Shown: one piece after another, positions 1 through 64,000 of the stretch
How positions within the stretch are numbered: the stretch's first letter is position 1
How the letters are laid out: every line of letters begins with the position of its first letter
NCBI GenBank assembly: GCA_947568835.1
Contig: OX387607.1
Location: forward strand, 19,061,277 to 19,125,276
Origin: Protonemura montana
Taxonomy: Eukaryota > Arthropoda > Insecta > Plecoptera > Nemouridae
Length of the DNA: 64,000 bases
Reading direction: 5' to 3'
Notes under the pieces: model-generated
What the model was told of the DNA's origin: nothing
What the model saw: only the letters and a program-made list of their open reading frames with translations
Database searches by the model: none
Position numbers and translations under genes: made by a program

Positions 1-506
1 GTCGCAGGTGTTGCTCTAACCAATTGAGCTACTTGGACCCCAATCTCCACCTGTCACGGGTGATGCTCTAACCAATTGAGCTACTCGAACCCCGATCTCC
101 ACCTGTCGCAGGTGTTGCTCTAACCAATTGAGCTACTTGGACCCCGATCTCCACCTGTCGCGGGTGTTGCTCTAACCAATTGAGCTTCTTGGACCCCGAT
201 CTCCACCTGTCGCGGGTGTTGCTCTAACCAATTGAGCTACTTGGACCCCGATCTCCACCTGTCACGGGTGTTGCTCTAACCAATTGAGCTACTTGGACCC
301 CGATCTCCACCTATCGCGGGTGTTGCTCTAACCAATTGAGCTACTTGGACCCCGATCTCCACCTGTCACGGGTGTTGCTCTAACCAATTGAGCTACTTGG
401 ACCCCGATCACCACCCGTCGCGGGTGTTGCTCTAACCAATTGAGCTACTTGGACCCCGATCTCCACCTGTCACGGGTGTTGCTCTAACCAATTGAGCTAC
501 TTGGAC
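1..506 (-). repeat. tRNA-like 52-nt module array (copy A, cut by the window edge)
   Basis: About ten tandem copies of a 52-nt unit. On the minus strand each unit reads GTCCAAGTAGCTCAATTGG, TTAGAGCAACACCCGCGAC, then AGGTGGAGATCGGG, i.e. the acceptor strand, D-arm (A box) and anticodon region of a tRNA. The T-arm is missing between units. A degenerate flank (507-560) corresponds to the leader seen in other copies. It is a SINE derivative and not a set of working tRNA genes. Confidence 0.85.
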
Positions 507-665
507 ATATAATTTATTGTAAGGATTTGAGTGCATTTAATGAATAGAACCACGTGGTTCACAGGGTCATGGTTCTTCTACAACTACATCTGGGCATAAA
601 CAGCACAGCTTCAATTGTAAAAATGATTAGTTAAGTCAACAGTTATTGAGCAGTTGTAAGAGTTC

Positions 666-887
666 CTAATAATAAATACAATCTATACGAGTTATGACTT
701 GAAATGTGGCGTAACCCACCAGGAAAGCCAGGAGCCGGTCTGTGGTGGTCTCGCCCAGCGTTGAAATCAAGAAGGAGTCGCTGAGGTTGGAGACAAGAAG
801 ATGAGCCACGAGAAAGAAGGGGACCACAGCACCGAGAGCCCCGTACAGCATCGCTAGAAACAGAGACAGGATCAGCATGGACCGACA
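666..887 (-). CDS. Candidate C-terminal membrane-anchor exon of the GTPase
   Basis: Read on the minus strand from about 887, the frame gives CRSMLILSLFLAMLYGALGA and more hydrophobic residues, then LISTLGETTTDRLLAFLVGY, and stops at 666. It is GC-richer than its surroundings, as exons are. A possible acceptor is GTGAG/CATCC, but it gives phase 0, whereas exon 7 ends in phase 1, so either another small exon intervenes or the border is elsewhere. A minus-strand AATAAA lies about 145 bp downstream (near 520). Assignment to the GTPase gene is inferred from strand and position. Confidence 0.4.
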   Translation of the reverse strand, partial: CRSMLILSLFLAMLYGALGAVVPFFLVAHLLVSNLSDSFLISTLGETTTDRLLAFLVGYATFQVITRIDCIYY

Positions 888-3800
888 AGGATGCTCACGA
901 TACATGGCAGCAATTTAATGAGCCTAAAATTACTATGCTGACAAGAAAAACAAGCTTAACATAATACATTAGTGAAAAATAAAATTAGCCAAAGCTTTAT
1001 TAGCGCGCTGTTAGGTCAAAGAATACTAAATAAGTATGAGATTACTCCATATGTTAACACGGGTATATCATGGCCTAGCATAGGAGGTTCAATGGTAGAT
1101 TCAACGTTTGGTAGCCATGGAGATGCTGAGATCGCCTGACAGAGCTTCTCAATTCTGCTATCTTATGTTACCACGGGTATATCATGGCCAAGCATAAGAG
1201 GTTCAATGGTAGATTCAACGTTTGGTAGCCATGGAGATGCTGAGATCGCCTGACAGAGCTTCTCAATTCTGCTATCTTATGTTACCACGGGTATATCATG
1301 GCCTAGCATAGGAGGTTCAATGGTAGATTCAACGTTTGGTAGCAATGGAGATGCTGAGATCGCCTGACAGAGCTTCTCAATTCTGCTATCTTATGTTACC
1401 ACGGGTATATCATGGCCTAGCATAGGAGGTTCAATGGTAGATTCAACGTTTGGTAGCCATGGAGATGCTGAGATCGCCTGACAGAGCTTCTCAATTCTAC
1501 TATCTTATGTTACCACGGGTATATCATGGCCTAGCATAGGAGGTTCAATGGTAGATTCAACGTTTAGTAGCCATGGAGATGCTGAGATCACCTGACAGAG
1601 CTTCTCAATTCTGCTATCTTATGTTACCTAGGGTATATCATAGCCTAGCATAGGAGGTTCAATGGTAGATTCAACCTTTGGCAGCCATGGAGATGCTGAG
1701 ATCGCCTGACAGAGCTTCTCAATTCTGCTATCTTCTGTTACCACGGGTATATCATGGCCTAGCATAGGAGGTTTAATGATAGATTCAACGTTGGGTAGCC
1801 ATGGAGATGCTGAGATCACCTGACAGAGCTTCTCAATTCTGCTATCTTATGTTACCACGGGTATATCATGGCCTAGCATAAGAGGTTCAATGGTAGATTC
1901 AACGTTTGGTAGCCATGGAGATGCTGAGATCGCCTGACAGAGCTTCTCAATTCTGCTATCTTATGTTACCACGGGTATATCATGGCCTAGCATAAGAGGT
2001 TCAATGGTAGATTCAACGTTTGGTAGCCATGGAGATGCTGAGATCGCCTGACAGAGCTTCTCAATTCTGCTATCTTATGTTACCACGGGTATATCATGGC
2101 CTAGCATAAGAGGTTCAATGGTAGATTCAACGTTTGGTAGCCATGGAGATGCTGAGATAGCCTGACAGAGCTCCTCAATACCGCAGATATATTTTGACTT
2201 CAGATATGCAAAAAAAAATGTCCTGGTGTTTGAGAGAAACTAAAACGTTGTTGATGGAATTGGGAAAGATAACATTGAAAGTCAGCAAACTAACTAAGGA
2301 GGTCGGAGGAATACTTTACATTTTACCAAAGGTTATGGAAGTCGTTTATGTACCAATAAAACACCTGCTACTCACCTTGTCCCGAAGTCTTGAAGTTGTA
2401 AGCGCAGTCTGCAACATCTTGCAAGAGTCTCCTTGCAATGAGCTGGACCACGGTCTCGCAGTCTCGCTCCAAAGCATTCAGTGTGTTTTGAATTGTGTGA
2501 TTAATCGTCCGTTCAATGTCCACACAGACCTCTTCTATCTGGTTCACGCATCTCGTGGACTGCAGCAAAAGTACAGCTGAGTTGGCATTTTCAATGGGAG
2601 CCAGGGACATGTGTGTCAAGGTATAGGGCATGGTGCAAGCATGGATGTGTACAGCTGGGTTGGCATCTTCAATGGGAGCCAGGGACATGTGTGTCAAGGT
2701 ATAGGGCATGGTGCAAGCATGGATGTGTACAGCTAGGTTGGCATCTTCAATGGGAGTCAGGGACATGTGTACCAAGGTATAGGGCATGGTGCAAGCATGG
2801 ATGTGTACAGCTGAGTTGGCATCTTCAATGGGAGCCAGGGACATTTGTGTCAAGGTATAGGGCATGGTGCAAGCATGGATGTGTACAGCTGGATTGGCAT
2901 CTTCAATGGGAGCCAGGGACATGTGTGTCAAGGTATAGGGCATGGTGCAAGCATGGATGTGTACAGCTGGGTTGGCATCTTCAATGGGAGCCAGGGACAT
3001 GTGTGTCAAGGTATAGGGCATGGTGCAAGCATGGATGTGTACAGCTAGGTTGGCATCTTCAATGGGAGTCAGGGACATGTGTACCAAGGTATAGGGCATG
3101 GTGCAAGCATGGATGTGTACAGCTGAGTTGGCATCTTCAATGGGAGCCAGGGACATTTGTGTCAAGGTATAGGGCATGGTGCAAGCATGGATGTGTACAG
3201 CTGGATTGGCATCTTCAATGGGAGCCAGGGACATGTGTGTCAAGGTATAGGGCATGGTGCAAGCATGGATGTGTACAGCTGGGTTGGCATCTTCAATGGG
3301 AGCCAGGGACATGTGTGTCAAGGTATAGGGCATGGTGCAAGCATGGATGTGTACAGCTGGGTTGGCATCTTCAATGGGAGCCAGGGACATGTGTGTCAAG
3401 GTATAGGGCATGGTGCAAGCATGGATGTGTACAGCTGGGTTGGCATCTTCAATGGGAGCCAGGGACATGTGTGTCAAGGTATAGGGCATGGTGCAAGCAT
3501 GGATGTGTATAGCTGGGTTGGTATCTTCAATGGGAGCCAGGGACATGTGTGTCAAGGTATAGGGCATGGTGCAAGCATGGATGTGTACAGCTGGGTTGGC
3601 ATCTTCAATGGGAGCCAGGGACATGTGTGTCAAGGTATAGGGCATGGTGCAAGCATGGATGTGTACAGCTAGGTTGGCATCTTCAATGGGAGTCAGGGAC
3701 ATGTGTACCAAGGTATAGGGCATGGTGCAAGCATGGATGTGTACAGCTGAGTTGGCATCTTCAATGGGAGCCAGGGACATTTGTGTCAAGGTATAGGGCA

Positions 3801-6800
3801 TGGTGCAAGCATGGATGTGTACAGCTGGGATGACATCTTCAATGGGAGCCAGGGACATGTGTGTCAAGGTATAGGGCATGGTGCAAGCATGGATGTTTAC
3901 AGCTGGGTTGGCATCTTCAATGGGAGCCAGGGACATGTGTGTCAAGGTATAGGGCATGGTGCAAGCATGGATGTGTACAGCTGGGATGACATCTTCAATG
4001 GGAGCCAGGGACATGTGTGCCAAGGTATAGGGCATGGTGCAAGCATGGATGTTTACAGCTGGGTTGGCATCTTCAAGGAGAGCCAGGGACATGTGTGCCA
4101 AGGTATATGGCATGGTGCAAGCATGGATGTGTACAGCTGGGTTGGCATCTTCAATGGGAGCCAGGGACATGTGTGTCAAGGTATAAGGCATGGTGCAAGC
4201 ATGGATGTGTACAGCTGGGATGACATCTTCAATGGGAGCCAGGGACATGTGTGCCAAGGTATAGGGCATGGTGCAAGCATGGATGTGTACAGCTGGGTTA
4301 GCATCTTCAATGGGAGCCAGGGAAATGTGTGTCAAGGTATAGGGCATGGTGCAAGCATGGATGTGTACAGCTGAGTTGGCATCTTCAATGGGAGCCAGGG
4401 ACATGTGTGCCAAGGTATAGGGCATGGTGCAAGCATGGATGTGTACAGCTAGGTTGGCATCTTCAATGAGAGCCAGGGACATGTGTGTCAAGGTATAGGG
4501 CATGGTGCAAGCATGGATGTGTACAGCTGGGTTGACATCTTCAATGGGAGCCAGGGACATGTGTGCCAAGGTATAGGGCATGGTGCAAGCATGGATGTTT
4601 ACAGCTGGGTTGGCATCTTCAATGGGAGCCAGGGACATGTGTGTCAAGGTATAGGGCATGGTGCAAGCATGGATGTGTACAGCTGGGATGACATCTTCAA
4701 TGGGAGCCAGGGACATGTGTGCCAAGGTATAGGGCATGGTGCAAGCATGGATGTTTACAGCTGGGTTGGCATCTTCAAGGAGAGCCAGGGACATGTGTGC
4801 CAAGGTATATGGCATGGTGCAAGCATGGATGTGTACAGCTGGGTTGGCATCTTCAATGGGAGCCAGGGACATGTGTGTCAAGGTATAAGGCATGGTGCAA
4901 GCATGGATGTGTACAGCTGGGATGACATCTTCAATGGGAGCCAGGGACATGTGTGCCAAGGTATAGGGCATGGTGCAAGCATGGATGTGTACAGCTGGGT
5001 TAGCATCTTCAATGGGAGCCAGGGAAATGTGTGTCAAGGTATAGGGCATGGTGCAAGCATGGATGTGTACAGCTGAGTTGGCATCTTCAATGGGAGCCAG
5101 GGACATGTGTGCCAAGGTATAGGGCATGGTGCAAGCATGGATGTGTACAGCTAGGTTGGCATCTTCAATGAGAGCCAGGGACATGTGTGTCAAGGTATAG
5201 GGCATGGTGCAAGCATGGATGTGTACAGCTGGGTTGACATCTTCAATGGGAGCCAGGGACATGTGTGCCAAGGTATAGGGCATGGTGCAAGCATGGATGT
5301 GTACAACTGGGTCGGCATCTTCAATGGGAGCCAGGGACATGTGTGTCAAGGTATAGGGCATGGTGCAAGCATGGATGTGTACAGCTGGGTTGGCAACTTC
5401 AATGAGAGCCAGGGACATGTGTGCCAAGGTATAGGGCATGGTGCAAGCATGGACGTGTACAGCTGAGTTGGCATCTTCAATGGGAGCCAGGGACATTTGT
5501 GTCAAGGTATAGGGCATGGTGCAAGCATGGATGTGTATAGCTGGGTTGGCATCTTCAATGGGAGCCAGGGACATGTGTGTCAAGGTATAGGGCATGGTGC
5601 AAGCATGGATGTGTACAGCTGGGTTGGCATCTTCAATGGGAGCCAGGGACATGTGTGTCAAGGTATAGGGCATGGTGCAAGCATGGATGTGTACAGCTGG
5701 GTTGGCATCTTCAATGAGAGCCAGGGACATGTGTGTCAAGGTATAGGGCATGGTGCAAGCATGGATGTGTACAGCTGGGTTGGCATCTTCAATGGGAGCC
5801 AGGGACATGTGTGTCAAGGTATAGGGCATGGTGCAAGCATGGATGTGTACAGCTGGGTTGGCATCTTCAATGGGAGCCAGGGACATGTGTGTCAAGGTAT
5901 AGGGCATGGTGCAAGCATGGATGTGTACAGCTGGGTTGGCATCTTCAATGAGAGCCAGGGACATGTGTGTCAAGGTATAGGGCATGGTGCAAGCATGGAT
6001 GTGTACAGCTGGGTTGGCATCTTCAATGGGAGCCAGGGGCATGTGTGGCAAGGTATAGGGCCTGGTGCAAGCATGGATATTTACAGCTGGGTTAGCATCT
6101 TCAATGGGAGCCAGGGACATGTGTGTCAAGGTTTCTCTTACCTTGTTCAAGTCAGGTACGTAGATTGTTGGCATGGCGAAACCTGTCCTATTCAATCCCG
6201 GCCGCTTGCACAGTTCTTGTACGATCTGCATCATAACCCTACAATCAAAGCACGAGGCTTCATCATCACCCTTAGCTTAAGTCATCGTCATCTCCCTAAC
6301 TTCTAAAAGTGTGTACATACCTCTGTCTGTCCGACTCAGAGCCGGCGTCGTCTGCTTTCGACAAATAGAAGCGCATTTTCTCGGTGTGGGCGGCGTTTAG
6401 TCTCTCTACCAGCGTCAGCGTACGTTTGCACAACGCCTGGCCGATTGGATCAAAGAAGACGAACACCAAGTCAGACATCTTCCCTGGAACAGAAGACAAC
6501 ACGAGGCTCGTTACGTGAAATTAAATCAGGCGACTCTTAATTAAAGGGTGTTGCATCGTAGAGAAAAGAATGGTTAGAACCAATGCGGGTGAAAGCGTTG
6601 TAGTATTTTCACTTTATCCAGAGTTAGCAAGGAAATTAATAGTGATACTAAATTGAACGCTGAATTCGTGACTGAAAGGGGAAATCTTGACGCAAGTGTA
6701 GAATTACTAAGTTTGACGACCAATCTATTCGCTGTGATAATATTAACTGAACAGTGATCGTGCGCTGGTTGACCAGGGCAAGCAAATAGGACATAATTTG

Positions 6801-9800
6801 AAAGATATGGGAGTGTGATTAACTCGTAATGCAAACAAAACAATGCAATTGAATCGAAATAATGAAACTTGGATATTTAAAAAGTATATTATGTGATTTG
6901 GGTTGAAATCCAGGTGTGCATGTGGCCCCTGGACTGCCCCTATGTCCCAGGACTGCCCCTATGTCCCAGGACTGCCCCTATGATCATGTGTATGATGATC
7001 ACCCATCCAATACCTGACTCAGCGCAGTTTTGCTTAACTTTCATCCCTCCAACCTCTCTCCCGAACAGAACTGGTCATGTGTATGATTGTCACCCATCCA
7101 ATACCTGACTCAGCGCAGTTTTGCTTAACTTTCATCCCTCTAACCTCTCTCCCGAACAGAACTGGTCATGTGTATGATGGTCACCCATCCAATACCTGAC
7201 TCAGCGCAGTTTTGCTTAACTTTCATCCCTCCAACCTCTCTCCCGAACAGAACTGGTCATGTGTATGATGGTCACCCATAAAGTTGGCAATGTGTAGTCA
7301 GAGTCCACCAGGTTGTGGCAAGGTAAGGCTAACATGACTGTATGTCCCAGGGCTCGAGCTGCCCCTATGTCCCAGGGCTCGAGCTGCCCCTGGTTTGTGT
7401 TTGCTTCTTACCGAGCCACTCGATGGTCTCGTTTACATCGAACGGGTACTGCATGTCTCCGTCCACCAGGCCGGGCGTGTCCACGAATGTCACAAGACTG
7501 AACTTCTTTTGTTTAGAAGTTGAGATCTCGGTGGACAGGAAATCCACTGCACCTGCAAGCAGAACAAACACATTTGAAGGCACGATCACTTTGAAGAATT
7601 AAACCCGTTCAGCAAATGTCTGTTAATAATTATACACATAATTGGTTATTAAGTTAATAACACCAGTTTGTTTAGGATTTTATTTCAGAAAATACAAAAT
7701 ACGTAATTTTTTGAGTTATTGACCCTGATTATTTTATTTACATGCATTTAGGAAGCTTGAACTTGGTAGTTGTTATAATTTTATGTGGTTCTTTTGTTAT
7801 CGGAAAATTGTCAGGACTGCTCTTGAAGAAGTAACAGGTACAAGTTACGAAACGTTGGGAAATTTAGTTGTTCTTCACTTAGCATTCAAAACCCAGTTCA
7901 ATTAGTTTTTGTTAAAACTAGTGCTAAGTTTACATCAAGTAGACATGAGTCTAAAAACTATCACAATGTCTATGAAATTTTAATTTAATTGCAAATGCTA
8001 CCAAGTTTTTTATTATTGAGACGCTAATAATCTCACACAAATTTGACTAAAAATGCACGAAAATTCTAACAAAAATTACAATTAGCAACGACAGGTGAAG
8101 ATCTGGGTTCGAGTCCCCGTTTCGACACCAATATTTGAGAGGTTAGAGTGTTCATAATAATCAAAAATAAACCCGTTTGCTTTGTTTAGTAAAACATTGT
8201 CATCGAAAGCTGTCGTTCAAGACTTCAGCATCGTAATAGAATAAGGATTGACCTCTCGCAAACGCATCCAATGTCAAATTGGAGTTATTCGAGATTGACA
8301 GGTTGTGACGTGATATAGCGTCACTAGAATCAGAGTGACTGTGAGTATTCACAGTCTCTTGGTTCTACCGTTGAGTGTAGGTTATAGTTAGAGTTTCAAC
8401 GTCAATGTTACAGTCTCTGCGTGAAAGATGGCCGCCAAATGACTACCTTACCGACAAAAATGCAGAGTACCGGAACATCACGTTAAGTGGAGCCACTGTC
8501 GTATGAAATTTAATTTCGATATTTATAGTAGGTTACTCGCTTATGAATATCGTTACGTGTTTATCAATCGTTGAGGTAAACATTGATGAAGATTTTTTGA
8601 GCATGAAAAGTTTTAAAAGCAAGTTAACTTACGAGAAATATTGAAATTAAAATTCATATAACAGTGGCTCCACTTAACGAGATTGTCCGGTACTCTGCAT
8701 TTTTGTCGGTAAGGTAGTAATTTTTCACGCAGAGACTTTAACGTTGACGTTGAAACTCTACCTAGAACCTACACTCAACGGTTCCACTCCTTGGAGATCC
8801 GTCATTCTCATCAAATACACTAAAATCCTTTAAAAAATGTCTGTTTTTATAGCACAGATCTAACAGCTGAAGATTCAAATCTCATTGACTCATCAAAGGC
8901 AAAGAATGAGGAGCAAAGTTCAAGCATATTTTATTTTATTCGTTCATTTATTATTTTATGCAGATGAATACAGAATATTATTGGGAGGCACCCAACATAA
9001 CAATATTAAAAACTAAATCTGTTGAATGCTATCTAACAAATCCACAACATTATCTTAAATTAAATAGAAAGGAATATTAATCAGCTTATCTTAAAATCTG
9101 AATTCTCATGAGATTACATCCAAGCTTATGAAGGAGAAAGATCCCAGCGACTTTTTATTTTTTTGTTTATTTGACACAAACTTTCTGCAGCCAAAATTGC
9201 AAATGCTGAGCGACAAAATTTTAAGTGCATTTCAATTAGAAACCTGATTGTTTATTTGTCTATTTAAACTGATAAATTTGAATTCTGCTGGTCAAACAAA
9301 TGACCGGCAGCTTTAATGAATGTTCTTGTGTCATTTTAACAGATTTCAGCGACAAATCTGCTTTTTATTGCAGCAAGGTTTTAACTCCCCACGGAAAAAA
9401 TGTGAGTAGATTTTAATTATTGTAATTCCATCCTCTCAACAAACTGCAGGCGGGTTATTTACGAACAAATTGGCTCACTTTTTATTATTATCAACACTAT
9501 AACCGTCTCATAAATTGATGCCTATACGGGGACTCGAACCCCGATCTTCACCTGTCGCAAGTGTTGCTCTAACCAATTGAGCTACTTGGACACTGGCTTT
9601 TTGAGAAGATTTTAGTGTATTATAATAAAATACCCTGCGCGTTGCAAGCGTTTGCAATTTAAATAATATTTCATCCTAATACAGCAACGAATCCAACGTC
9701 AAATTGGAGTTATTCGAGTTTGACAGGTTGTGACGTGATATAGCGTCACTAGAATCAGAGTGACTATGAGTATTCACAGCCTCTTGGTTCTACTCCTTGG

Positions 9801-12800
9801 AGATCCGTCATTCTCATCAAATACACTAAAATCGTCTCAAAAAGTAAGTGTCCAAGTAGCTCAATTGGTTAGAGCAACACCCGCGACAGGTGGAGATCGG
9901 GGTCCAAGTAGCTCAATTGGTTAGAGCAACACCCACGACAGGTGGAGATCGGGGTCCAAGTAGCTCAATTGGTTAGAGCAACACCCGCGACAGGCAGAGA
10001 TCGGGGTCCAAGTAGCTCAATTGGTTAGAGCAACACCCACGACAGGTGGAGATCGGGGTCCAAGTAGCTCAATTGGTTAGAGCAACACCCGCGACAGGTG
10101 AAGATCGGGGTCCAAGTAGCTCAATTGGTTAGAGCAACAACCGTGATAGGTGGAGATTGGGGTCCAAGTAGCTCAATTGGTTAGAGCAACACCCGCGACA
10201 GGTGGAGATCGGGGTTCGAGTCCGCGTTTGGACATCAATTTTTGAGACGGTTATATGTGTTGTTAATAATAAAATACCTCGCGCATTGCAAGCGTTTGTA
10301 ATTTAAATAAGAGTTCATCCTACACTTTGTATCAAGCTTCTCAGTAACCTGCATTTCATGGAAATCAAAGTCACGTCATGAGAGTGTAAATGTCAACTGA
10401 CCAATCTTCCGACAGTTTTCCTGGTCGCACCTTTCAAGTTAGAATTCCAGAAATTGAGTTCATTGTAGACTCATGTCTACTTGATTGACCCTGATTATTT
10501 TCTTTAGATGCATTTAGGAAGCTTGAACTTGGTAATTGTTATAATTTTATGTGGTTCTTTTGTTATCGGAAAATTGTCAGGACTGCTCTTACCCTTGATA
10601 AAGTAACAGGTACAAGTTACGAAACGTTGGGAAATTAAGTTGTTCTTCACTTGGCATTCAAAACCCAGTTCAAATAGTTTTTGTTAAAATCAAGCATATT
10701 GTAGATAAGAACATAAACTTATGAACACCAGGTTTCTGTTTTAGAAAATATGTTTAGTTTGCCTTGTGTGCTCTTTCCTGAACTTGGTTAAAAACGGCAA
10801 CTTTAAGAGTAAATTTTGGCAAAAAAAAAAAATAATTTCTAAAAGAGAAACCTGTTGTTCACCAACCTTTTGACAGCATGGATTTGTGGAGGAATTCTTT
10901 TTTGGAATTCTGTGACAACAACATTCACCAACATCAGTCTAAACTTGATTTAACTTTGGTTTGAGCCCAAGATTTTGATATCCTCTAATCTCTATAAATT
11001 CAAACAGGAATTGCAAACATCAAGCAAGTAAATTTAGGCAACGCTTTTAAAACAAGACAAATATAGTTTATTTGAAATGAGAGTGAGTTGAGATAAAGAA
11101 ATACACTCTTCTAAGCCCCTTAGTTCCATCGTTGAGTGTGCAGGTTCTAGGTAGAGACAGAACGTCAACGTTAAACTTTCTGTGTGAAAGATGGCCACCA
11201 AATGACTACTTTTCCGACAAAAATGCAGAGTACCGGAACATCACGTTAAGTGGAGCCACTGTCATACGAAAATTTATTTCGATATTTCTCGTAGGTTAAC
11301 TCGCCTTTGAATATAGTTACGTGTGTATCAATCGTTGAGGTAAACATTGATGGAGATCCTTTGAGCATGAAAAGTCTCAAAAGCGAGTAACCTTTGAGAA
11401 ATATCTTTTAAATTTTAATATATATAATCTTGCCCGAAGTCCTGTCAACTTGTACCTGAGTGCAACTTTGCTGTAAACACCGGGACCCGACAATTTATCC
11501 GAGATTATTGATTTGCTTAGTGACTGACTGCATTGTTATATCATTATATAGGTTGACAATTATAAAATAAAACACATTTTTTACACGAAAAACAAAGAAA
11601 ATTCAAGCTAAAAACTCATTGTTTAATATTATTTTGTATTACAGAGTATGGTTATTTCATGTCAGTTTTGTAGCACGGATTCAGTTTCTCACACACGGCT
11701 TCCATCTTCTCAGAGCTCGGCGTTGCTCCGCCCACCCCGGCCACGGTGTTGCCCTTCACCAGGCAGCTAGCAGCCAGAGATACGCTGGATGCCCAGGGAG
11801 GAGCTCACCGGGACCAGGAAGTTAAGCAACACTGTGCTGGGTCACCGTATTGGATGGGTGACCATCATACACATGACCAGTTCTGTTCGGGAGAGAGGTT
11901 GGAAGGATGAAAGTTAAGCAACACTGCGCTGGGTCAGGTATTGGATGGGTGACCATCATACACATGACCAGTTCTGTTCGGGAGAGAGGTTGGAGGGATG
12001 AAAGTTAAGCAACACTGTGCTGGGTCAGGTACTGGATGGGTGACCATCATACACATGACCAGTTCTGTTCGGGAGAGAGATTGGAGGGATGAAAGTTAAG
12101 CAACACTGCGCTGGGTCAGGTATTGGATGGGTGACCATCATACACATGACCAGTTCTGTTCGGGAGAGAGGTTGGAGGGATGAAAGTTAAGCAACACTGT
12201 GCTGGGTCAGGTATTGGATGGGTGACCATCATACACATGACCAGTTCTGTTCGGGAGAGAGATTGGAGGGATGAAAGTTAAGCAACACTGTGCTGGGTCA
12301 GGTATTGGATGGGTGACCATCATACACATGACCAGTTCTGTTCGGGAGAGAGGTTGGAAGGATGAAAGTTAAGCAACACTGCGCTGGGTCAGGTATTGGA
12401 TGTGTGACCATCATACACATGACCAGTTCTGTTCGGGAGAGAGGTTGGAGGGATGAAAGTTAAGCAAAACTGCGCTGAGTCAGGTATTGGATGGGTGAGA
12501 GGTTGGAGGTATTAGATGGGTGAGAAGTTGGAGGGATGAAAGTTAGTACAATCCTGTAGTTCGCGTTGTACCGTCCTTCGTAAGGGATGTTCAGCCGGTG
12601 GTCCTCTTGGTCTTCAACAGGAGTATGAGTTGTATGATGCTTTCAAAAAAGCATGTTCTTTCACTGATGTCCTATTTCACCAACATCAGGCTAAACTTGG
12701 TTTATTTTTGGCTTAGGCTTAAGATTTGATATTCTCAAAATTAACGACAATTTACAAAAGTCAAGGAAGTAAATTTAAGCAACGAACGTGAAACAAGGGA

Positions 12801-15800
12801 AATGAAGTTGAAGCGCAGAGTTTAAATCAAATAAGAAAGATTTTTGATATGGAAATATGTTACTGTTTTGTTCGGCACTGTTTTCTTTCAACTCGAAGAG
12901 CGGTTTGATATTTCAACCTCCGTTTAACAGGGTTTAAATTTGGAACGGAGATTCGCACGAAAAGAAATAATTGACAGTTAGAAAAATAATTTTGTTTGAT
13001 TTGACAGAACAGCGCCTTCTTGAATGTATACCACATTTGAATGCACGTTTCTATCTCTGTTAATTTCTTCTTAAAAGCTTTTCAAAATATTAGTAAATCA
13101 GAATAAAATAAATTTGTCCTTCAAACCTTGTCAAGGTTTGTGGGAATTAGTTTTCTCAATTTCACTATCACTATTTGGCAACATAATTGTGAACTATAAC
13201 TTCAACTACAGAGCATCAGTGAGAAGTTTTCATCCCACTATTTTATTCAATAGTTCTGCTCTTTTTTAATAAAAATAATTATATTTAACCACATTTACAA
13301 TAAAAATAAAATATCTATTCTCTGAAATCTCATTTAAATTGCAAAAACTTGCTACAATTTATTTTATTTTATTTTAAGAACACTGACACCCTCTCAAAAC
13401 TGCATTATTCACAACAAAAAAAATGAAAGAAACACAAATCTTGAAAGCCCTAGCCTAGAAAAGTTGCGTACAGAACCGAGTTCAGCCTGATGTCGATGCC
13501 TGTTGAGGAGTTGTGAACACGATGAGTTTGTTTGAGTGAAACTGACCCGAGACTGAACGGTCGGCAGGATCGTGCGACTATTTATCATCTGTAACAGGAA
13601 GCAGCCGCAGGAAACAAACAACAGGAAGTGAGGAGGGATGAAGACAAGGGTGGGGGGAAATTCGGGGGCAAACTTGCTGCATAGGTACTGGGAAATATAT
13701 CACCGCAAAACAATTCATTTTCGGCGCACAAGTCAAAGTCTATAATTTAGCAACGCTTTTTTGGGTGAATTCGTATTTAAATTGCAAACGCTTGCACGGC
13801 GCGGGGTATTTTGTTATTATGAACACTATAACCGTCTCAAAAATGTATGCCGAAACGGGGACTCGAACCCCGATCTCTACTTGTCGCGGGTGTTGCTCTA
13901 ACCAATTGAGCTACTTGGACCCCGATCTCCACCTGTCGCGGGTGTTGCTCTAACCAATTGAGCTACTTGGACCCCGATCTCCACCTGTCGCGGGTGTTGC
14001 TCTAACCAATTGAGCTACTTGGACCCCGATCTCCACCTGTCACGGGTGTTGTTCTAACCAATTGAGCTACTTGGACCCCGATCTCCACCTTTCACGGGTG
14101 TTGCTCTAACCAATTGAGCTACTTGGACACATGATTTTTGAGTTGATTTAGTGTATTTGATGAGAATGACGGATCTTTAAGGAGTAGAACCAAGAGGATG
14201 TGAATACTCACAGTCACTCTGATTCTAGTGACGCTATATCTTGTCACAACCTGTCAATCTCGAATAACTCCAATTTGACGTTGGATTCATTACATTTTTA
14301 TATAAAATGTTATTTAGTTTACAAAAGCTTGCAATGCACAGTGTATTTTATTATAATGAACACTATAACCATCTCAAAAATTATATTTTATTATAATATA
14401 TATATTATGTTATATCAATATTATTTATTATTTATTTCTTCTCAAAAATTATTTTAGTGTTCATAATAATAGAATATCCCGTACATTGCAAGCGTTGCAA
14501 TTTAAATAAGATTTAATCTAGGGCTTCTCATGCTCAAGGTAATCAACCTGTGGCCTGCGTCAAAGCAACGGAAACTTCGGCCGGGAACCACAAGCGAGGC
14601 AGGAAATGCTTAACCTCAAGAAAAAGGAAGCTGATAACGACCGCGGCCGCTTTCGAAACTCTTGGACGGGCGACAGCAAATCCTGGCGACCGCCTCGAGC
14701 TCAGATAACTCAATTTCTTTCACAAATAGCCACGTCTGGAAATAATTACTGCGGTCACGAAAATGTTGCCACAGGAAACTTGGCTCAGTTGGTTCCCATG
14801 AACTTTCCCAAGCAAGAGTTGGGAGACAGGCGATCTCAGCATCTCCATGGCTACCAAACGTTGAATCTACCATTGAACCTCCTATGCTAGGCCATGATAT
14901 ACCCGTGGTAACATAAGATAGCAGAATTGAGAAGCTCTGTCAGGTGATCTCAGCATCTCCACGGCTACCAAACGTTGAATCTACCATTGAACCTCCTATG
15001 CTAGGCCATGATATACCCGTGGTAACATAAGATAGCAGAATTGAGAAGCTCTGTCAGGTGATCTAAGCATCTCCATGGCTACCAAACGTTGAATCTACCA
15101 TTGAACCTCCTATGCTAGGCCATGATATACCCGTGGTAACATAAGATAGCAGAATTGAGAAGCTCTGTCAGGTGATCTCAGCATCTCCATGGCTACCAAA
15201 CGTTGAATCTACCATTGAACCTCCTATGCTAGGCCATGATATACCCGTGGTAACATAAGATAGCAGAATTGAAAAGCTCTGTCAGGCAATCTCAGCATCT
15301 CCATGGCTACCAAACGTTGAATCTACCATTGAACCTCCTATGCTAGGCCATGATATACCCGTGGTAACATAAGATAGCAGAATTGAGAAGCTCTGTCAGG
15401 CGATCTCAGCATCTCCATGGCTACCAAACGTTGAATCTACCATTGAACCTCCTATGCTAGGCCATGATATACCCGTGGTAACATAAGATAGCAGAATTGA
15501 GAAGCTCTGTCAGGTGATCTAAGCATCTCCATGACTACCAAACATTGAATCTACCATTGAACCTCCTATGCTAGGCCATGATATACCCGTGGTAACATAA
15601 GATAGCAGAATTGAGAAGCTCTGTCAGGTGATCTCAGCATCTCCATGGCTACCAAACGTTGAATCTACCATTGAACCTCCTATGCTAGGCCATGATATAC
15701 CCGTGGTAACATAAGATAGCAGAATTGAGAAGCTCTGTCAGGCGATCTCAGCATCTCCATGGCTACCAAACGTTGAATCTACCATTGAACCTCCTATGCT

Positions 15801-18800
15801 AGGCCATGATATACCCGTGGTAACATAAGATAGCAGAATTGAGAAGCTCTGTCAGGTGATCTAAGCATCTCCATGGCTACCAAACAATGAACCTACCATT
15901 GAACCTCCTATGCTAGGCCATGATATATCCGTGGTAACATAAGATAGCAGAATTGAGAAGCTCTGTCAGGCGATCTCAACATCTCCATGGCTACCAGTAC
16001 ATGTAGTTTTTTTATCTCTTATCTCGGAGTCATAATGTCGCTGTATCACGATTGATGCGATGTATGTACGATGTGTCATCAGAATATTTGATGTCAACCG
16101 AACGTCATCATCATCATCTTCTCATTCACCGATGCTATTAGAGCAGTGCCACAAGGCCCTGATGCTAGAACGGTGCATCATTAAACACCAATAATCAGTC
16201 AATGTGATGTCATGTTAGTAATATGCGTTTGTTTTGAAATATGTCCCATTCCCATCACTTTTACCCATTGTAACCCATAAATAGCAACCCATTGCAAAAA
16301 ATTAAAAAATAAAATCATAAAAACTGTAAAATCAAACCAAAATGCAGTTTTCAATTTTGTCAAAAACTGTCCCTGCGGGTGTGGGAACACTAATAACCCG
16401 TCACAAAAAGTCAACTTTAGCTGAAATATCAAAGTCCACGAGCATAAATAGAATGTGTACAACGAAAGAAAGAAATTTGAGCAAAAACGTTACAAAATGA
16501 CCAAAGGCACCCCCAAGAAAAACCAAAAATTTGCACTTCAGAGAGCAAAACGTTGATTACAAGACGTTTCTAAAAGTTGCAGAAACATCATCACAAATAG
16601 GTGTATTATTTGTATAAACTAGCAGTAACCGGGCTGCCCCATGGCTGCTGTTGATGTTGAGGGAGTGGCATTTTGTTGAATAGTTCCCGAGTTTTGTCCG
16701 ATGCCTTTTCCAAAGCCTCTAATGGGACCACAATCAAAAGAACTAAGAAAATGCTAAGAAAATTAGTTGTATGCCCTTTAGACTTGATGAAGCCATTTGC
16801 CTCTTTGCCATTACCCTATGCGCTGAGGGGTCTATTTTGGTATATATTGGTGTATATTGGTAGATTGCAATATATTATGGTATTTATATTTTAATTGAGC
16901 ATAAAGTGTATAGTTTGTCCAGTACTTAAAATAGTTTTAACCTGCTAATGTGTTCATTAACCTAAAGCCCATTCCGTCGCCGTCTATTTTAGGAAAGAGA
17001 ACTTTCAGCCGATATCTTTCTGTAGTAAACGCAGCACACTAGAATACCACAAAAACTGCATCAACTTCTTGAAGTTAGCAGCAAATTTGAGACTTCACAG
17101 ACTTAACCTAACCTGACTTGCATTATTTAGAAACCAGGAGTCAATATTGCAAGATTACAATAAGTTACTTTCAAGGTAAACTCATGGCAATGCTTAGTTC
17201 AGGATCAAAACACAGTAAAATAAGGCTCTACGGACAAAACCGTCATAAAGCAAGCAGCAAATTGCATCAGGAATTCAAAGAAATATGTAAAAGCATACCT
17301 TGAATCTTCTGAAGCGGCTTCAGATGAGGGTAGAGGTGTAGGGTCGCGTTGCCCATCAAAGACTCGCGCTTCTTGCCACTGGTGACCATCACAAACCCCT
17401 GGGTTTCAATTGCAACGCCCGTCTTCTGTACATGCTCCTCGATATACCTGAAACACAGAACCCAGGCTTAGTCACTTGAACGCATTCTATGTTCATTGAG
17501 TTCTCTGATCTCAAATAACCTGGATATAGCATAGGATCCAGCCAGCTGATATCAAATAACCTGGACAGAGCACAGGATCCAGCCAGCTGATCTCAAATAA
17601 CCTGGATAGAGCATAGAATCCAGCCAGCAGATCTCAAATAACCTGGATATAGCATAGGATCCAGCCAGCAGATCTCAAATACCCTGGATAGAGCATAGGA
17701 TCCAGCCAGCTGATCTCAAAAAACCTGGATAGAGCATAGGATCCAGCCAGCTGATCTCAAATACCCTGGATAGAGCATAGGATCCAGCCAGCTGATCTCA
17801 AATACCCTGGATAGAGCATAGGATCCAGCCAGCTGATCTCAAATAACCTGGATATAGCATAGGATCCAGCCAGCAGATCTCAAATACCCTGGATAGAGCA
17901 TAGGATCCAGCCAGCTGATCTCAAATAACCTGGATAGAGCATAGGATCCAGCCAGCAGATCTCAAATAACCTGGATATAGCATAGGATCCAGCCAGCTGA
18001 TCTCAAATAACCTGGATAGAGCATAGGATCCAGCCAGCTGATCTCAAATAACCTGGATAGAGCATAGGATCCAGCCAGCTGATCTCAAATAACCTGGATA
18101 GAGCATAAGATCCAGCCAGCTGATCTCAAATAACCTGGATAGAGCATAGGATCCAGCCAGCTGATCTCAAATAACCTGGATAGAGCATAGGATCCAGCCA
18201 GCTGATCTCAAATAACCTGGATAGAGCATAGGATCCAGCCAGCTGATCTCAAATAACCTGGATAGAGCATAGGATCCAGCCAGCTGATCTCAAATAACCT
18301 GGATAGAGCATAGGATCCAGCCAGCTGATCTCAAATAACCTGGATATAGCACAGGATCCAGCCAGCTGCTCTCAAATAACCTGGATATAGCATAGGATCC
18401 AGCCAGCTGATCTCAAATAACCTGGATAGAGCATAGGATCCAGCCAGCTGATCTCAAAAAATCTGGATAGAGCATAGGATCCAGCCAGCTGATCTCAAAT
18501 AACCTGGATAGAGCATAGGATCCAGCCAGCTGATCTCAAATAACCTGGATAGAGCATAGGATCCAGCCAGCTGATCTCAAATAACCTGGATAGAGCATAG
18601 GATCCAGCCAGCTGATCTCAAATAACCTGGATAGAGCATAGGATCCAGCCAGCTGATCTCAAATAACCTGGATAGAGCATAGGATCCAGCCAGCTGCTCT
18701 CAAATAACCTGGATATAGCACAGGATCCAGCCAGCTGATCTCAAATAACCTGGATAGAGCAAAGGATCCAGCCAGCTGATCTCAAATAACCTGGATAGAA

Positions 18801-21800
18801 CATAGGATCCAGCCAGCTGATCTCAAATATCCTGGATAGAGTATAGGATCCAGCCAGCTGATCTCAAATAACCTGGATAGAGCATAGGATCCAGCCAGCT
18901 GATCTCAAAGAACTTGGATAGAGCACAGGATCCAGCCAGCTGATCTCAAATAACCTGGATAGAGCATAGGATCCAGCCAGCTGATCTCAAATAACCTGGA
19001 TAGAGCATAGGATCCAGCCAGCTGATCTCAAATAACCTGGATAGAGCATAGGATCCAGCCAGCTGATCTCAAATAACCTGGATAGAGCATAGGATCCAGC
19101 CAGCTGATCTCAAATAACCTGGATAGAGCATAGGATCCAGCCAGCTGATCTCAAATAACCTGGATAGAGCATAGGATCCAGCCAGCTGATCTCAAATAAC
19201 CTGGATAGAGCATAGGATCCAGCCAGCTGCTCTCAAATAACCTGGATATAGCACAGGATCCAGCCAGCTGATCTCAAATAACCTGGATAGAGCAAAGGAT
19301 CCAGCCAGCTGATCTCAAATAACCTGGATAGAACATAGGATCCAGCCAGCTGATCTCAAATATCCTGGATAGAGTATAGGATCCAGCCAGCTGATCTCAA
19401 ATAACCTGGATAGAGCATAGGATCCAGCCAGCTGATCTCAAAGAACTTGGATAGAGCACAGGATCCAGCCAGCTGATCTCAAAAAACCTGGATAGAGCAT
19501 AGGATCCAGCCAGCTGATCTCAAATAACCTGGATAGAGCATAGGATCCAGCCAGCTAAACTCAAATAACCTGGATAGAGCATAGGATCCAGCCAGCTGAT
19601 CTCAAATAACTTGGATAGAGCACAGGATCCAGCCAGCTGATCTCAAATAACCTGGATAGAGCATAGGATCCAGCCAGCTGATCTAAAATAACCTGGATAG
19701 AGCATAGGATTTAGCCAGCTGATCTCAAATAACCTGGATAGAGCATAGGATCCAGACAGCTGATCTCAAATAACCTGGATAGAGCATAGGATCCAGTCAG
19801 CTGATCTCAAATCAACCAATTTTTGATACGGTTATGGTGTTGATAATAATCTACATATATAATCTATGTATTATCAACAGGAAATAAAGAGAAATTGAAA
19901 AAATAAATAAAACCTAGATAGAAGATTGAAGTCAGGTAGTTCATTGTTGGCAACAGGTAGGAGTCACTAAATCTGAGGTGTCCCTACGATTTCTACGCTA
20001 ATTGGAGAGTTTCTGAAGCACTTTTTTAACTAATTTTGACTATTCAAGAGGTGAAAACTACAAAAAGCACAAAAACTACCGATGAAAACTCTTGCAATGC
20101 CACTGGCTTTTTGAGACACACTAAAGATAGCAGGTTTGGCTTTAAAATCTCTTCATGGCAACCACTATTCAGGTTATTTGAGATTAATGGTATCAGCTTA
20201 GAAAGATCATTTCCCTGCAAAAACTTAACAAAATCGCTGTCCTTGGTACACTTTTCGATTCACAGATGCAATTTGTAACCAAGATAAAACAAATGGCAGC
20301 CACAAACGTCAAGAAGTGAACACTGACCAGTAAATATTTGTTAAGCTGTTGGAAAGCTGGCCCCAAACTTGATGACAGGGCACACCCATTGCCAGCGGAT
20401 AACACTTATCATCAATTGCCATCATTAAAATAATCTTCAAATATAAGAAAGTTGTTAGTAATATTTCAGTTACTTGTGCCTTACTGTTGTGAATAGTTAA
20501 AAGTTATAGGTGTTTGATTCCCAAAATAGGTGAAGGCCACGGCGTTGTGTTTTTAGATATGGAAGGCTCGAGGCAGTCTACCTAATGATGGCTAAAGCTT
20601 GTTCCTGTTGTTATTGTAATTGTTTGTCGTACTTTATCAAGATCGACGTGATTTCCTGATGGCAACCACAAGCTAAAACTAATTAATTAGCGCCGAGAGT
20701 GGGCCGAATGCCCCTCGACATTGAAAACGTGGCCAAAATTAGAAAAGTCCACGAAAACCAGGCGAAAGGGTGAGCCAATCGTTTACCAAATCAGAAAAAA
20801 AAACTGGTTGTGTGTTAACCAAGTCACAGTGTTTTCCTCGTTTGTTGAATAAAGTGTTGATTCGGTTATCATTAGAGCAGTGAACATGGAAAGGAAGTGA
20901 GTGGAGATAAGCAAACAGGAAATGAGGCAGAATTTCTGTGATAAAAACTCCATATGAGTATAATGAGCAAATGGTCAGTATATGCTTACCCCAGAGTGCT
21001 TATGTGACAGGCACAATATAAGCAAGGTTATGTACCCAGAGATAGGGTGCCTACTCATCCCTCTCAGCTGATTGTCTAGCACTTGTTCCTAACAAGCTTA
21101 CAACTCACTGACTGAATCATACTCCCAACCACTGAAGGCATGTGTCCCAACCATTGACCACGTGTACTAATCAAACAAATTAAGCCTCTCAAGATATAAA
21201 ATACCACTACTGGTGTTCAATCTCCAATCAGCTGACTGACCCCTTGCTTCTCATAGGTGCTAGGGAACTAATAAATGCATTCACAGAAATAACCGTCACT
21301 TTTAAAACAACAAAACAATTAGCAGTTTTAAACTAGAACTTTTTCTTTTCAATCTAGGAGATGTTTTTAGAACTGTGTTTTAGCTGCAATGTGCTTCGAG
21401 TTAGTTTAGCAGCTTTTTCCCACACATGAAAAGAAAGCAATGCAAGAACAGATGTGAAGTTGGTAGCCGTTGATAAACATGTCACATGTGGCTTATTCCT
21501 TTGCAAATGCTAAACATCAAGTGCTTTTTTTTTGTGACATATTTTTTCCTGAAACCTAACTGGGGGTCTCCATGTGACAGCGCCTGACTGACCTTATCGG
21601 CAATATTCAAATTGGCATTTAAACGCCTTGTGCTGATATTTAGTTTAATTGGTTACGGCAACATGCAACAGGTGAAGATTATTAGTGTCCCTAATAGTAA
21701 AGCTTCAAACACATGGCAAGCAATTACAGTTTAAATCAGATTTCAGATTTGTGTTGATACAAGATTTACTGGATTGATTATGCGCCTAGATGAAGATGAG

Positions 21801-23433
21801 TGATATGGAAACCGAGCTAGACTGGAAAAATTTACGAACAAACTGAGTTACAAACCCAGGACCTCCCAATTGCCAGTCAGAGTTCTACCAACTGAGCTAT
21901 CCGGGTACACATGTTCCAGCTTTGCAGCGTGGAATAAAAGATCCCCACAAGGGAAATCATAAACATCTTGTGTACCGAACGGTTTGGCGCGTTGGTAACA
22001 CTGGTCCTCGTGAGATCACAGAAGTTAAGCAACACTGCGCTGGGTCAGGTATTGGGTGGGTGACCATAATACACATGACCAGTTCTGTTCGGGAGAGAGG
22101 TTGGAGGGATGAAAGTTAAGCAATACTGCGCTGGGTCAGGTATTGGATGGGTGACCATCATACACATAACCAGTTCTGTTCGGGAGAGAGGTTGGAGGGA
22201 TGAAAGTTAAGCAACACTGCGCTGGGTCAGGTATTGGATGGGTGACCATCATACACATGACCAGTTCTGTTCGGGAGAGAGGTTGGAGGGATGAAAGTTA
22301 GTACAGCAACTTCACTTGCCTTGCTTATCAACCTCTCGACAGCAAGGATTTGTGGAGGAATCCTGTTGTTCACGTTGTACCGTCCTTCGGAAGGGAAGTT
22401 AAGCCGGTGGTCCCCTTGGTCTTCGACAGGAGTAGGCTACGTGCCGGCACCGGATTTCCCCTCCTCGCTTCAAGGCTAGATTAGGTTTATCATCATCCAC
22501 TAATTCACCGACAACATTCGAACAGTGCCGCATGACCAGATGTCAAAACATTGCGTCGTTAAACCCCAATAATCAAACATCTTGTGCCAACATTTAATGT
22601 TCTGATTCGTGGTGCATCTGCAGTCAACTCACCAGTTGATGAAGGATGACTTCCCTGCCGAGTGATTGCCAATGAGAAGCACGACAATCTTCTTCCTCGG
22701 CGGCAGAAGCCGCAGACCAAACGTCTCTGCTATCTTGATCAGGCCTGCAACACAACAATCCACTCAAAGACTCATTCACAAATACTGCATTCATCACTAG
22801 CAAACCATAGATGTTCTCTCGAAATGGTATCTTGCTCAAATAGCTGCAACAAATAGGGAATCATAGGCAAAATTTGGCCATCAGGGTGTTATTTCCTGAA
22901 TTTTTAGCAATTTTTTAAGAGGTTAGTAGTTTTTATAACATAAAAAAGACAAGAGTTTTCTCTGAGTAAGAATGGCAAATGAGAAACAAATGTTAACTTA
23001 TCGTGCACCCCTGCTGCGGGGAAAACATGGAATGCCTAGCAGTGAAGAAAACGGAACGGTTTAGAAGCTACCTGTTTGGATGAGATACAAGGACCTGGCC
23101 TCCTTGATTATGTGACATGCTTGGGTCATTCCATGGGTTACGAGAAGTGGAGTCCTTGACGAAAACACCTCGGTGTATGTATGACATTTTATCTCATTTT
23201 AGAGCAGGGCAAAGCCATAGTTGCGCATGCAGCCGGTCTACGTAAGTAGAGATATATTTTGCAGCTTGTATGTAATCTAGTACGCAATCTTTACGGAGCT
23301 TAGCTCTCTCTTTACCTTTATCAGGGTCCGTGTACAGTACGTGGCATTCTCGTAAAATCTTCTCGTTCATCGTAAGCGTGGCCTGGTCGATTGGATTTGC
23401 TGATGGTCGGGTTTTAACACGGGCTGACGACAT
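666..23433 (-). CDS. Dynamin/EHD-like large GTPase gene (seven coding exons plus a tentative C-terminal exon)
   Basis: Seen: exons 23316-23433, 22633-22744, 17299-17447, 7412-7552, 6321-6483, 6142-6238 and 2376-2559 all have GT..AG borders and their phases join without a break into about 321 residues. The G1 P-loop GNHSAGKS falls near residues 65-72, G3 DTPG at 151-154 and G4 SKAD at 215-218, in the right order for a GTPase. After G4 comes a helical stretch starting STRCVNQIEEVC, like the stalk of dynamin-superfamily proteins. Known family: dynamin/EHD/sarcalumenin-type GTPases bind and remodel membranes. I recognise the sequence type from uncharacterised animal GTPases but cannot name an orthologue. 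A hydrophobic segment at 666-887 could be a C-terminal membrane anchor, though its splice join is not resolved. Start: the ATG at 23433 opens the only frame that joins the P-loop exon. Oddity: five of its introns hold tandem arrays or SINEs, and one is a stop-free in-frame minisatellite. Confidence 0.82.
1040..2170. repeat. 114-nt minisatellite, first array
   Basis: About ten copies of a 114-nt unit with the landmark GTTACCACGGGTATATCATG, very similar to each other. It lies in the intron after GTPase exon 7. The same family occurs inverted at 14815-16000 and as one copy at 25755-25875. Confidence 0.95.
2376..2559 (-). CDS. GTPase exon 7, helical stalk segment
   Basis: 184 bp with a strong acceptor (TTTTGCTGCAG) and the donor ACAAG/GTGAGT. 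The product STRCVNQIEEVCVDIERTIN continues with NHTIQNTLNALERDCETV, an amphipathic helical pattern like the post-GTPase stalk of dynamin-type proteins. The last minisatellite unit ends about 11 bases before the acceptor. Confidence 0.88.
2570..6131 (-). repeat. 78-nt minisatellite filling a GTPase intron
   Basis: About 45 copies of a 78-nt unit occupy the intron 2560-6141 from about 10 bases past the donor to about 11 bases before the acceptor. On the minus strand the unit encodes 26 residues (HMSLAPIEDANPAV, then HIHACTMPYTLT) without stops. Higher-order repeats are visible: blocks of four units (312 nt; 2845 and 3157), twelve units (936 nt; 2613 and 3549) and nine units (702 nt; 4017 and 4719 onward). 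Confidence 0.97.
6142..6238 (-). CDS. GTPase exon 6
   Basis: 97 bp, acceptor TTGTAG and donor AACAAG/GTAAGAG. It encodes VMMQIVQELCKRPGL followed by FAMPTIYVPDLNK and ends in phase 0. The intron on its 5' side is only 82 bp. The intron on its 3' side is almost entirely the 78-nt minisatellite, whose first unit starts about 10 bases past the donor. Confidence 0.9.
6321..6483 (-). CDS. GTPase exon 5, G4 motif SKAD
   Basis: 163 bp from a TTCCAG acceptor to a GTATGT donor. The product contains DLVFVFFDPIGQALCKR and then RFYLSKADDAGSESDRQ. SKAD fits the G4 (N/T/S-K-x-D) nucleotide-specificity motif. An in-frame ATG inside the exon (MSDLVF) is not needed as a start because the upstream join is open. 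Confidence 0.92.
6939..6992 (+). repeat. Short tandem repeat (ACTGCCCCTATGTCCCAGG)
   Basis: Three copies of a roughly 20-nt GC-rich unit, related to the copies near 7342-7392 beside the exon 4 donor. Confidence 0.7.
6980..7290 (-). repeat. 5S-rRNA-derived SINE fragment with tandem 91-nt units (copy S1)
   Basis: Three to four units in minus orientation, each containing AGTTAAGC, GGTATTGGATGGGTGACCAT and GTTCGGGAGAGAGGTTGG. The first two blocks correspond to the 3' half of 5S rRNA, including its internal control region. No central SINE domain or tail remains here. Confidence 0.8.
7412..7552 (-). CDS. GTPase exon 4, G3 motif DTPG
   Basis: 141 bp between CTTGCAG and GTAAGAAG. It encodes VDFLSTEISTSKQ, then FVDTPGLVDGDMQYPFDVN, a clear G3 motif in the position expected after switch I. 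Short repeats of a GC-rich block (7342-7392) lie about 20 bp beyond the donor. Confidence 0.92.
7664..7960 (+). repeat. Dispersed repeat family M, copy 1
   Basis: About 300 bp with landmarks TTGACCCTGATTATTTTATT, GTTATCGGAAAATTGTCAGG and AGCATTCAAAACCCAGTTCA. Other copies lie at 10480-10690, 27871-28060, 33590-33870 and 36390-36700. It has no coding capacity; a non-autonomous element is likely, since one locus forms a long palindrome. Confidence 0.8.
8085..8170 (+). repeat. tRNA-derived SINE, 3' part only
   Basis: It contains the T-arm (GGGTTCGAGTCCCCGT) and the AT-rich body that follows it in other copies (GAGAGGTTAGAGTGTTCATA). The first half of the tRNA-like head is absent. Confidence 0.7.
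8258..8830 (+). repeat. SINE leader segment interrupted by a MITE
   Basis: Positions 8258-8367 and 8787-8830 together match the uninterrupted leader at 9686-9830 and, inverted, at 14131-14290. The MITE sits exactly between the two parts. Confidence 0.85.
8368..8781. mobile_element. MITE with long inverted repeats (414 bp)
   Basis: It begins CCGTTGAGTGTAGGTT and ends with the inverted complement AACCTACACTCAACGG. The arms extend inward through AGAGTTTCAACGTC and past the sequence ACCGACAAAAATGCAGAGTA on both sides. It is flanked by TTCTA and TTCCA, a 5-bp target duplication with one change. It has no open frame and is a non-autonomous DNA transposon of unknown superfamily. Confidence 0.88.
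9527..9660 (-). repeat. tRNA-derived SINE with a single, unamplified head (copy C)
   Basis: The minus strand carries one tRNA-like head, from GTCCAAGTAGCTCAATTGG through the T-arm GGGGTTCGAGTCCCC. The AT-rich body continues to about 9490. It is the only complete-looking head without the 52-nt duplication and so serves as the reference state. Confidence 0.8.
9686..10325 (+). repeat. Composite tRNA-derived SINE with seven-fold head module (copy D)
   Basis: Order: leader 9686-9848 (TCAAATTGGAGTTATTCGAG, TGACGTGATATAGCGTCACT), then about seven 52-nt tRNA 5' modules from 9849. The last copy continues into a T-arm (GGGGTTCGAGTCCGCG) and the matching acceptor 3' strand TTTGGAC near 10230. The AT-rich body runs to about 10325. 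It is a nearly full-length example. Confidence 0.85.
10480..10690 (+). repeat. Dispersed repeat family M, copy 2
   Basis: It matches copy 1 from TTGACCCTGATTATTTTCTT through AGTTTTTGTTAAAA. Confidence 0.8.
11129..11405 (+). mobile_element. MITE, 5' half (second copy of the 414-bp family)
   Basis: It matches the first two thirds of the MITE at 8368 (CGTTGAGTGT, ACCGACAAAAATGCAGAGTA, GTGGAGCCACTGTCATACG) and lacks the far inverted repeat. The sequence just before it is again TTCCA. Confidence 0.8.
11800..12640 (+). repeat. 5S-rRNA-derived SINE with seven 91-nt units (copy S2)
   Basis: About seven to eight tandem 91-nt units (AGTTAAGCAACACTG, GGTATTGGATGGGTGACCAT, TTCTGTTCGGGAGAGAGG), then a conserved SINE central block (GTTGTACCGTCCTTCG, CCGGTGGTCC, TTGGTCTTC) at about 12560-12640. 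The unit is the 3' half of 5S rRNA fused to about 40 nt of other sequence. Confidence 0.85.
12660..13760. other. AT-rich intronic stretch without recognised features
   Basis: Only short open frames occur. Positions 12670-12800 resemble 10910-11050 at low identity. Nothing else is supported here. Confidence 0.6.
13765..14290 (-). repeat. Composite tRNA-derived SINE with about five head modules (copy E)
   Basis: This is the mirror of copy D. The body is at 13765-13850 and the T-arm GGGGACTCGAACCCC (plus strand) at about 13856. About five 52-nt modules extend to 14130, and the leader runs to 14290 including TGACGCTATATC. A further body fragment lies at 14435-14515. Confidence 0.85.
14560..14815. 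other. GC-rich non-repetitive island of unknown nature
   Basis: Composition is exon-like in a very AT-rich intron (ACGACCGCGGCCGCTTTCG, GCGACCGCCTCGAGC). Both strands have open frames of 85-94 codons that run on into the adjacent 114-nt array. No protein family is recognised and no clear splice pair was found. Confidence 0.35.
14815..16000. repeat. 114-nt minisatellite, second array (inverted relative to the first)
   Basis: About ten copies in the opposite orientation to 1040-2170 (landmark CATGATATACCCGTGGTAAC). It lies in the GTPase intron between exons 3 and 4. Confidence 0.95.
16095..16200 (+). repeat. SINE 3'-tail fragment
   Basis: It resembles the end of the 5S-derived SINE at 22490-22580, with CATCATCATC, TTCACCGA, AGCAGTGCCACA and the tail CATTAAACACCAATAATCA. 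No head is attached. Confidence 0.55.
16619..16900 (-). mobile_element. Helitron-like 3' end, solo remnant
   Basis: The minus strand ends TACTGCTAG followed by T. Upstream of that end it carries AGAGGC, ATTGTGGTCCCATTAGAGG and TTCAACAAAATGCCACTCCC, as at the ends of the tandem units at 36962-50734. A short TATGGTATT-like stretch lies at its far side. Confidence 0.65.
17299..17447 (-). CDS. GTPase exon 3, switch I region
   Basis: 149 bp with a TTTCAG acceptor and a GTATGC donor. The product runs from YIEEHVQKTGVAIETQ to LHLYPHLKPLQKIQ. Between them is VMVTSGKKRES, where the G2 threonine is expected. A 41-nt minisatellite begins about 65 bp upstream of the acceptor, at 17510. Confidence 0.88.
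17510..19812. repeat. 41-nt minisatellite, large array
   Basis: About 56 copies of a 41-nt unit (AACCTGGATAGAGCATAGG, ATCCAGCCAGCTGATCTCAA). Variant units (TATAGC, AACATAGG, AGTATAGG) recur in the same order at about 18700-18920 and 19220-19440, showing a segmental duplication inside the array. It ends the intron 5' of GTPase exon 3. Confidence 0.96.
19860..21840. other. Intronic sequence without recognised features
   Basis: AT-rich, with only short open frames. A small SINE-body fragment lies at 19806-19860 (TTTTTGATACGGTTATGGTG). Nothing else is supported. Confidence 0.55.
21845..21906 (-). repeat. tRNA-derived SINE head (second type)
   Basis: The minus strand reads ACCCGGATAGCTCAGTTGG, then TAGAACTCTGACTGGCAATT and a T-arm-like GGTCCTGGGTTTGTAAC. 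The A and B box regions are present, but the T-arm does not pair well, so it is not a tRNA gene. A related copy is at 53586-53658. Confidence 0.65.
21995..22590 (+). repeat. 5S-rRNA-derived SINE, near full length (copy S3)
   Basis: 5S-like start GGTCCTCGTGAGATCACAGA, then three 91-nt units. A conserved central domain follows at 22300-22450 (TTGTGGAGGAATCCTG, GTTGTACCGTCCTTCGG, GTGCCGGCACCGG), and a 3' tail with GCGTCGTTAAACCCCAATAA. Known: SINE3-type elements derive from 5S rRNA. The central block resembles the broadly conserved domains shared among animal SINEs (inference). Confidence 0.85.
22633..22744 (-). CDS. GTPase exon 2, P-loop
   Basis: 112 bp bounded by TTGCAG and GTGAGT. It encodes the hydrophobic beta-strand IVVLLIG followed by NHSAGKSSFINW, a canonical G1 motif (GxxxxGKS). 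Both ends are phase-compatible with their neighbours. Confidence 0.9.
23316..23433 (-). CDS. GTPase exon 1 (start codon)
   Basis: This exon encodes 39 residues beginning MSSARVKTRPSANP, with a region rich in charged residues ending LYTDPDK. The donor is AAAG followed by GTAAAG, at phase 1, which is what the next exon needs. The frame stays open past the donor for about 40 more codons (to 23194), so a downstream donor cannot be excluded. The only other GT I see in this frame, at TAC/GTAGAC, would put a stop at the start of the next exon. Confidence 0.7.
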
Positions 23434-23439
23434 TTTTCT

Positions 23440-25380
23440 GTTTCTAGTCTGGTGATCTGTAAATAATAAGACAAAATGTAGCTAAAAACTAAGAACCTCA
23501 AAACATAACAAAGTCTTAGGTTATCCAAATTCGATTAAGTTCCTTAATTAGCCCAAAGCACATTAAATGAAGAAAAAGTTTATATTAATTTAATAGCTAT
23601 TTATATAATTTAGAAGCGCTAAATATTGATACTTTTTACAACTCCAAAACGGCAAAATTAGCGCACTTACTTCGTGTTTGACGTCCCGGCAAGCGTGTTG
23701 TGAGCCCAAGGACGTTACGGTTCTGGTGGCAAATTTTAAAATGAATAATTTCAATTAAGAGGCTTATCCCTTTCTTTAGGTTCAGTTCCCAGAGAACAGT
23801 TTCCACGACTTAGTCAAAAAGCAGCAACGAAATCTTTTCACATCAACAAAAAAACACAGTTATAATTGGTTACAATCAACGGGTGGTTTCAATTATGCTG
23901 TAGATTAAACTGAAGGTACAAACCAACTGATTTATAGGTTAATGCCAATCCTAGTTGTGTTGGTATATTGTGGATTAGTTGCTGTTCATTAAGAATAAAG
24001 CAACTTCATTGGCCTGATAGCCAATTCTGTTCTAGTGTTAAGACAATGATAAATAAATACAAATGTAGCTTTTTGCTTAGGTTAAATTATTGGTAAGTCG
24101 AAAAGAATGTCTCGAGAGTCGAGAATGGAGTTGTTTCATTTTAAACGCTAGAAAAACTTGCGCTTCAACATCGAAAACTATAGAAATTGCTGCTAATGCC
24201 CATTCACGGTTATTTTGCTACATTTGCAATTGCAATTCTCAATTTTAGAGGGAGCATTGCTAATGAGGATATGTACAAATATGAGAAAACATACTAGGTA
24301 ATACTAGCAAGTGCATTTTGGCAGAATTAACTTGCTAACATTTTTATTAAGTCAGCCTTTTTTGGTTGCTAACTAGACGAAAAACTGAGTTTTATCCATG
24401 TACTCTTATTAGCTCTGTGATACCCCCACACATACGTTTCTGGGCAATCATGGGATGAAATTTGTGGTGTTTTTCTGATGTGTACATGTCTTCTCCTGCA
24501 ATGTAGAACCAGAGCCAACTCTGGGCCAACCAGACCAGGTAAGTTGCCAGGCACAACCATCTCAAGTCTGGCAACAGGCTCACAAGTAGGTACTACATAT
24601 TTTTAAGTGACTTAAGGCAAAGTAACCCAAGGTAAGTACCTGTCATATGGCAGTATTCTAAAGCGATACCAGCAGAAATAATAACTAAATTCAACGGAAT
24701 GGCGAAGTCGTTCAGAGCTGTGAGATGATGGCAATGAATTTTAACTCTTTTGCTACTTTAGGAATGACTTACGGTTCTAAAAAGGACTCGAGTCTGTGTT
24801 TTGTAGGCACCAACATCTAAAAATTCTGCATCACATTACCTTTGTATAAATGTATCCAATAATAAAGCACATACAAATAACAGACCTGAGGCGGTGAATA
24901 AGGAAAGTACGATTCACACTATTAAGAGCGTTAGAAAAGTCTGTGTAGATGACGTCCACTTGTTTGCTGTTGTTGAGGTGGTAGGTGACCGATCCAGGGT
25001 CTGACCACCACCACCATCTAACCTCACCATCTCTTAGTCAGCAAACAAGGTAATTAATACAGCAAATGAGGTCAGCAAAGATATACAATTGTACACCAAA
25101 AACTTTGTATTAAAAACTTCACAAATCATCAGCCAGCATTCCTTTATTTTAACAATATTTAACTCCAAAAAAACGGCAAAACAAAACCACAACGCACTTA
25201 CAGTAATCGCACGCGCCTACACTACAGGTATATTATTAAACAATCATTAATCATAACATTAAAGCTTTTTTTGTACCTAATTAATTTCTTGGTAAAAGTG
25301 TCTACTTTCACCACACATTGTATTTTCAGGATCAGAAAGAGCAATATAACTAAGTGACACAACGCTCTCCAGCTTCTTCG
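23440..25380. other. Region upstream of the GTPase start and downstream of PIGL, nothing recognised
   Basis: AT-rich, with scattered short open frames and no repeats of the families seen elsewhere. It should contain the GTPase 5' UTR or promoter and the PIGL 3' UTR, but no element can be placed with confidence. Confidence 0.5.
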
Positions 25381-25582
25381 GCCAACTTTACCGCTGGTAC
25401 CAATCCTGGGTACCGATCACGTAACTTTTACGCCAGATATTACGGACTTTGTCTCCATAAATAAGGTGGAATCACCCGTGAATTTTCCGAGATAATTTTC
25501 GTAATCTATCACGGAAAAGTTGCGCGATCGCTACCCTGAAAATGTTACAGCAGGTAAGAAATCCAGTCCACAAGGCGGTGCT

Positions 25583-25720
25583 TCAATCTTCCAGCTCAAG
25601 GTCGAGCTCAAGGTCAACAATCTCAATCTCCTTCAACGTGTTGATGAACGTGAAGCGGGAAAATCTCATGTACAGTCGACGATACCAGACATACTGCGAG
25701 CGATGAGCTTTCATCGCCCT
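25583..25720 (-). CDS. PIGL: PIGL exon 6 (stop codon)
   Basis: Acceptor TTCTAG. It encodes RAMKAHRSQYVWYRRLYMRF, then FTFINTLKEIEIVDLEL, and stops at 25583. The RSQxxWxRRLYxxFSR block is the typical end of PIG-L. The acidic tail after it is not a conserved part of the family. Confidence 0.93.
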   Translation of the reverse strand, partial: RAMKAHRSQYVWYRRLYMRFSRFTFINTLKEIEIVDLELDLELED

Positions 25721-28700
25721 CTAGAATAAAACAACGGCATTCATTAATTTAACTTGGGAGCTTCTCAATTCTGCTATCTTATGTTACCACGGGTATATCA
25801 TGGCCTAGCATAGGAGGTTCAATGGTAGATTCAACGTTTGGTAGCCATGGAGATGCTGAGATCGCCTGACAGAGGCAAACTATTACAAAAAAAGGCAAGA
25901 CCATAAAAAAAGGAAATTATTTATGAGCTTACAACTCAACACATCCCAAAAGTGCATTGCAATTTGGAACAAAACTGTGGCAAAGTGAAAAGCTGATACC
26001 TCTAGTAAATCCAGTAAATCCAGAGCAACCTTCTCAGACTTCTCCTGGCTGTAAAATTGAAGCTAGAATTCTAAAAATCGAATATGTTGTAAAAAAGGAC
26101 GGCAAATAGGTTTCAATTTCCGCAAGTTATTTCTCCAAGAGCCAAATTAAACTCAAAATGGACGCCAGAACGAAACACTCACAAGGGATATTTTTCTTTG
26201 GTTGGTGAAATTGGAGATTTCACTTGCTAAGCTCATCTATAAAATACCCAGCACATTTCAAGACTTTGCTACTTAATAATGCTAGTGTTGAAAAAAAATC
26301 TGTTATTTCTATTTATATTATGTGTTCTTAAAACTATGTTTAAATATAGAATTAACTGTTTAATACTGGGGTTAAAAAAAATGAATGTAAAGGACATTCA
26401 GAAAAAGAACTGACTCTTATCGCGGCTCGATCGCGGCTGGTGGCGATGTACCAGAAGCTGGACAGCAGAAAGCAGATCGGAAGATCCAGGAAGAAAGCGT
26501 ACTTGCGTAGCAGGTGCGTGGACTCCAGAGCAAATGCCCGGCAATCTGGAACCAGGCAGACAACATCTAGGTTAATTATCCAATTATTTAGGAAGGAGAA
26601 ACCCGGTGCCGGCACGTAGCCTACTCCTATCGAAGTGCACCAAGGGGACCACAGGCTTAACGTCCCTTCCGAAGGACAGTACAACGCGAACAACAGGATT
26701 CCTCCACAAATCCATGCTGTCGAGAGGTTGATAAGCAAGGCGAGTGAAGTTGCTGTACTAACTTTCATCCCTCCAACCTCTCTCCCAAACAGAACTGGTC
26801 ATGTGTATGATGGTCATCCATCCAATACCTGACTCAGCGCAGTGTTGCTTAACTTTCAACCCTCCAACCTCTCTCCCAAACAGAACTGGTCATGTGTATG
26901 ATGGTCACCCATCCAATACCTGACTCAGCGCAGTGTTGCTTAACTTTCATTCCTCCAACCTCTCTCCCGAACAGAACTGGTCATGTGTATGATGGTCACC
27001 CATCCAATACCTGACCCAGCGCAGTGTTGCTTAACTTTCATCCCTCCAACCTCTCTCCCGAACAGAACTGGTTCACTTAACATTCCAAGCTAGGAATTAA
27101 TTATGACATATGTACCCAATCAACCAATGGTGATTACCGACATTGTATCAACATAATAACTCTCCAGTACTCACACGATGGAAGTTTCTTCTCCATGCAA
27201 AGATATGCTATGGCGTAATATATGGAGATGTGGTTTTGATGACGGCTGACACCAGCTCCATCAAATGTTATTACCTGCAAATATCAGGAAAACAATCACA
27301 ACTCAAGAACCTCTTCAAGTCATGTTGAACATTTGATTGAAAATGCAAATGCTTTCAATGGGCAAAGTGTTTTGGTACCTACTTGGACTACAAACCTACT
27401 TTTATGACAAACCTCTCAAGGCAATCCCCAGAATTGGGAAGATTTAATATACGATTCAACTTTTGTCGATGTATTTTGAAATTGATATTTACTCTTAATA
27501 ATTTAATAGTTTATAATTATACTCTAATAAACGAGCTCACACCGTGTCAAGCTATTGATGTAAATTGTAATAAATGAGCCGAATAAAATTCAATCAATCA
27601 AATGCTGGCTGTCACATTCACACTAAACACAAAAACCAAGACACATATCTTAGTAAAAATACGGTGAAACACACAAAAACACAACCCTTCCCTAAATAAA
27701 TTATGTATATCCTATAACAAAAACTATTTGAAATGGGTTTTGAATGCTAAGTGAAGAACAACTAAATTTCACAACGTTTTGTAACACGTACTAGTTACTT
27801 CTTCAAAGTTAGTGCAGTCCTGACAATTTTCCCATAACAAAAGAACCACATAAAATTATAAAAATTATAACAATTGTTATAATTTTATGTGGTTCTTTTG
27901 TTATTGGAAAATTGTCAGGACTGCTCTTACCCTTGAAGTAGTAACAGGTACAAGTTACGAAACTTCGGGAAATTTAGTTGTTCTTTACTTAGCATTCAAA
28001 CCCCATTTCAAATAGTTTTTGTTAAAACTAATGCTAAGGATAAATCAAGTAGACATGAGTCTAAAAACCATCATATGTATATACTTTTTACAACCAGGTA
28101 TTTGGATGCTAAGTAAAAAACTAAGTAATTTCCCAATGTTTTGTAACATTTGTCTTTTGTAACAGGCACAAGTTACAAAACATTGGGAAAATTACTTCTT
28201 TTACTCAGCATTCAAAACCCAGTTGCATGTAGTTTTTTTTCCAACACTAGGGCTAATGTAAGTGAGTCTACAAACCATAGCAGTTCTACCAATATATGAA
28301 TAAATTATGTACTTACTGTATCTATGGAATATCATGTACTTACTGTATCTATGCAATATCATGTACTTACTGTATCTATGCAATATCATGTACTTACTGT
28401 ATCTATGCAATATCATGTACTTACTGTATCTATGGAATATGATTCTATTTGGTTCAATGTGTAGCTTGCCACGATTTCTTCCCGCCATCGTACAGTCGGG
28501 TTGTCAGGTAAGTTTTGGTTGCTGGAAACAACAAAGTAGATTGACTCCACGAGGAAAGATCTAAACACGAAGCTTTCAAGCGTCAGTCTTCAAGTGTCTT
28601 AGGTATAGGTAAAAATATAATGGTAAAAGCTGTAGGTATACAAGTTGAATTTCATGATTTGCAAATACTTTTCCTCTGTAACATATATGTGTTTTCACTA

Positions 28701-29936
28701 AAAAGAAGAATTGGAAAACACTGCAACTAAAATAGAATCGTCAGGCAATGGGTTCAACCGTTTAACCTAAAATTGAAGTTTAAATATTTTTAGCAAGCAT
28801 CAATACATTATGTGTCAATTGACTTTTACAAAATGTAGTAACAGAAAGTTACATTAAAATAACTGTTTTAAATTTTGAGTGAGTACCTCATACCTGCCCA
28901 ACTGATTTAGATCACCTGTTGGAATATCAGACCTTCAATCTAATTGATTAATTCTATGTTCAAAGAAATTTGGGAAAAACAATTATATAAATATATAAAA
29001 ACAATCAATAACAAACAAATATAAAAACATATAAAATAGATTGATGTAACCAAAGATAAAGCTTATAAAGATATTTAATCTTTCTGTGCAAAAGCACTTC
29101 ATAAACTAATGTGTGGTAGAAATTTAGAATTTCTTCAATGAAGAGTGTCAGCCTCACAATGCAAAATGCTTATTTATGAAAAGAGAACTTTACAAGTTGG
29201 TGATTGCCAGCACAAATGAGACAGACTAGACAAGAAACAAGTTTGAATAAACTTCAGCTCGTAGGCAAGAGGAATGCCTTGAATTTCAGAGCTCTCTATC
29301 TGATAAGATTTTGCAGAGGCAGATAATTTCAAGCCAGAATGAACTACCTTAATAAGTTTGTCTGTGGACGATTGTTTGTACTCACAGAAGTATAGTGACA
29401 TTACTCTCAGGAATGCCAAGTATTTTGCAAGCATCCCACAGCTCTTTCTTTCGAATTCGTCCAGCATTGTTGTAATTCCCTAAAACAGATCAACACATAT
29501 CATTCATCATTAATAAGTTAAAATTTTTTCAGTTGACATGGTTGACCCCCACGGAAGGTGGAGGTAGTATATAATATTCTATAAAATGTTTGGTACTACC
29601 ATCGGAAAGGCAAAGTAAGAACAGCTCGCAGTCATTTTGCTGCGAAAGCTTGACAATAGTTGGGCCAAAAAACATGCACTCATCATCTGGATGTGCAGTA
29701 ACGAACAAGACACGTTTAACAGGTTTGATTTGTCCGTAATCCAGCGACGTTTCCAGGTAATTGGTAACCACGTAAAACACGACACAAACACATATGTAGG
29801 CCAGTATAGCTACGACCACATGTTCAAAAGTATCTTTAAAATATTTGATACATTCTTCGTAAATCGCATCACTATATTCTTTAACAACTACAAGACGATC
29901 ATAAATACTCGGTGTTAGCTCTACCATGCCTGACAT
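25583..29936 (-). CDS. PIGL: PIG-L, N-acetylglucosaminyl-phosphatidylinositol de-N-acetylase (complete, six exons)
   Basis: Seen: exons 29600-29936, 29386-29479, 28425-28521, 27175-27274, 26415-26545 and 25583-25720 join in phase to a 298-residue protein with its own start and stop. One N-terminal membrane helix lies at about residues 40-59. The zinc motif AHPDDE lies at 81-86 and the second metal motif RHQNH at 187-191. The C-terminal RSQYVWYRRLYMRFSRF matches the conserved end of the family. Known: PIG-L removes the acetyl group from GlcNAc-PI on the cytoplasmic face of the ER, the second step of GPI-anchor synthesis. Human PIG-L is about 252 residues; the extra length here is at both ends, including an acidic tail LELDLELED. 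A 5S-derived SINE ends about 30 bp upstream of the exon 5 acceptor, and the exon 3 donor is tandemly repeated. Confidence 0.94.
25755..25875. repeat. Single copy of the 114-nt minisatellite unit
   Basis: One unit in the same orientation as the first array, inside the last PIGL intron, starting about 35 bp from the exon 6 acceptor. Confidence 0.9.
26415..26545 (-). CDS. PIGL: PIGL exon 5
   Basis: Acceptor GGTTCCAG. The product runs CRAFALESTHLLRKYAFFLD and then LPICFLLSSFWYIA, matching the VNVLRKYxxxLDLP region. The donor used here, AAGA/GTCAGT, is weaker than the others but gives phase 0, which the last exon requires. The start border is firm and the end border moderately so. Confidence 0.88.
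26580..27075 (-). repeat. 5S-rRNA-derived SINE (copy S4)
   Basis: Minus orientation: three to four 91-nt units at 26755-27075 and the conserved central domain at 26585-26755. It lies in a PIGL intron and stops about 35 bp short of the exon 5 acceptor. Confidence 0.85.
27175..27274 (-). CDS. PIGL: PIGL exon 4, second metal-binding motif
   Basis: 100 bp, acceptor TTTGCAG and donor TCGT/GTGAGT. It encodes VITFDGAGVSRHQNHISIYY, which aligns with VTFDxxGVSGHxNH of PIG-L. Both histidines of the HxxH-type motif are present. Confidence 0.94.
27720..28027. repeat. Foldback palindrome of dispersed repeat M
   Basis: Two arms of about 150 bp in opposite orientation meet at TTATAACAA/TTGTTATAA (27873/27874). 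Each arm carries GTGGTTCTTTTGTTAT, AAATTGTCAGGACTGC and AGCATTCAAA or their complements. It lies in a PIGL intron, with a smaller hairpin of related sequence at 28095-28215. Confidence 0.88.
28304..28440 (-). repeat. 27-nt array containing the PIGL exon 3 donor
   Basis: Five copies of a 27-nt unit. On the minus strand each unit ends CATAGATACA/GTAAGTACAT, the last bases of exon 3 plus a consensus 5' splice site. Confidence 0.92.
28425..28521 (-). CDS. PIGL: PIGL exon 3, with a repeated donor
   Basis: 97 bp from TTTCCAG to ACA/GTAAGT. The product NLPDNPTVRWREEIVASYTL matches the FPDDPxxxWD region of the family. The last bases of the exon plus the donor are repeated in tandem immediately downstream (28304-28424). 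Confidence 0.93.
29386..29479 (-). CDS. PIGL: PIGL exon 2
   Basis: 94 bp, acceptor TTTTAG and donor CTTCT/GTGAGT. It encodes NYNNAGRIRKKELWDACKI and then LGIPESNVTIL, matching the conserved GNYxNxGxxRKKEL block of PIG-L. The correct frame differs from the longest open frame here. Confidence 0.94.
29600..29936 (-). CDS. PIGL: PIGL exon 1
   Basis: 337 bp from the ATG (MSGMVELTPSIYD) to the donor GATG/GTAGTA. It holds the single membrane helix (AILAYICVCVVFYVV) and the signature RVLFVTAHPDDECMFFGPT. The aspartates and histidine of HPDDE are the zinc-binding and catalytic residues of the family. Confidence 0.94.
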
Positions 29937-30250
29937 TTAGAAATACTTTGCAAAAGTCATTTGATTTCAGTTACGTGACAGAATCCTTGTAAATTATCGA
30001 TAATTAAACAGATTCGTATCAGTATTTCCATCTTAATTTGTAGCAATACGGCTCCAATTATGAAAACTGTGTGCGTCAGACTTAATAAGACGTGAACCCT
30101 AAAACTAAAAAATAGTCACAGGCACAGCAGTTTATCCAGCTGTATTTGCAGCTGTGATATAGGCAAGCTGCAGCGCAGGGTTTGTTTTCGTCACGTGATC
30201 TCTGTCAGCTGATACTGCCTAGAGCGTAGCTAGAAACCGTTATCAAATGT
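29937..30250 (-). promoter_or_regulatory. Probable PIGL promoter region
   Basis: This is the stretch immediately upstream of the PIGL start. It includes GTCACGTGATCTCTG (an E-box-like CACGTG) near 30190. No TATA box or initiator can be assigned, and the call rests on position. Confidence 0.3.
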
Positions 30251-32950
30251 GCAGCAATTCGAATCGTCGCATACGAAGGGTTAGTACCTTTGGTTAGTAC
30301 CAAACCGCAGGCATCCAAAGCTCATAGAAATGCTGGACTCCCCTTTCCTCGATTAATAAAATCTCTAAACCTTTTTATTACATTCATACACCACAACATA
30401 CACTGTCTTCTAGTAAACTTCACTAAGTGCGAGGTTAGGAGCTTTGGTTAGGAGTCGTCCGAGCTAATGGTCCTTTAGATAGTATTTTGTATTATTATTA
30501 TTTGTATTATTTTTTATTATGTAGGTATAAAATATAAATAAATATATGTGTTATATTTATTTATATTTTTTATTCAACTTAAGGTGCATCTACTCTGTTT
30601 AGACCAAAGATACTATTAGATCAGCTATACTAAGCAATAATTTATGAATAATTTAAGCTATCCCTGTATTCAAAACCCCTTCATTCATTCTAATTTCTTG
30701 CTCCATGCTAAGTCATGTTTTCATAACGTAGAATTTGCATCCGTATTTGAATCTTCTGCCTCTTGGCATCTGCCACACTGGCTTGGCTTCATTCAAATGT
30801 GAGTATAAAATCCTCCCGATACATCCATGAATTCAGATGCCCGTATCCTAGCCTAGAAAGAAAATTAAAGGCATAAAAAAATTGATCTAAAAATGTATGT
30901 ATGTTTGTGTTTGGTCAAATGAACACACCAATGTTTATTTAAATTATTTTTTAATCCAGTAAAATCAGCTGCAATGGATTTTTAACACCCCAAGCCTAAA
31001 TTATTATTGTCAACACAAGAATCTTGTGAGAGAAAAAGCAACAAGGTACGCTCTGTATACCTTAAAACAGTAATATCATAGATAATATATACACAGTAAG
31101 ATTATAACAGTGATGCAATGCAAGCAACACCTATTCCTAGAGCGAATAGTCACAAGTACGAGACAGTCACAAAATGTACCAACGATTTCCTATTCTCTTC
31201 ATCTTGTTAACATATGAGTTAATTTGTCATTAACTCAAGTTAATTTGTTATTCATTTTGGCTAACCTAATTGAAAGCATGCGATGAAAAAAGAGAATTTC
31301 ACATCTTTGTCGTCAATAGAATTTCCGTTAAAGCAAAGAAGGTTCTTTCTTGCAGGTGCAATAATAGAATAAAGATAACTTTATTATGCATGCTGCGCAT
31401 AGCAAAGAACTACTTACGCACGTTAGGATCACAGGACAACTTCGTCCATAAGCAAAAACCGTGGATATAAACTTATCTTTATTCTATATTACAATGGGCT
31501 AAGATATTCGAGTAGTATTGCATTTGATTAGATTAAATTTTGTTATTACCAGAGTTTACTGGAAATATATAAATGAATTAGGACTATAGTCGTGAGCAAC
31601 AGCTTCTTCGAACTGTACTGTATTAGAACATTTGCGGTGTACGAAGCAAATATTTTGTCAGATATGCCGACATCTATCACAAATGCCTCAACTGGTGGGT
31701 GCGAATTTGGTGCCATAACTGAGAATTATTCGGAAAACAAGGCACGAAAACTTAAAACTGTTTTTACCAAGGATATTTGATAATCTGATTTGTTCACTAG
31801 TTTTAAATTAAATTTTAATTTAGACAAATATATTTCCACATCGGATATTTCGATATGGTTCTGTAATATATCAATACCAACTTTGTGAGGCAGCTAACCA
31901 TCAATATATAGGTAATAAATATATGATATAACATATAATATATGAATAATAATTTTCATTAACAAAGTCTTTAGTAAATGAGGTCTTCTTTCCTATTTTT
32001 CTTTGCAAGCGCACAACTAAAAATCACATCTTTGGTTCAATTATAACGACAAGTTACATGAATGCTCTGCTTGCTAATTTCTTATTTATTTAGGTTAAGG
32101 TATCATAGTTTTTTTTGATAATCACTTTTTTTTTCGAGTTAAACATTTATTATTTTTACTTACAACATTTTTCTGGGGCTAAATATAATTATCCATTAAT
32201 AAAAGTATTTGATTCGAAAGTGTGCTTTGCAATTTTTGCAGTCAACTTTTTGTAGATTTAGTGAAATGAATCATTGCGATGGCAATGTTTCTCAGCAAGC
32301 CAATTGTAGATATTTGGTAGAGTGCACACCCAACTATTTATTTCCAGCCATTTCTTCCGAGCTCTGTGTTTAATAAGAATGTTTAAAGATTGGTATGTTC
32401 TGTGGCAAGATTTTTTCTCTTTCATTTAAGCCTTAAAGTTGACCGTCTGATTTTCCCAGAGGTAAAACATGTGTTTTTGTTTTCAAGCAAGCAAGTAGTG
32501 GTGCCAGATTCCTAAGCCACATTGAACACAGGTAAAATATACCTTTGCTCACTGCATTACATTTGAAAATTAGAGCAACCAGATCAGCTGACTGGAAAAA
32601 ATGTAGCGACAAAAGTCCGAAGTATAAGCGATATTTCTATACCCTATAGAACCCTTACCCCATAACCCTATAACCCTACACCCTTTTCTATGCCCTTCTT
32701 CTGTGTATGATTTTGAAGCGGTTGCCATCGCAAAACGTACGATGGCCAATTAAAAACCAAAAAAACTTACAAGCTACCTCCAATGTTATGTGCAGGCTCA
32801 CTGGAACAAGACCAGGGCTAACCTAACCTCAATACTGGCTCAATCAACATAGTGTAGCCATCATAAACTGTCGAGCAACGACAGCAAGAGAAAACTGAAG
32901 AGCACAAAAGTTTCGAAAGAATGCTACCAAAACATAGTGATTTGAAAATA
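30250..32950. other. Intergenic AT-rich DNA, nothing recognised
   Basis: It lies between PIGL and the 3' end of the cobalamin-binding gene. Only short open frames occur and there are no tandem arrays. A C-rich stretch at 32635-32690 (CCCTATAACCCTATAACCCT-like) is short and irregular. Confidence 0.55.
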
Positions 32951-32996
32951 TTGTTCTGCTGCTGGTTAACTCGATGCTCTTCGGTTGGTTGGCTTG

Positions 32997-33058
32997 TTAG
33001 AGCTTCTTGTACCAGAACAAGTAGTGACCTCCGTCTTCAACGATCAGTCCATCGACAC
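32997..33058 (-). CDS. Cobalamin-binding protein, last exon
   Basis: 62 bp, acceptor TGCTTGCAG. It encodes VDGLIVEDGGHYLFWYKKL and a TAA stop. The phase fits the previous exon exactly, and the terminal aromatic strand is the usual end of the beta domain. Confidence 0.9.
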
Positions 33059-36000
33059 CTGCAAGCAAAACAAACCTCATGTTACGCACTGGTTTTCCAC
33101 GGTTTCGTGGTTCACAACCGAACAGATTGTAAACACCATGCGCCTTCATTTTAAGGTGGTCGGAATTTTTTGTTGGTCTTAAAATATGTATCAAATAAAA
33201 ACACTTGTATATTTTCCATCGCAAAACGGTGACACAAACACACGTTGACTCGAAAGGCAGGAGATGTTTTACATTAATTTTCAAATTAGATTAAATAAGT
33301 GCGAACATAAGGAATTGGTTGAATTTCAATTATTCTTGAGCTTGATGCACTCTTGAGTGTTGGCTTTGTGTTTCTTACCAGCACTGTTCAGTATCCAGCT
33401 AATCAAGATATGAACCAGAACGATCAGCCAGATCGATTGGATCATTTTACAGAATATGACCAGAGTCAACTAATCACAATAAAAAACTTTTTTTTCTGTT
33501 ATTACTCTATATTTATTATTTTATTAATAGTTTTCTATTATTAAAAACCTTTTTTTCCTTACACATAATTGGCTAGTTGGTAAAAAACGCCAATTTGTTC
33601 GGGATTTTATCTCAGAAAATACGAAATACGTTGGTTTTTGAGTAATAGACCCTGATTATTTTATTTAGATGCATTTAGGATGCTTAAATTGGGTAATTGT
33701 TATAATTTTTAATGCAATTCTTTTGTTATCGGAAAATTGCCAGGACTGATCTTACCCTTAAAAAAGTAACAGGTTCAATTGAGAAATTAAGTTCTTCTTC
33801 ATTTAGCATTCAAAACCAAGTTCAAAAAATGTTTGTCATAACTAGTGCAAAGGTTCAATCAAGTAGACGTGAGTTTAAAAACAATCAATCACAATTACCG
33901 CTGCACTGGACCATTCTTGACTTGGGTTAACATTTATATGAGCAACAAGTATTACCGACTGGAGATACAAGTTGGTTGCCCGGCGGCATCATGGTGTCAG
34001 TCAGAGATGGCAGCACGTAAAGACTTACTGACTGGTGATACAAGTTCACGGTATCAGGCGGAGATGGCAGCACACATAGAGACTTACCGACTGGTGATAG
34101 AAGTTGGTTGCCTGGCGGCATCATGGTGTCAGGCAGAGATGGCAGCACATAAAGTAACCAGTAGTAAGAAAGACTCGGTTCTTCACGGTAGCCGGCCAGT
34201 GTGTGCACATAATGACCGTTCGGCCACTCCGTTGCAGAGAACCTAGAGACAATTCAACAACCACGGTCTCATAACACGTTACGATAATGTTACACTTTTT
34301 GCTAAACAATCGAGCCACCAAGCGTAGTCGCCTTAACTTTTTTAATAATTATGATTCAAAGTATCGAGACACATACAAAAAAAAAACATACAAAATTAAA
34401 AAAAAAAAAATGTTACGGTATTGCAAAGAATTCATTAGCAAACAGTAGATTTTTTCTCTCAAAGTGTAAGCTAATTATTTGATCATAGATTATAGTAACG
34501 AGCTTCTCAACTGTCAATTCTGAGCAAAAACCGTGCGTTTTTTACGCATGGATGGACAATGCATTTTCTTTTGCCGTGAATCTGTAAAGTGACTACGATT
34601 TAATTTTGCAGCAGTCGATATAAATATATACAACAAGTTTATACAAAGAGCTCAACTTTCGAAGGTTTGGGTATTGAAAAGGTTTTGGTAAGGTTTTGGG
34701 GAAGTTTTGAGAAGGTTTTGGGATGGTTTTGAGAAGGTTTTGAGAATTTTTTGGGTAGATCTTGGGATGGTGTTAGGAATGTTTTGAGACGGTTTTGGGA
34801 TGGTTTTGAGAAGGTTTTGAGAATTTTTTGGGTAGATCTTGGGATGGTGTTAGGAATGTTTTGAGACGGTTTTGGATACTTACACGAAGTGTGGGTCTCT
34901 CTCGGCTGCAATCTGCATGACGTAGTAGAAGGATGAGTTCCGCGGGGCAGTGACTGTCAAGAAATGCTTCTCTGTCACGTTGGTGCCAACCTGAAACATA
35001 TTGTCGACGGTGAGTTGAGCGAGCGAAGCGAGCAAAGCAAAATATTCATTTTTACCAACTCTAGAAAAAAAACCTGCAGGCTCAGATATGATAAAAAAAA
35101 AAAAAAAAAACACACTTGGTGATTTGGTCAGGGTATGCGGAGCATGCGCCCTGGCCACGCCCCTGGCCACGCCCCTAGATACCAGCACTTACCCAGAGCG
35201 TATAGGAGACAGTAACTTCATCGACTTCATGGCTGGTGGTCGAAGTATCCAGCTGGCCGAGAGATGGCGTTGTCGGTCGCGGGGTCGTGACGTTACACGT
35301 GACGTCACGAACCAATGACAGGCCTCGTGGCGTCAGACTCAAGATCACCTCTGTTGTCAAGGTTACGTCACCGAACGAGCCGTCAGCTGATTGGTGGGCC
35401 AAGAGGAAGCTCTCAGCTGATTCGCGACGCCAGAACTCGGAAGTGTCGTCTTCCAGGGACTTTAGTGCCTGGAAAAATAACACATATAAACAAAGTGAGA
35501 TCACAGAAGTTAAGCAATACTGCGCTGAGTCAGGTATTGGATGGGTGACCGTCATACACATGACCAGTTCTGTTCGGGAGAGAGGTTGGAGGGATGAAAG
35601 TTAAGCAACACTGCGCTGGGTCAGGTATTGGATGGGTGACCATCATACACATGACCAGTTCTGTTCGGGAGAGAGGTTGGAGGATTGAAAGTTACGCAAC
35701 ACTGCGCTGGGTCAGGTATTGGATGGGTGACCATCATACACATGACCAGTTCTGTTCGGGAGAGAGGTTGGAGGGATGAAAGTTAGTACAGCAACTTCAC
35801 TTGCCTTGCTTATCAACCTCTCGACAGCATGGATTTGTGGAGGAATCCTGTTGTTCGCGTTGTACCGTCCTTCAGAAGGGACATTAAGCCAGTGGTCCCC
35901 TTGGTCTTCGACAGGAGTAGGCTACGTGCCGGCACCGGGTTTCACCTCCTCCCTTCTAGGCTAGGTTTGGGTGCTTCATGGACTGTTGTCAAAACAATGC

Positions 36001-39000
36001 GTCGTTAAACATGAAAGCTAATAACTGTACCTGTGTCGCGAGGGCTGTCGCCCGGATGCTTCCTCCGAAGCTTCCATCCGGCGCCTGGGTGCGACCGAGC
36101 GCATGCGTTGGTTTGCGCACGTAACCGTCGAGCTTCCGGTTCCGGTGGTCACGTGCAATGCAGTTCAAGGCGAGCAGCACCATCGACAGAGTCTCCGTGG
36201 GGAACACCTGGTGGCAGAACGGGGAGTTAGTCGGCCATTTATGAGATACAAAAGACTACATGTCTTGGTTTTCAATCGGCTTACGCTCTAGATTGATAAT
36301 TTAATCTCTCTTAAAAATTGTACGATTTTATTGTACTATTATTGTATTTTGTGAGAGGAACATAAATAAAATCATTTCATACACATAATAAGTTAGTTAA
36401 AAAACGCCAATGTGTTCGAGTTCTTATTTCAGAAAATACATAGTACATTAGTTTTTAAGTTATTGACCCTGATTATTTTGTTTAGATGCTTTTAGGAAGC
36501 TTGAACTAGGTAATTGTTATAATTTTATGTGGTTCTTTTGTTATCGGAAAATTGTCAGGACTGCTTTTACCCTTGATAAAGTAACAGGTACAAGTTACGA
36601 AACGTTGGGAAATTTAGTAGCCCTTTACTTAGCATTCAAAACCCAGTTCAAATAGTTTTTCTAAAAACTTGTGCTAAGGATAAATTAAGTAGAAATGAGT
36701 CTAAAAACAATCATAAAGAAAAATATTATGTTAAATAAATAGTAACAGAATCTATTTGAACGGGTTATGATTGCTAAGTGAACAACAAAAATTCCCAAAC
36801 TAGTTCTTAACTTAGCGTACAAAAGCCAGTTGAAATAGTTTTTGTTAAAACTAGTGCTAAGGTTACATCAAGTAGACATAAATCTAAAAATAAACAAAAT
36901 TCTTCCTATCTAATTATAAAAACGTAGGAATGCTAACGCAGCTGATGTGGACTTATTCTTATTAACCTTATATAAAAGCTTTAAAATGCGATGTTCAACT
37001 TTTTAGTTTGTGGCTGGCTGGCTGGGTGGGTGGCTGGCTGGGATGTAACCGGCTGCTCTACTGTCTATGGAAATTGCGAAATGCGACTCAATACGTACGG
37101 AAATGGGCTAGAATTTTTCAGAATGAACTTTTACATTGGCAAGCGAGATTTTCACAGCGATTTAAAATCGTTTTCATGGTGAAAAGTTGCTAAATATGAC
37201 GGCAAGATATCTCAGAGCCATGCGATACAGCTCGATTCTTAAAACTCTTTTAATACTCAAGTTTTTCTAGCCTGGAGCTCCACGGTGATTTTTCATGCAT
37301 TCGTATTAAAGTTGTTGATGTAATTGAGCAAAAACACATTCAATTGCGATCGTTTTACGTGCAAAAATAATTAATTTTGCTAATAAACTGACAGCTTTGA
37401 TCAATTGTTTGCTTTTTTGACACCACGGCAAGGTGTACAAAATCGTGAATGTATCTTTTCGGCAGTGTACCTAGGATTTTCAAACGTCAAATTCAAACGT
37501 CAAAGTCAACGTCAAAGTCAACGTCAATGCAAATTCTTTTCAAAATATCCAGAACTGAAGGAAAAACGTGTGATTATTTTGGTTCTTTATTCAGGATTTA
37601 ATCCCGCTACGTCACGGTGATTTTAAAGTGCATTATTATTATTAGAGTAAAGTATCAAAAATATTGTTGGTGTCTTGGCTAGCAAGATGAAAAATAGCCA
37701 CTTGACAAGCCCGTGGCATTCCTGTGGAGGTTTTTTACACGTCAAAAAGGTTTGTAAAGTTAAACAATCTATTAACACAACTATTGGAATCTTTTGTAAA
37801 CATATTTAAAGATATTTATTGTAAATAGTATACGAATGACGAGAAATGTCGTGAAAATACGACGATTTTTCTTCATCCCCTGCCTAGACAAGATCACACA
37901 GTTGATTCCAAGCCATCAATGATATTTGTGACAATTATGTAAATCAATAACAATCCTAACTTTCTTTGCAGGTCTTTAAGACATTAAATAGGGTTTTTAA
38001 ACAAACAAAACACACTTAATTAGTTTTTTATTGATAATTTAGCCAAAACTAGATTTAGAGTGACACTGACAGATCAAAGATAAACATTTGACAGATATCT
38101 TTCATCTAATCAGGACGCCGTGGATATTTATTTTATTTTCGAGGATGCCGTGATCATTCAACAGGTATTTAAATTCAAAACGTCATTAATTACAGAGTGC
38201 AGTTGTATCAAATCTAATCCAAATACGCAATCTAAGTTTCATATGGTTTTTTATTGAATTGTATAATATTGTATAGTATTTTATGTTGTTATATGGTAGT
38301 TTATGGTTTATTGTTATGGTAGTTTATTTAGTTCTATGGTATTGGATGTTATTGGATGGTATTAAATATTATTGTTTGATATTGTATGGTATTGAATGAA
38401 GATGTATGGTATTCTATAGTATTCTATAGTATTTAATGGTATTCTATGGTATTCTATGGTATTCTATGTTATTCTATGGTATTCTATGGTATTCTATGGT
38501 ATTCTTTGGTATTCCATGGTATTCTATGATATTGTATTGTATTCTTTGGTATTCTATTATATTCTCTGGTATTCAATGGCATTTTATGGTATTATATGGT
38601 AATATATGGTATTATTTGGTATTCTATGTAGTTCTTTGGTATTATATGATATTGTTTGGTATTCTTTGGTATTCTATGGTATTCTATGGTATTCTATGAA
38701 GTTATTTGATGTTAAAAGATATTGTATGGTATTGTATAGTATTCTCTGATATTCTATGGAACTCTTTGGTATTCTTTGGTATTTTATGGAGTTCTATGGT
38801 ATTGTATGATATACTATGGTATTCTATGGTATTCTATGGTTTTCTATGGTATTGTTTGGTATTCTATGTTGTAATATGGTATACTATGGTATTCTATAGT
38901 ATTCTATGGAGTTCTATGGTATTGTATGTTATACTATAGTATCCTATGGTATTCTATGATATTCTATGATATTCTTTGGTATTCTTTAGTATTCTATGGA

Positions 39001-42000
39001 GTTTCATGGTATTCTATGATATTCTATGGATTTCTATGGTGTTCTATGGTGTTCTATGGTATTCTATGGTTTTCTATGGTATTCTATGGTATTCTATGGT
39101 ATTCTATGGTATTCAATTGTATTTTATGATATTTTATGGTTTTCTATGGAGTTCTATGGTATTCTATGATATTGTATGGTATTCTATGGAGTTCTATGAT
39201 ATTGTATGGTATTCTATGGTATTCTATGGTATTCTTTTTTATTCTATGGAGTTCTATAGTATTCTATTATATACTATGGTATTCTATAAAGTTATTTGGT
39301 ATTCTATGATATTCTATTGTGTTCTATGGTGTTCGATGGTATTCTATGGTATTCTATGGTTTTCTTTGGTGTTCTATGGTGTGCTATGGTTTTCTTTGGT
39401 ATTCTATTGTGTTCTATGGTATTCTTTGGTGTTCTATGGTATTATATGGTATTCTATGGAATTCTATGGTATTATATGGTATTCTATGGTGTTTAATGAT
39501 GTTCTATGGTATTCTATGGTGTTCTATGGTATTCTTTGGTATTCTTTGGTATTCTTTGGTATTGTATGGTATTTTATGGTATTGTTTGGTATTGTATGGT
39601 ATTGTATGATATTCTTTGGTATTATTTGGTATTCTTTGGTATTTTATGGAGTTCTATGGTATCCTATAATATTGTATGGTATTCTATGGTATTCTTTGGT
39701 ATTCTGTGGTATTCTATGGAGTTCTATAGTATTCTTTGATACAATTTGGTATTATTTGGTATTATTTGGTATTCTTTGGTATTCTATGGTATTCTATGGT
39801 ATTCTATGGAGTTCTATAGCATTCTATGATAAAGTATGGTATTCTTTTGTATTGTATGGTATTCTATGAAGAAATATGGTATTCTATGATATTGTATGGT
39901 ATTGTATGGTATTGTTTGGTATTCTATGGTGTTCTATGGTATTCTATAGATTTCTTTGGTTTTCTATGATATTGTATAGTATTCTATGGTATTCTTTGGT
40001 ATTCTCTGGTATTCTATGGTACTTTTTGGTATTTAATGGAGTTCTATGGTATTATCTGGTATTTTATGGTATTATATGGGGTTCTATGGTACTCTAAGAT
40101 ATTGTATGGTATTCTATGGTATTCTATGGAGTTCTATTGTATGTTATGGTATTCTATGGAGTTCTATGGTATTCTTTGATATTGTTTGGTATTCTATGAT
40201 ATCGTATGATTTTGTTTGGTATTCTTTGGTATTCTATGGTATTGTTTGGTATTCTATGGTGTTCAATAGTATTCTATGATATTGTTTGGTGTTCTTTGGT
40301 ATTCTATGGTATTCTATGGTATCCTTTAGTATTCTATGATGTTCAATGGTATTCTATGGTATTGTATGGTATTGCATGGCTGTGGTCCTTTTAAGAGGCT
40401 TTGGATAGGGCATCAAAGAAAACTCGACAAACGTTTTAACTAAAATGGCCACATCCTCAACATCAACTGCAGCCGTTAGGCAGCGGGTACTGCTAGTTAA
40501 CCTTATATAAAAGCCTTAAAATGTGATGTTCAACTTTTTAGTTTGTGGGTGGGTGGCTGGCTGGCTGGCTGGGATGTAACCGGCCGCTCTACTGGTTATG
40601 GAAATTGTGAAATGAGACTCAAAACGTACGAAAATGGGCTAGAATTTTTCAGTATTAACTTTTCCATTGGCAGGCGTCATTTTCACAGCGATTTAAAATC
40701 GTTTTCATGGTGAAAAGTTGCTAAATATGACGGCAAGATATCTCAGAGCCAGGTGATGCAGCTCAATTTTTATAACTCTTTTAATACTCAAGTTTTTCTA
40801 GCCTGGAGCTCCACGGTGATTTTTCATGCATTCATATTAAATTTGTTGATGTAATTGAGCGAAAACACATTCAATTGCGATCGTTTTACGTGAAAAAGAA
40901 TTAATATTGCTAATAAACTGACATCTTTGATCAATTGTTTGCTTTTTTGACACCACGGCAAGGTGTACGAAATCGTGAATGTATCTTTTCGGCAGTGCAT
41001 TCAGGAAATTCAAACGTCAAATTTAAACGTCAAAGTCAACGTCAAAGTCAACGTCAATGTCAAATTCAATTTCAAAATCTTTAAAACTGAACGGAAAACG
41101 TGTGAAATTGGCTCATATTGTCCTTATAGAGTTTTACATCGCGCTACGTCTTTTTCACGATGATTTAAAAGTGTTTTAGTAAAGTAAAGTATCAAAAATA
41201 TTGTTGGTGTTTGGCTAGCAAGATACAAAAGAGTCACTTGATTCATCTCGACATTGTATGGTATTGTATATGATTGTATTATACTGCATGGTATTGTATG
41301 GTATTTTATTGTTATGTATGGTATTCTTTGGTGTTGGATGTTTTTGGATGGTATTTTATATTATTGTTTGATATTGTATGGTATTCTTTAGTATTCGACA
41401 GTATTCTATGGTATTCTATGGTATTCTATGGTATTCTATGGTATTCTATGGTGTTCTATGGTGTTCTATGGTGTTCTATGGTGTTCTATGGTGTTATATG
41501 GTGTTCTATGGTGTTCTATGGTATTCTATGGTATTCTATGGTATTCTATGGTATTCTATAATATTCTATGAATTTCTATGGTATTCTATGGTATTGTATG
41601 GTATTGTATGGTATTGTATGTTATTCTAAGGTATTCTTTGGTATTCTATGGTGTTATATGGTGTTCTATGGTGTTCTATGGTGTTCTATGGTATTCTATG
41701 GTATTCCATGGTATTCTATGGTATTCTTTAATATTCAATGAAGTTCTATGGTATTCTATGATATTGTATGGTATTGTATGGTATTGTATGGTATTATATG
41801 GTATTCTATGGTATTTAATGGTTTCTATGGAGTTATATGGTATTCTATGATATTGTATGGTATTCTATGGTCTTCTATGGTATTCTTTGTTATTCTATGG
41901 TAGTCTATTGAATAATATAATATTATATGGTATTCTATGGTATTCTATGGTATTCAATTGTATTCTATGGTATTTTATAATATTCTACGGAGTTCTATGG

Positions 42001-45000
42001 TAATATATATGGAGTTAATGGTATTCTATGGTGTTCTATGGTGTTCTATGGTGTTTTATGGTTTTGTTTTGTGTTCTATGGTGTTCTATGGTATACTATG
42101 GTATTCTATGGTGTTCCATGGTGTTCTATGGTGTGCTATGGTATTCTATGGTATTCTATTGTGTTCTATGGTATTCTTTGGTGTTCTATGGTATTCTAAG
42201 GTATTCTATGGTATTCATGGTATTTTATGGTATTTTATAATATTCTATGGTATTCTATGGAGTTCTATGGTATTCTATGGAGTTCTATGGTATTCTATGA
42301 TATTGTATGGTATTCTATGGTATTCTATGGTATTCTTTGGTATTACATGGTATTCTATGGTAATCTATGGTGTTCTTTGGTATTCTATGGTGTTCTATGG
42401 TATTCTATGGCATTCTATGGTATTCTATGGTATTCTATGGTATTCTATGGTATTCTATGGAGTTCTATGGAATTCTATGGATTCCTATAGTATTCTGTTG
42501 TAATCTAAGAATTCTATGGTATTCTATGGTATTCTATGGTATTTTATGGTGTTTTATGGTATTATATGGTATTCTTTGGTATTCTTTGGTATTCTTAGGT
42601 ATTTTTTGGTATTCTATGGTAATCTTTTATATTCTATGGTATTCTAAGGTATTCTATGGAGTTTTATGGTATTCTTTGATATTGTATGGTATTGTATGGT
42701 ATTCTATGGAATTCTATGATATTGTATGGCATTGTATGGTGTTCTATGGTATTCTATGGCATTCTAAGATATTCTACGGTATTCGATGGTATACTATGGT
42801 ATTCTATGGTATTCTATGGTATTATATGGTAATCCATGGTATTCTATGGTATTCTAAGGTATTCTAAGGTATTCTATGGTATTCTATGGTATTCTTTAGT
42901 ATTATATGGTATTCTATGGTATTCTATGGTATTCTATAGTATTCTTTGGTATTCGAAGGTATTCTTTGGTATTCTATGGTATTCTTTGATATTGTATGGT
43001 ATTCTATGGTATTCTATGGAATTCTTTGATATTGTAAGGCATTGTATGGTATTCTATGGTATTTTATGTTATTCTTTGATATTGTATGGTATTCTATGGT
43101 ATTCTATGGAATTCTATGATATTGTATGGTATTGTATGGTATTGTATGGTATTGTATGGTATTGTATGGTATTGTATTCTATTCTATGGTATTCTATGGT
43201 ATTGTATGGTATTGTTTGGTTTTGTTTGGAAGTGTATGGTATTTAATGTTTTTGGATGGTATTCTATGAAATTTTATGGGTTTCTTTGATATAATATTGT
43301 TCTCTATGGTATTTGGAGGTATTCGATAGTATTATTTGGTATCCTATGATGTTGTTTGGAATGGTATGGTATTCCATATGTTCCTATGGGTTTCTATATT
43401 ATTTTATGTTTTTTTTTGGTATCCTCTGGTATTTTATGAGTTTCAATGGATTTCTATGGTATAAGAAGATACTTTATGGTGTTGTTAGGAATTGAATGGT
43501 ATTCGATGATACAGTTTGGTATTTTTAGGTATTCTATGCTATTGTATGGTAGTGTATGGTATTCTATTGTATTGTATGGTATTCTAGGTCCCCTTTGGTA
43601 TTGTATGATATTGTTTGGTATTTTATGGGTTTGTTTGGTATTTTATGGCATTTTATGGTATTGTATTGTATTGAATGGAATTTCATGGTTTTCTATCAAA
43701 GAAAACTCGAGACACGTTTAAACCAAAATGCCCACTCCCTCAAAATCGTAAGGTGCCGTTAGGCATCGGGTACTGCTAGTTAACCTTATATAAAAGCTTT
43801 AAAATGTGATGTTCAACTTTTTAGTTTGTGGGTGGATGGCTGGCTGGGTGGGTGGCTGGCTGGGATGTAACCGGCCGCTCTACTGGTTATAGAAATTGCG
43901 AAATTCGACTAAAAACGTAAGGAAATGGGCTAGAATTTTTCAGAATTAACTTTTACATTGGCGTGCGACATTTTCACAGCGATTAAAAATCGTTTTTATG
44001 GTGAAAAGTTGCTAAATATGACGGCAAGATATCTCAGAGCCAGGCGATACAGCTCGATTTTTAAAACTCTTTTAATACTCAAGATTTTCTAGCCTGGATC
44101 TCCACGGTGATTTTCCATGCATTCGTTTTAAAGTTGTTGATGTAATTGAGCGAAAACACATTCAATTGCGATCGTTTTACGTGCAAAAATAATTAATTTT
44201 GCTAATAAACTGACAGTTTTGATCAATTGTTTGCTTTTTTGACACCACGGCAAGGTGTACGAAATCGTGAATGTATCTTTTCGGCAGTGAACCTAGGCTA
44301 TTCAAACGTCAAAGTCAACGTCAAAGTCAACGTCAATGTCAAATTATTTTCGAAATCTCCAGAACTGAATAAAAAACGTGTGAAATTGGCTTATATTGGT
44401 TCATAATTCAGGATATAATCCCGCTACGTCTTTTTCACGGTAATTCAAAGTGTATTATTATTATTATAGTAAAGTATCAAAATTATTGTTAGTGTCTTGG
44501 CTAGCAAGATGAAAAATAGCCACTTGACAAGCCCGTGGCATTCTTGTGGAGGTTATTTACACGTCAAAAAGGTTTGGAAAGTTAAATAATCTATTAACAT
44601 AACTATTGGAATCTTTTGTAAACATATTTAAATAGATTTATTGTAAATAGTATACGAAAGACGAGAAATGTCGTGAAAATACGACGATTTTTCTTCATCC
44701 CCAGCCTAGACAAGATCACACAGTTTTTCCAAGCCATCAATGATATTTGTGACAATTATGTAAATCAATAGCAATCCTAACTTTCTTTGCAGGTCTTTAA
44801 GACATTAGATAGGTTTTTAAACAAACAAAACACACTTAATTAGTTTTTTATTGATAATTTTGCCAAAACTATATTAAAAGTGACATTGACAGATCAAAGA
44901 TAAACATTTGACAGATATCTTTCATCGAATCAGGACGCCGTGGATATTTATTTTATTTTCGAGGATGCCGTGATCATTCAACAGGTTTTAGAATTCAAAA

Positions 45001-48000
45001 CGTCATTAATGACAGAGTGCAGTTTTATCAAATCTAATCCAAATACGCAATCTAAGTTTAATATGGTTTTTTATGGAATTGTATGGTATTGTATAGTACT
45101 TTATGGTGTTATATGGTAGTCTATGTTATTCTATGGTATTCTATGGTAATCTATGGAGTTATATGGTATTCTATGGTAATCTATGGTATTATATGGTATT
45201 CTATAATATTCTATGGTATTCTTTGGTATCCTATGGAGTTCTATGGTATTCTATGGAATTCTATGGTATTCTATGGTATTCTATGGTATTCTATGAATAT
45301 TCTTTTGTGTTCTATGGTATTCTATGATATTCTTTGGTATTCTATGATATTGTATAGTATTGTAAGGTATTCTAGGAATTCTATAATATTCTATGGTATT
45401 ATATGGTATTCCATGGTATTCTATGATATTCTATGTTATACTATGAAGATTCTATGGTATTTTATGGTATTCTAGTGAGTTCTATGGTATATTATGGTAT
45501 TATATGGTGTTCTATGATATTGTTTGGTATTCTATGGTATGGTATGGTATTCTTTGGTATTCTATGATATTGTATGGTATTGTAAGGTATTATATGGTAT
45601 TCTATAATATTATATGGTATTATATGGTATTATATGGATTTCTCTGGTATTCTATGGTATTCTTTGGTATTCTATGGTATTATATGAATATTCTATGGTA
45701 TTCCATGGTGTTTTATGGTATCATATGGTATTCTATGGAGTTCTATGGTATTCTATGATTTTGTTTGGTATTCTATGATATTTATGGTATTTTATTGTAT
45801 GGTATGGTATTCTATGGTATACTATGGAGTCCTATGGTATTCTATGATATTTTATGGTATTCTATGGTATTCTATCGAGTTCTATGTTATTCTATGATAT
45901 TTTATGGTATTCTATGATATTCTATGGTGTTCTATGGTATTCTATATTGTTTGGTATTCTATGGTATTCTTTGGTATTCTATGGTATTCTATCGTATATA
46001 ATGGTATTCTATGGTATGCTATGGTATTCTATGGAGTTCTATGGTATTCTATGGTATTGTTTGGTGTTCTATGGTATTGTTTGATATTGTTTGGTATTCT
46101 ATGGTATTCTATGGTATGCTATGGTATTCTATGATATTGTTTGGTATTCTATTATATTCTTTTAAGTTCTATGGTATTCTATGGTATTCTTTGGTATTCT
46201 TTGGAGTTCTTTGGTATTCTATGATTTTTTTTGGTATTATTTGGTATTCTATGGAGTTCTATGGTATTCGATGGTATTGTTTGGTATTCTATGGTATTCT
46301 ATGGTATTCTATTGTATTCTATGGAGTTCTTTGGTATTCTATGGTATTATATGAATATTCTATGGTATTCCATGGTGTTTTATGGTATCATATGGTATTC
46401 TATGGAGTTCTATGGTATTCTATGATTTTGTTTGGTATTCTATGATATTTATGGTATTTTATTGTATGGTATGGTATTCTATGGTATACTATGGAGTCCT
46501 ATGGTATTCTATGATATTTTATGGTATTCTATGGTATTCTATCGAGTTCTATGTTATTCTATGATATTTTATGGTATTCTATGATATTCTATGGTGTTCT
46601 ATGGTATTCTATATTGTTTGGTATTCTATGGTATTCTTTGGTATTCTATGGTATTCTATCGTATATAATGGTATTCTATGGTATGCTATGGTATTCTATG
46701 GAGTTCTATGGTATTCTATGGTATTGTTTGGTGTTCTATGGTATTGTTTGATATTGTTTGGTATTCTATGGTATTCTATGGTATGCTATGGTATTCTATG
46801 ATATTGTTTGGTATTCTATTATATTCTTTTAAGTTCTATGGTATTCTATGGTATTCTTTGGTATTCTTTGGAGTTCTTTGGTATTCTATGATTTTGTTTG
46901 GTATTATTTGGTATTCTATGGAGTTCTATGGTATTCGATGGTATTGTTTGGTATTCTATGGTATTCTATGGTATTCTATTGTATTCTATGGAGTTCTTTG
47001 GTATTCTATGATATTGGTTGGTATTCTATGGTATGCTTTGGAGTTCTATGGTATTCTATGATACTGTTTGGTATTCTTTGAAATTCTATTGAGTTATATG
47101 GTATTCTATGGTATTCTATGGTATTCTATGGTGTTCTATGGTATTCTATGATATTGTATGGTATTCTATGGTATTCTATGGTATTCATGGAGTTATATGG
47201 TATTCTATGGTATAGTTTGGTATTCTATGGTGTTCTATGATATTCTATGGTATTCTATGGTATTGTATGGAATTGTATGGTATTTAACAATATTATTAGG
47301 TGTTGTTTGGCACTTTTGGTTGTGGCTCTATTTAAAACTTTTGGAACGGCATCTGACAAATTTCGAAAACTTTTTAAAATAAGCTTCAAGTCAAGTAAAA
47401 TATAAATCAAAATGCCCACTCCCTAAAAATCTTAAGGTGCCGTTAGGCAGCGGGTACTGCTAGTTAACCTTATATAAAAGCCTTATTTTAGCGATGTTCA
47501 ACTTTTTAGTTTGTATCTGGCTGGGATGTATGTGACATTAGCTCAAATGTTGATAGAAATTGCGAAATTTGGTCAAAAACGTGTGCAATTGGGTTATATT
47601 TGTTCGTAATTCTGCTCTCCATTGCTGGATGACATTTTGACGGCGATTTGAGAGCGATCTCATGGTGAAAAGTTGCTAAATATGACGGCAAGATATCTCA
47701 GAGCCAGGCGATGCAGCTCGATTTTATAACTCTTTTAATACTCGAGTTTTTCTTGCCTAGAGCTCCACGGTGATTTTTCATGCATTGGTATTAAAGTTGT
47801 TGATGTAACTGAGCGAAAACACATTCAATTGCGATCGTTTTACGTGAAAAAGAACTAATTTTGCTAATAAACTGACAGCTTTGATCAATTGTTTGCTTTT
47901 TTGACACCACGGCAAGGTGTACGAAATCATAATGTATCTTTTCGGCAGTGAACCTAGGATGTTTAAACGTCAAATTCAAACGTCAAAGTCAACGTCAAAG

Positions 48001-51000
48001 TCAACGTCAATGCAAATTCTTTTCAAAATGTCCAGAACTGAAGGGAAAACGTGTGAAATTGGCTTATATTGGTTCTTTATTCAGAATTTAATCCCGCTAC
48101 GTCTTTTTCACGGTGATTTTAAAGTGCATTATTATTATTATAGTAAAGTATCAAAAATATTGTAGGTGTCTTAGCTAGCAAGATGAAAAATAGCCACTTG
48201 ACAAGCCCGTGGCATTCTTGTGGAGGTTATTTACACGTCAAAAAGGTTTGGAAAGTTAAACAATCTATTAACACAACTATTGGAATCTTTTGTTAACATA
48301 TTTAAAGATATTTACTGTAAATAGTATACGAAAGACAAGAAATTTCTTAAAATACGACAATTTTTCTCCATCCCCAGCCTAGACAAGATCACACGGTTGA
48401 TTCCAAGCCATCAATGATATTTGTGACAAATATGTAAATCAATAACAATCCTAACTTTCTTTGCAGGTCTTTAAGACATTAAATAGGGTTTTTAAACAAA
48501 CGAAATGCACTTGATTAGTTTTTTATTGATAATTTTGCCAAAACTAGATTTAGAGTGACATTGACAGATCAAAGATAAACATTTGACAGATATCTTTCAT
48601 CGAATCAGGACGCCGTGGATATTTATTTTATTTTCGAGAATGCCGTGATCATTCAACAGGTATTTAAATTCAAAACCTCATTAATGACAGAGTGCAGTTT
48701 TATCAAATCTAATCCAAATACGCAATCTAAGTTTAATATGGTTTTCTATGGAATTGTATAATATTGTATAGTACTTTATGGTGTAACATGGTAGTCTATG
48801 TATTCTATGTTATTCTATGGTATTCTATGGTATTCTATGGAGTTATATGGTATTCTATAATATTCTATGGTAATCTATGGTATTTTATGGTATTCTATGG
48901 AGTTCTATGGTATTCTATGGTATTCTATGAAATTCTATGGTATTCTATGGTATTCTATGGTATTCTATGGTGTTCTATGGTATTCTATGGTGTTCTTTGG
49001 TAATCTTTGGAATTCTATGGTATTCAATGATATTCTATGGAGTTCTATGGTATTCTATGATATTGTATGGTATTCTATGGTATTCTATGGTATTCTATGG
49101 AGTTCTTTGGTATTCTATGGTATTCTATGGTGTTTAATGGTATTCTATGGTATTTTATGGTATTCAATGGTATTCTATGGTGTTCTATGGTATGCTATGG
49201 TGTTCTATGGTATTCTTTGGTATTCTATGGTATTCTATGGTATTCTATGGAGTTCTATGGTATTTTATGGTATTTTATGATATTCTATGATATTCTATGG
49301 TATTCTTTGGTTTAAAATGGAGTTCTATGGTATTCTATGGAGTTCTATGTTATTCAATGGTATTTTATAGTATTCTATGGTATTCTATGGTATTCTTTAG
49401 TATTCTATGGTGTTCTTTGGTATTCTATGGTGTTGTATGGTATTCTATGGAATTATATTGTATTCTTTGGTATTCTATGGTATTCTATGGTATTCTATGG
49501 TATTCTATGGTATTTAATAGTATTCCATGGTATTATATGGTATTATATGGTATTCTATGGTGTTTTATGGTATTCTATGGTATTCTATGGTGTTCTTTGA
49601 TATTCTATGGTGTTCTATGGTACTCTATGGTAAGCCATGGTAAGCCATGGTATTCTATGGTATTCTATGGTATTCTATGGTATTCTATGGTATTCTATGG
49701 TATTCTATGGTGTTCTATGGTATTCTATGGTATTCTATGGAGTTCTTTGGTATTCTTTGGTATTCTATGGTATTCTATGGTATTCTATGGAGTTCTATGG
49801 TATTCTATGGTATTCTATGGAGTTCTTTGGTATTCTTTGGTATTCTATGGTATTATATGGTATTCTATGGAGTTCTATGGTATTCTATGGTATTTTATGG
49901 TGTTCTATGATATTCTATGGTGTTCTATGGTATCCTATGGTATTCTATGGTGTTCTATGGTATTCTCTGGTATTCTATGGTATTCTGTGGTATTCTATAG
50001 TGTTCTTTGGTATTCTATGGTATTCTATTGTATTCTATGGTGTTTTATGGTATTCTATGGTATTTTATGGTATTTAATGGTGTTCTATTTCATTCTATGG
50101 TGTTCTATGGTATTCTATGGAATTCTATGGTATTCTTTGGTATTCTATGGTGTTCTATGGAAGTCTTTGGTATTCTATGGTATTCTATGGAATTATATTA
50201 TATTATATGGTATTCTTTGGTATTCTATGATATTTATGGTATTGTATGGTATGGTTTTCAATGGTATACTATGGAATTCTATGGTGTTCTATGGTATTCT
50301 ATGGTATTCTATGGAGTTCTATGGTATTCTATGATATTTTTTGGTATTCTATGATATTCTATGGTATTCTATGGTATTCTATGGAGTTCAATGGTATTCT
50401 ATGGTATTCTATGGAGTTATATGGTATTCTATGATCATGTTTGGTATTATATGGTATTCTATGATATTCTATGGTATTCTATAGTATTCTATGGAGTACT
50501 TTGGTATTCTATGATATTGTATGGTTTTCTATGGTATTATATGATATTCTATGGTATTGTATGGTATTGCATGGTCCTTTTAGCTGTGGTCCTTTTTAGA
50601 GAATTTGGATAGGGCATCAAAGAAAACTCGAGAAAGTTGTCGATGTTATGGATTGTTTATAATGTGGACAGTTTAAACCAAAATGCCCACACCCTCGACA
50701 TCAACTGCAGCCGTTAGGCAGCGGGTACTGCTAGTTCTCAATATAACTGAACTTTTTCTGAATTCAGGAATGAAAAATGAAACGACTTATGACTTCAATA
50801 TTACGTCGCGGTTTTGTGTGAAGCCGAGTTTGCTTGCCTCGCTTGAGTTTCCAGGATCGCTGAGTCGTTCAGCAATATCCAACAGATGGCGCAGCGTGCG
50901 CTTGTGCACGTGCTTTCCAGAACTACAAACAGCCAGTGACGTCACCGCAAAGTCTCGCTCCACGCTTGGTTCGTGGTGCAATAACGATCCTGGGAAGAAA

Positions 51001-54000
51001 ATAACCTGGATAGAGCATAGGATCCAGTCAGCTGATCTCAAATAACCTGGATAGAACATAGGATCCAGCCAGCTGATCTCAAATAACCTGGATAGAGCAT
51101 AGGATTCAGCCAGCTGATCTCAAATAACCTGGATAGAGCATAGGATCCAGTCAGCTGATCTTAAATAACCTGGATAGAACATAGGATCCAGCCAGCTGAT
51201 CTCAAATAACCTGGATAGAGCATAGGATCCAGTCAGCTGATCTTAAATAACCTGGATAGAACATAGGATCCAGCCAGCTGATCTCAAATATCCTGGATAG
51301 AACATAGGATCCAGCCAGCTGATCTCAAATAACCTGGATAGAGCATAGGATCCAGCCAGCTGATCTCAAATAACCTGGATAGAGCATAGGATCCAGTCAG
51401 CTGATCTTAAATAACCTGGATAGAACATAGGATCCAGCCAGCTGATCTCAAATAACCTGGATAGAACATAGGATCCAGCCAGCTGATCTCAAATAACCTG
51501 GATAGAGCATAGGATCCAGCCAGCTGATCTCAAATAACCTGGATAGAGCATAGGATCCAGCCAGCTGATCTTAAATAACCTGGATAGAACATAGGATCCA
51601 GTCAGCTGATCTCAAATAACCTGGATAGAGCATAGGCTCCAGCCAGCTGATCAAATTTAAGTCAGGCAATCTATTTTTGGCAACAGGTTACCATTAAAGT
51701 GGTACTCCTGATGTAACTTAAAATAACATTGTCTCTTTCCAAGAACTCAAAATAACGGACTCTCAAGATGGCTGAGTTGGCTTCACAGTATCTCTATGGC
51801 AACCGGTCTCCAGATTAAATGAGATCAGTTTTGAACAGCAGGTCACTTTGTTACCAGTTTACGGTGCAGTACTGCGTCACTCAAAGCCTAGAGAGTTCTG
51901 AAAAACTAACGAGGTCGTGCGATTGTGAGGTTAGTAGATCGTAAATTACCCATGACGTCATGAGGTCATGAGGTCGGGTGTTAAGACTTACCCACGAGGT
52001 CGTGAGATTGTGAGGTCAGTTTATCGTGAATTACCCATGACGTCATGAGGTCATGAGGTCGGGTGTTTAGACTTACCCACGAGGTCGTGTCCGTGAAAGC
52101 GCAGAGGGTCGTGACAGATTGAGTTAAGTGCCAGGGTGTAGAGGGCAAGACGAGCTGGAGTCATCGGGTTGTCATGGTGACTGAAAACAAGCTTGATGTT
52201 AGCACCCATGAGTCGCTCAGACGCTGCCAGTAGATCCTCCTAACAGCGGAGTGGGGAGACCCATAATCACTCAGACGCGCTGTCAGTAGATCCTCCTAAC
52301 AGCGGAGTGGGGAGACCCATGAGTCGCTCAGACGCTGCCAGTAGATCCTCCTAACAGCGGAGTGGGGAGACCCATGAATCGCTCAGACGCGCTGTCAGTA
52401 GATCCTCCTAACAGCGGAGTGGGGAGACCCATGAATCGCTCAGACGCGCTGTCAGTAGATCCTCCTAACAGCGGAGTGGGGAGACCCATGAATCGCTCAG
52501 ACGCTGTCAGTAGATCCTCCTAACAGTGGAGTGGGGAGACCCATGAATCGCTCAGACGCGCTGTCAGTAGATCCTCCTAACAGCGGAGTGGGGAGACCCA
52601 TGAATCGCTCAGACGCGCTGTCAGTAGATCCTCCTAACAGCGGAGTGGGGAGACCCATGAATCGCTCAGACGCGCTGTCAGTAGATCCTCCTAACAGCGG
52701 AGTGGGGAGACCCATGAATCGCTCAGACGCGCTGTCAGTAGATCCTCCTTACAGCGGAGTGGGGCGACCCATGAATCGCTCAGACGCGCTGTCAGTAGAT
52801 CCTCCTAACAGCGGAGTGGAGAGACCCATGAATCACTCAGACGCTGTCAGTAGATCCTCCTAACAGCAGAGTGGGGAGACCCATGAATCGCTCAGACGCG
52901 CTGTCAGTAGATCCTCCTAACAGCGGAGTGGGGAGACCCATGAATCGCTCAGACGCGCTGTCAGTAGATCCTCCTAACAGCGGAGTGGGGAGACCCATGA
53001 GTCGCTCAGACGCGCTGTCAGTAGATCCTCCTAACAGCGGAGTGGGGAGACCCATGAATCGCTCAGACGAGCTGTCAGTAGATCCTCCTAACAGCGGAGT
53101 GGGGAGACCTATGAATCGCTCAGACGCGCTGTCAGTAGATCCTCCTAACAGCGGAGTGGGGAGACCCATGAGTCGCTCAGACGCGCTGTCAGTAGATCCT
53201 CCTAACAGCGGAGTGGGGAGACCCATGAATCGCTCAGACGCGCTGTCAGTAGATCCTCCTAACAGCGGAGTGGGGAGACCCATGAATCACTCAGACGCGC
53301 TGTCAGTAGATCCAACTAACAGCAGAGTGGGGAGACCCATGAATCGCTCAGACGCGCTGTCAGTAGATCCTCCTAACAGCGGAGTGGGGAGACCCATGAA
53401 TCGCGCTAAAGATTTTTTTGAACCTTCTCTTTTTAAAAGCTATTTTAGCGCATTTAAGTTTAAGGCACCAGCCATGTTTTGATTGGTGGTATGAAAATAT
53501 TTGCATAACATGGCGCTTCAAACCTAGCTAGCAAGTAACGGAAATAACCCAATGATGGTTATGGAAGCTAGCCTGATAAAATGTGCAACCAAACCGGGAT
53601 ACGAACCCTAGATCTCCCAATTTCCCGTCAAGTGTTCTACCAACTGAGCTATCCGGGCATACAGATTCCAGCTTCGCAGGGTTGGAGAAGGGATCCCATA
53701 ATTTTTTTTTTTAATCTTTCTTAGATTACTGCAAGCACAATCGAGAGACACCTGCCGTCACCGCGTGTTGCCGGCCTCGTTTGCTCAGCAGCAAACTTTC
53801 GGGCAAGCTTACACGCTAGACACATGAGTAGTGAACAAACTCACCGCCAGAGTCGCAGAACAATCTCGAGCTCCATCTGCTTGGCGCTCAGCTGCGCTTC
53901 AAGCGACGAGCCTGCGCAACACCAGCTTCCATTGGAAGCCGCCTGCAGCGCCAAGACGGCAGCAGGCGTCGCGGCGCCCCATCCGGCGTCGGGCAGAGTC

Positions 54001-54043
54001 TGCTTGGTCAGCCATTCGGCGGCTCGTGATGCACCAAGCGACG
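32997..54043 (-). CDS. Transcobalamin/intrinsic-factor-like cobalamin-binding protein (eight exons resolved, N-terminus missing)
   Basis: Seen: exons 53845-54043, 52077-52180, 50805-50989, 36031-36207, 35193-35468, 34884-34990, 34088-34242 and 32997-33058 join in phase to about 420 residues plus a stop. The first five give the helical alpha/alpha-barrel repeats of the family (LSAKQMELEIVLRLW, RLALYTLALNSICHD, FAVTSLAVCSSGKHV, PDGSFGGSIRATALATQ, SADGSFGDVTLTTEV). The last three give the C-terminal beta domain (DUF4430-like), with VTVSYTLW, YYVMQIAAERDPHF, ATEWPNGHYVHTLAG and VDGLIVEDGGHYLFWYKKL. Known: transcobalamin, intrinsic factor and haptocorrin are secreted vitamin B12 carriers that clamp the ligand between these two domains. 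The secretion signal is not seen and should lie upstream. The intron at 36208-50804 is about 14.6 kb and carries the tandem Helitron-like block. Confidence 0.88.
33590..33870 (+). repeat. Dispersed repeat family M, copy 5
   Basis: It matches the family from AACGCCAATTTGTTCGGG through ATCGGAAAATTGCCAGGACT to AAGTAGACGTGAGT. Confidence 0.75.
33945..34170 (-). repeat. Tandem duplication of an exon tail with its donor
   Basis: The last 60-70 bp of the exon at 34088-34242 plus the donor recur twice more toward lower coordinates. Donors are GTAAGT at 34087, GTAAGT at 34028 and GTAATA at 33955. The copies share GTGCTGCCATCTC, and the third keeps TGATGCCGCCGGGCAACCAA. Confidence 0.88.
34088..34242 (-). 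CDS. Cobalamin-binding protein exon, beta domain, donor region in three copies
   Basis: 155 bp, acceptor TTGTCTCTAG and donor CAGTCG/GTAAGT. It encodes FSATEWPNGHYVHTLAGYRE, then LSYYWLLYVLPSLPDTMM and PPGNQLLSPV. The WPNGHYVHTLAG block is strongly typical of this family. The last 60-70 bp with the donor are repeated twice more downstream (33957-34087). Confidence 0.9.
34662..34876 (-). repeat. G/T-rich minisatellite next to a 5' splice site
   Basis: A long unit of about 77 nt is present twice, itself built of short TTTTGAGAAGG and TTTTGGGATGG motifs. It begins about 8 bases past the donor of exon 34884-34990. Confidence 0.85.
34884..34990 (-). CDS. Cobalamin-binding protein exon, beta domain
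   Basis: 107 bp, acceptor ATGTTTCAG and donor TTCGT/GTAAGT. The product is VGTNVTEKHFLTVTAP followed by SSFYYVMQIAAERDPHF, the strand-helix element of the C-terminal B12-clamping domain. A G-rich minisatellite begins about 8 bases past the donor. Confidence 0.9.
35193..35468 (-). CDS. Cobalamin-binding protein exon, end of helical domain and linker
   Basis: 276 bp, acceptor TTTTTCCAG and donor TGG/GTAAGT. It encodes 92 residues starting ALKSLEDDTSEFWRRESAES, with SADGSFGDVTLTTEVILSL, then a Thr/Pro-rich linker and the first beta strand VDEVTVSYTLW. A CRE-like TGACGTCA lies inside the coding sequence near 35299, probably by chance. Confidence 0.9.
35490..36010 (+). repeat. 5S-rRNA-derived SINE (copy S5)
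   Basis: Starts GTGAGATCACAGAAGTTAAG, with three 91-nt units, the central domain at 35795-35945 (GGAGGAATCCTGTTGTTCGC, GTGCCGGCACCGGG) and a short tail with GCGTCGTTAAAC. It fills most of the intron between two cobalamin-binding exons and ends about 20 bp short of the donor at 36030. Confidence 0.87.
36031..36207 (-). CDS. Cobalamin-binding protein exon
   Basis: 177 bp, acceptor TGCCACCAG and donor ACACAG/GTACAG. It encodes VFPTETLSMVLLALNCIARD and ends APDGSFGGSIRATALATQ. The T-x-x-M-x-x-LAL and DGSFG motifs are typical of the family. It is phase 0 at both ends. Confidence 0.9.
36390..36900 (+). repeat. Dispersed repeat family M, copy 6 with a partial second copy
   Basis: A full-length match at 36390-36710 is followed by a partial copy at 36740-36890 that repeats AGTTTTTGTTAAAACTAGTG and CATCAAGTAGACAT. 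Confidence 0.75.
36962..40496 (+). mobile_element. Helitron-like tandem unit 1
   Basis: Starts TTAACCTTATATAAAAGC after an A and ends GGGTACTGCTAG, followed by T. The leader is at 36962-38225 (including AACGTCAAAGTCAACGTC and GGTGTCTTGGCTAGCAAGA). The 10-nt array is at 38225-40380, with a 3' region of about 115 bp (CATCAAAGAAAACTCGA, CCGTTAGGCAGCGGG). The CTAG end and insertion between A and T without a target duplication fit Helitrons; the 5' TC is absent. No Rep/helicase gene is present, so it is non-autonomous. Confidence 0.7.
38225..40380 (+). repeat. 10-nt repeat array TATGGTATTC in unit 1
   Basis: Over 200 imperfect copies of TATGGTATTC with variants such as TATGGAGTTC, TTTGGTATTC and TATGATATTG. 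Because 10 is not a multiple of 3 and the unit lacks stops on this strand, all three frames read as YGILWYSMVF-like polymers. These are not proteins. Confidence 0.95.
40497..43779 (+). mobile_element. Helitron-like tandem unit 2
   Basis: It joins unit 1 directly at CTAG/TTAACC. Its leader is only about 760 bp: the second half present in the other units is missing after GGCTAGCAAGA. The 10-nt array is at about 41255-43690. Confidence 0.7.
43780..47463 (+). mobile_element. Helitron-like tandem unit 3
   Basis: Leader at 43780-45062, array at about 45062-47290, 3' end CGGGTACTGCTAG. Within the array a 667-bp block (from about 45715) is repeated almost exactly from 46382. Confidence 0.7.
47464..50734 (+). 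mobile_element. Helitron-like tandem unit 4
   Basis: Leader at 47464-48735, array at about 48735-50575. The 3' region includes ATTTGGATAGGGCATCAAAG and ends CTAG before TTCTCAATAT, which is the right flank of the whole block. Confidence 0.7.
50805..50989 (-). CDS. Cobalamin-binding protein exon
   Basis: 185 bp, acceptor TTCTTCCCAG and donor GAC/GTAATA. The product includes SLLHHEPSVERDFAVTSLAV, then CSSGKHVHKRTLRHLLDIAE, resembling the YYQxGLxxLALC helix of transcobalamin. The donor was chosen because phase 0 is needed to meet the next exon. The 41-nt array begins 13 bp upstream of the acceptor. Confidence 0.86.
51002..51652. repeat. 41-nt minisatellite, second array
   Basis: About 16 copies of the same 41-nt family as 17510-19812, here starting 13 bp upstream of a cobalamin-binding exon acceptor. 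Confidence 0.95.
51905..52100 (-). repeat. 85-nt duplication including a 5' splice site
   Basis: The last bases of exon 52077-52180 with its donor (GACCTCGTGG/GTAAGTC) recur at 51992 after an 85-nt unit, with part of a third unit reaching 51905. Each unit also carries TGACGTCATGAGGTCATGAG on the plus strand. Confidence 0.88.
52077..52180 (-). CDS. Cobalamin-binding protein exon
   Basis: 104 bp, acceptor TTTTCAG and donor CGTGG/GTAAGT. It encodes HHDNPMTPARLALYTLALNS and ICHDPLRFHGHDLV, which aligns with the GQLALYLLALRANC helix of transcobalamin. Its 5' splice site is duplicated in the downstream intron. A 57-nt array ends within about 25 bp of its 3' splice site. Confidence 0.9.
52205..53403. 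repeat. 57-nt minisatellite
   Basis: About 21 copies of a 57-nt unit (ATGAATCGCTCAGACGCGCT, GTCAGTAGATCCTCCTAACA). Units are nearly identical; a few lack two or three bases. As 57 is a multiple of 3, the 19-residue open frames on both strands are by-products. It ends within about 25 bp of the acceptor at 52181. Confidence 0.96.
53586..53658 (-). repeat. tRNA-derived SINE head (second type)
   Basis: The minus strand reads GCCCGGATAGCTCAGTTGG, TAGAACACTTGACGGGAAAT, then GGGTTCGTATCCC. D- and T-arms are present, but the 3' acceptor strand does not match the 5' one, so it is a SINE head and not a tRNA. Confidence 0.7.
53845..54043 (-). CDS. Cobalamin-binding protein exon (first resolved)
   Basis: 199 bp, acceptor ATGCTTCCAG and donor TGGCG/GTGAGT. 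The product contains AAEWLTKQTLPDAGWGAATP and SLEAQLSAKQMELEIVLRLW. The W-G-x-x-T-P and SAKQxELE patterns match the N-terminal helices of transcobalamin-like proteins from invertebrates. It is GC-rich compared with its surroundings. The 31-nt array starts about 55 bp upstream of the acceptor. Confidence 0.87.
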
Positions 54044-54097
54044 CTGGAAGCATAAAGAACCTGATATCAGCATGAGAGACAAATTTGATGACAAAAA

Positions 54098-57000
54098 GTG
54101 CACGTGGAGGCCAGGGTGAGCTTCCAACGTGCACGTGGAGGCCAGGGTGAGCTTCCAACGTGCACGGGGAGGCCAGGGTGAGCTCCCAACGTGCACAAGG
54201 AGGCAAGGGTGAGCTTCCAACGTGCACGGGGAGGCCAGGGTGAGCTCCCAACGTGCACGGGGAGGCCAGGGTGAGCTCCCAACGTGCACGGGGAGGCCAG
54301 GGTGAGCTTCCAACGTGCACGGGGAGGCCAGGGTGAGCTTCCAACGTGCACGGGGAGGCCAGGGTGAGCTCCCAACGTGCACGGGGAGGCCAGGGTGAGC
54401 TCCCAACGTGCACGGGGAGGCTAGGGTGAGCTCCCAACGTGCACGGGGAGGCCAGGGTGAGCTTCCAACGTGCACGTGGAGGCCCGGGTGAGCTCCCAAC
54501 GTGCACGGGGAGGCTAGGGTTAGCTCCCAACGTGCACGGGGAGGCCAGGGTGAGCTCCCAACGTGCACGGGGAGGCTAGGGTGAGCTCCCAACGTGCACG
54601 GGGAGGCTAGGGTGAGATTCCAACGTGCACGGGGAGGCCAGGGTGAGCTCCCAACGTGCACGGGGAGGCCAGGGTGAGCTTCCAACGTGCACGTGGAGGC
54701 CAGGGTGAGCTTCCAACGTGCACGGGGAGGCCAGGGTGAGCTTCCAACGTGCACGTGGAGGCCAGGGTGAGCTTCCAACGTGCACAGGGAGGCCAGGGTG
54801 AGCTCCCAACGTGCACGGAGAGGCCAGGGTGAGCTTCCAACGTGCACGTGGAGGCCAGGGTGAGCTTCCAACGTGCACGGGGAGGCCAGGGTGAGCTCCC
54901 AACGTGCACGGGGAGGCCAGGGTGAGCTTCCAACGTGCACGTGGAGGCCAGGGTGAGCTCCCAACGTGCACGGGGAGGCTAGGGTGAGCTTCCAACGTGC
55001 ACGGGGAGGCCAGGGTGAGCTTCCAACGTGCACAAGGAGGCCAGGGTGAGCTTCCAACGTGCACGTGGAGGCCAGGGTGAGCTTCCAACGTGCACGGGGA
55101 GGCCAGGGTGAGCTCCCAACGTGCACGGGGAGGCCAGGGTGAGCTCCCAACGTGCACGGGGAGGCTAGGGTGAGCTTCCAACGTGCACGGGGAGGCCAGG
55201 GTGAGCTTCCAACGTGCACGGGGAGGCCAGGGTGAGCTCCCAACGTGCACGTGGAGGCCAGGGTGAGCTTCCAACGTGCACAGGGAGGCCAGGGTGAGCT
55301 TCCAACGTGCACGGGGAGGCCAGGGTGAGCTTCCAACGTGCACGGGGAGGCCAGGGTGATCTCCCAACGTGCACGGGGAGGCCAGGGTGAGCTCCCAACG
55401 TGCACGGGGAGGCCAGGGTGAGCTTCCAATGTGCACGTGGAGGCCAGGATGAGCTCCCAACGTGCACGGAGAGGCCAGGGTGAGCTTCCAACGTGCACGT
55501 GGAGGCCAGGGTGAGCTTCCAACGTGCACGGAGAGGCCAGGGTGAGCTCCCAACGTGCACGGGGAGGCCAGGGTGAGCTTTCAACGTGCACGGGGAGGTC
55601 AGGGTGAGCTTCCAACGTGCACGGGGAGGCCAGGGTGAGCTTCCAACGTGCACGGGGAGGCCAGGGTGAGCTTCCAACGTGCACGGGGAGGCCAGGGTGA
55701 GCTTCCAACGTGCACGGGGAGGCCAGGGTGAGCTTCCAACGTGCACGGGGAGGCCAGGGTGAGCTCCCAAAGTGCACGGGGAGGCCAGGGTGAGCTTCCA
55801 ACGTGCACGGGGAGGCCAGGGTGAGCTTCCAACGTGCACGGGGAGGGCAGGGTGAGCTTCCAACGTGCACGGGGAGGCCAGGGTGAGCTTCCAACGTGCA
55901 CGGGGAGGCCAGGGTGAGCTTCCAACGTGCACGGGGAGGCCAGGGTGAGCTTCCAACGTGCACGGCCAGGGTGAGCTTCCAACGTGCACGGGGAGGCCAG
56001 GGTGAGCTTCCAACGTGCACGGGGAGGCCAGGGTGAGCTCCCAACGTGCACGGGGAGGCCAGGGTGAGCTCCCAACGTGCACGGAGAGGCCAGGGTGAGC
56101 TTCCAACGTGCACGGGGAGGCCAGGGTGAGCTCCCAACGTGCACGGGGAGGCCAGGGTGAGCTTCCAACGTGCACGGGGAGGCCAGGGTGAGCTTCCAAC
56201 GTGCACGGGGAGGCCAGGGTTAGCTTCCGACGTGCACGGGGAGGCCAGGGTGAGCTTCCAACGTGCACGGGGAGGCCAGGGTGAGCTCCCAACGTGCACG
56301 GGGACGCCAGGGTGAGCTTCCAACGTGCACGGGGAGGCCAGGGTGAGCTTCCAACGTGCACGTGGAGGCCAGGGTGAGCTCCCAACGTGCACGGGGAGGC
56401 CAGGGTGAGCTTCCAACGTGCACGTGGAGGCCAGGGTGAGCTCCCAACGTGCACAAGGAGGCCAGGGTGAGCTTCCGACGTGCACGGGGAGGACAGGGTG
56501 AGCTTCCAACGTGCACAAGGAGGCTAGGGTGAGCTTCCGACGTGCACAAGGAGGCCAGGGTGAGCTCCCAACGTGCACAAGGAGGCCAGGGTGAGCTTCC
56601 GACGTGCACGGGGAGGCCCGGGTGAGCTCCCAACGTGCACAAGGAGGCCAGGGTGAGCTCCCAACGTGCACAAGGAGGCCAGGGTGAGCTTCCAACGTGC
56701 ACGGGGAGACCAGGGTGAGCTTCCAACGTGCACGAGGAGGCCAGGGTGAGCTTCCAACGTGCACGGGGAGGCCCGGGTGAGCTTCCAACGTGCACGGGGA
56801 GGCAAGGGTGAGCTTCCAACGTGCACGGGGAGGCCCGGGTGAGCTTCCAACGTGCACGGGGAGGCAAGGGTGAGCTTCCAACGTGCACAAGGAGGCCAGG
56901 GTGAGCTCCCAACGTGCACAAGGAGGCCAGGGTGAGCTTCCAACGTGCACGGGGAGGCCCGGGTGAGCTCCCAACGTGCACAAGGAGGCCAGGGTGAGCT

Positions 57001-59266
57001 CCCAACGTGCAAAAGGAGGCCAGGGTGAGCTTCCAACGTGCACGGGGAGACCAGGGTGAGCTTCCAACGTGCACGAGGAGGACAGGGTGAGCTTCCAACG
57101 TGCACGGGGAGGTCAGGGTGAGCTTCCAACGTGCACGTGGAGGCCAGGGTGAGCTTCCAACGTGCACGGGGAGGACAGGGTGAGCTTCCAACGTGCACGG
57201 GGAGGCCAGGGTGAGCTCCCAACGTGCACGGGGAGGCCAGGGTGAGCTTCCAACGTGCACGGGGAGGGCAGGGTGAGCTTCCAACGTGCACGGGGAGGCC
57301 AGGGTGAGCTTCCAACGTGCACGGGGAGGCCAGGGTGAGCTTCCAACGTGCACGGGGAGGCCAGGGTGAGCTTCCAACGTGCACGGCCAGGGTGAGCTTC
57401 CAACGTGCACGGGGAGGCCAGGGTGAGCTTCCAACGTGCACGGGGAGGCCAGGGTGAGCTCCCAACGTGCACGGGGAGGCCAGGGTGAGCTCCCAACGTG
57501 CAAAAGGAGGCCAGGGTGAGCTTCCAACGTGCACGGGGAGACCAGGGTGAGCTTCCAACGTGCACGAGGAGGACAGGGTGAGCTTCCAACGTGCACGGGG
57601 AGGTCAGGGTGAGCTTCCAACGTGCACGTGGAGGCCAGGGTGAGCTTCCAACGTGCACGGGGAGGACAGGGTGAGCTTCCAACGTGCACGGGGAGGCCAG
57701 GGTGAGCTCCCAACGTGCACGGGGAGGCCAGGGTGAGCTTCCAACGTGCACGGGGAGGGCAGGGTGAGCTTCCAACGTGCACGGGGAGGCCAGGGTGAGC
57801 TTCCAACGTGCACGGGGAGGCCAGGGTGAGCTTCCAACGTGCACGGGGAGGCCAGGGTGAGCTTCCAACGTGCACGGCCAGGGTGAGCTTCCAACGTGCA
57901 CGGGGAGGCCAGGGTGAGCTTCCAACGTGCACGGGGAGGCCAGGGTGAGCTCCCAACGTGCACGGGGAGGCCAGGGTGAGCTCCCAACGTGCACGGAGAG
58001 GCCAGGGTGAGCTTCCAACGTGCACGGGGAGGCCAGGGTGAGCTCCCAACGTGCACGGGGAGGCCAGGGTGAGCTTCCAACGTGCACGTGGAGGCCAGGG
58101 TGAGCTCCCAACGTGCACGGGGAGGCCAGGGTGAGCTTCCAACGTGCACGTGGAGGCCAGGGTGAGCTCCCAACGTGCACAAGGAGGCCAGGGTGAGCTT
58201 CCGACGTGCACGGGGAGGACAGGGTGAGCTTCCAACGTGCACAAGGAGGCTAGGGTGAGCTTCCGACGTGCACAAGGAGGCCAGGGTGAGCTCCCAACGT
58301 GCACAAGGAGGCCAGGGTGAGCTTTCGACGTGCACGGGGAGGCCCGGGTGAGCTCCCAACGTGCACAAGGAGGCCAGGGTGAGCTCCCAACGTGCACAAG
58401 GAGGCCAGGGTGAGCTTCCAACGTGCACGAGGAGACCAGGGTGAGCTTCCAACGTGCACGAGGAGGCCAGGGTGAGCTTCCAACGTGCACGGGGAGGCCC
58501 GGGTGAGCTTCCAACGTGCACGGGGAGGCAAGGGTGAGCTTCCAACGTGCACGGGGAGGCCCGGGTGAGCTTCCAACGTGCACGGGGAGGCAAGGGTGAG
58601 CTTCCAACGTGCACAAGGAGGCCAGGGTGAGCTCCCAACGTGCACAAGGAGGCCAGGGTGAGCTTCCGACGTGCACGGGGAGGCCCGGGTGAGCTCCCAA
58701 CGTGCACAAGGAGGCCAGGGTGAGCTCCCAACGTGCACAAGGAGGCCAGGGTGAGCTTCCAACGTGCACGGGGAGACCAGGGTGAGCTTCCAACGTGCAC
58801 GAGGAGGACAGGGTGAGCTTCCAACGTGCACGGGGAGGTCAGGGTGAGCTTCCAACGTGCACGTGGAGGCCAGGGTGAGCTTCCAACGTGCACGGGGAGG
58901 ACAGGGTGAGCTTCCAACGTGCACGGGGAGGCCAGGGTGAGCTCCCAACGTGCACGGGGAAGCCAGGGTGAGCTTCCAACGTGCACGGGGAGGCCAGGGT
59001 GAGCTTCTAACGTGCACGGGAAGGCCAGGATGAGCTTCCAACGTGCACGGGGAGGCCAGGGTGAGCTTCCAACGTGCACGGGGAGGCCAGGGTGAGCTCC
59101 CAACGTGCACGGGGAAGCCAGGGTGAGCTTCCAACGTGCACGGGGAGGCCAGGGTGAGCTTCTAACGTGCACGGGAAGGCCAGGATGAGCTTCCAACGTG
59201 CACGGGGAGGCCAGGGTGAGCTTCCAACGTGCACGGGGAGGCCAGGGTGAGTTCCCAACGTGCACG
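54098..59266. repeat. 31-nt minisatellite, about 165 copies
   Basis: Unit of 31 nt (AACGTGCACGGGGAGGCCAG, GGTGAGCTTCC), tandem over 5.2 kb. The unit is stop-free in every minus-strand frame, producing 31-residue periodic open frames of up to about 1,000 codons. Segmental duplications occur: a block near 56450-57010 recurs about 1.73 kb later, and one near 57060-57480 recurs about 0.5 kb later. Shortened units (CACGGCCAGGGTG) mark the duplicates. Confidence 0.97.
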
Positions 59267-59269
59267 GAG

Positions 59270-59555
59270 TGGGACGATGATTTCCCTCAGGTAGACTTGG
59301 GTGAGCGCCGAGCATGTCTTGCAGAGGATTGTTTAACTCGCACAGACTGATAACAGCTGCTATCTCTGATATTGTGTTGTCACGCTTGGGGTCATCCGTG
59401 ATAAAGATCAGGTAAACAATGTAAGGAACCTCGACTCGACAGTCGTGCTCAGAAGCTCTCAGGCAACAGAAGACGTCACTTTCTGTGAGGTTTAAACATC
59501 TACCTTTAGTCGGGCCTCGAGTTGCAGGAATAAGAATCTTAACCAGGAACTTCAT
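59270..59555 (-). CDS. Candidate upstream exon of the cobalamin-binding gene, or of an unidentified gene
   Basis: The minus-strand frame from the ATG at 59555 reads MKFLVKILIPATRGPTKGRC, then VFCCLRASEHDCRVEVPYIV and continues to NNPLQDMLGAHPSLPEG, where it runs into the 31-nt array. The sequence looks coding (no repeats, cysteine-containing, balanced composition), and PYIVYLIFITDD is strand-like. I do not recognise it confidently. Strand and position make it a candidate N-terminal exon of the cobalamin gene, but no clear phase-1 donor was found, and the N-terminus is not a good signal peptide. Confidence 0.4.
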
Positions 59556-59609
59556 AAGCGATTTAAGATGTTGGACCCGCTGGTTTTGTTAAAAAAACCG
59601 ACTTTTATA

Positions 59610-59627
59610 ATGAAGATCGTTGCATTG
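59610..59627 (+). CDS. Membrane-protein exon 1 (18 coding bases)
   Basis: ATG followed by five codons (MKIVAL) and the donor GTGAGTAAAT. It was chosen because it joins exon 2 in phase 0 and completes the first hydrophobic helix. An exon this short rests on the splice pattern alone. Confidence 0.4.
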
Positions 59628-61678
59628 GTGAGTAAATTGTACTTGCTACACACGACAGATTGGATTTAAGTGGGAGAACTTGATTTATGTCCATCTTGTC
59701 AGGTGTCAACATTTCAACCCGTCTCGACTCGACCATCTAAGCTGTGTTGCCAACTCTCACGTACCTACCCCCACCCCTTCTCATCAGGAGGGTCTTTGTT
59801 CGATTCATGTCCATCTTGTCAGGTGTCAACATTTCAACCCGTCTCGACTCGACCATCTAAGCTGTGTTGCCAACTCACGTACCTACCCCCACCCCTTCCC
59901 ATCAGGAGGGTCTTTGTTCGATTCATGTCCATCTTGTCAGGTGTCAACATTTCAACCCGTCTCGACTCGACCATCTAAGCTGTGTTGCCAACTCAAGTAC
60001 CTACCCCCACCCCTTCCCATCAGGTAAACACCTGTAATGGAAATGCAATGAATGCCTCGATAGAAGATACATTCAAAACTCCAAAAATTTATCAAAATTT
60101 AAAAAAAATCTTGTTTGGATTAAATAATAAATAAACAACTCGGTCAACTTGTCTGTGAAAAAACGGGGGTTGAATTTGAGGAAGCAAAAATGTGGTTGAC
60201 TGGAAAAGCGCGATCAAACAAACTAGCGCAAGTTATTGCGTACAGCAAAATAAATCTGAATAAACGCTGTACTTTCTCACAGCGCAGGCAGCTGACCGAC
60301 CTTATATTTCTAAACAAACTTCTCACAATAATATCGACACCCCGAGACTGATATCTTAAATCTGCATCGCAATACCATCCAGGCAATCTCGTAATCACCA
60401 TCCTTTCAGGCTGCCAAACAGTAGGATTGATATCCACAAGCACGGGTGCAACAAAATACCAATGACTACCTGTACAATCGAATAATAACTACCTGCCCTG
60501 ACATCCTTTCTGACTCCTTCATGACTTACATAACCCAACTTAAACTCCATGACTTACATAACCTAACTTAAACTTCATGACTTACATAACCTAACTTAAA
60601 CGCCATGACTTACATAACCTAACTTAAACTCCATGACTTACATAACCTAACTTAAACTCCATTACTTACATAACCCAACTTAAACTCCCTGACTTACATA
60701 ACCCAACTTAAACTCCATGACTTACATAACCCAACTTAAACTCCATGACTTACATAACCCAACTTAAACTCCAAGACTTACATAACCCAACTTAAAATCC
60801 AAGACTTACATAACCTAACTTAAACTTCAAGACCTAACAGCTGCTCATGAACACTTCCAACTGCATTATCTTGTGTTACCTCTGAATTTAAGCTGAAGTT
60901 TTTACAATGTTTATAAAGACCATGTCTCTATATTTTATCAAACTTGTAGACTTGCATCTGTTGTCGATTAACAATAACAATAATTCAACTTATCTTTGTG
61001 GCAGTGCATTCAGGATATTCAAACGTCAATGTCACTGTCAACGTCAATTTCAAATTCTTTTCAAAATCTCTAGAACTGAAGGGAAATAAATGACGGAACT
61101 GAAATATTGTTGGTGTCTTGGCTAGCAAGATTGGCTAGCCCAGATTGTAAAAGGTATTTCACAAGTTTCACTCTCTAAGAAATATTTCAAGAAATCATAC
61201 ACGGAAATCTTTTGACAGCCAACGTCGTTTGTTTTCGAAATTGTCATCGTGGTCACTTTGGAATTCACAGAGTTTCCACAATGCAGTGACCCCGAGTGAA
61301 ATAAGCGGCAAATTTCAAATAAAATAAATGGGGGTACTGTATGGTATTGCATGGTACTTTTGGTTGTGGTCCCATTAGAGGCTTTACATTTAAACCATAA
61401 TGCCCACTCCCTCAAAATCTTCAGCGGCCGTAGGCAGCGGGTACTGCTAGTAATAATAATAAATTGAATGTACCACTTCACTCATAATAACCTCGTGACA
61501 TATTGTGTTTTGACAGGTGATGGCCGTGATCTGCACTGGTCTCGTGATCGGAGAGGTCGTAGTCTCACGAGACCTAAACAAAATGGCGACCATCTACGTG
61601 ACCATCATCGGGTTTATCATCATCAGCCTGATCGTCATCCTCGGCTACGTGCTGGAATCTCCACTGCATAAATATCTG
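59610..61678 (+). CDS. Small membrane-protein gene (first two exons; continues to the right)
   Basis: Seen: a short first exon, 59610-59627, encodes MKIVAL and ends at a good donor (TTG/GTGAGT). Exon 2 is 61517-61678 (acceptor TTTTGACAG, donor CTG/GTACGT), 54 codons in the same phase. Together they give two hydrophobic helices, about residues 3-21 (KIVALVMAVICTGLVIGEV) and 33-51 (TIYVTIIGFIIISLIVILG), separated by a short polar loop and followed by ESPLHKYL. Inference: a small multi-pass membrane protein, MARVEL- or tetraspan-like in outline, but no family motif is recognised. The rest of the gene should lie beyond the 118-nt array at 61707-62485. Both visible introns contain members of the same 118-nt repeat. 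Confidence 0.5.
59686..60023 (+). repeat. 118-nt minisatellite, first array
   Basis: Nearly three copies of a 118-nt unit (CATCTTGTCAGGTGTCAACA, TCGACTCGACCATCTAAGCT, ACCTACCCCCACCCCTTC). It sits about 60 bp after the donor of membrane-protein exon 1. Confidence 0.95.
60500..60838 (+). repeat. 28-nt minisatellite
   Basis: About eleven copies of a 28-nt unit (ATGACTTACATAACCCAACT, TAAACTCC) in intron 1 of the membrane-protein gene. Confidence 0.93.
60985..61450 (+). mobile_element. Short Helitron-like remnant
   Basis: It contains leader fragments (TTCAAACGTCAATGTC, GGTGTCTTGGCTAGCAAGA), three TATGGTATT-like words near 61340, and the 3' end ATGCCCACTCCCTCAAAATC, GGCAGCGGGTACTGCTAG, followed by T. 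It is an internally deleted copy of the 36962-50734 family. Confidence 0.7.
61517..61678 (+). CDS. Membrane-protein exon 2
   Basis: 162 bp between a TTTTGACAG acceptor and a GTACGT donor, open throughout. It encodes VMAVICTGLVIGEVVVSRDL and the second helix TIYVTIIGFIIISLIVILG. The GC content and lack of repeats contrast with both flanks. Confidence 0.65.
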
Positions 61679-61706
61679 GTACGTCAGCAAAGCGTCTTAA
61701 GTTCCC

Positions 61707-62485
61707 ATCAGGAGGGTCTTTGTTCGATTCATGTCCATCTTGTCAGGTGTCAACATTTCAACCCGTCTCGACTCGACCATCTAAGCTGTGTTGCCAACTC
61801 ACGTACCTACCCCCACCCCTTCCCATCAGGAGGGTCTTTGTTTGATTCATGTCCATCTTGTCAGGTGTCAACATTTCAACCCGTCTTGACTCGACCATCT
61901 AAGCTGTGTTGCCAACTCACGTACCTACCCCCACCCCTTCCCATCAGGAGGGTCTTTGTTTGATTCATGTCCATCTTGTCAGGTGTCAACATTTCAACCC
62001 GTCTCGACTCGACCATCTAAGCTGTGTTGCCAACTCACGTACCTACCCCCACCCCTTCCCATCAGGAGGGTCTTTGTTCGATTCATGTCCATCTTGTCAG
62101 GTGTCAACATTTCAACCCGTCTCGACTCGACCATCTAAGCTGTGTTGCCAACTCACGTACCTACCCCCACCCCTTCCCATCAGGAGGGTCTTTGTTCGAT
62201 TCATGTCCATCTTGTCAGGTGTCAACATTTCAACCCGTCTCGACTCGACCATCTAAGCTGTGTTGCCAACTCGCGTACCTACCCCCACCCCTTCCTATCA
62301 GGAGGGTCTTTGTTCGATTCATGTCCATCTTGTCAGGTGTCAACATTTCAACCCGTCTCGACTCGACCATCTAAGCTGTGTTGCCAACTCGCGTACCTAC
62401 CCCCACCCCTTCCTATCAGGAGGGTCTTTGTTCGATTCATGTCCATCTTGTCAGGTGTCAACATTTCAACTCGTCTCGACTCAAC
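61707..62485 (+). repeat. 118-nt minisatellite, second array
   Basis: About 6.6 copies of the same 118-nt unit as 59686-60023, starting about 28 bp after the donor of membrane-protein exon 2. Confidence 0.95.
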
Positions 62486-62721
62486 GTATTTTCAAATAAT
62501 TTCAATAATTGTTAAATTATGAAGATTATTTTGAGCTTTGTGAGTGATATGTCTCCTCCATCGGGTCGTTCATTGACCAGCCACTTAAGCCGCACTTGAT
62601 TTATCCAAATGAACATAAATTCCTCTTGACGTCGGTTTATTTGTGGATAGCGGGGAATTGAAAGATGAGTTTGGCGATACGAAAACGAGGGTCGCCATTT
62701 TTTATGACGTATAGTGAATTC

Positions 62722-62782
62722 TGACGTCAGTATGACGTCAAGAAACAGAAGCGAACGCAAAGGATACAACAAAATGACGTCA
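62722..62782. promoter_or_regulatory. Cluster of three CRE-like sites
   Basis: Perfect TGACGTCA palindromes lie at 62722, 62733 and 62775, with partial matches at 62628 and 62704. CREB/ATF proteins bind this motif in animals. No transcription start is placed nearby, so function is inferred only from clustering. Confidence 0.4.
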
Positions 62783-62829
62783 GAACTACGTGTAGTTAAT
62801 CACAGCCCGTTTTCATCCCGCCACGAGAA

Positions 62830-63270
62830 TTCATATTTTAGCCATTCTTAAAACAAATAGAAATAGAAAAGTTATGATCGGATTATAAAAAGAAAAAATA
62901 CATCGGATTTTATTTTGAATGCGTATTTGAACACAATGATAATAATTAAATAATAATTTAAATGATATAAATCTGAAATTAATGATTTTTGAAGATTATC
63001 TGACCTATTGTAATGGATGTGTTAAACATGCTTGCAGCAGGGTGGATGTGTTGCCACCCCATCCAGGTGGAATTTTGTGTTTGTCAATCAATAAGCATTA
63101 AACCCATTAACTTCAAAACATAAATTTTCAAAATAAAACTGCTATGCCACTAGATTTGAACCAAATTTGCAGAGCACATATTTGGGTTTTCATCTTAAAG
63201 CTTCTGCGTTCTTCAGCGAAATCGGTTTGGTAGTTTTTAAAATTTCAAAATTAACGAATATTTTCAGATT
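62830..63270. other. AT-rich stretch without recognised features
   Basis: Low-complexity A/T-rich sequence between the CRE cluster and the last SINE copy; no open frames or repeats of note. Confidence 0.55.
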
Positions 63271-63279
63271 TAGGATAAT

Positions 63280-64000
63280 ATCTTACTTAAATTGCAAACG
63301 CTTGCAATGCGCGGGGTATTTTATTATTAGCATCACTATAACCGTCTCAAAAATTGATGTCCAAACGCGGACTCGAACCCCGATCTCCATCTGTCGCGGG
63401 TGTTGCTCTAACCAATTGAGCTACTTGGACCCCGATCTCCACCTGTCACGGGTGTTGCTCTAACCAATTGAGCTACTTGGACCCCGATCTCCACCTGTCA
63501 CGGGTGTTTCTCTAACCCATTGAGCTACTTGGACCCCGATCTCCACCTGTCACGGGTGTTGCTCTAACCAATTGAGCTACTTGGACCCCAATCTCCACCT
63601 GTCGCGGGTGTTGCTCTAACCAATTGAGCTACTTGGACCCCGATCTGCACCTGTCGCGGGTGTTGCTCTAACCAATTGAGCTACTTGGACCCCGATCTCC
63701 ACCTGTCGCGGGTGTTGCTCTAACCAATTGAGCTACTTGGACCTCGATCTCCACCTGTCGCGGGTGTTGCTCTAACCAATTGAGCTACTTGAACCCCGAT
63801 CTCCACCTGTCGCGGGTGTTGCTCTAACCAATTGAGCTACTTGGACCTCGATCTCCACCTGTCGTGGGTGTTGCTCTAACCAATTGAGCTACTTAGACCC
63901 CGATCTCCACCTGTCGCGGGTGTTGCTCTAACCAATTGAGCTACTTAGACTCCGATCTCCACCTGTCGCGGGTGTTGCTCTAACCAATTGAGCTACTTGG
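63280..64000 (-). repeat. Composite tRNA-derived SINE with twelve or more head modules (copy F, cut by the window edge)
   Basis: The body lies at 63280-63355, the T-arm (GGACTCGAACCCCG on the plus strand) at about 63368. The 52-nt modules then continue to the last base of the window. Confidence 0.85.

What the first reader, a model, noticed from the sequence alone, without database searches (positions are those of the whole stretch)
2370..62485. Minisatellites are anchored to splice junctions across unrelated genes
Arrays start within about 10-30 bases of the donors at 6141, 34883 and 61679. They stop within about 10-60 bases of the acceptors at 2560, 17448, 50990, 52181 and 54044. At three donors the repeated unit includes the splice site. 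At least ten of some twenty junctions in the window are involved, in three or four unrelated genes, with unrelated unit sequences. This points to a mechanism acting at exon-intron borders and not to spread of one repeat. Exon-intron minisatellites are reported in amphioxus (from memory).
Basis: partly seen in the sequence, partly recalled or inferred. Interest (0 to 1): 0.85.

Follow-up and report, generated by a model that had tools for sequence, protein, structure and literature searches.

The report
Satellite arrays that fill whole introns
Near the chromosome ends of this animal genome (probably an arthropod), short DNA sequences repeated head to tail occur in many copies, and some fill introns of ordinary genes almost exactly from splice site to splice site, so dispersed satellite DNA there sits right up against the splicing signals.

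Summary
Of 29 junctions tested, 10 lie within 60 bp of an array; 5000 random placements gave 1.2 on average, 6 at most. One sub-claim shrinks: I find one donor inside a repeated unit (52076), not three.

The interpretation needs correcting. The four units tested are dispersed families: 41 bp, 27,344 matches; 78 bp, 1,777; 57 bp, 850; 31 bp, 783. Of 16 arrays of the 78-bp family read with flanks, 13 (7 of 10 distinct genes) score as an intron packed between two exons; homology across the junction backs SERCA, troponin C, ABCD, phosphatase and kelch genes. Residual intron there is 20-59 bp. Two of these introns are old, so the arrays filled introns and did not make them. The 31- and 41-bp families are less clear (3 of 8 and 1 of 7), 57 introns in 20 kinase-gene stretches hold no array, and tRNA- and 5S-type arrays in the window are not anchored.

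Most likely: satellites from distal chromosome regions invade short introns, and selection on splice signals sets their ends. Why one family favours introns is not settled.

The parts
2571..6132 (.). 78-bp unit array, 45.7 copies; 99% of the intron between exons 6142-6243 and 2376-2559 of the minus-strand GTPase gene
   Evidence: TRF; donor gap 9, acceptor gap 11, score only 25.7; intron 3582 bp, residual 20 bp; family of 1,777 matches genome-wide
54098..59267 (.). 31-bp unit array, 167 copies; 54 bp from acceptor 54043; donor side not resolved
   Evidence: family of 783 matches
50999..51652 (.). 41-bp unit array, 16 copies, 9 bp upstream of acceptor 50989
   Evidence: family of 27,344 matches
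17505..19817 (.). 41-bp unit array, 56 copies, 57 bp upstream of acceptor 17447, in an intron of about 5.2 kb
52204..53404 (.). 57-bp unit array, 21 copies, 23 bp upstream of acceptor 52180
   Evidence: family of 850 matches
51909..52089 (.). 85-bp unit, 2.1 copies, spanning the donor at 52076: the one duplication of an exon-intron border found in the window ('mirage'-like)
   Evidence: same donor again at 51991
34679..34875 (.). 11/77-bp unit array, 8 bp from donor 34883
61702..62482 (.). 118-bp unit array, 6.6 copies, 23 bp after donor 61679 (same unit at 59682-60024)
38242..50568 (.). two arrays of a 10-bp unit (38242-47284 and 48737-50568) in one intron of the cobalamin-binding-like gene; 225 bp from the exon at 50794, so not abutting
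1050..2179 (.). 114-bp unit array in the intron 854-2375, 196 bp from both junctions, so not abutting; same unit inverted at 14827-15996
720..23456 (-). dynamin-like GTPase gene; exons 23316-23456, 22633-22744, 17299-17447, 7412-7552, 6321-6483, 6142-6243, 2376-2559, 720-853
   Evidence: no Pfam hit for the exons tried, so the name rests on motifs from recall; 6142-6243 and the edge 2559 placed by eye
34884..59480 (-). cobalamin-binding-like gene (PF01122, weak: E 0.0013, 18.2 bits, under its cut-off of 25); exons about 59297-59480, 53845-54043, 52077-52180, 50794-50989, 36031-36207, 35193-35468, 34884-35018
   Evidence: that these form one gene is inferred

Best explanation
Several satellite families are dispersed through this animal's chromosomes, three of the four tested mainly in the distal parts. 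Copies have got into spliceosomal introns, above all (for the 78-bp family) into what were probably very short ones, and in nine genes with resolved edges they make up 85-99% of the intron, leaving 20-59 bp of gene-specific sequence that holds the 5' splice site and the end of the 3' splice site. In SERCA the array changes length by whole units with fixed edges, and it has spread with duplicated chromosome-end segments. The array edges lie at splice junctions because little else in so short an intron is under selection. Shown: dispersal of the families; intron filling in named genes; that two host introns are older than the arrays; length change in whole units for SERCA. Inferred: that arrays came as insertions that partly replaced the old intron body, and that selection on splice signals sets the edges. 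Unknown: the route by which arrays move between introns and why the 78-bp family was so rarely seen elsewhere.
For: Dispersal: 41-bp unit 13,243+14,101 matches, 78-bp unit 910+867, 31-bp unit 390+393, 57-bp unit 492+358, reversed-pattern controls 0. Distal position: of 93 perfect 41-bp matches listed on C1 (33.1 Mb), 88 lie in the first 1 Mb or the last 3.7 Mb (counted by hand). Intron filling: of 16 arrays of the 78-bp family read with flanks, 13 score >=40 for exon + donor before and acceptor + exon after, against 0.27% of 1500 random single-copy points in the window region and 15.9% of 1500 in kinase loci. These 16 are 10 distinct genes (SERCA six times, troponin C twice), of which 7 reach 40. 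Residual sequence (donor plus acceptor side): 20 (window GTPase), 32 and 41 (troponin C twice), 36 (SERCA), 52 (phosphatase), 59 (L030), 49 (ABCD), 33 (WAP), 20 (kelch), and 52 bp for a 41-bp array in an ALIX-like gene (for SERCA and the phosphatase I set the splice sites by eye, where the script had chosen others). Homology across the junction: SERCA, 210 residues without gap; ABCD1, equal spans of 126 residues; troponin C; phosphatase, kelch and ALIX domains, and for a 31-bp array (L035) a DUF1619_N domain. Old introns: the ABCD intron splits, after its second base, the codon aligned with residue 622 of ABCD1, where the human variant c.1866-10G>A (p.P623fs) puts an intron border (PMC5421786, passages); the troponin C break recurs in four other paralogues, with gaps of about 86, 94, 435 and 1229 bp (worked out from coordinates; the 86-bp one lies between the two array-bearing copies). 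Whole-unit change: of 48 SERCA copies with both exons, 43 have intron lengths equal to a multiple of 78 or one less. No shared element ends: edges fall at different phases of the unit and flanks differ between genes. Internal control: tRNA- and 5S-type arrays in the window are not anchored.
Against: Random insertion plus selection should leave many 78-bp arrays in intergenic DNA and long introns, yet 13 of 16 score as sitting between exons; this asks for a preference that the explanation does not supply. Not all 13 are equally firm: L030 has a weak acceptor and no Pfam match, and L031 has strong coding score on one side only; L048 and the window array score 24.9 and 25.7. The 31-bp arrays outside the window are looser: donor plus acceptor gaps chosen by the script range from 27 to 198 bp in seven loci. 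Two window arrays abut a junction inside longer introns (17505 in about 5.2 kb; 52204 in about 1.7 kb), which short introns do not explain. That host introns were short before rests on few cases: one troponin C sister (about 86 bp; others are 94 to 1229), array-free introns of 63, 77, 78 and 167 bp in 2-3.5 kb stretches that cannot show long ones, and the 77-bp gap at 6244-6320 placed by eye. Kinase-gene introns have a median of 440-511 bp, 257 bp when limited to 700-bp windows. No RNA evidence: all splice sites are predicted.
Confidence: 0.55

Rival explanations
1. A process tied to splicing or to exon-intron borders (for example repair with template switching at transcription-linked breaks near splice sites) creates or places arrays at junctions.
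For: Anchoring far above chance in the window; intron position of 13 of 16 arrays of the 78-bp family; one border duplication at 52076; arrays within 9-23 bp of acceptors 2559, 50989 and 52180, two of them not in filled short introns.
Against: Same units dispersed genome-wide; none of 57 kinase-gene introns carries an array of 100 bp or more; 41-bp arrays at C1 4.95 and 12.40 Mb do not score as lying between exons (L043, L044: 16.0 and 11.4); anchored units usually do not contain the splice site.
Confidence: 0.2
2. Geometry only: half of the window is tandem repeat, so junctions must lie near array edges, and very short introns cannot hold an array elsewhere.
For: Tandem repeats cover 50% of the window against 0-2.4% of 20 kinase-gene stretches; the four array-free introns seen in array loci are 63, 77, 78 and 167 bp.
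Against: Random placement of the same arrays outside exons never reached the observed count in 5000 trials; arrays in long introns still abut a junction (57 bp in about 5.2 kb, 23 bp in about 1.7 kb); residuals of 20-59 bp are shorter than any of those array-free introns, so part of the old intron seems to be gone.
Confidence: 0.15
3. Introner-like: the arrays are mobile elements whose insertion into exons created the introns.
For: A family of similar introns in unrelated genes is what introner searches look for (PMC9860276: search listing with abstract opening, and one passage).
Against: ABCD and troponin C introns pre-date the arrays; no shared element ends, both orientations.
Confidence: 0.05
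4. The stretches are coding repeats, not introns (the 78-bp unit is 26 codons and has open frames).
For: The unit has two open frames on one strand and one on the other; an open frame of 1302 codons contains the exon next to the window array.
Against: Intron lengths are not consistently multiples of 3; spliced products align with SERCA and ABCD1 without insertion; a stop follows the upstream exon in 48 of 49 SERCA copies.
Confidence: 0.03

Closest known systems
Amphioxus 'mirages' (minisatellites over exon-intron borders: Adh3, globin genes BflGb6 and BflGb9)
   Same: Tandem repeats at exon-intron borders in unrelated genes; copy number changes; units of 10-72 bp and 150-160 bp (PMC3087553, passages).
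   Different: Mirage units contain exon sequence and the splice signal and are described per gene; here the anchored units are mostly wholly intronic, in the 78-bp genes reach both ends of the intron, and belong to dispersed families. Only the 85-bp repeat at 51909-52089 fits the mirage definition.
Introners / introner elements
   Same: Families of similar introns in unrelated genes (PMC9860276 listing and one passage; PMC7789003 passages).
   Different: No common element ends seen, tandem arrays of variable length, and at least two host introns are older than the arrays.
Subtelomeric satellite families
   Same: Hundreds to thousands of copies concentrated near chromosome ends, moved with duplicated end segments.
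   Different: Here one family (78 bp) was found mostly inside introns of protein-coding genes (13 of 16 places read).
CeRep25B minisatellite in C. elegans introns
   Same: A minisatellite at many places, 75% of repeats in introns (PMC4039745, passages).
   Different: There the link is enrichment near alternative exons, and the repeats are clustered on two chromosomes; nothing was said in the passages about filling introns from splice site to splice site.

Membership tests
Amphioxus mirage | Repeat unit spans the exon-intron border, splice signal included | tested here: not met
   Met by the 85-bp unit at donor 52076; not met at 6141 and 34883; among the 78-bp genes only ABCD (L032) has a donor, GTACAGCT, equal to the start of the unit
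Amphioxus mirage | Found in a cephalochordate | tested here: inconclusive
   cox1 reads with the invertebrate code in nd2-cox1-cox2 order and looks arthropod-like, by recall; PDB matches of cox1 do not decide it; troponin C is closest to entry 2jnf (organism from recall)
Introner | Similar introns in many unrelated genes | tested here: met
   78-bp arrays in SERCA, troponin C, ABCD, phosphatase, kelch, WAP/thyroglobulin genes
Introner | Insertion created the intron (position new) | tested here: not met
   ABCD intron at the human ABCD1 site; troponin C intron shared by paralogues; the other genes not tested
Introner | Element ends with target-site duplication | tested here: inconclusive
   Edges at different unit phases and no common ends seen by eye; no formal search for duplications was run
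Subtelomeric satellite | High copy number, concentrated near chromosome ends | tested here: met
   for 41-, 78- and 31-bp units, from listings capped at the first places; the 57-bp unit is more scattered
Spliceosomal intron | Removed from mRNA | not testable with these tools
   No RNA data; homology across the junction supports it in six genes with 78- or 41-bp arrays and one with a 31-bp array

The most novel reading that the evidence does not exclude
A class of satellite DNA that spreads specifically by colonising or replacing existing spliceosomal introns: the intron is its habitat, it takes over the intron body up to the splice signals at both ends, and it moves between introns of unrelated genes in either orientation by a route that is neither transposition with fixed ends nor simple segment duplication.
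Probability: 0.25. Interest if true: 0.85.

Novelty: new variant of a known kind. Interest (0 to 1): 0.62.

Why it matters
If whole-genome data confirm it, old introns of conserved genes can have their bodies replaced by one satellite while splicing signals stay, which makes it directly testable how little of an intron is needed, how satellites move into genes, and whether introns are a protected habitat for satellite DNA. It also gives a natural series, 48 copies of one SERCA intron from 390 to 2726 bp long, for testing the effect of intron length on splicing.

Tried and rejected
Coding repeats: rejected. Intron length always a multiple of the unit, hinting at intron circles copied head to tail: true for SERCA (43 of 48 at 0 or -1 modulo 78) but not for the window gene, troponin C, ABCD, WAP, kelch, phosphatase or L030 introns (my arithmetic on the lengths), and the SERCA copies are near-identical duplicates that probably share one founder, so taken as coincidence. 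Orientation bias relative to the gene: not evident by eye, no test run. Cobalamin-binding family search of the genome found nothing and is uninformative. A fuller sample of 41-bp arrays could not be fetched: only 4 of the many places listed were read, besides arrays met by chance. Decoy splice sites inside arrays were counted: mostly none in gene sense, but the two 41-bp window arrays and the ABCD and phosphatase arrays hold many donors of good score, so no pattern is claimed. The gene finder is home-made and its weak calls are mostly noise (at threshold 15, 210 real against 98 in a Markov control); the window test uses a few exons of modest score and five junctions placed by eye. The Mann-Whitney tests count duplicated copies (SERCA six times) as independent. 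Literature: five searches on minisatellites, satellites or tandem repeats with amphioxus, introns or splice junctions, two on introners and one to find the ABCD1 intron; nothing like satellite-filled introns was seen in the listings, but most subscription papers are not held and supplements were not searched.

Full report
What the window holds. The window is C5:19061277-19125276 of a 258.5-Mb genome in 34 contigs. Tandem repeats of period 7 or more cover 50% of it. With them and by reading the sequence I place two minus-strand genes, a dynamin-like GTPase (exons between 23456 and 720) and a cobalamin-binding-like gene (exons between 59480 and 34884), a PIG-L exon (29532-29936) and a plus-strand exon at 61517-61678. 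The GTPase name rests on motifs from recall; PF01122 is below its cut-off.

The observation. Ten of 29 junctions lie within 60 bp of one of 24 arrays; random placement outside exons gave 1.19 on average and never more than 6 in 5000 trials. Nine of the 24 arrays are of 52-bp or 91-bp units. Those units overlap tRNA-Ser-like and 5S-rRNA-like matches: Rfam tRNA matches touch three of the four 52-bp arrays, and one 5S match touches one of the five 91-bp arrays, the rest sharing the unit. None of the 29 junctions lies within 30 bp of these nine and one lies within 60 bp, so they serve as an internal control. Only one donor, at 52076, lies inside a repeated unit.

The units are dispersed. Searches of the whole genome with up to 3 mismatches gave 27,344 matches for the 41-bp unit, 1,777 for a 49-bp piece of the 78-bp unit, 783 for the 31-bp unit and 850 for a 50-bp piece of the 57-bp unit, with no match to reversed controls. 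In the listings, which show only the first hundred or so perfect matches, the 41-, 78- and 31-bp units lie mainly in the distal few Mb of chromosomes; the 57-bp unit is more scattered. In contrast the 20 kinase stretches have 0 to 2.4% tandem repeats, and none of their 57 phase-compatible introns (a few of them too short to be real) holds an array of 100 bp or more. So this is not a property of borders everywhere.

The other copies. I fetched all 15 further places of the 78-bp family in the capped list of perfect matches (C1, C2 and the one on C3), all 8 further places of the 31-bp family in its list, and 4 of the many of the 41-bp family (further 41-bp arrays came along in L024, L035 and L050). 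A score for exon plus donor before the array and acceptor plus exon after it was computed for each scorable array. For the 78-bp family 13 of 16 (window included) reach 40. By distinct gene it is 7 of 10: SERCA (six loci), troponin C (two), phosphatase (L025), ABCD (L032), kelch (L049), L030 and L031. L030 has a weak acceptor and no Pfam match, and L031 has strong coding score on one side only. L033 (37.4) has a WAP domain before and a thyroglobulin domain after the junction; the window copy scores 25.7 and L048 (24.9) is unresolved. Random single-copy points reach 40 in 0.27% of 1500 cases in the window region and 15.9% in kinase loci, where points can fall in long exons. For the 31-bp family it is 3 of 8 scored (window included; L051 could not be scored), with script-chosen gaps of 27 to 198 bp in the seven outside the window; for the 41-bp family 1 of 7; for 24 other arrays 1. 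Mann-Whitney tests against the kinase and the window-region null gave p = 2e-7 and 1e-11 (78), 0.005 and 6e-6 (31), 0.18 and 0.007 (41), 0.68 and 0.007 (others); duplicated copies are counted as independent there.

The introns are real and old. The product spliced over the array aligns without gap to SERCA over 210 residues and to ABCD1 over equal spans, residues 539-664 (that alignment itself was not printed); troponin C aligns over the junction with one residue of gap elsewhere; phosphatase, kelch and ALIX domains span it, as does a DUF1619_N domain at the 31-bp array of L035. The SERCA donor appears to be GC-AG. The ABCD intron lies after the second base of the codon aligned with residue 622, where the human gene has an intron by the variant name c.1866-10G>A, p.P623fs (PMC5421786, passages). 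The troponin C break is present in four other paralogues, with gaps of about 86, 94, 435 and 1229 bp; the 86-bp one lies between the two array-bearing copies (coordinates only). So these arrays entered existing introns.

Anatomy. In nine genes with resolved edges (eight with 78-bp arrays, ALIX with a 41-bp array) the array is 85-99% of the intron and 20-59 bp remain (SERCA and phosphatase sites set by eye). In the window GTPase gene, kelch and troponin C L026 only 11-14 bp separate the array from the acceptor, so the branch point is probably inside the array (inference). Flanks differ between genes, edges fall at various phases of the unit, and both orientations occur. Forty-nine copies of the upstream SERCA exon lie on 11 contigs, on nine of them within about 1 Mb of an end (for C14 and C15 I do not know the contig length); 48 pair with the next exon, and intron lengths step by 78 (43 of 48 at 0 or -1 modulo 78), so edges stay fixed while copy number changes.

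Reading. Dispersed satellites have taken over intron bodies, for the 78-bp family probably of very short introns, and the surviving single-copy ends are the splice signals. That selection sets the edges is inference; insertion into already short introns fits the array-free introns seen nearby (63, 77, 78 and 167 bp, a small and length-limited sample) and the 86-bp troponin C sister, but not the two window arrays that abut one junction of a longer intron. What is not explained is why the 78-bp family was so rarely seen outside introns. A border-specific mechanism therefore stays open as a rival, and so does a satellite that specifically spreads through introns.

Limits.

Noticed in passing
   Followed up: partly
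window 1-506, 9850-10215, 13867-14128, 63377-64000; L023, L024: Arrays of a 52-bp unit, in both orientations, three of the four in the window overlapping a tRNA-Ser-like match: probably tRNA-derived elements with an internal array.
   Followed up: no
window 6984-7279, 11819-12534, 22022-22300, 26759-27072, 35507-35785: Arrays of a 91-bp unit, one overlapping a 5S-rRNA-like match at 21974-22094: possibly 5S-derived elements with an internal array.
   Followed up: no
window 38242-50568: About 11 kb of a 10-bp unit (TATGGTATTC) in two blocks within one intron of the cobalamin-binding-like gene.
   Followed up: no
G000 C4:5760925-5762262 and C34:3504-4841: A cox1 match of equal score lies on a chromosome-sized contig and on another contig, C34 (perhaps mitochondrial), with further partial copies on C4: nuclear mitochondrial inserts or misassembly.
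   Followed up: no
L041 1-317 and 1617-1810; L028 125-292: Other introns of the same ALIX-like and troponin C genes carry other, unrelated arrays (44-, 13- and 19-bp units), one ending at a predicted acceptor.
   Followed up: partly
L045 around 620-640: One SERCA copy seems to lack the usual donor sequence of the array intron.
   Followed up: no
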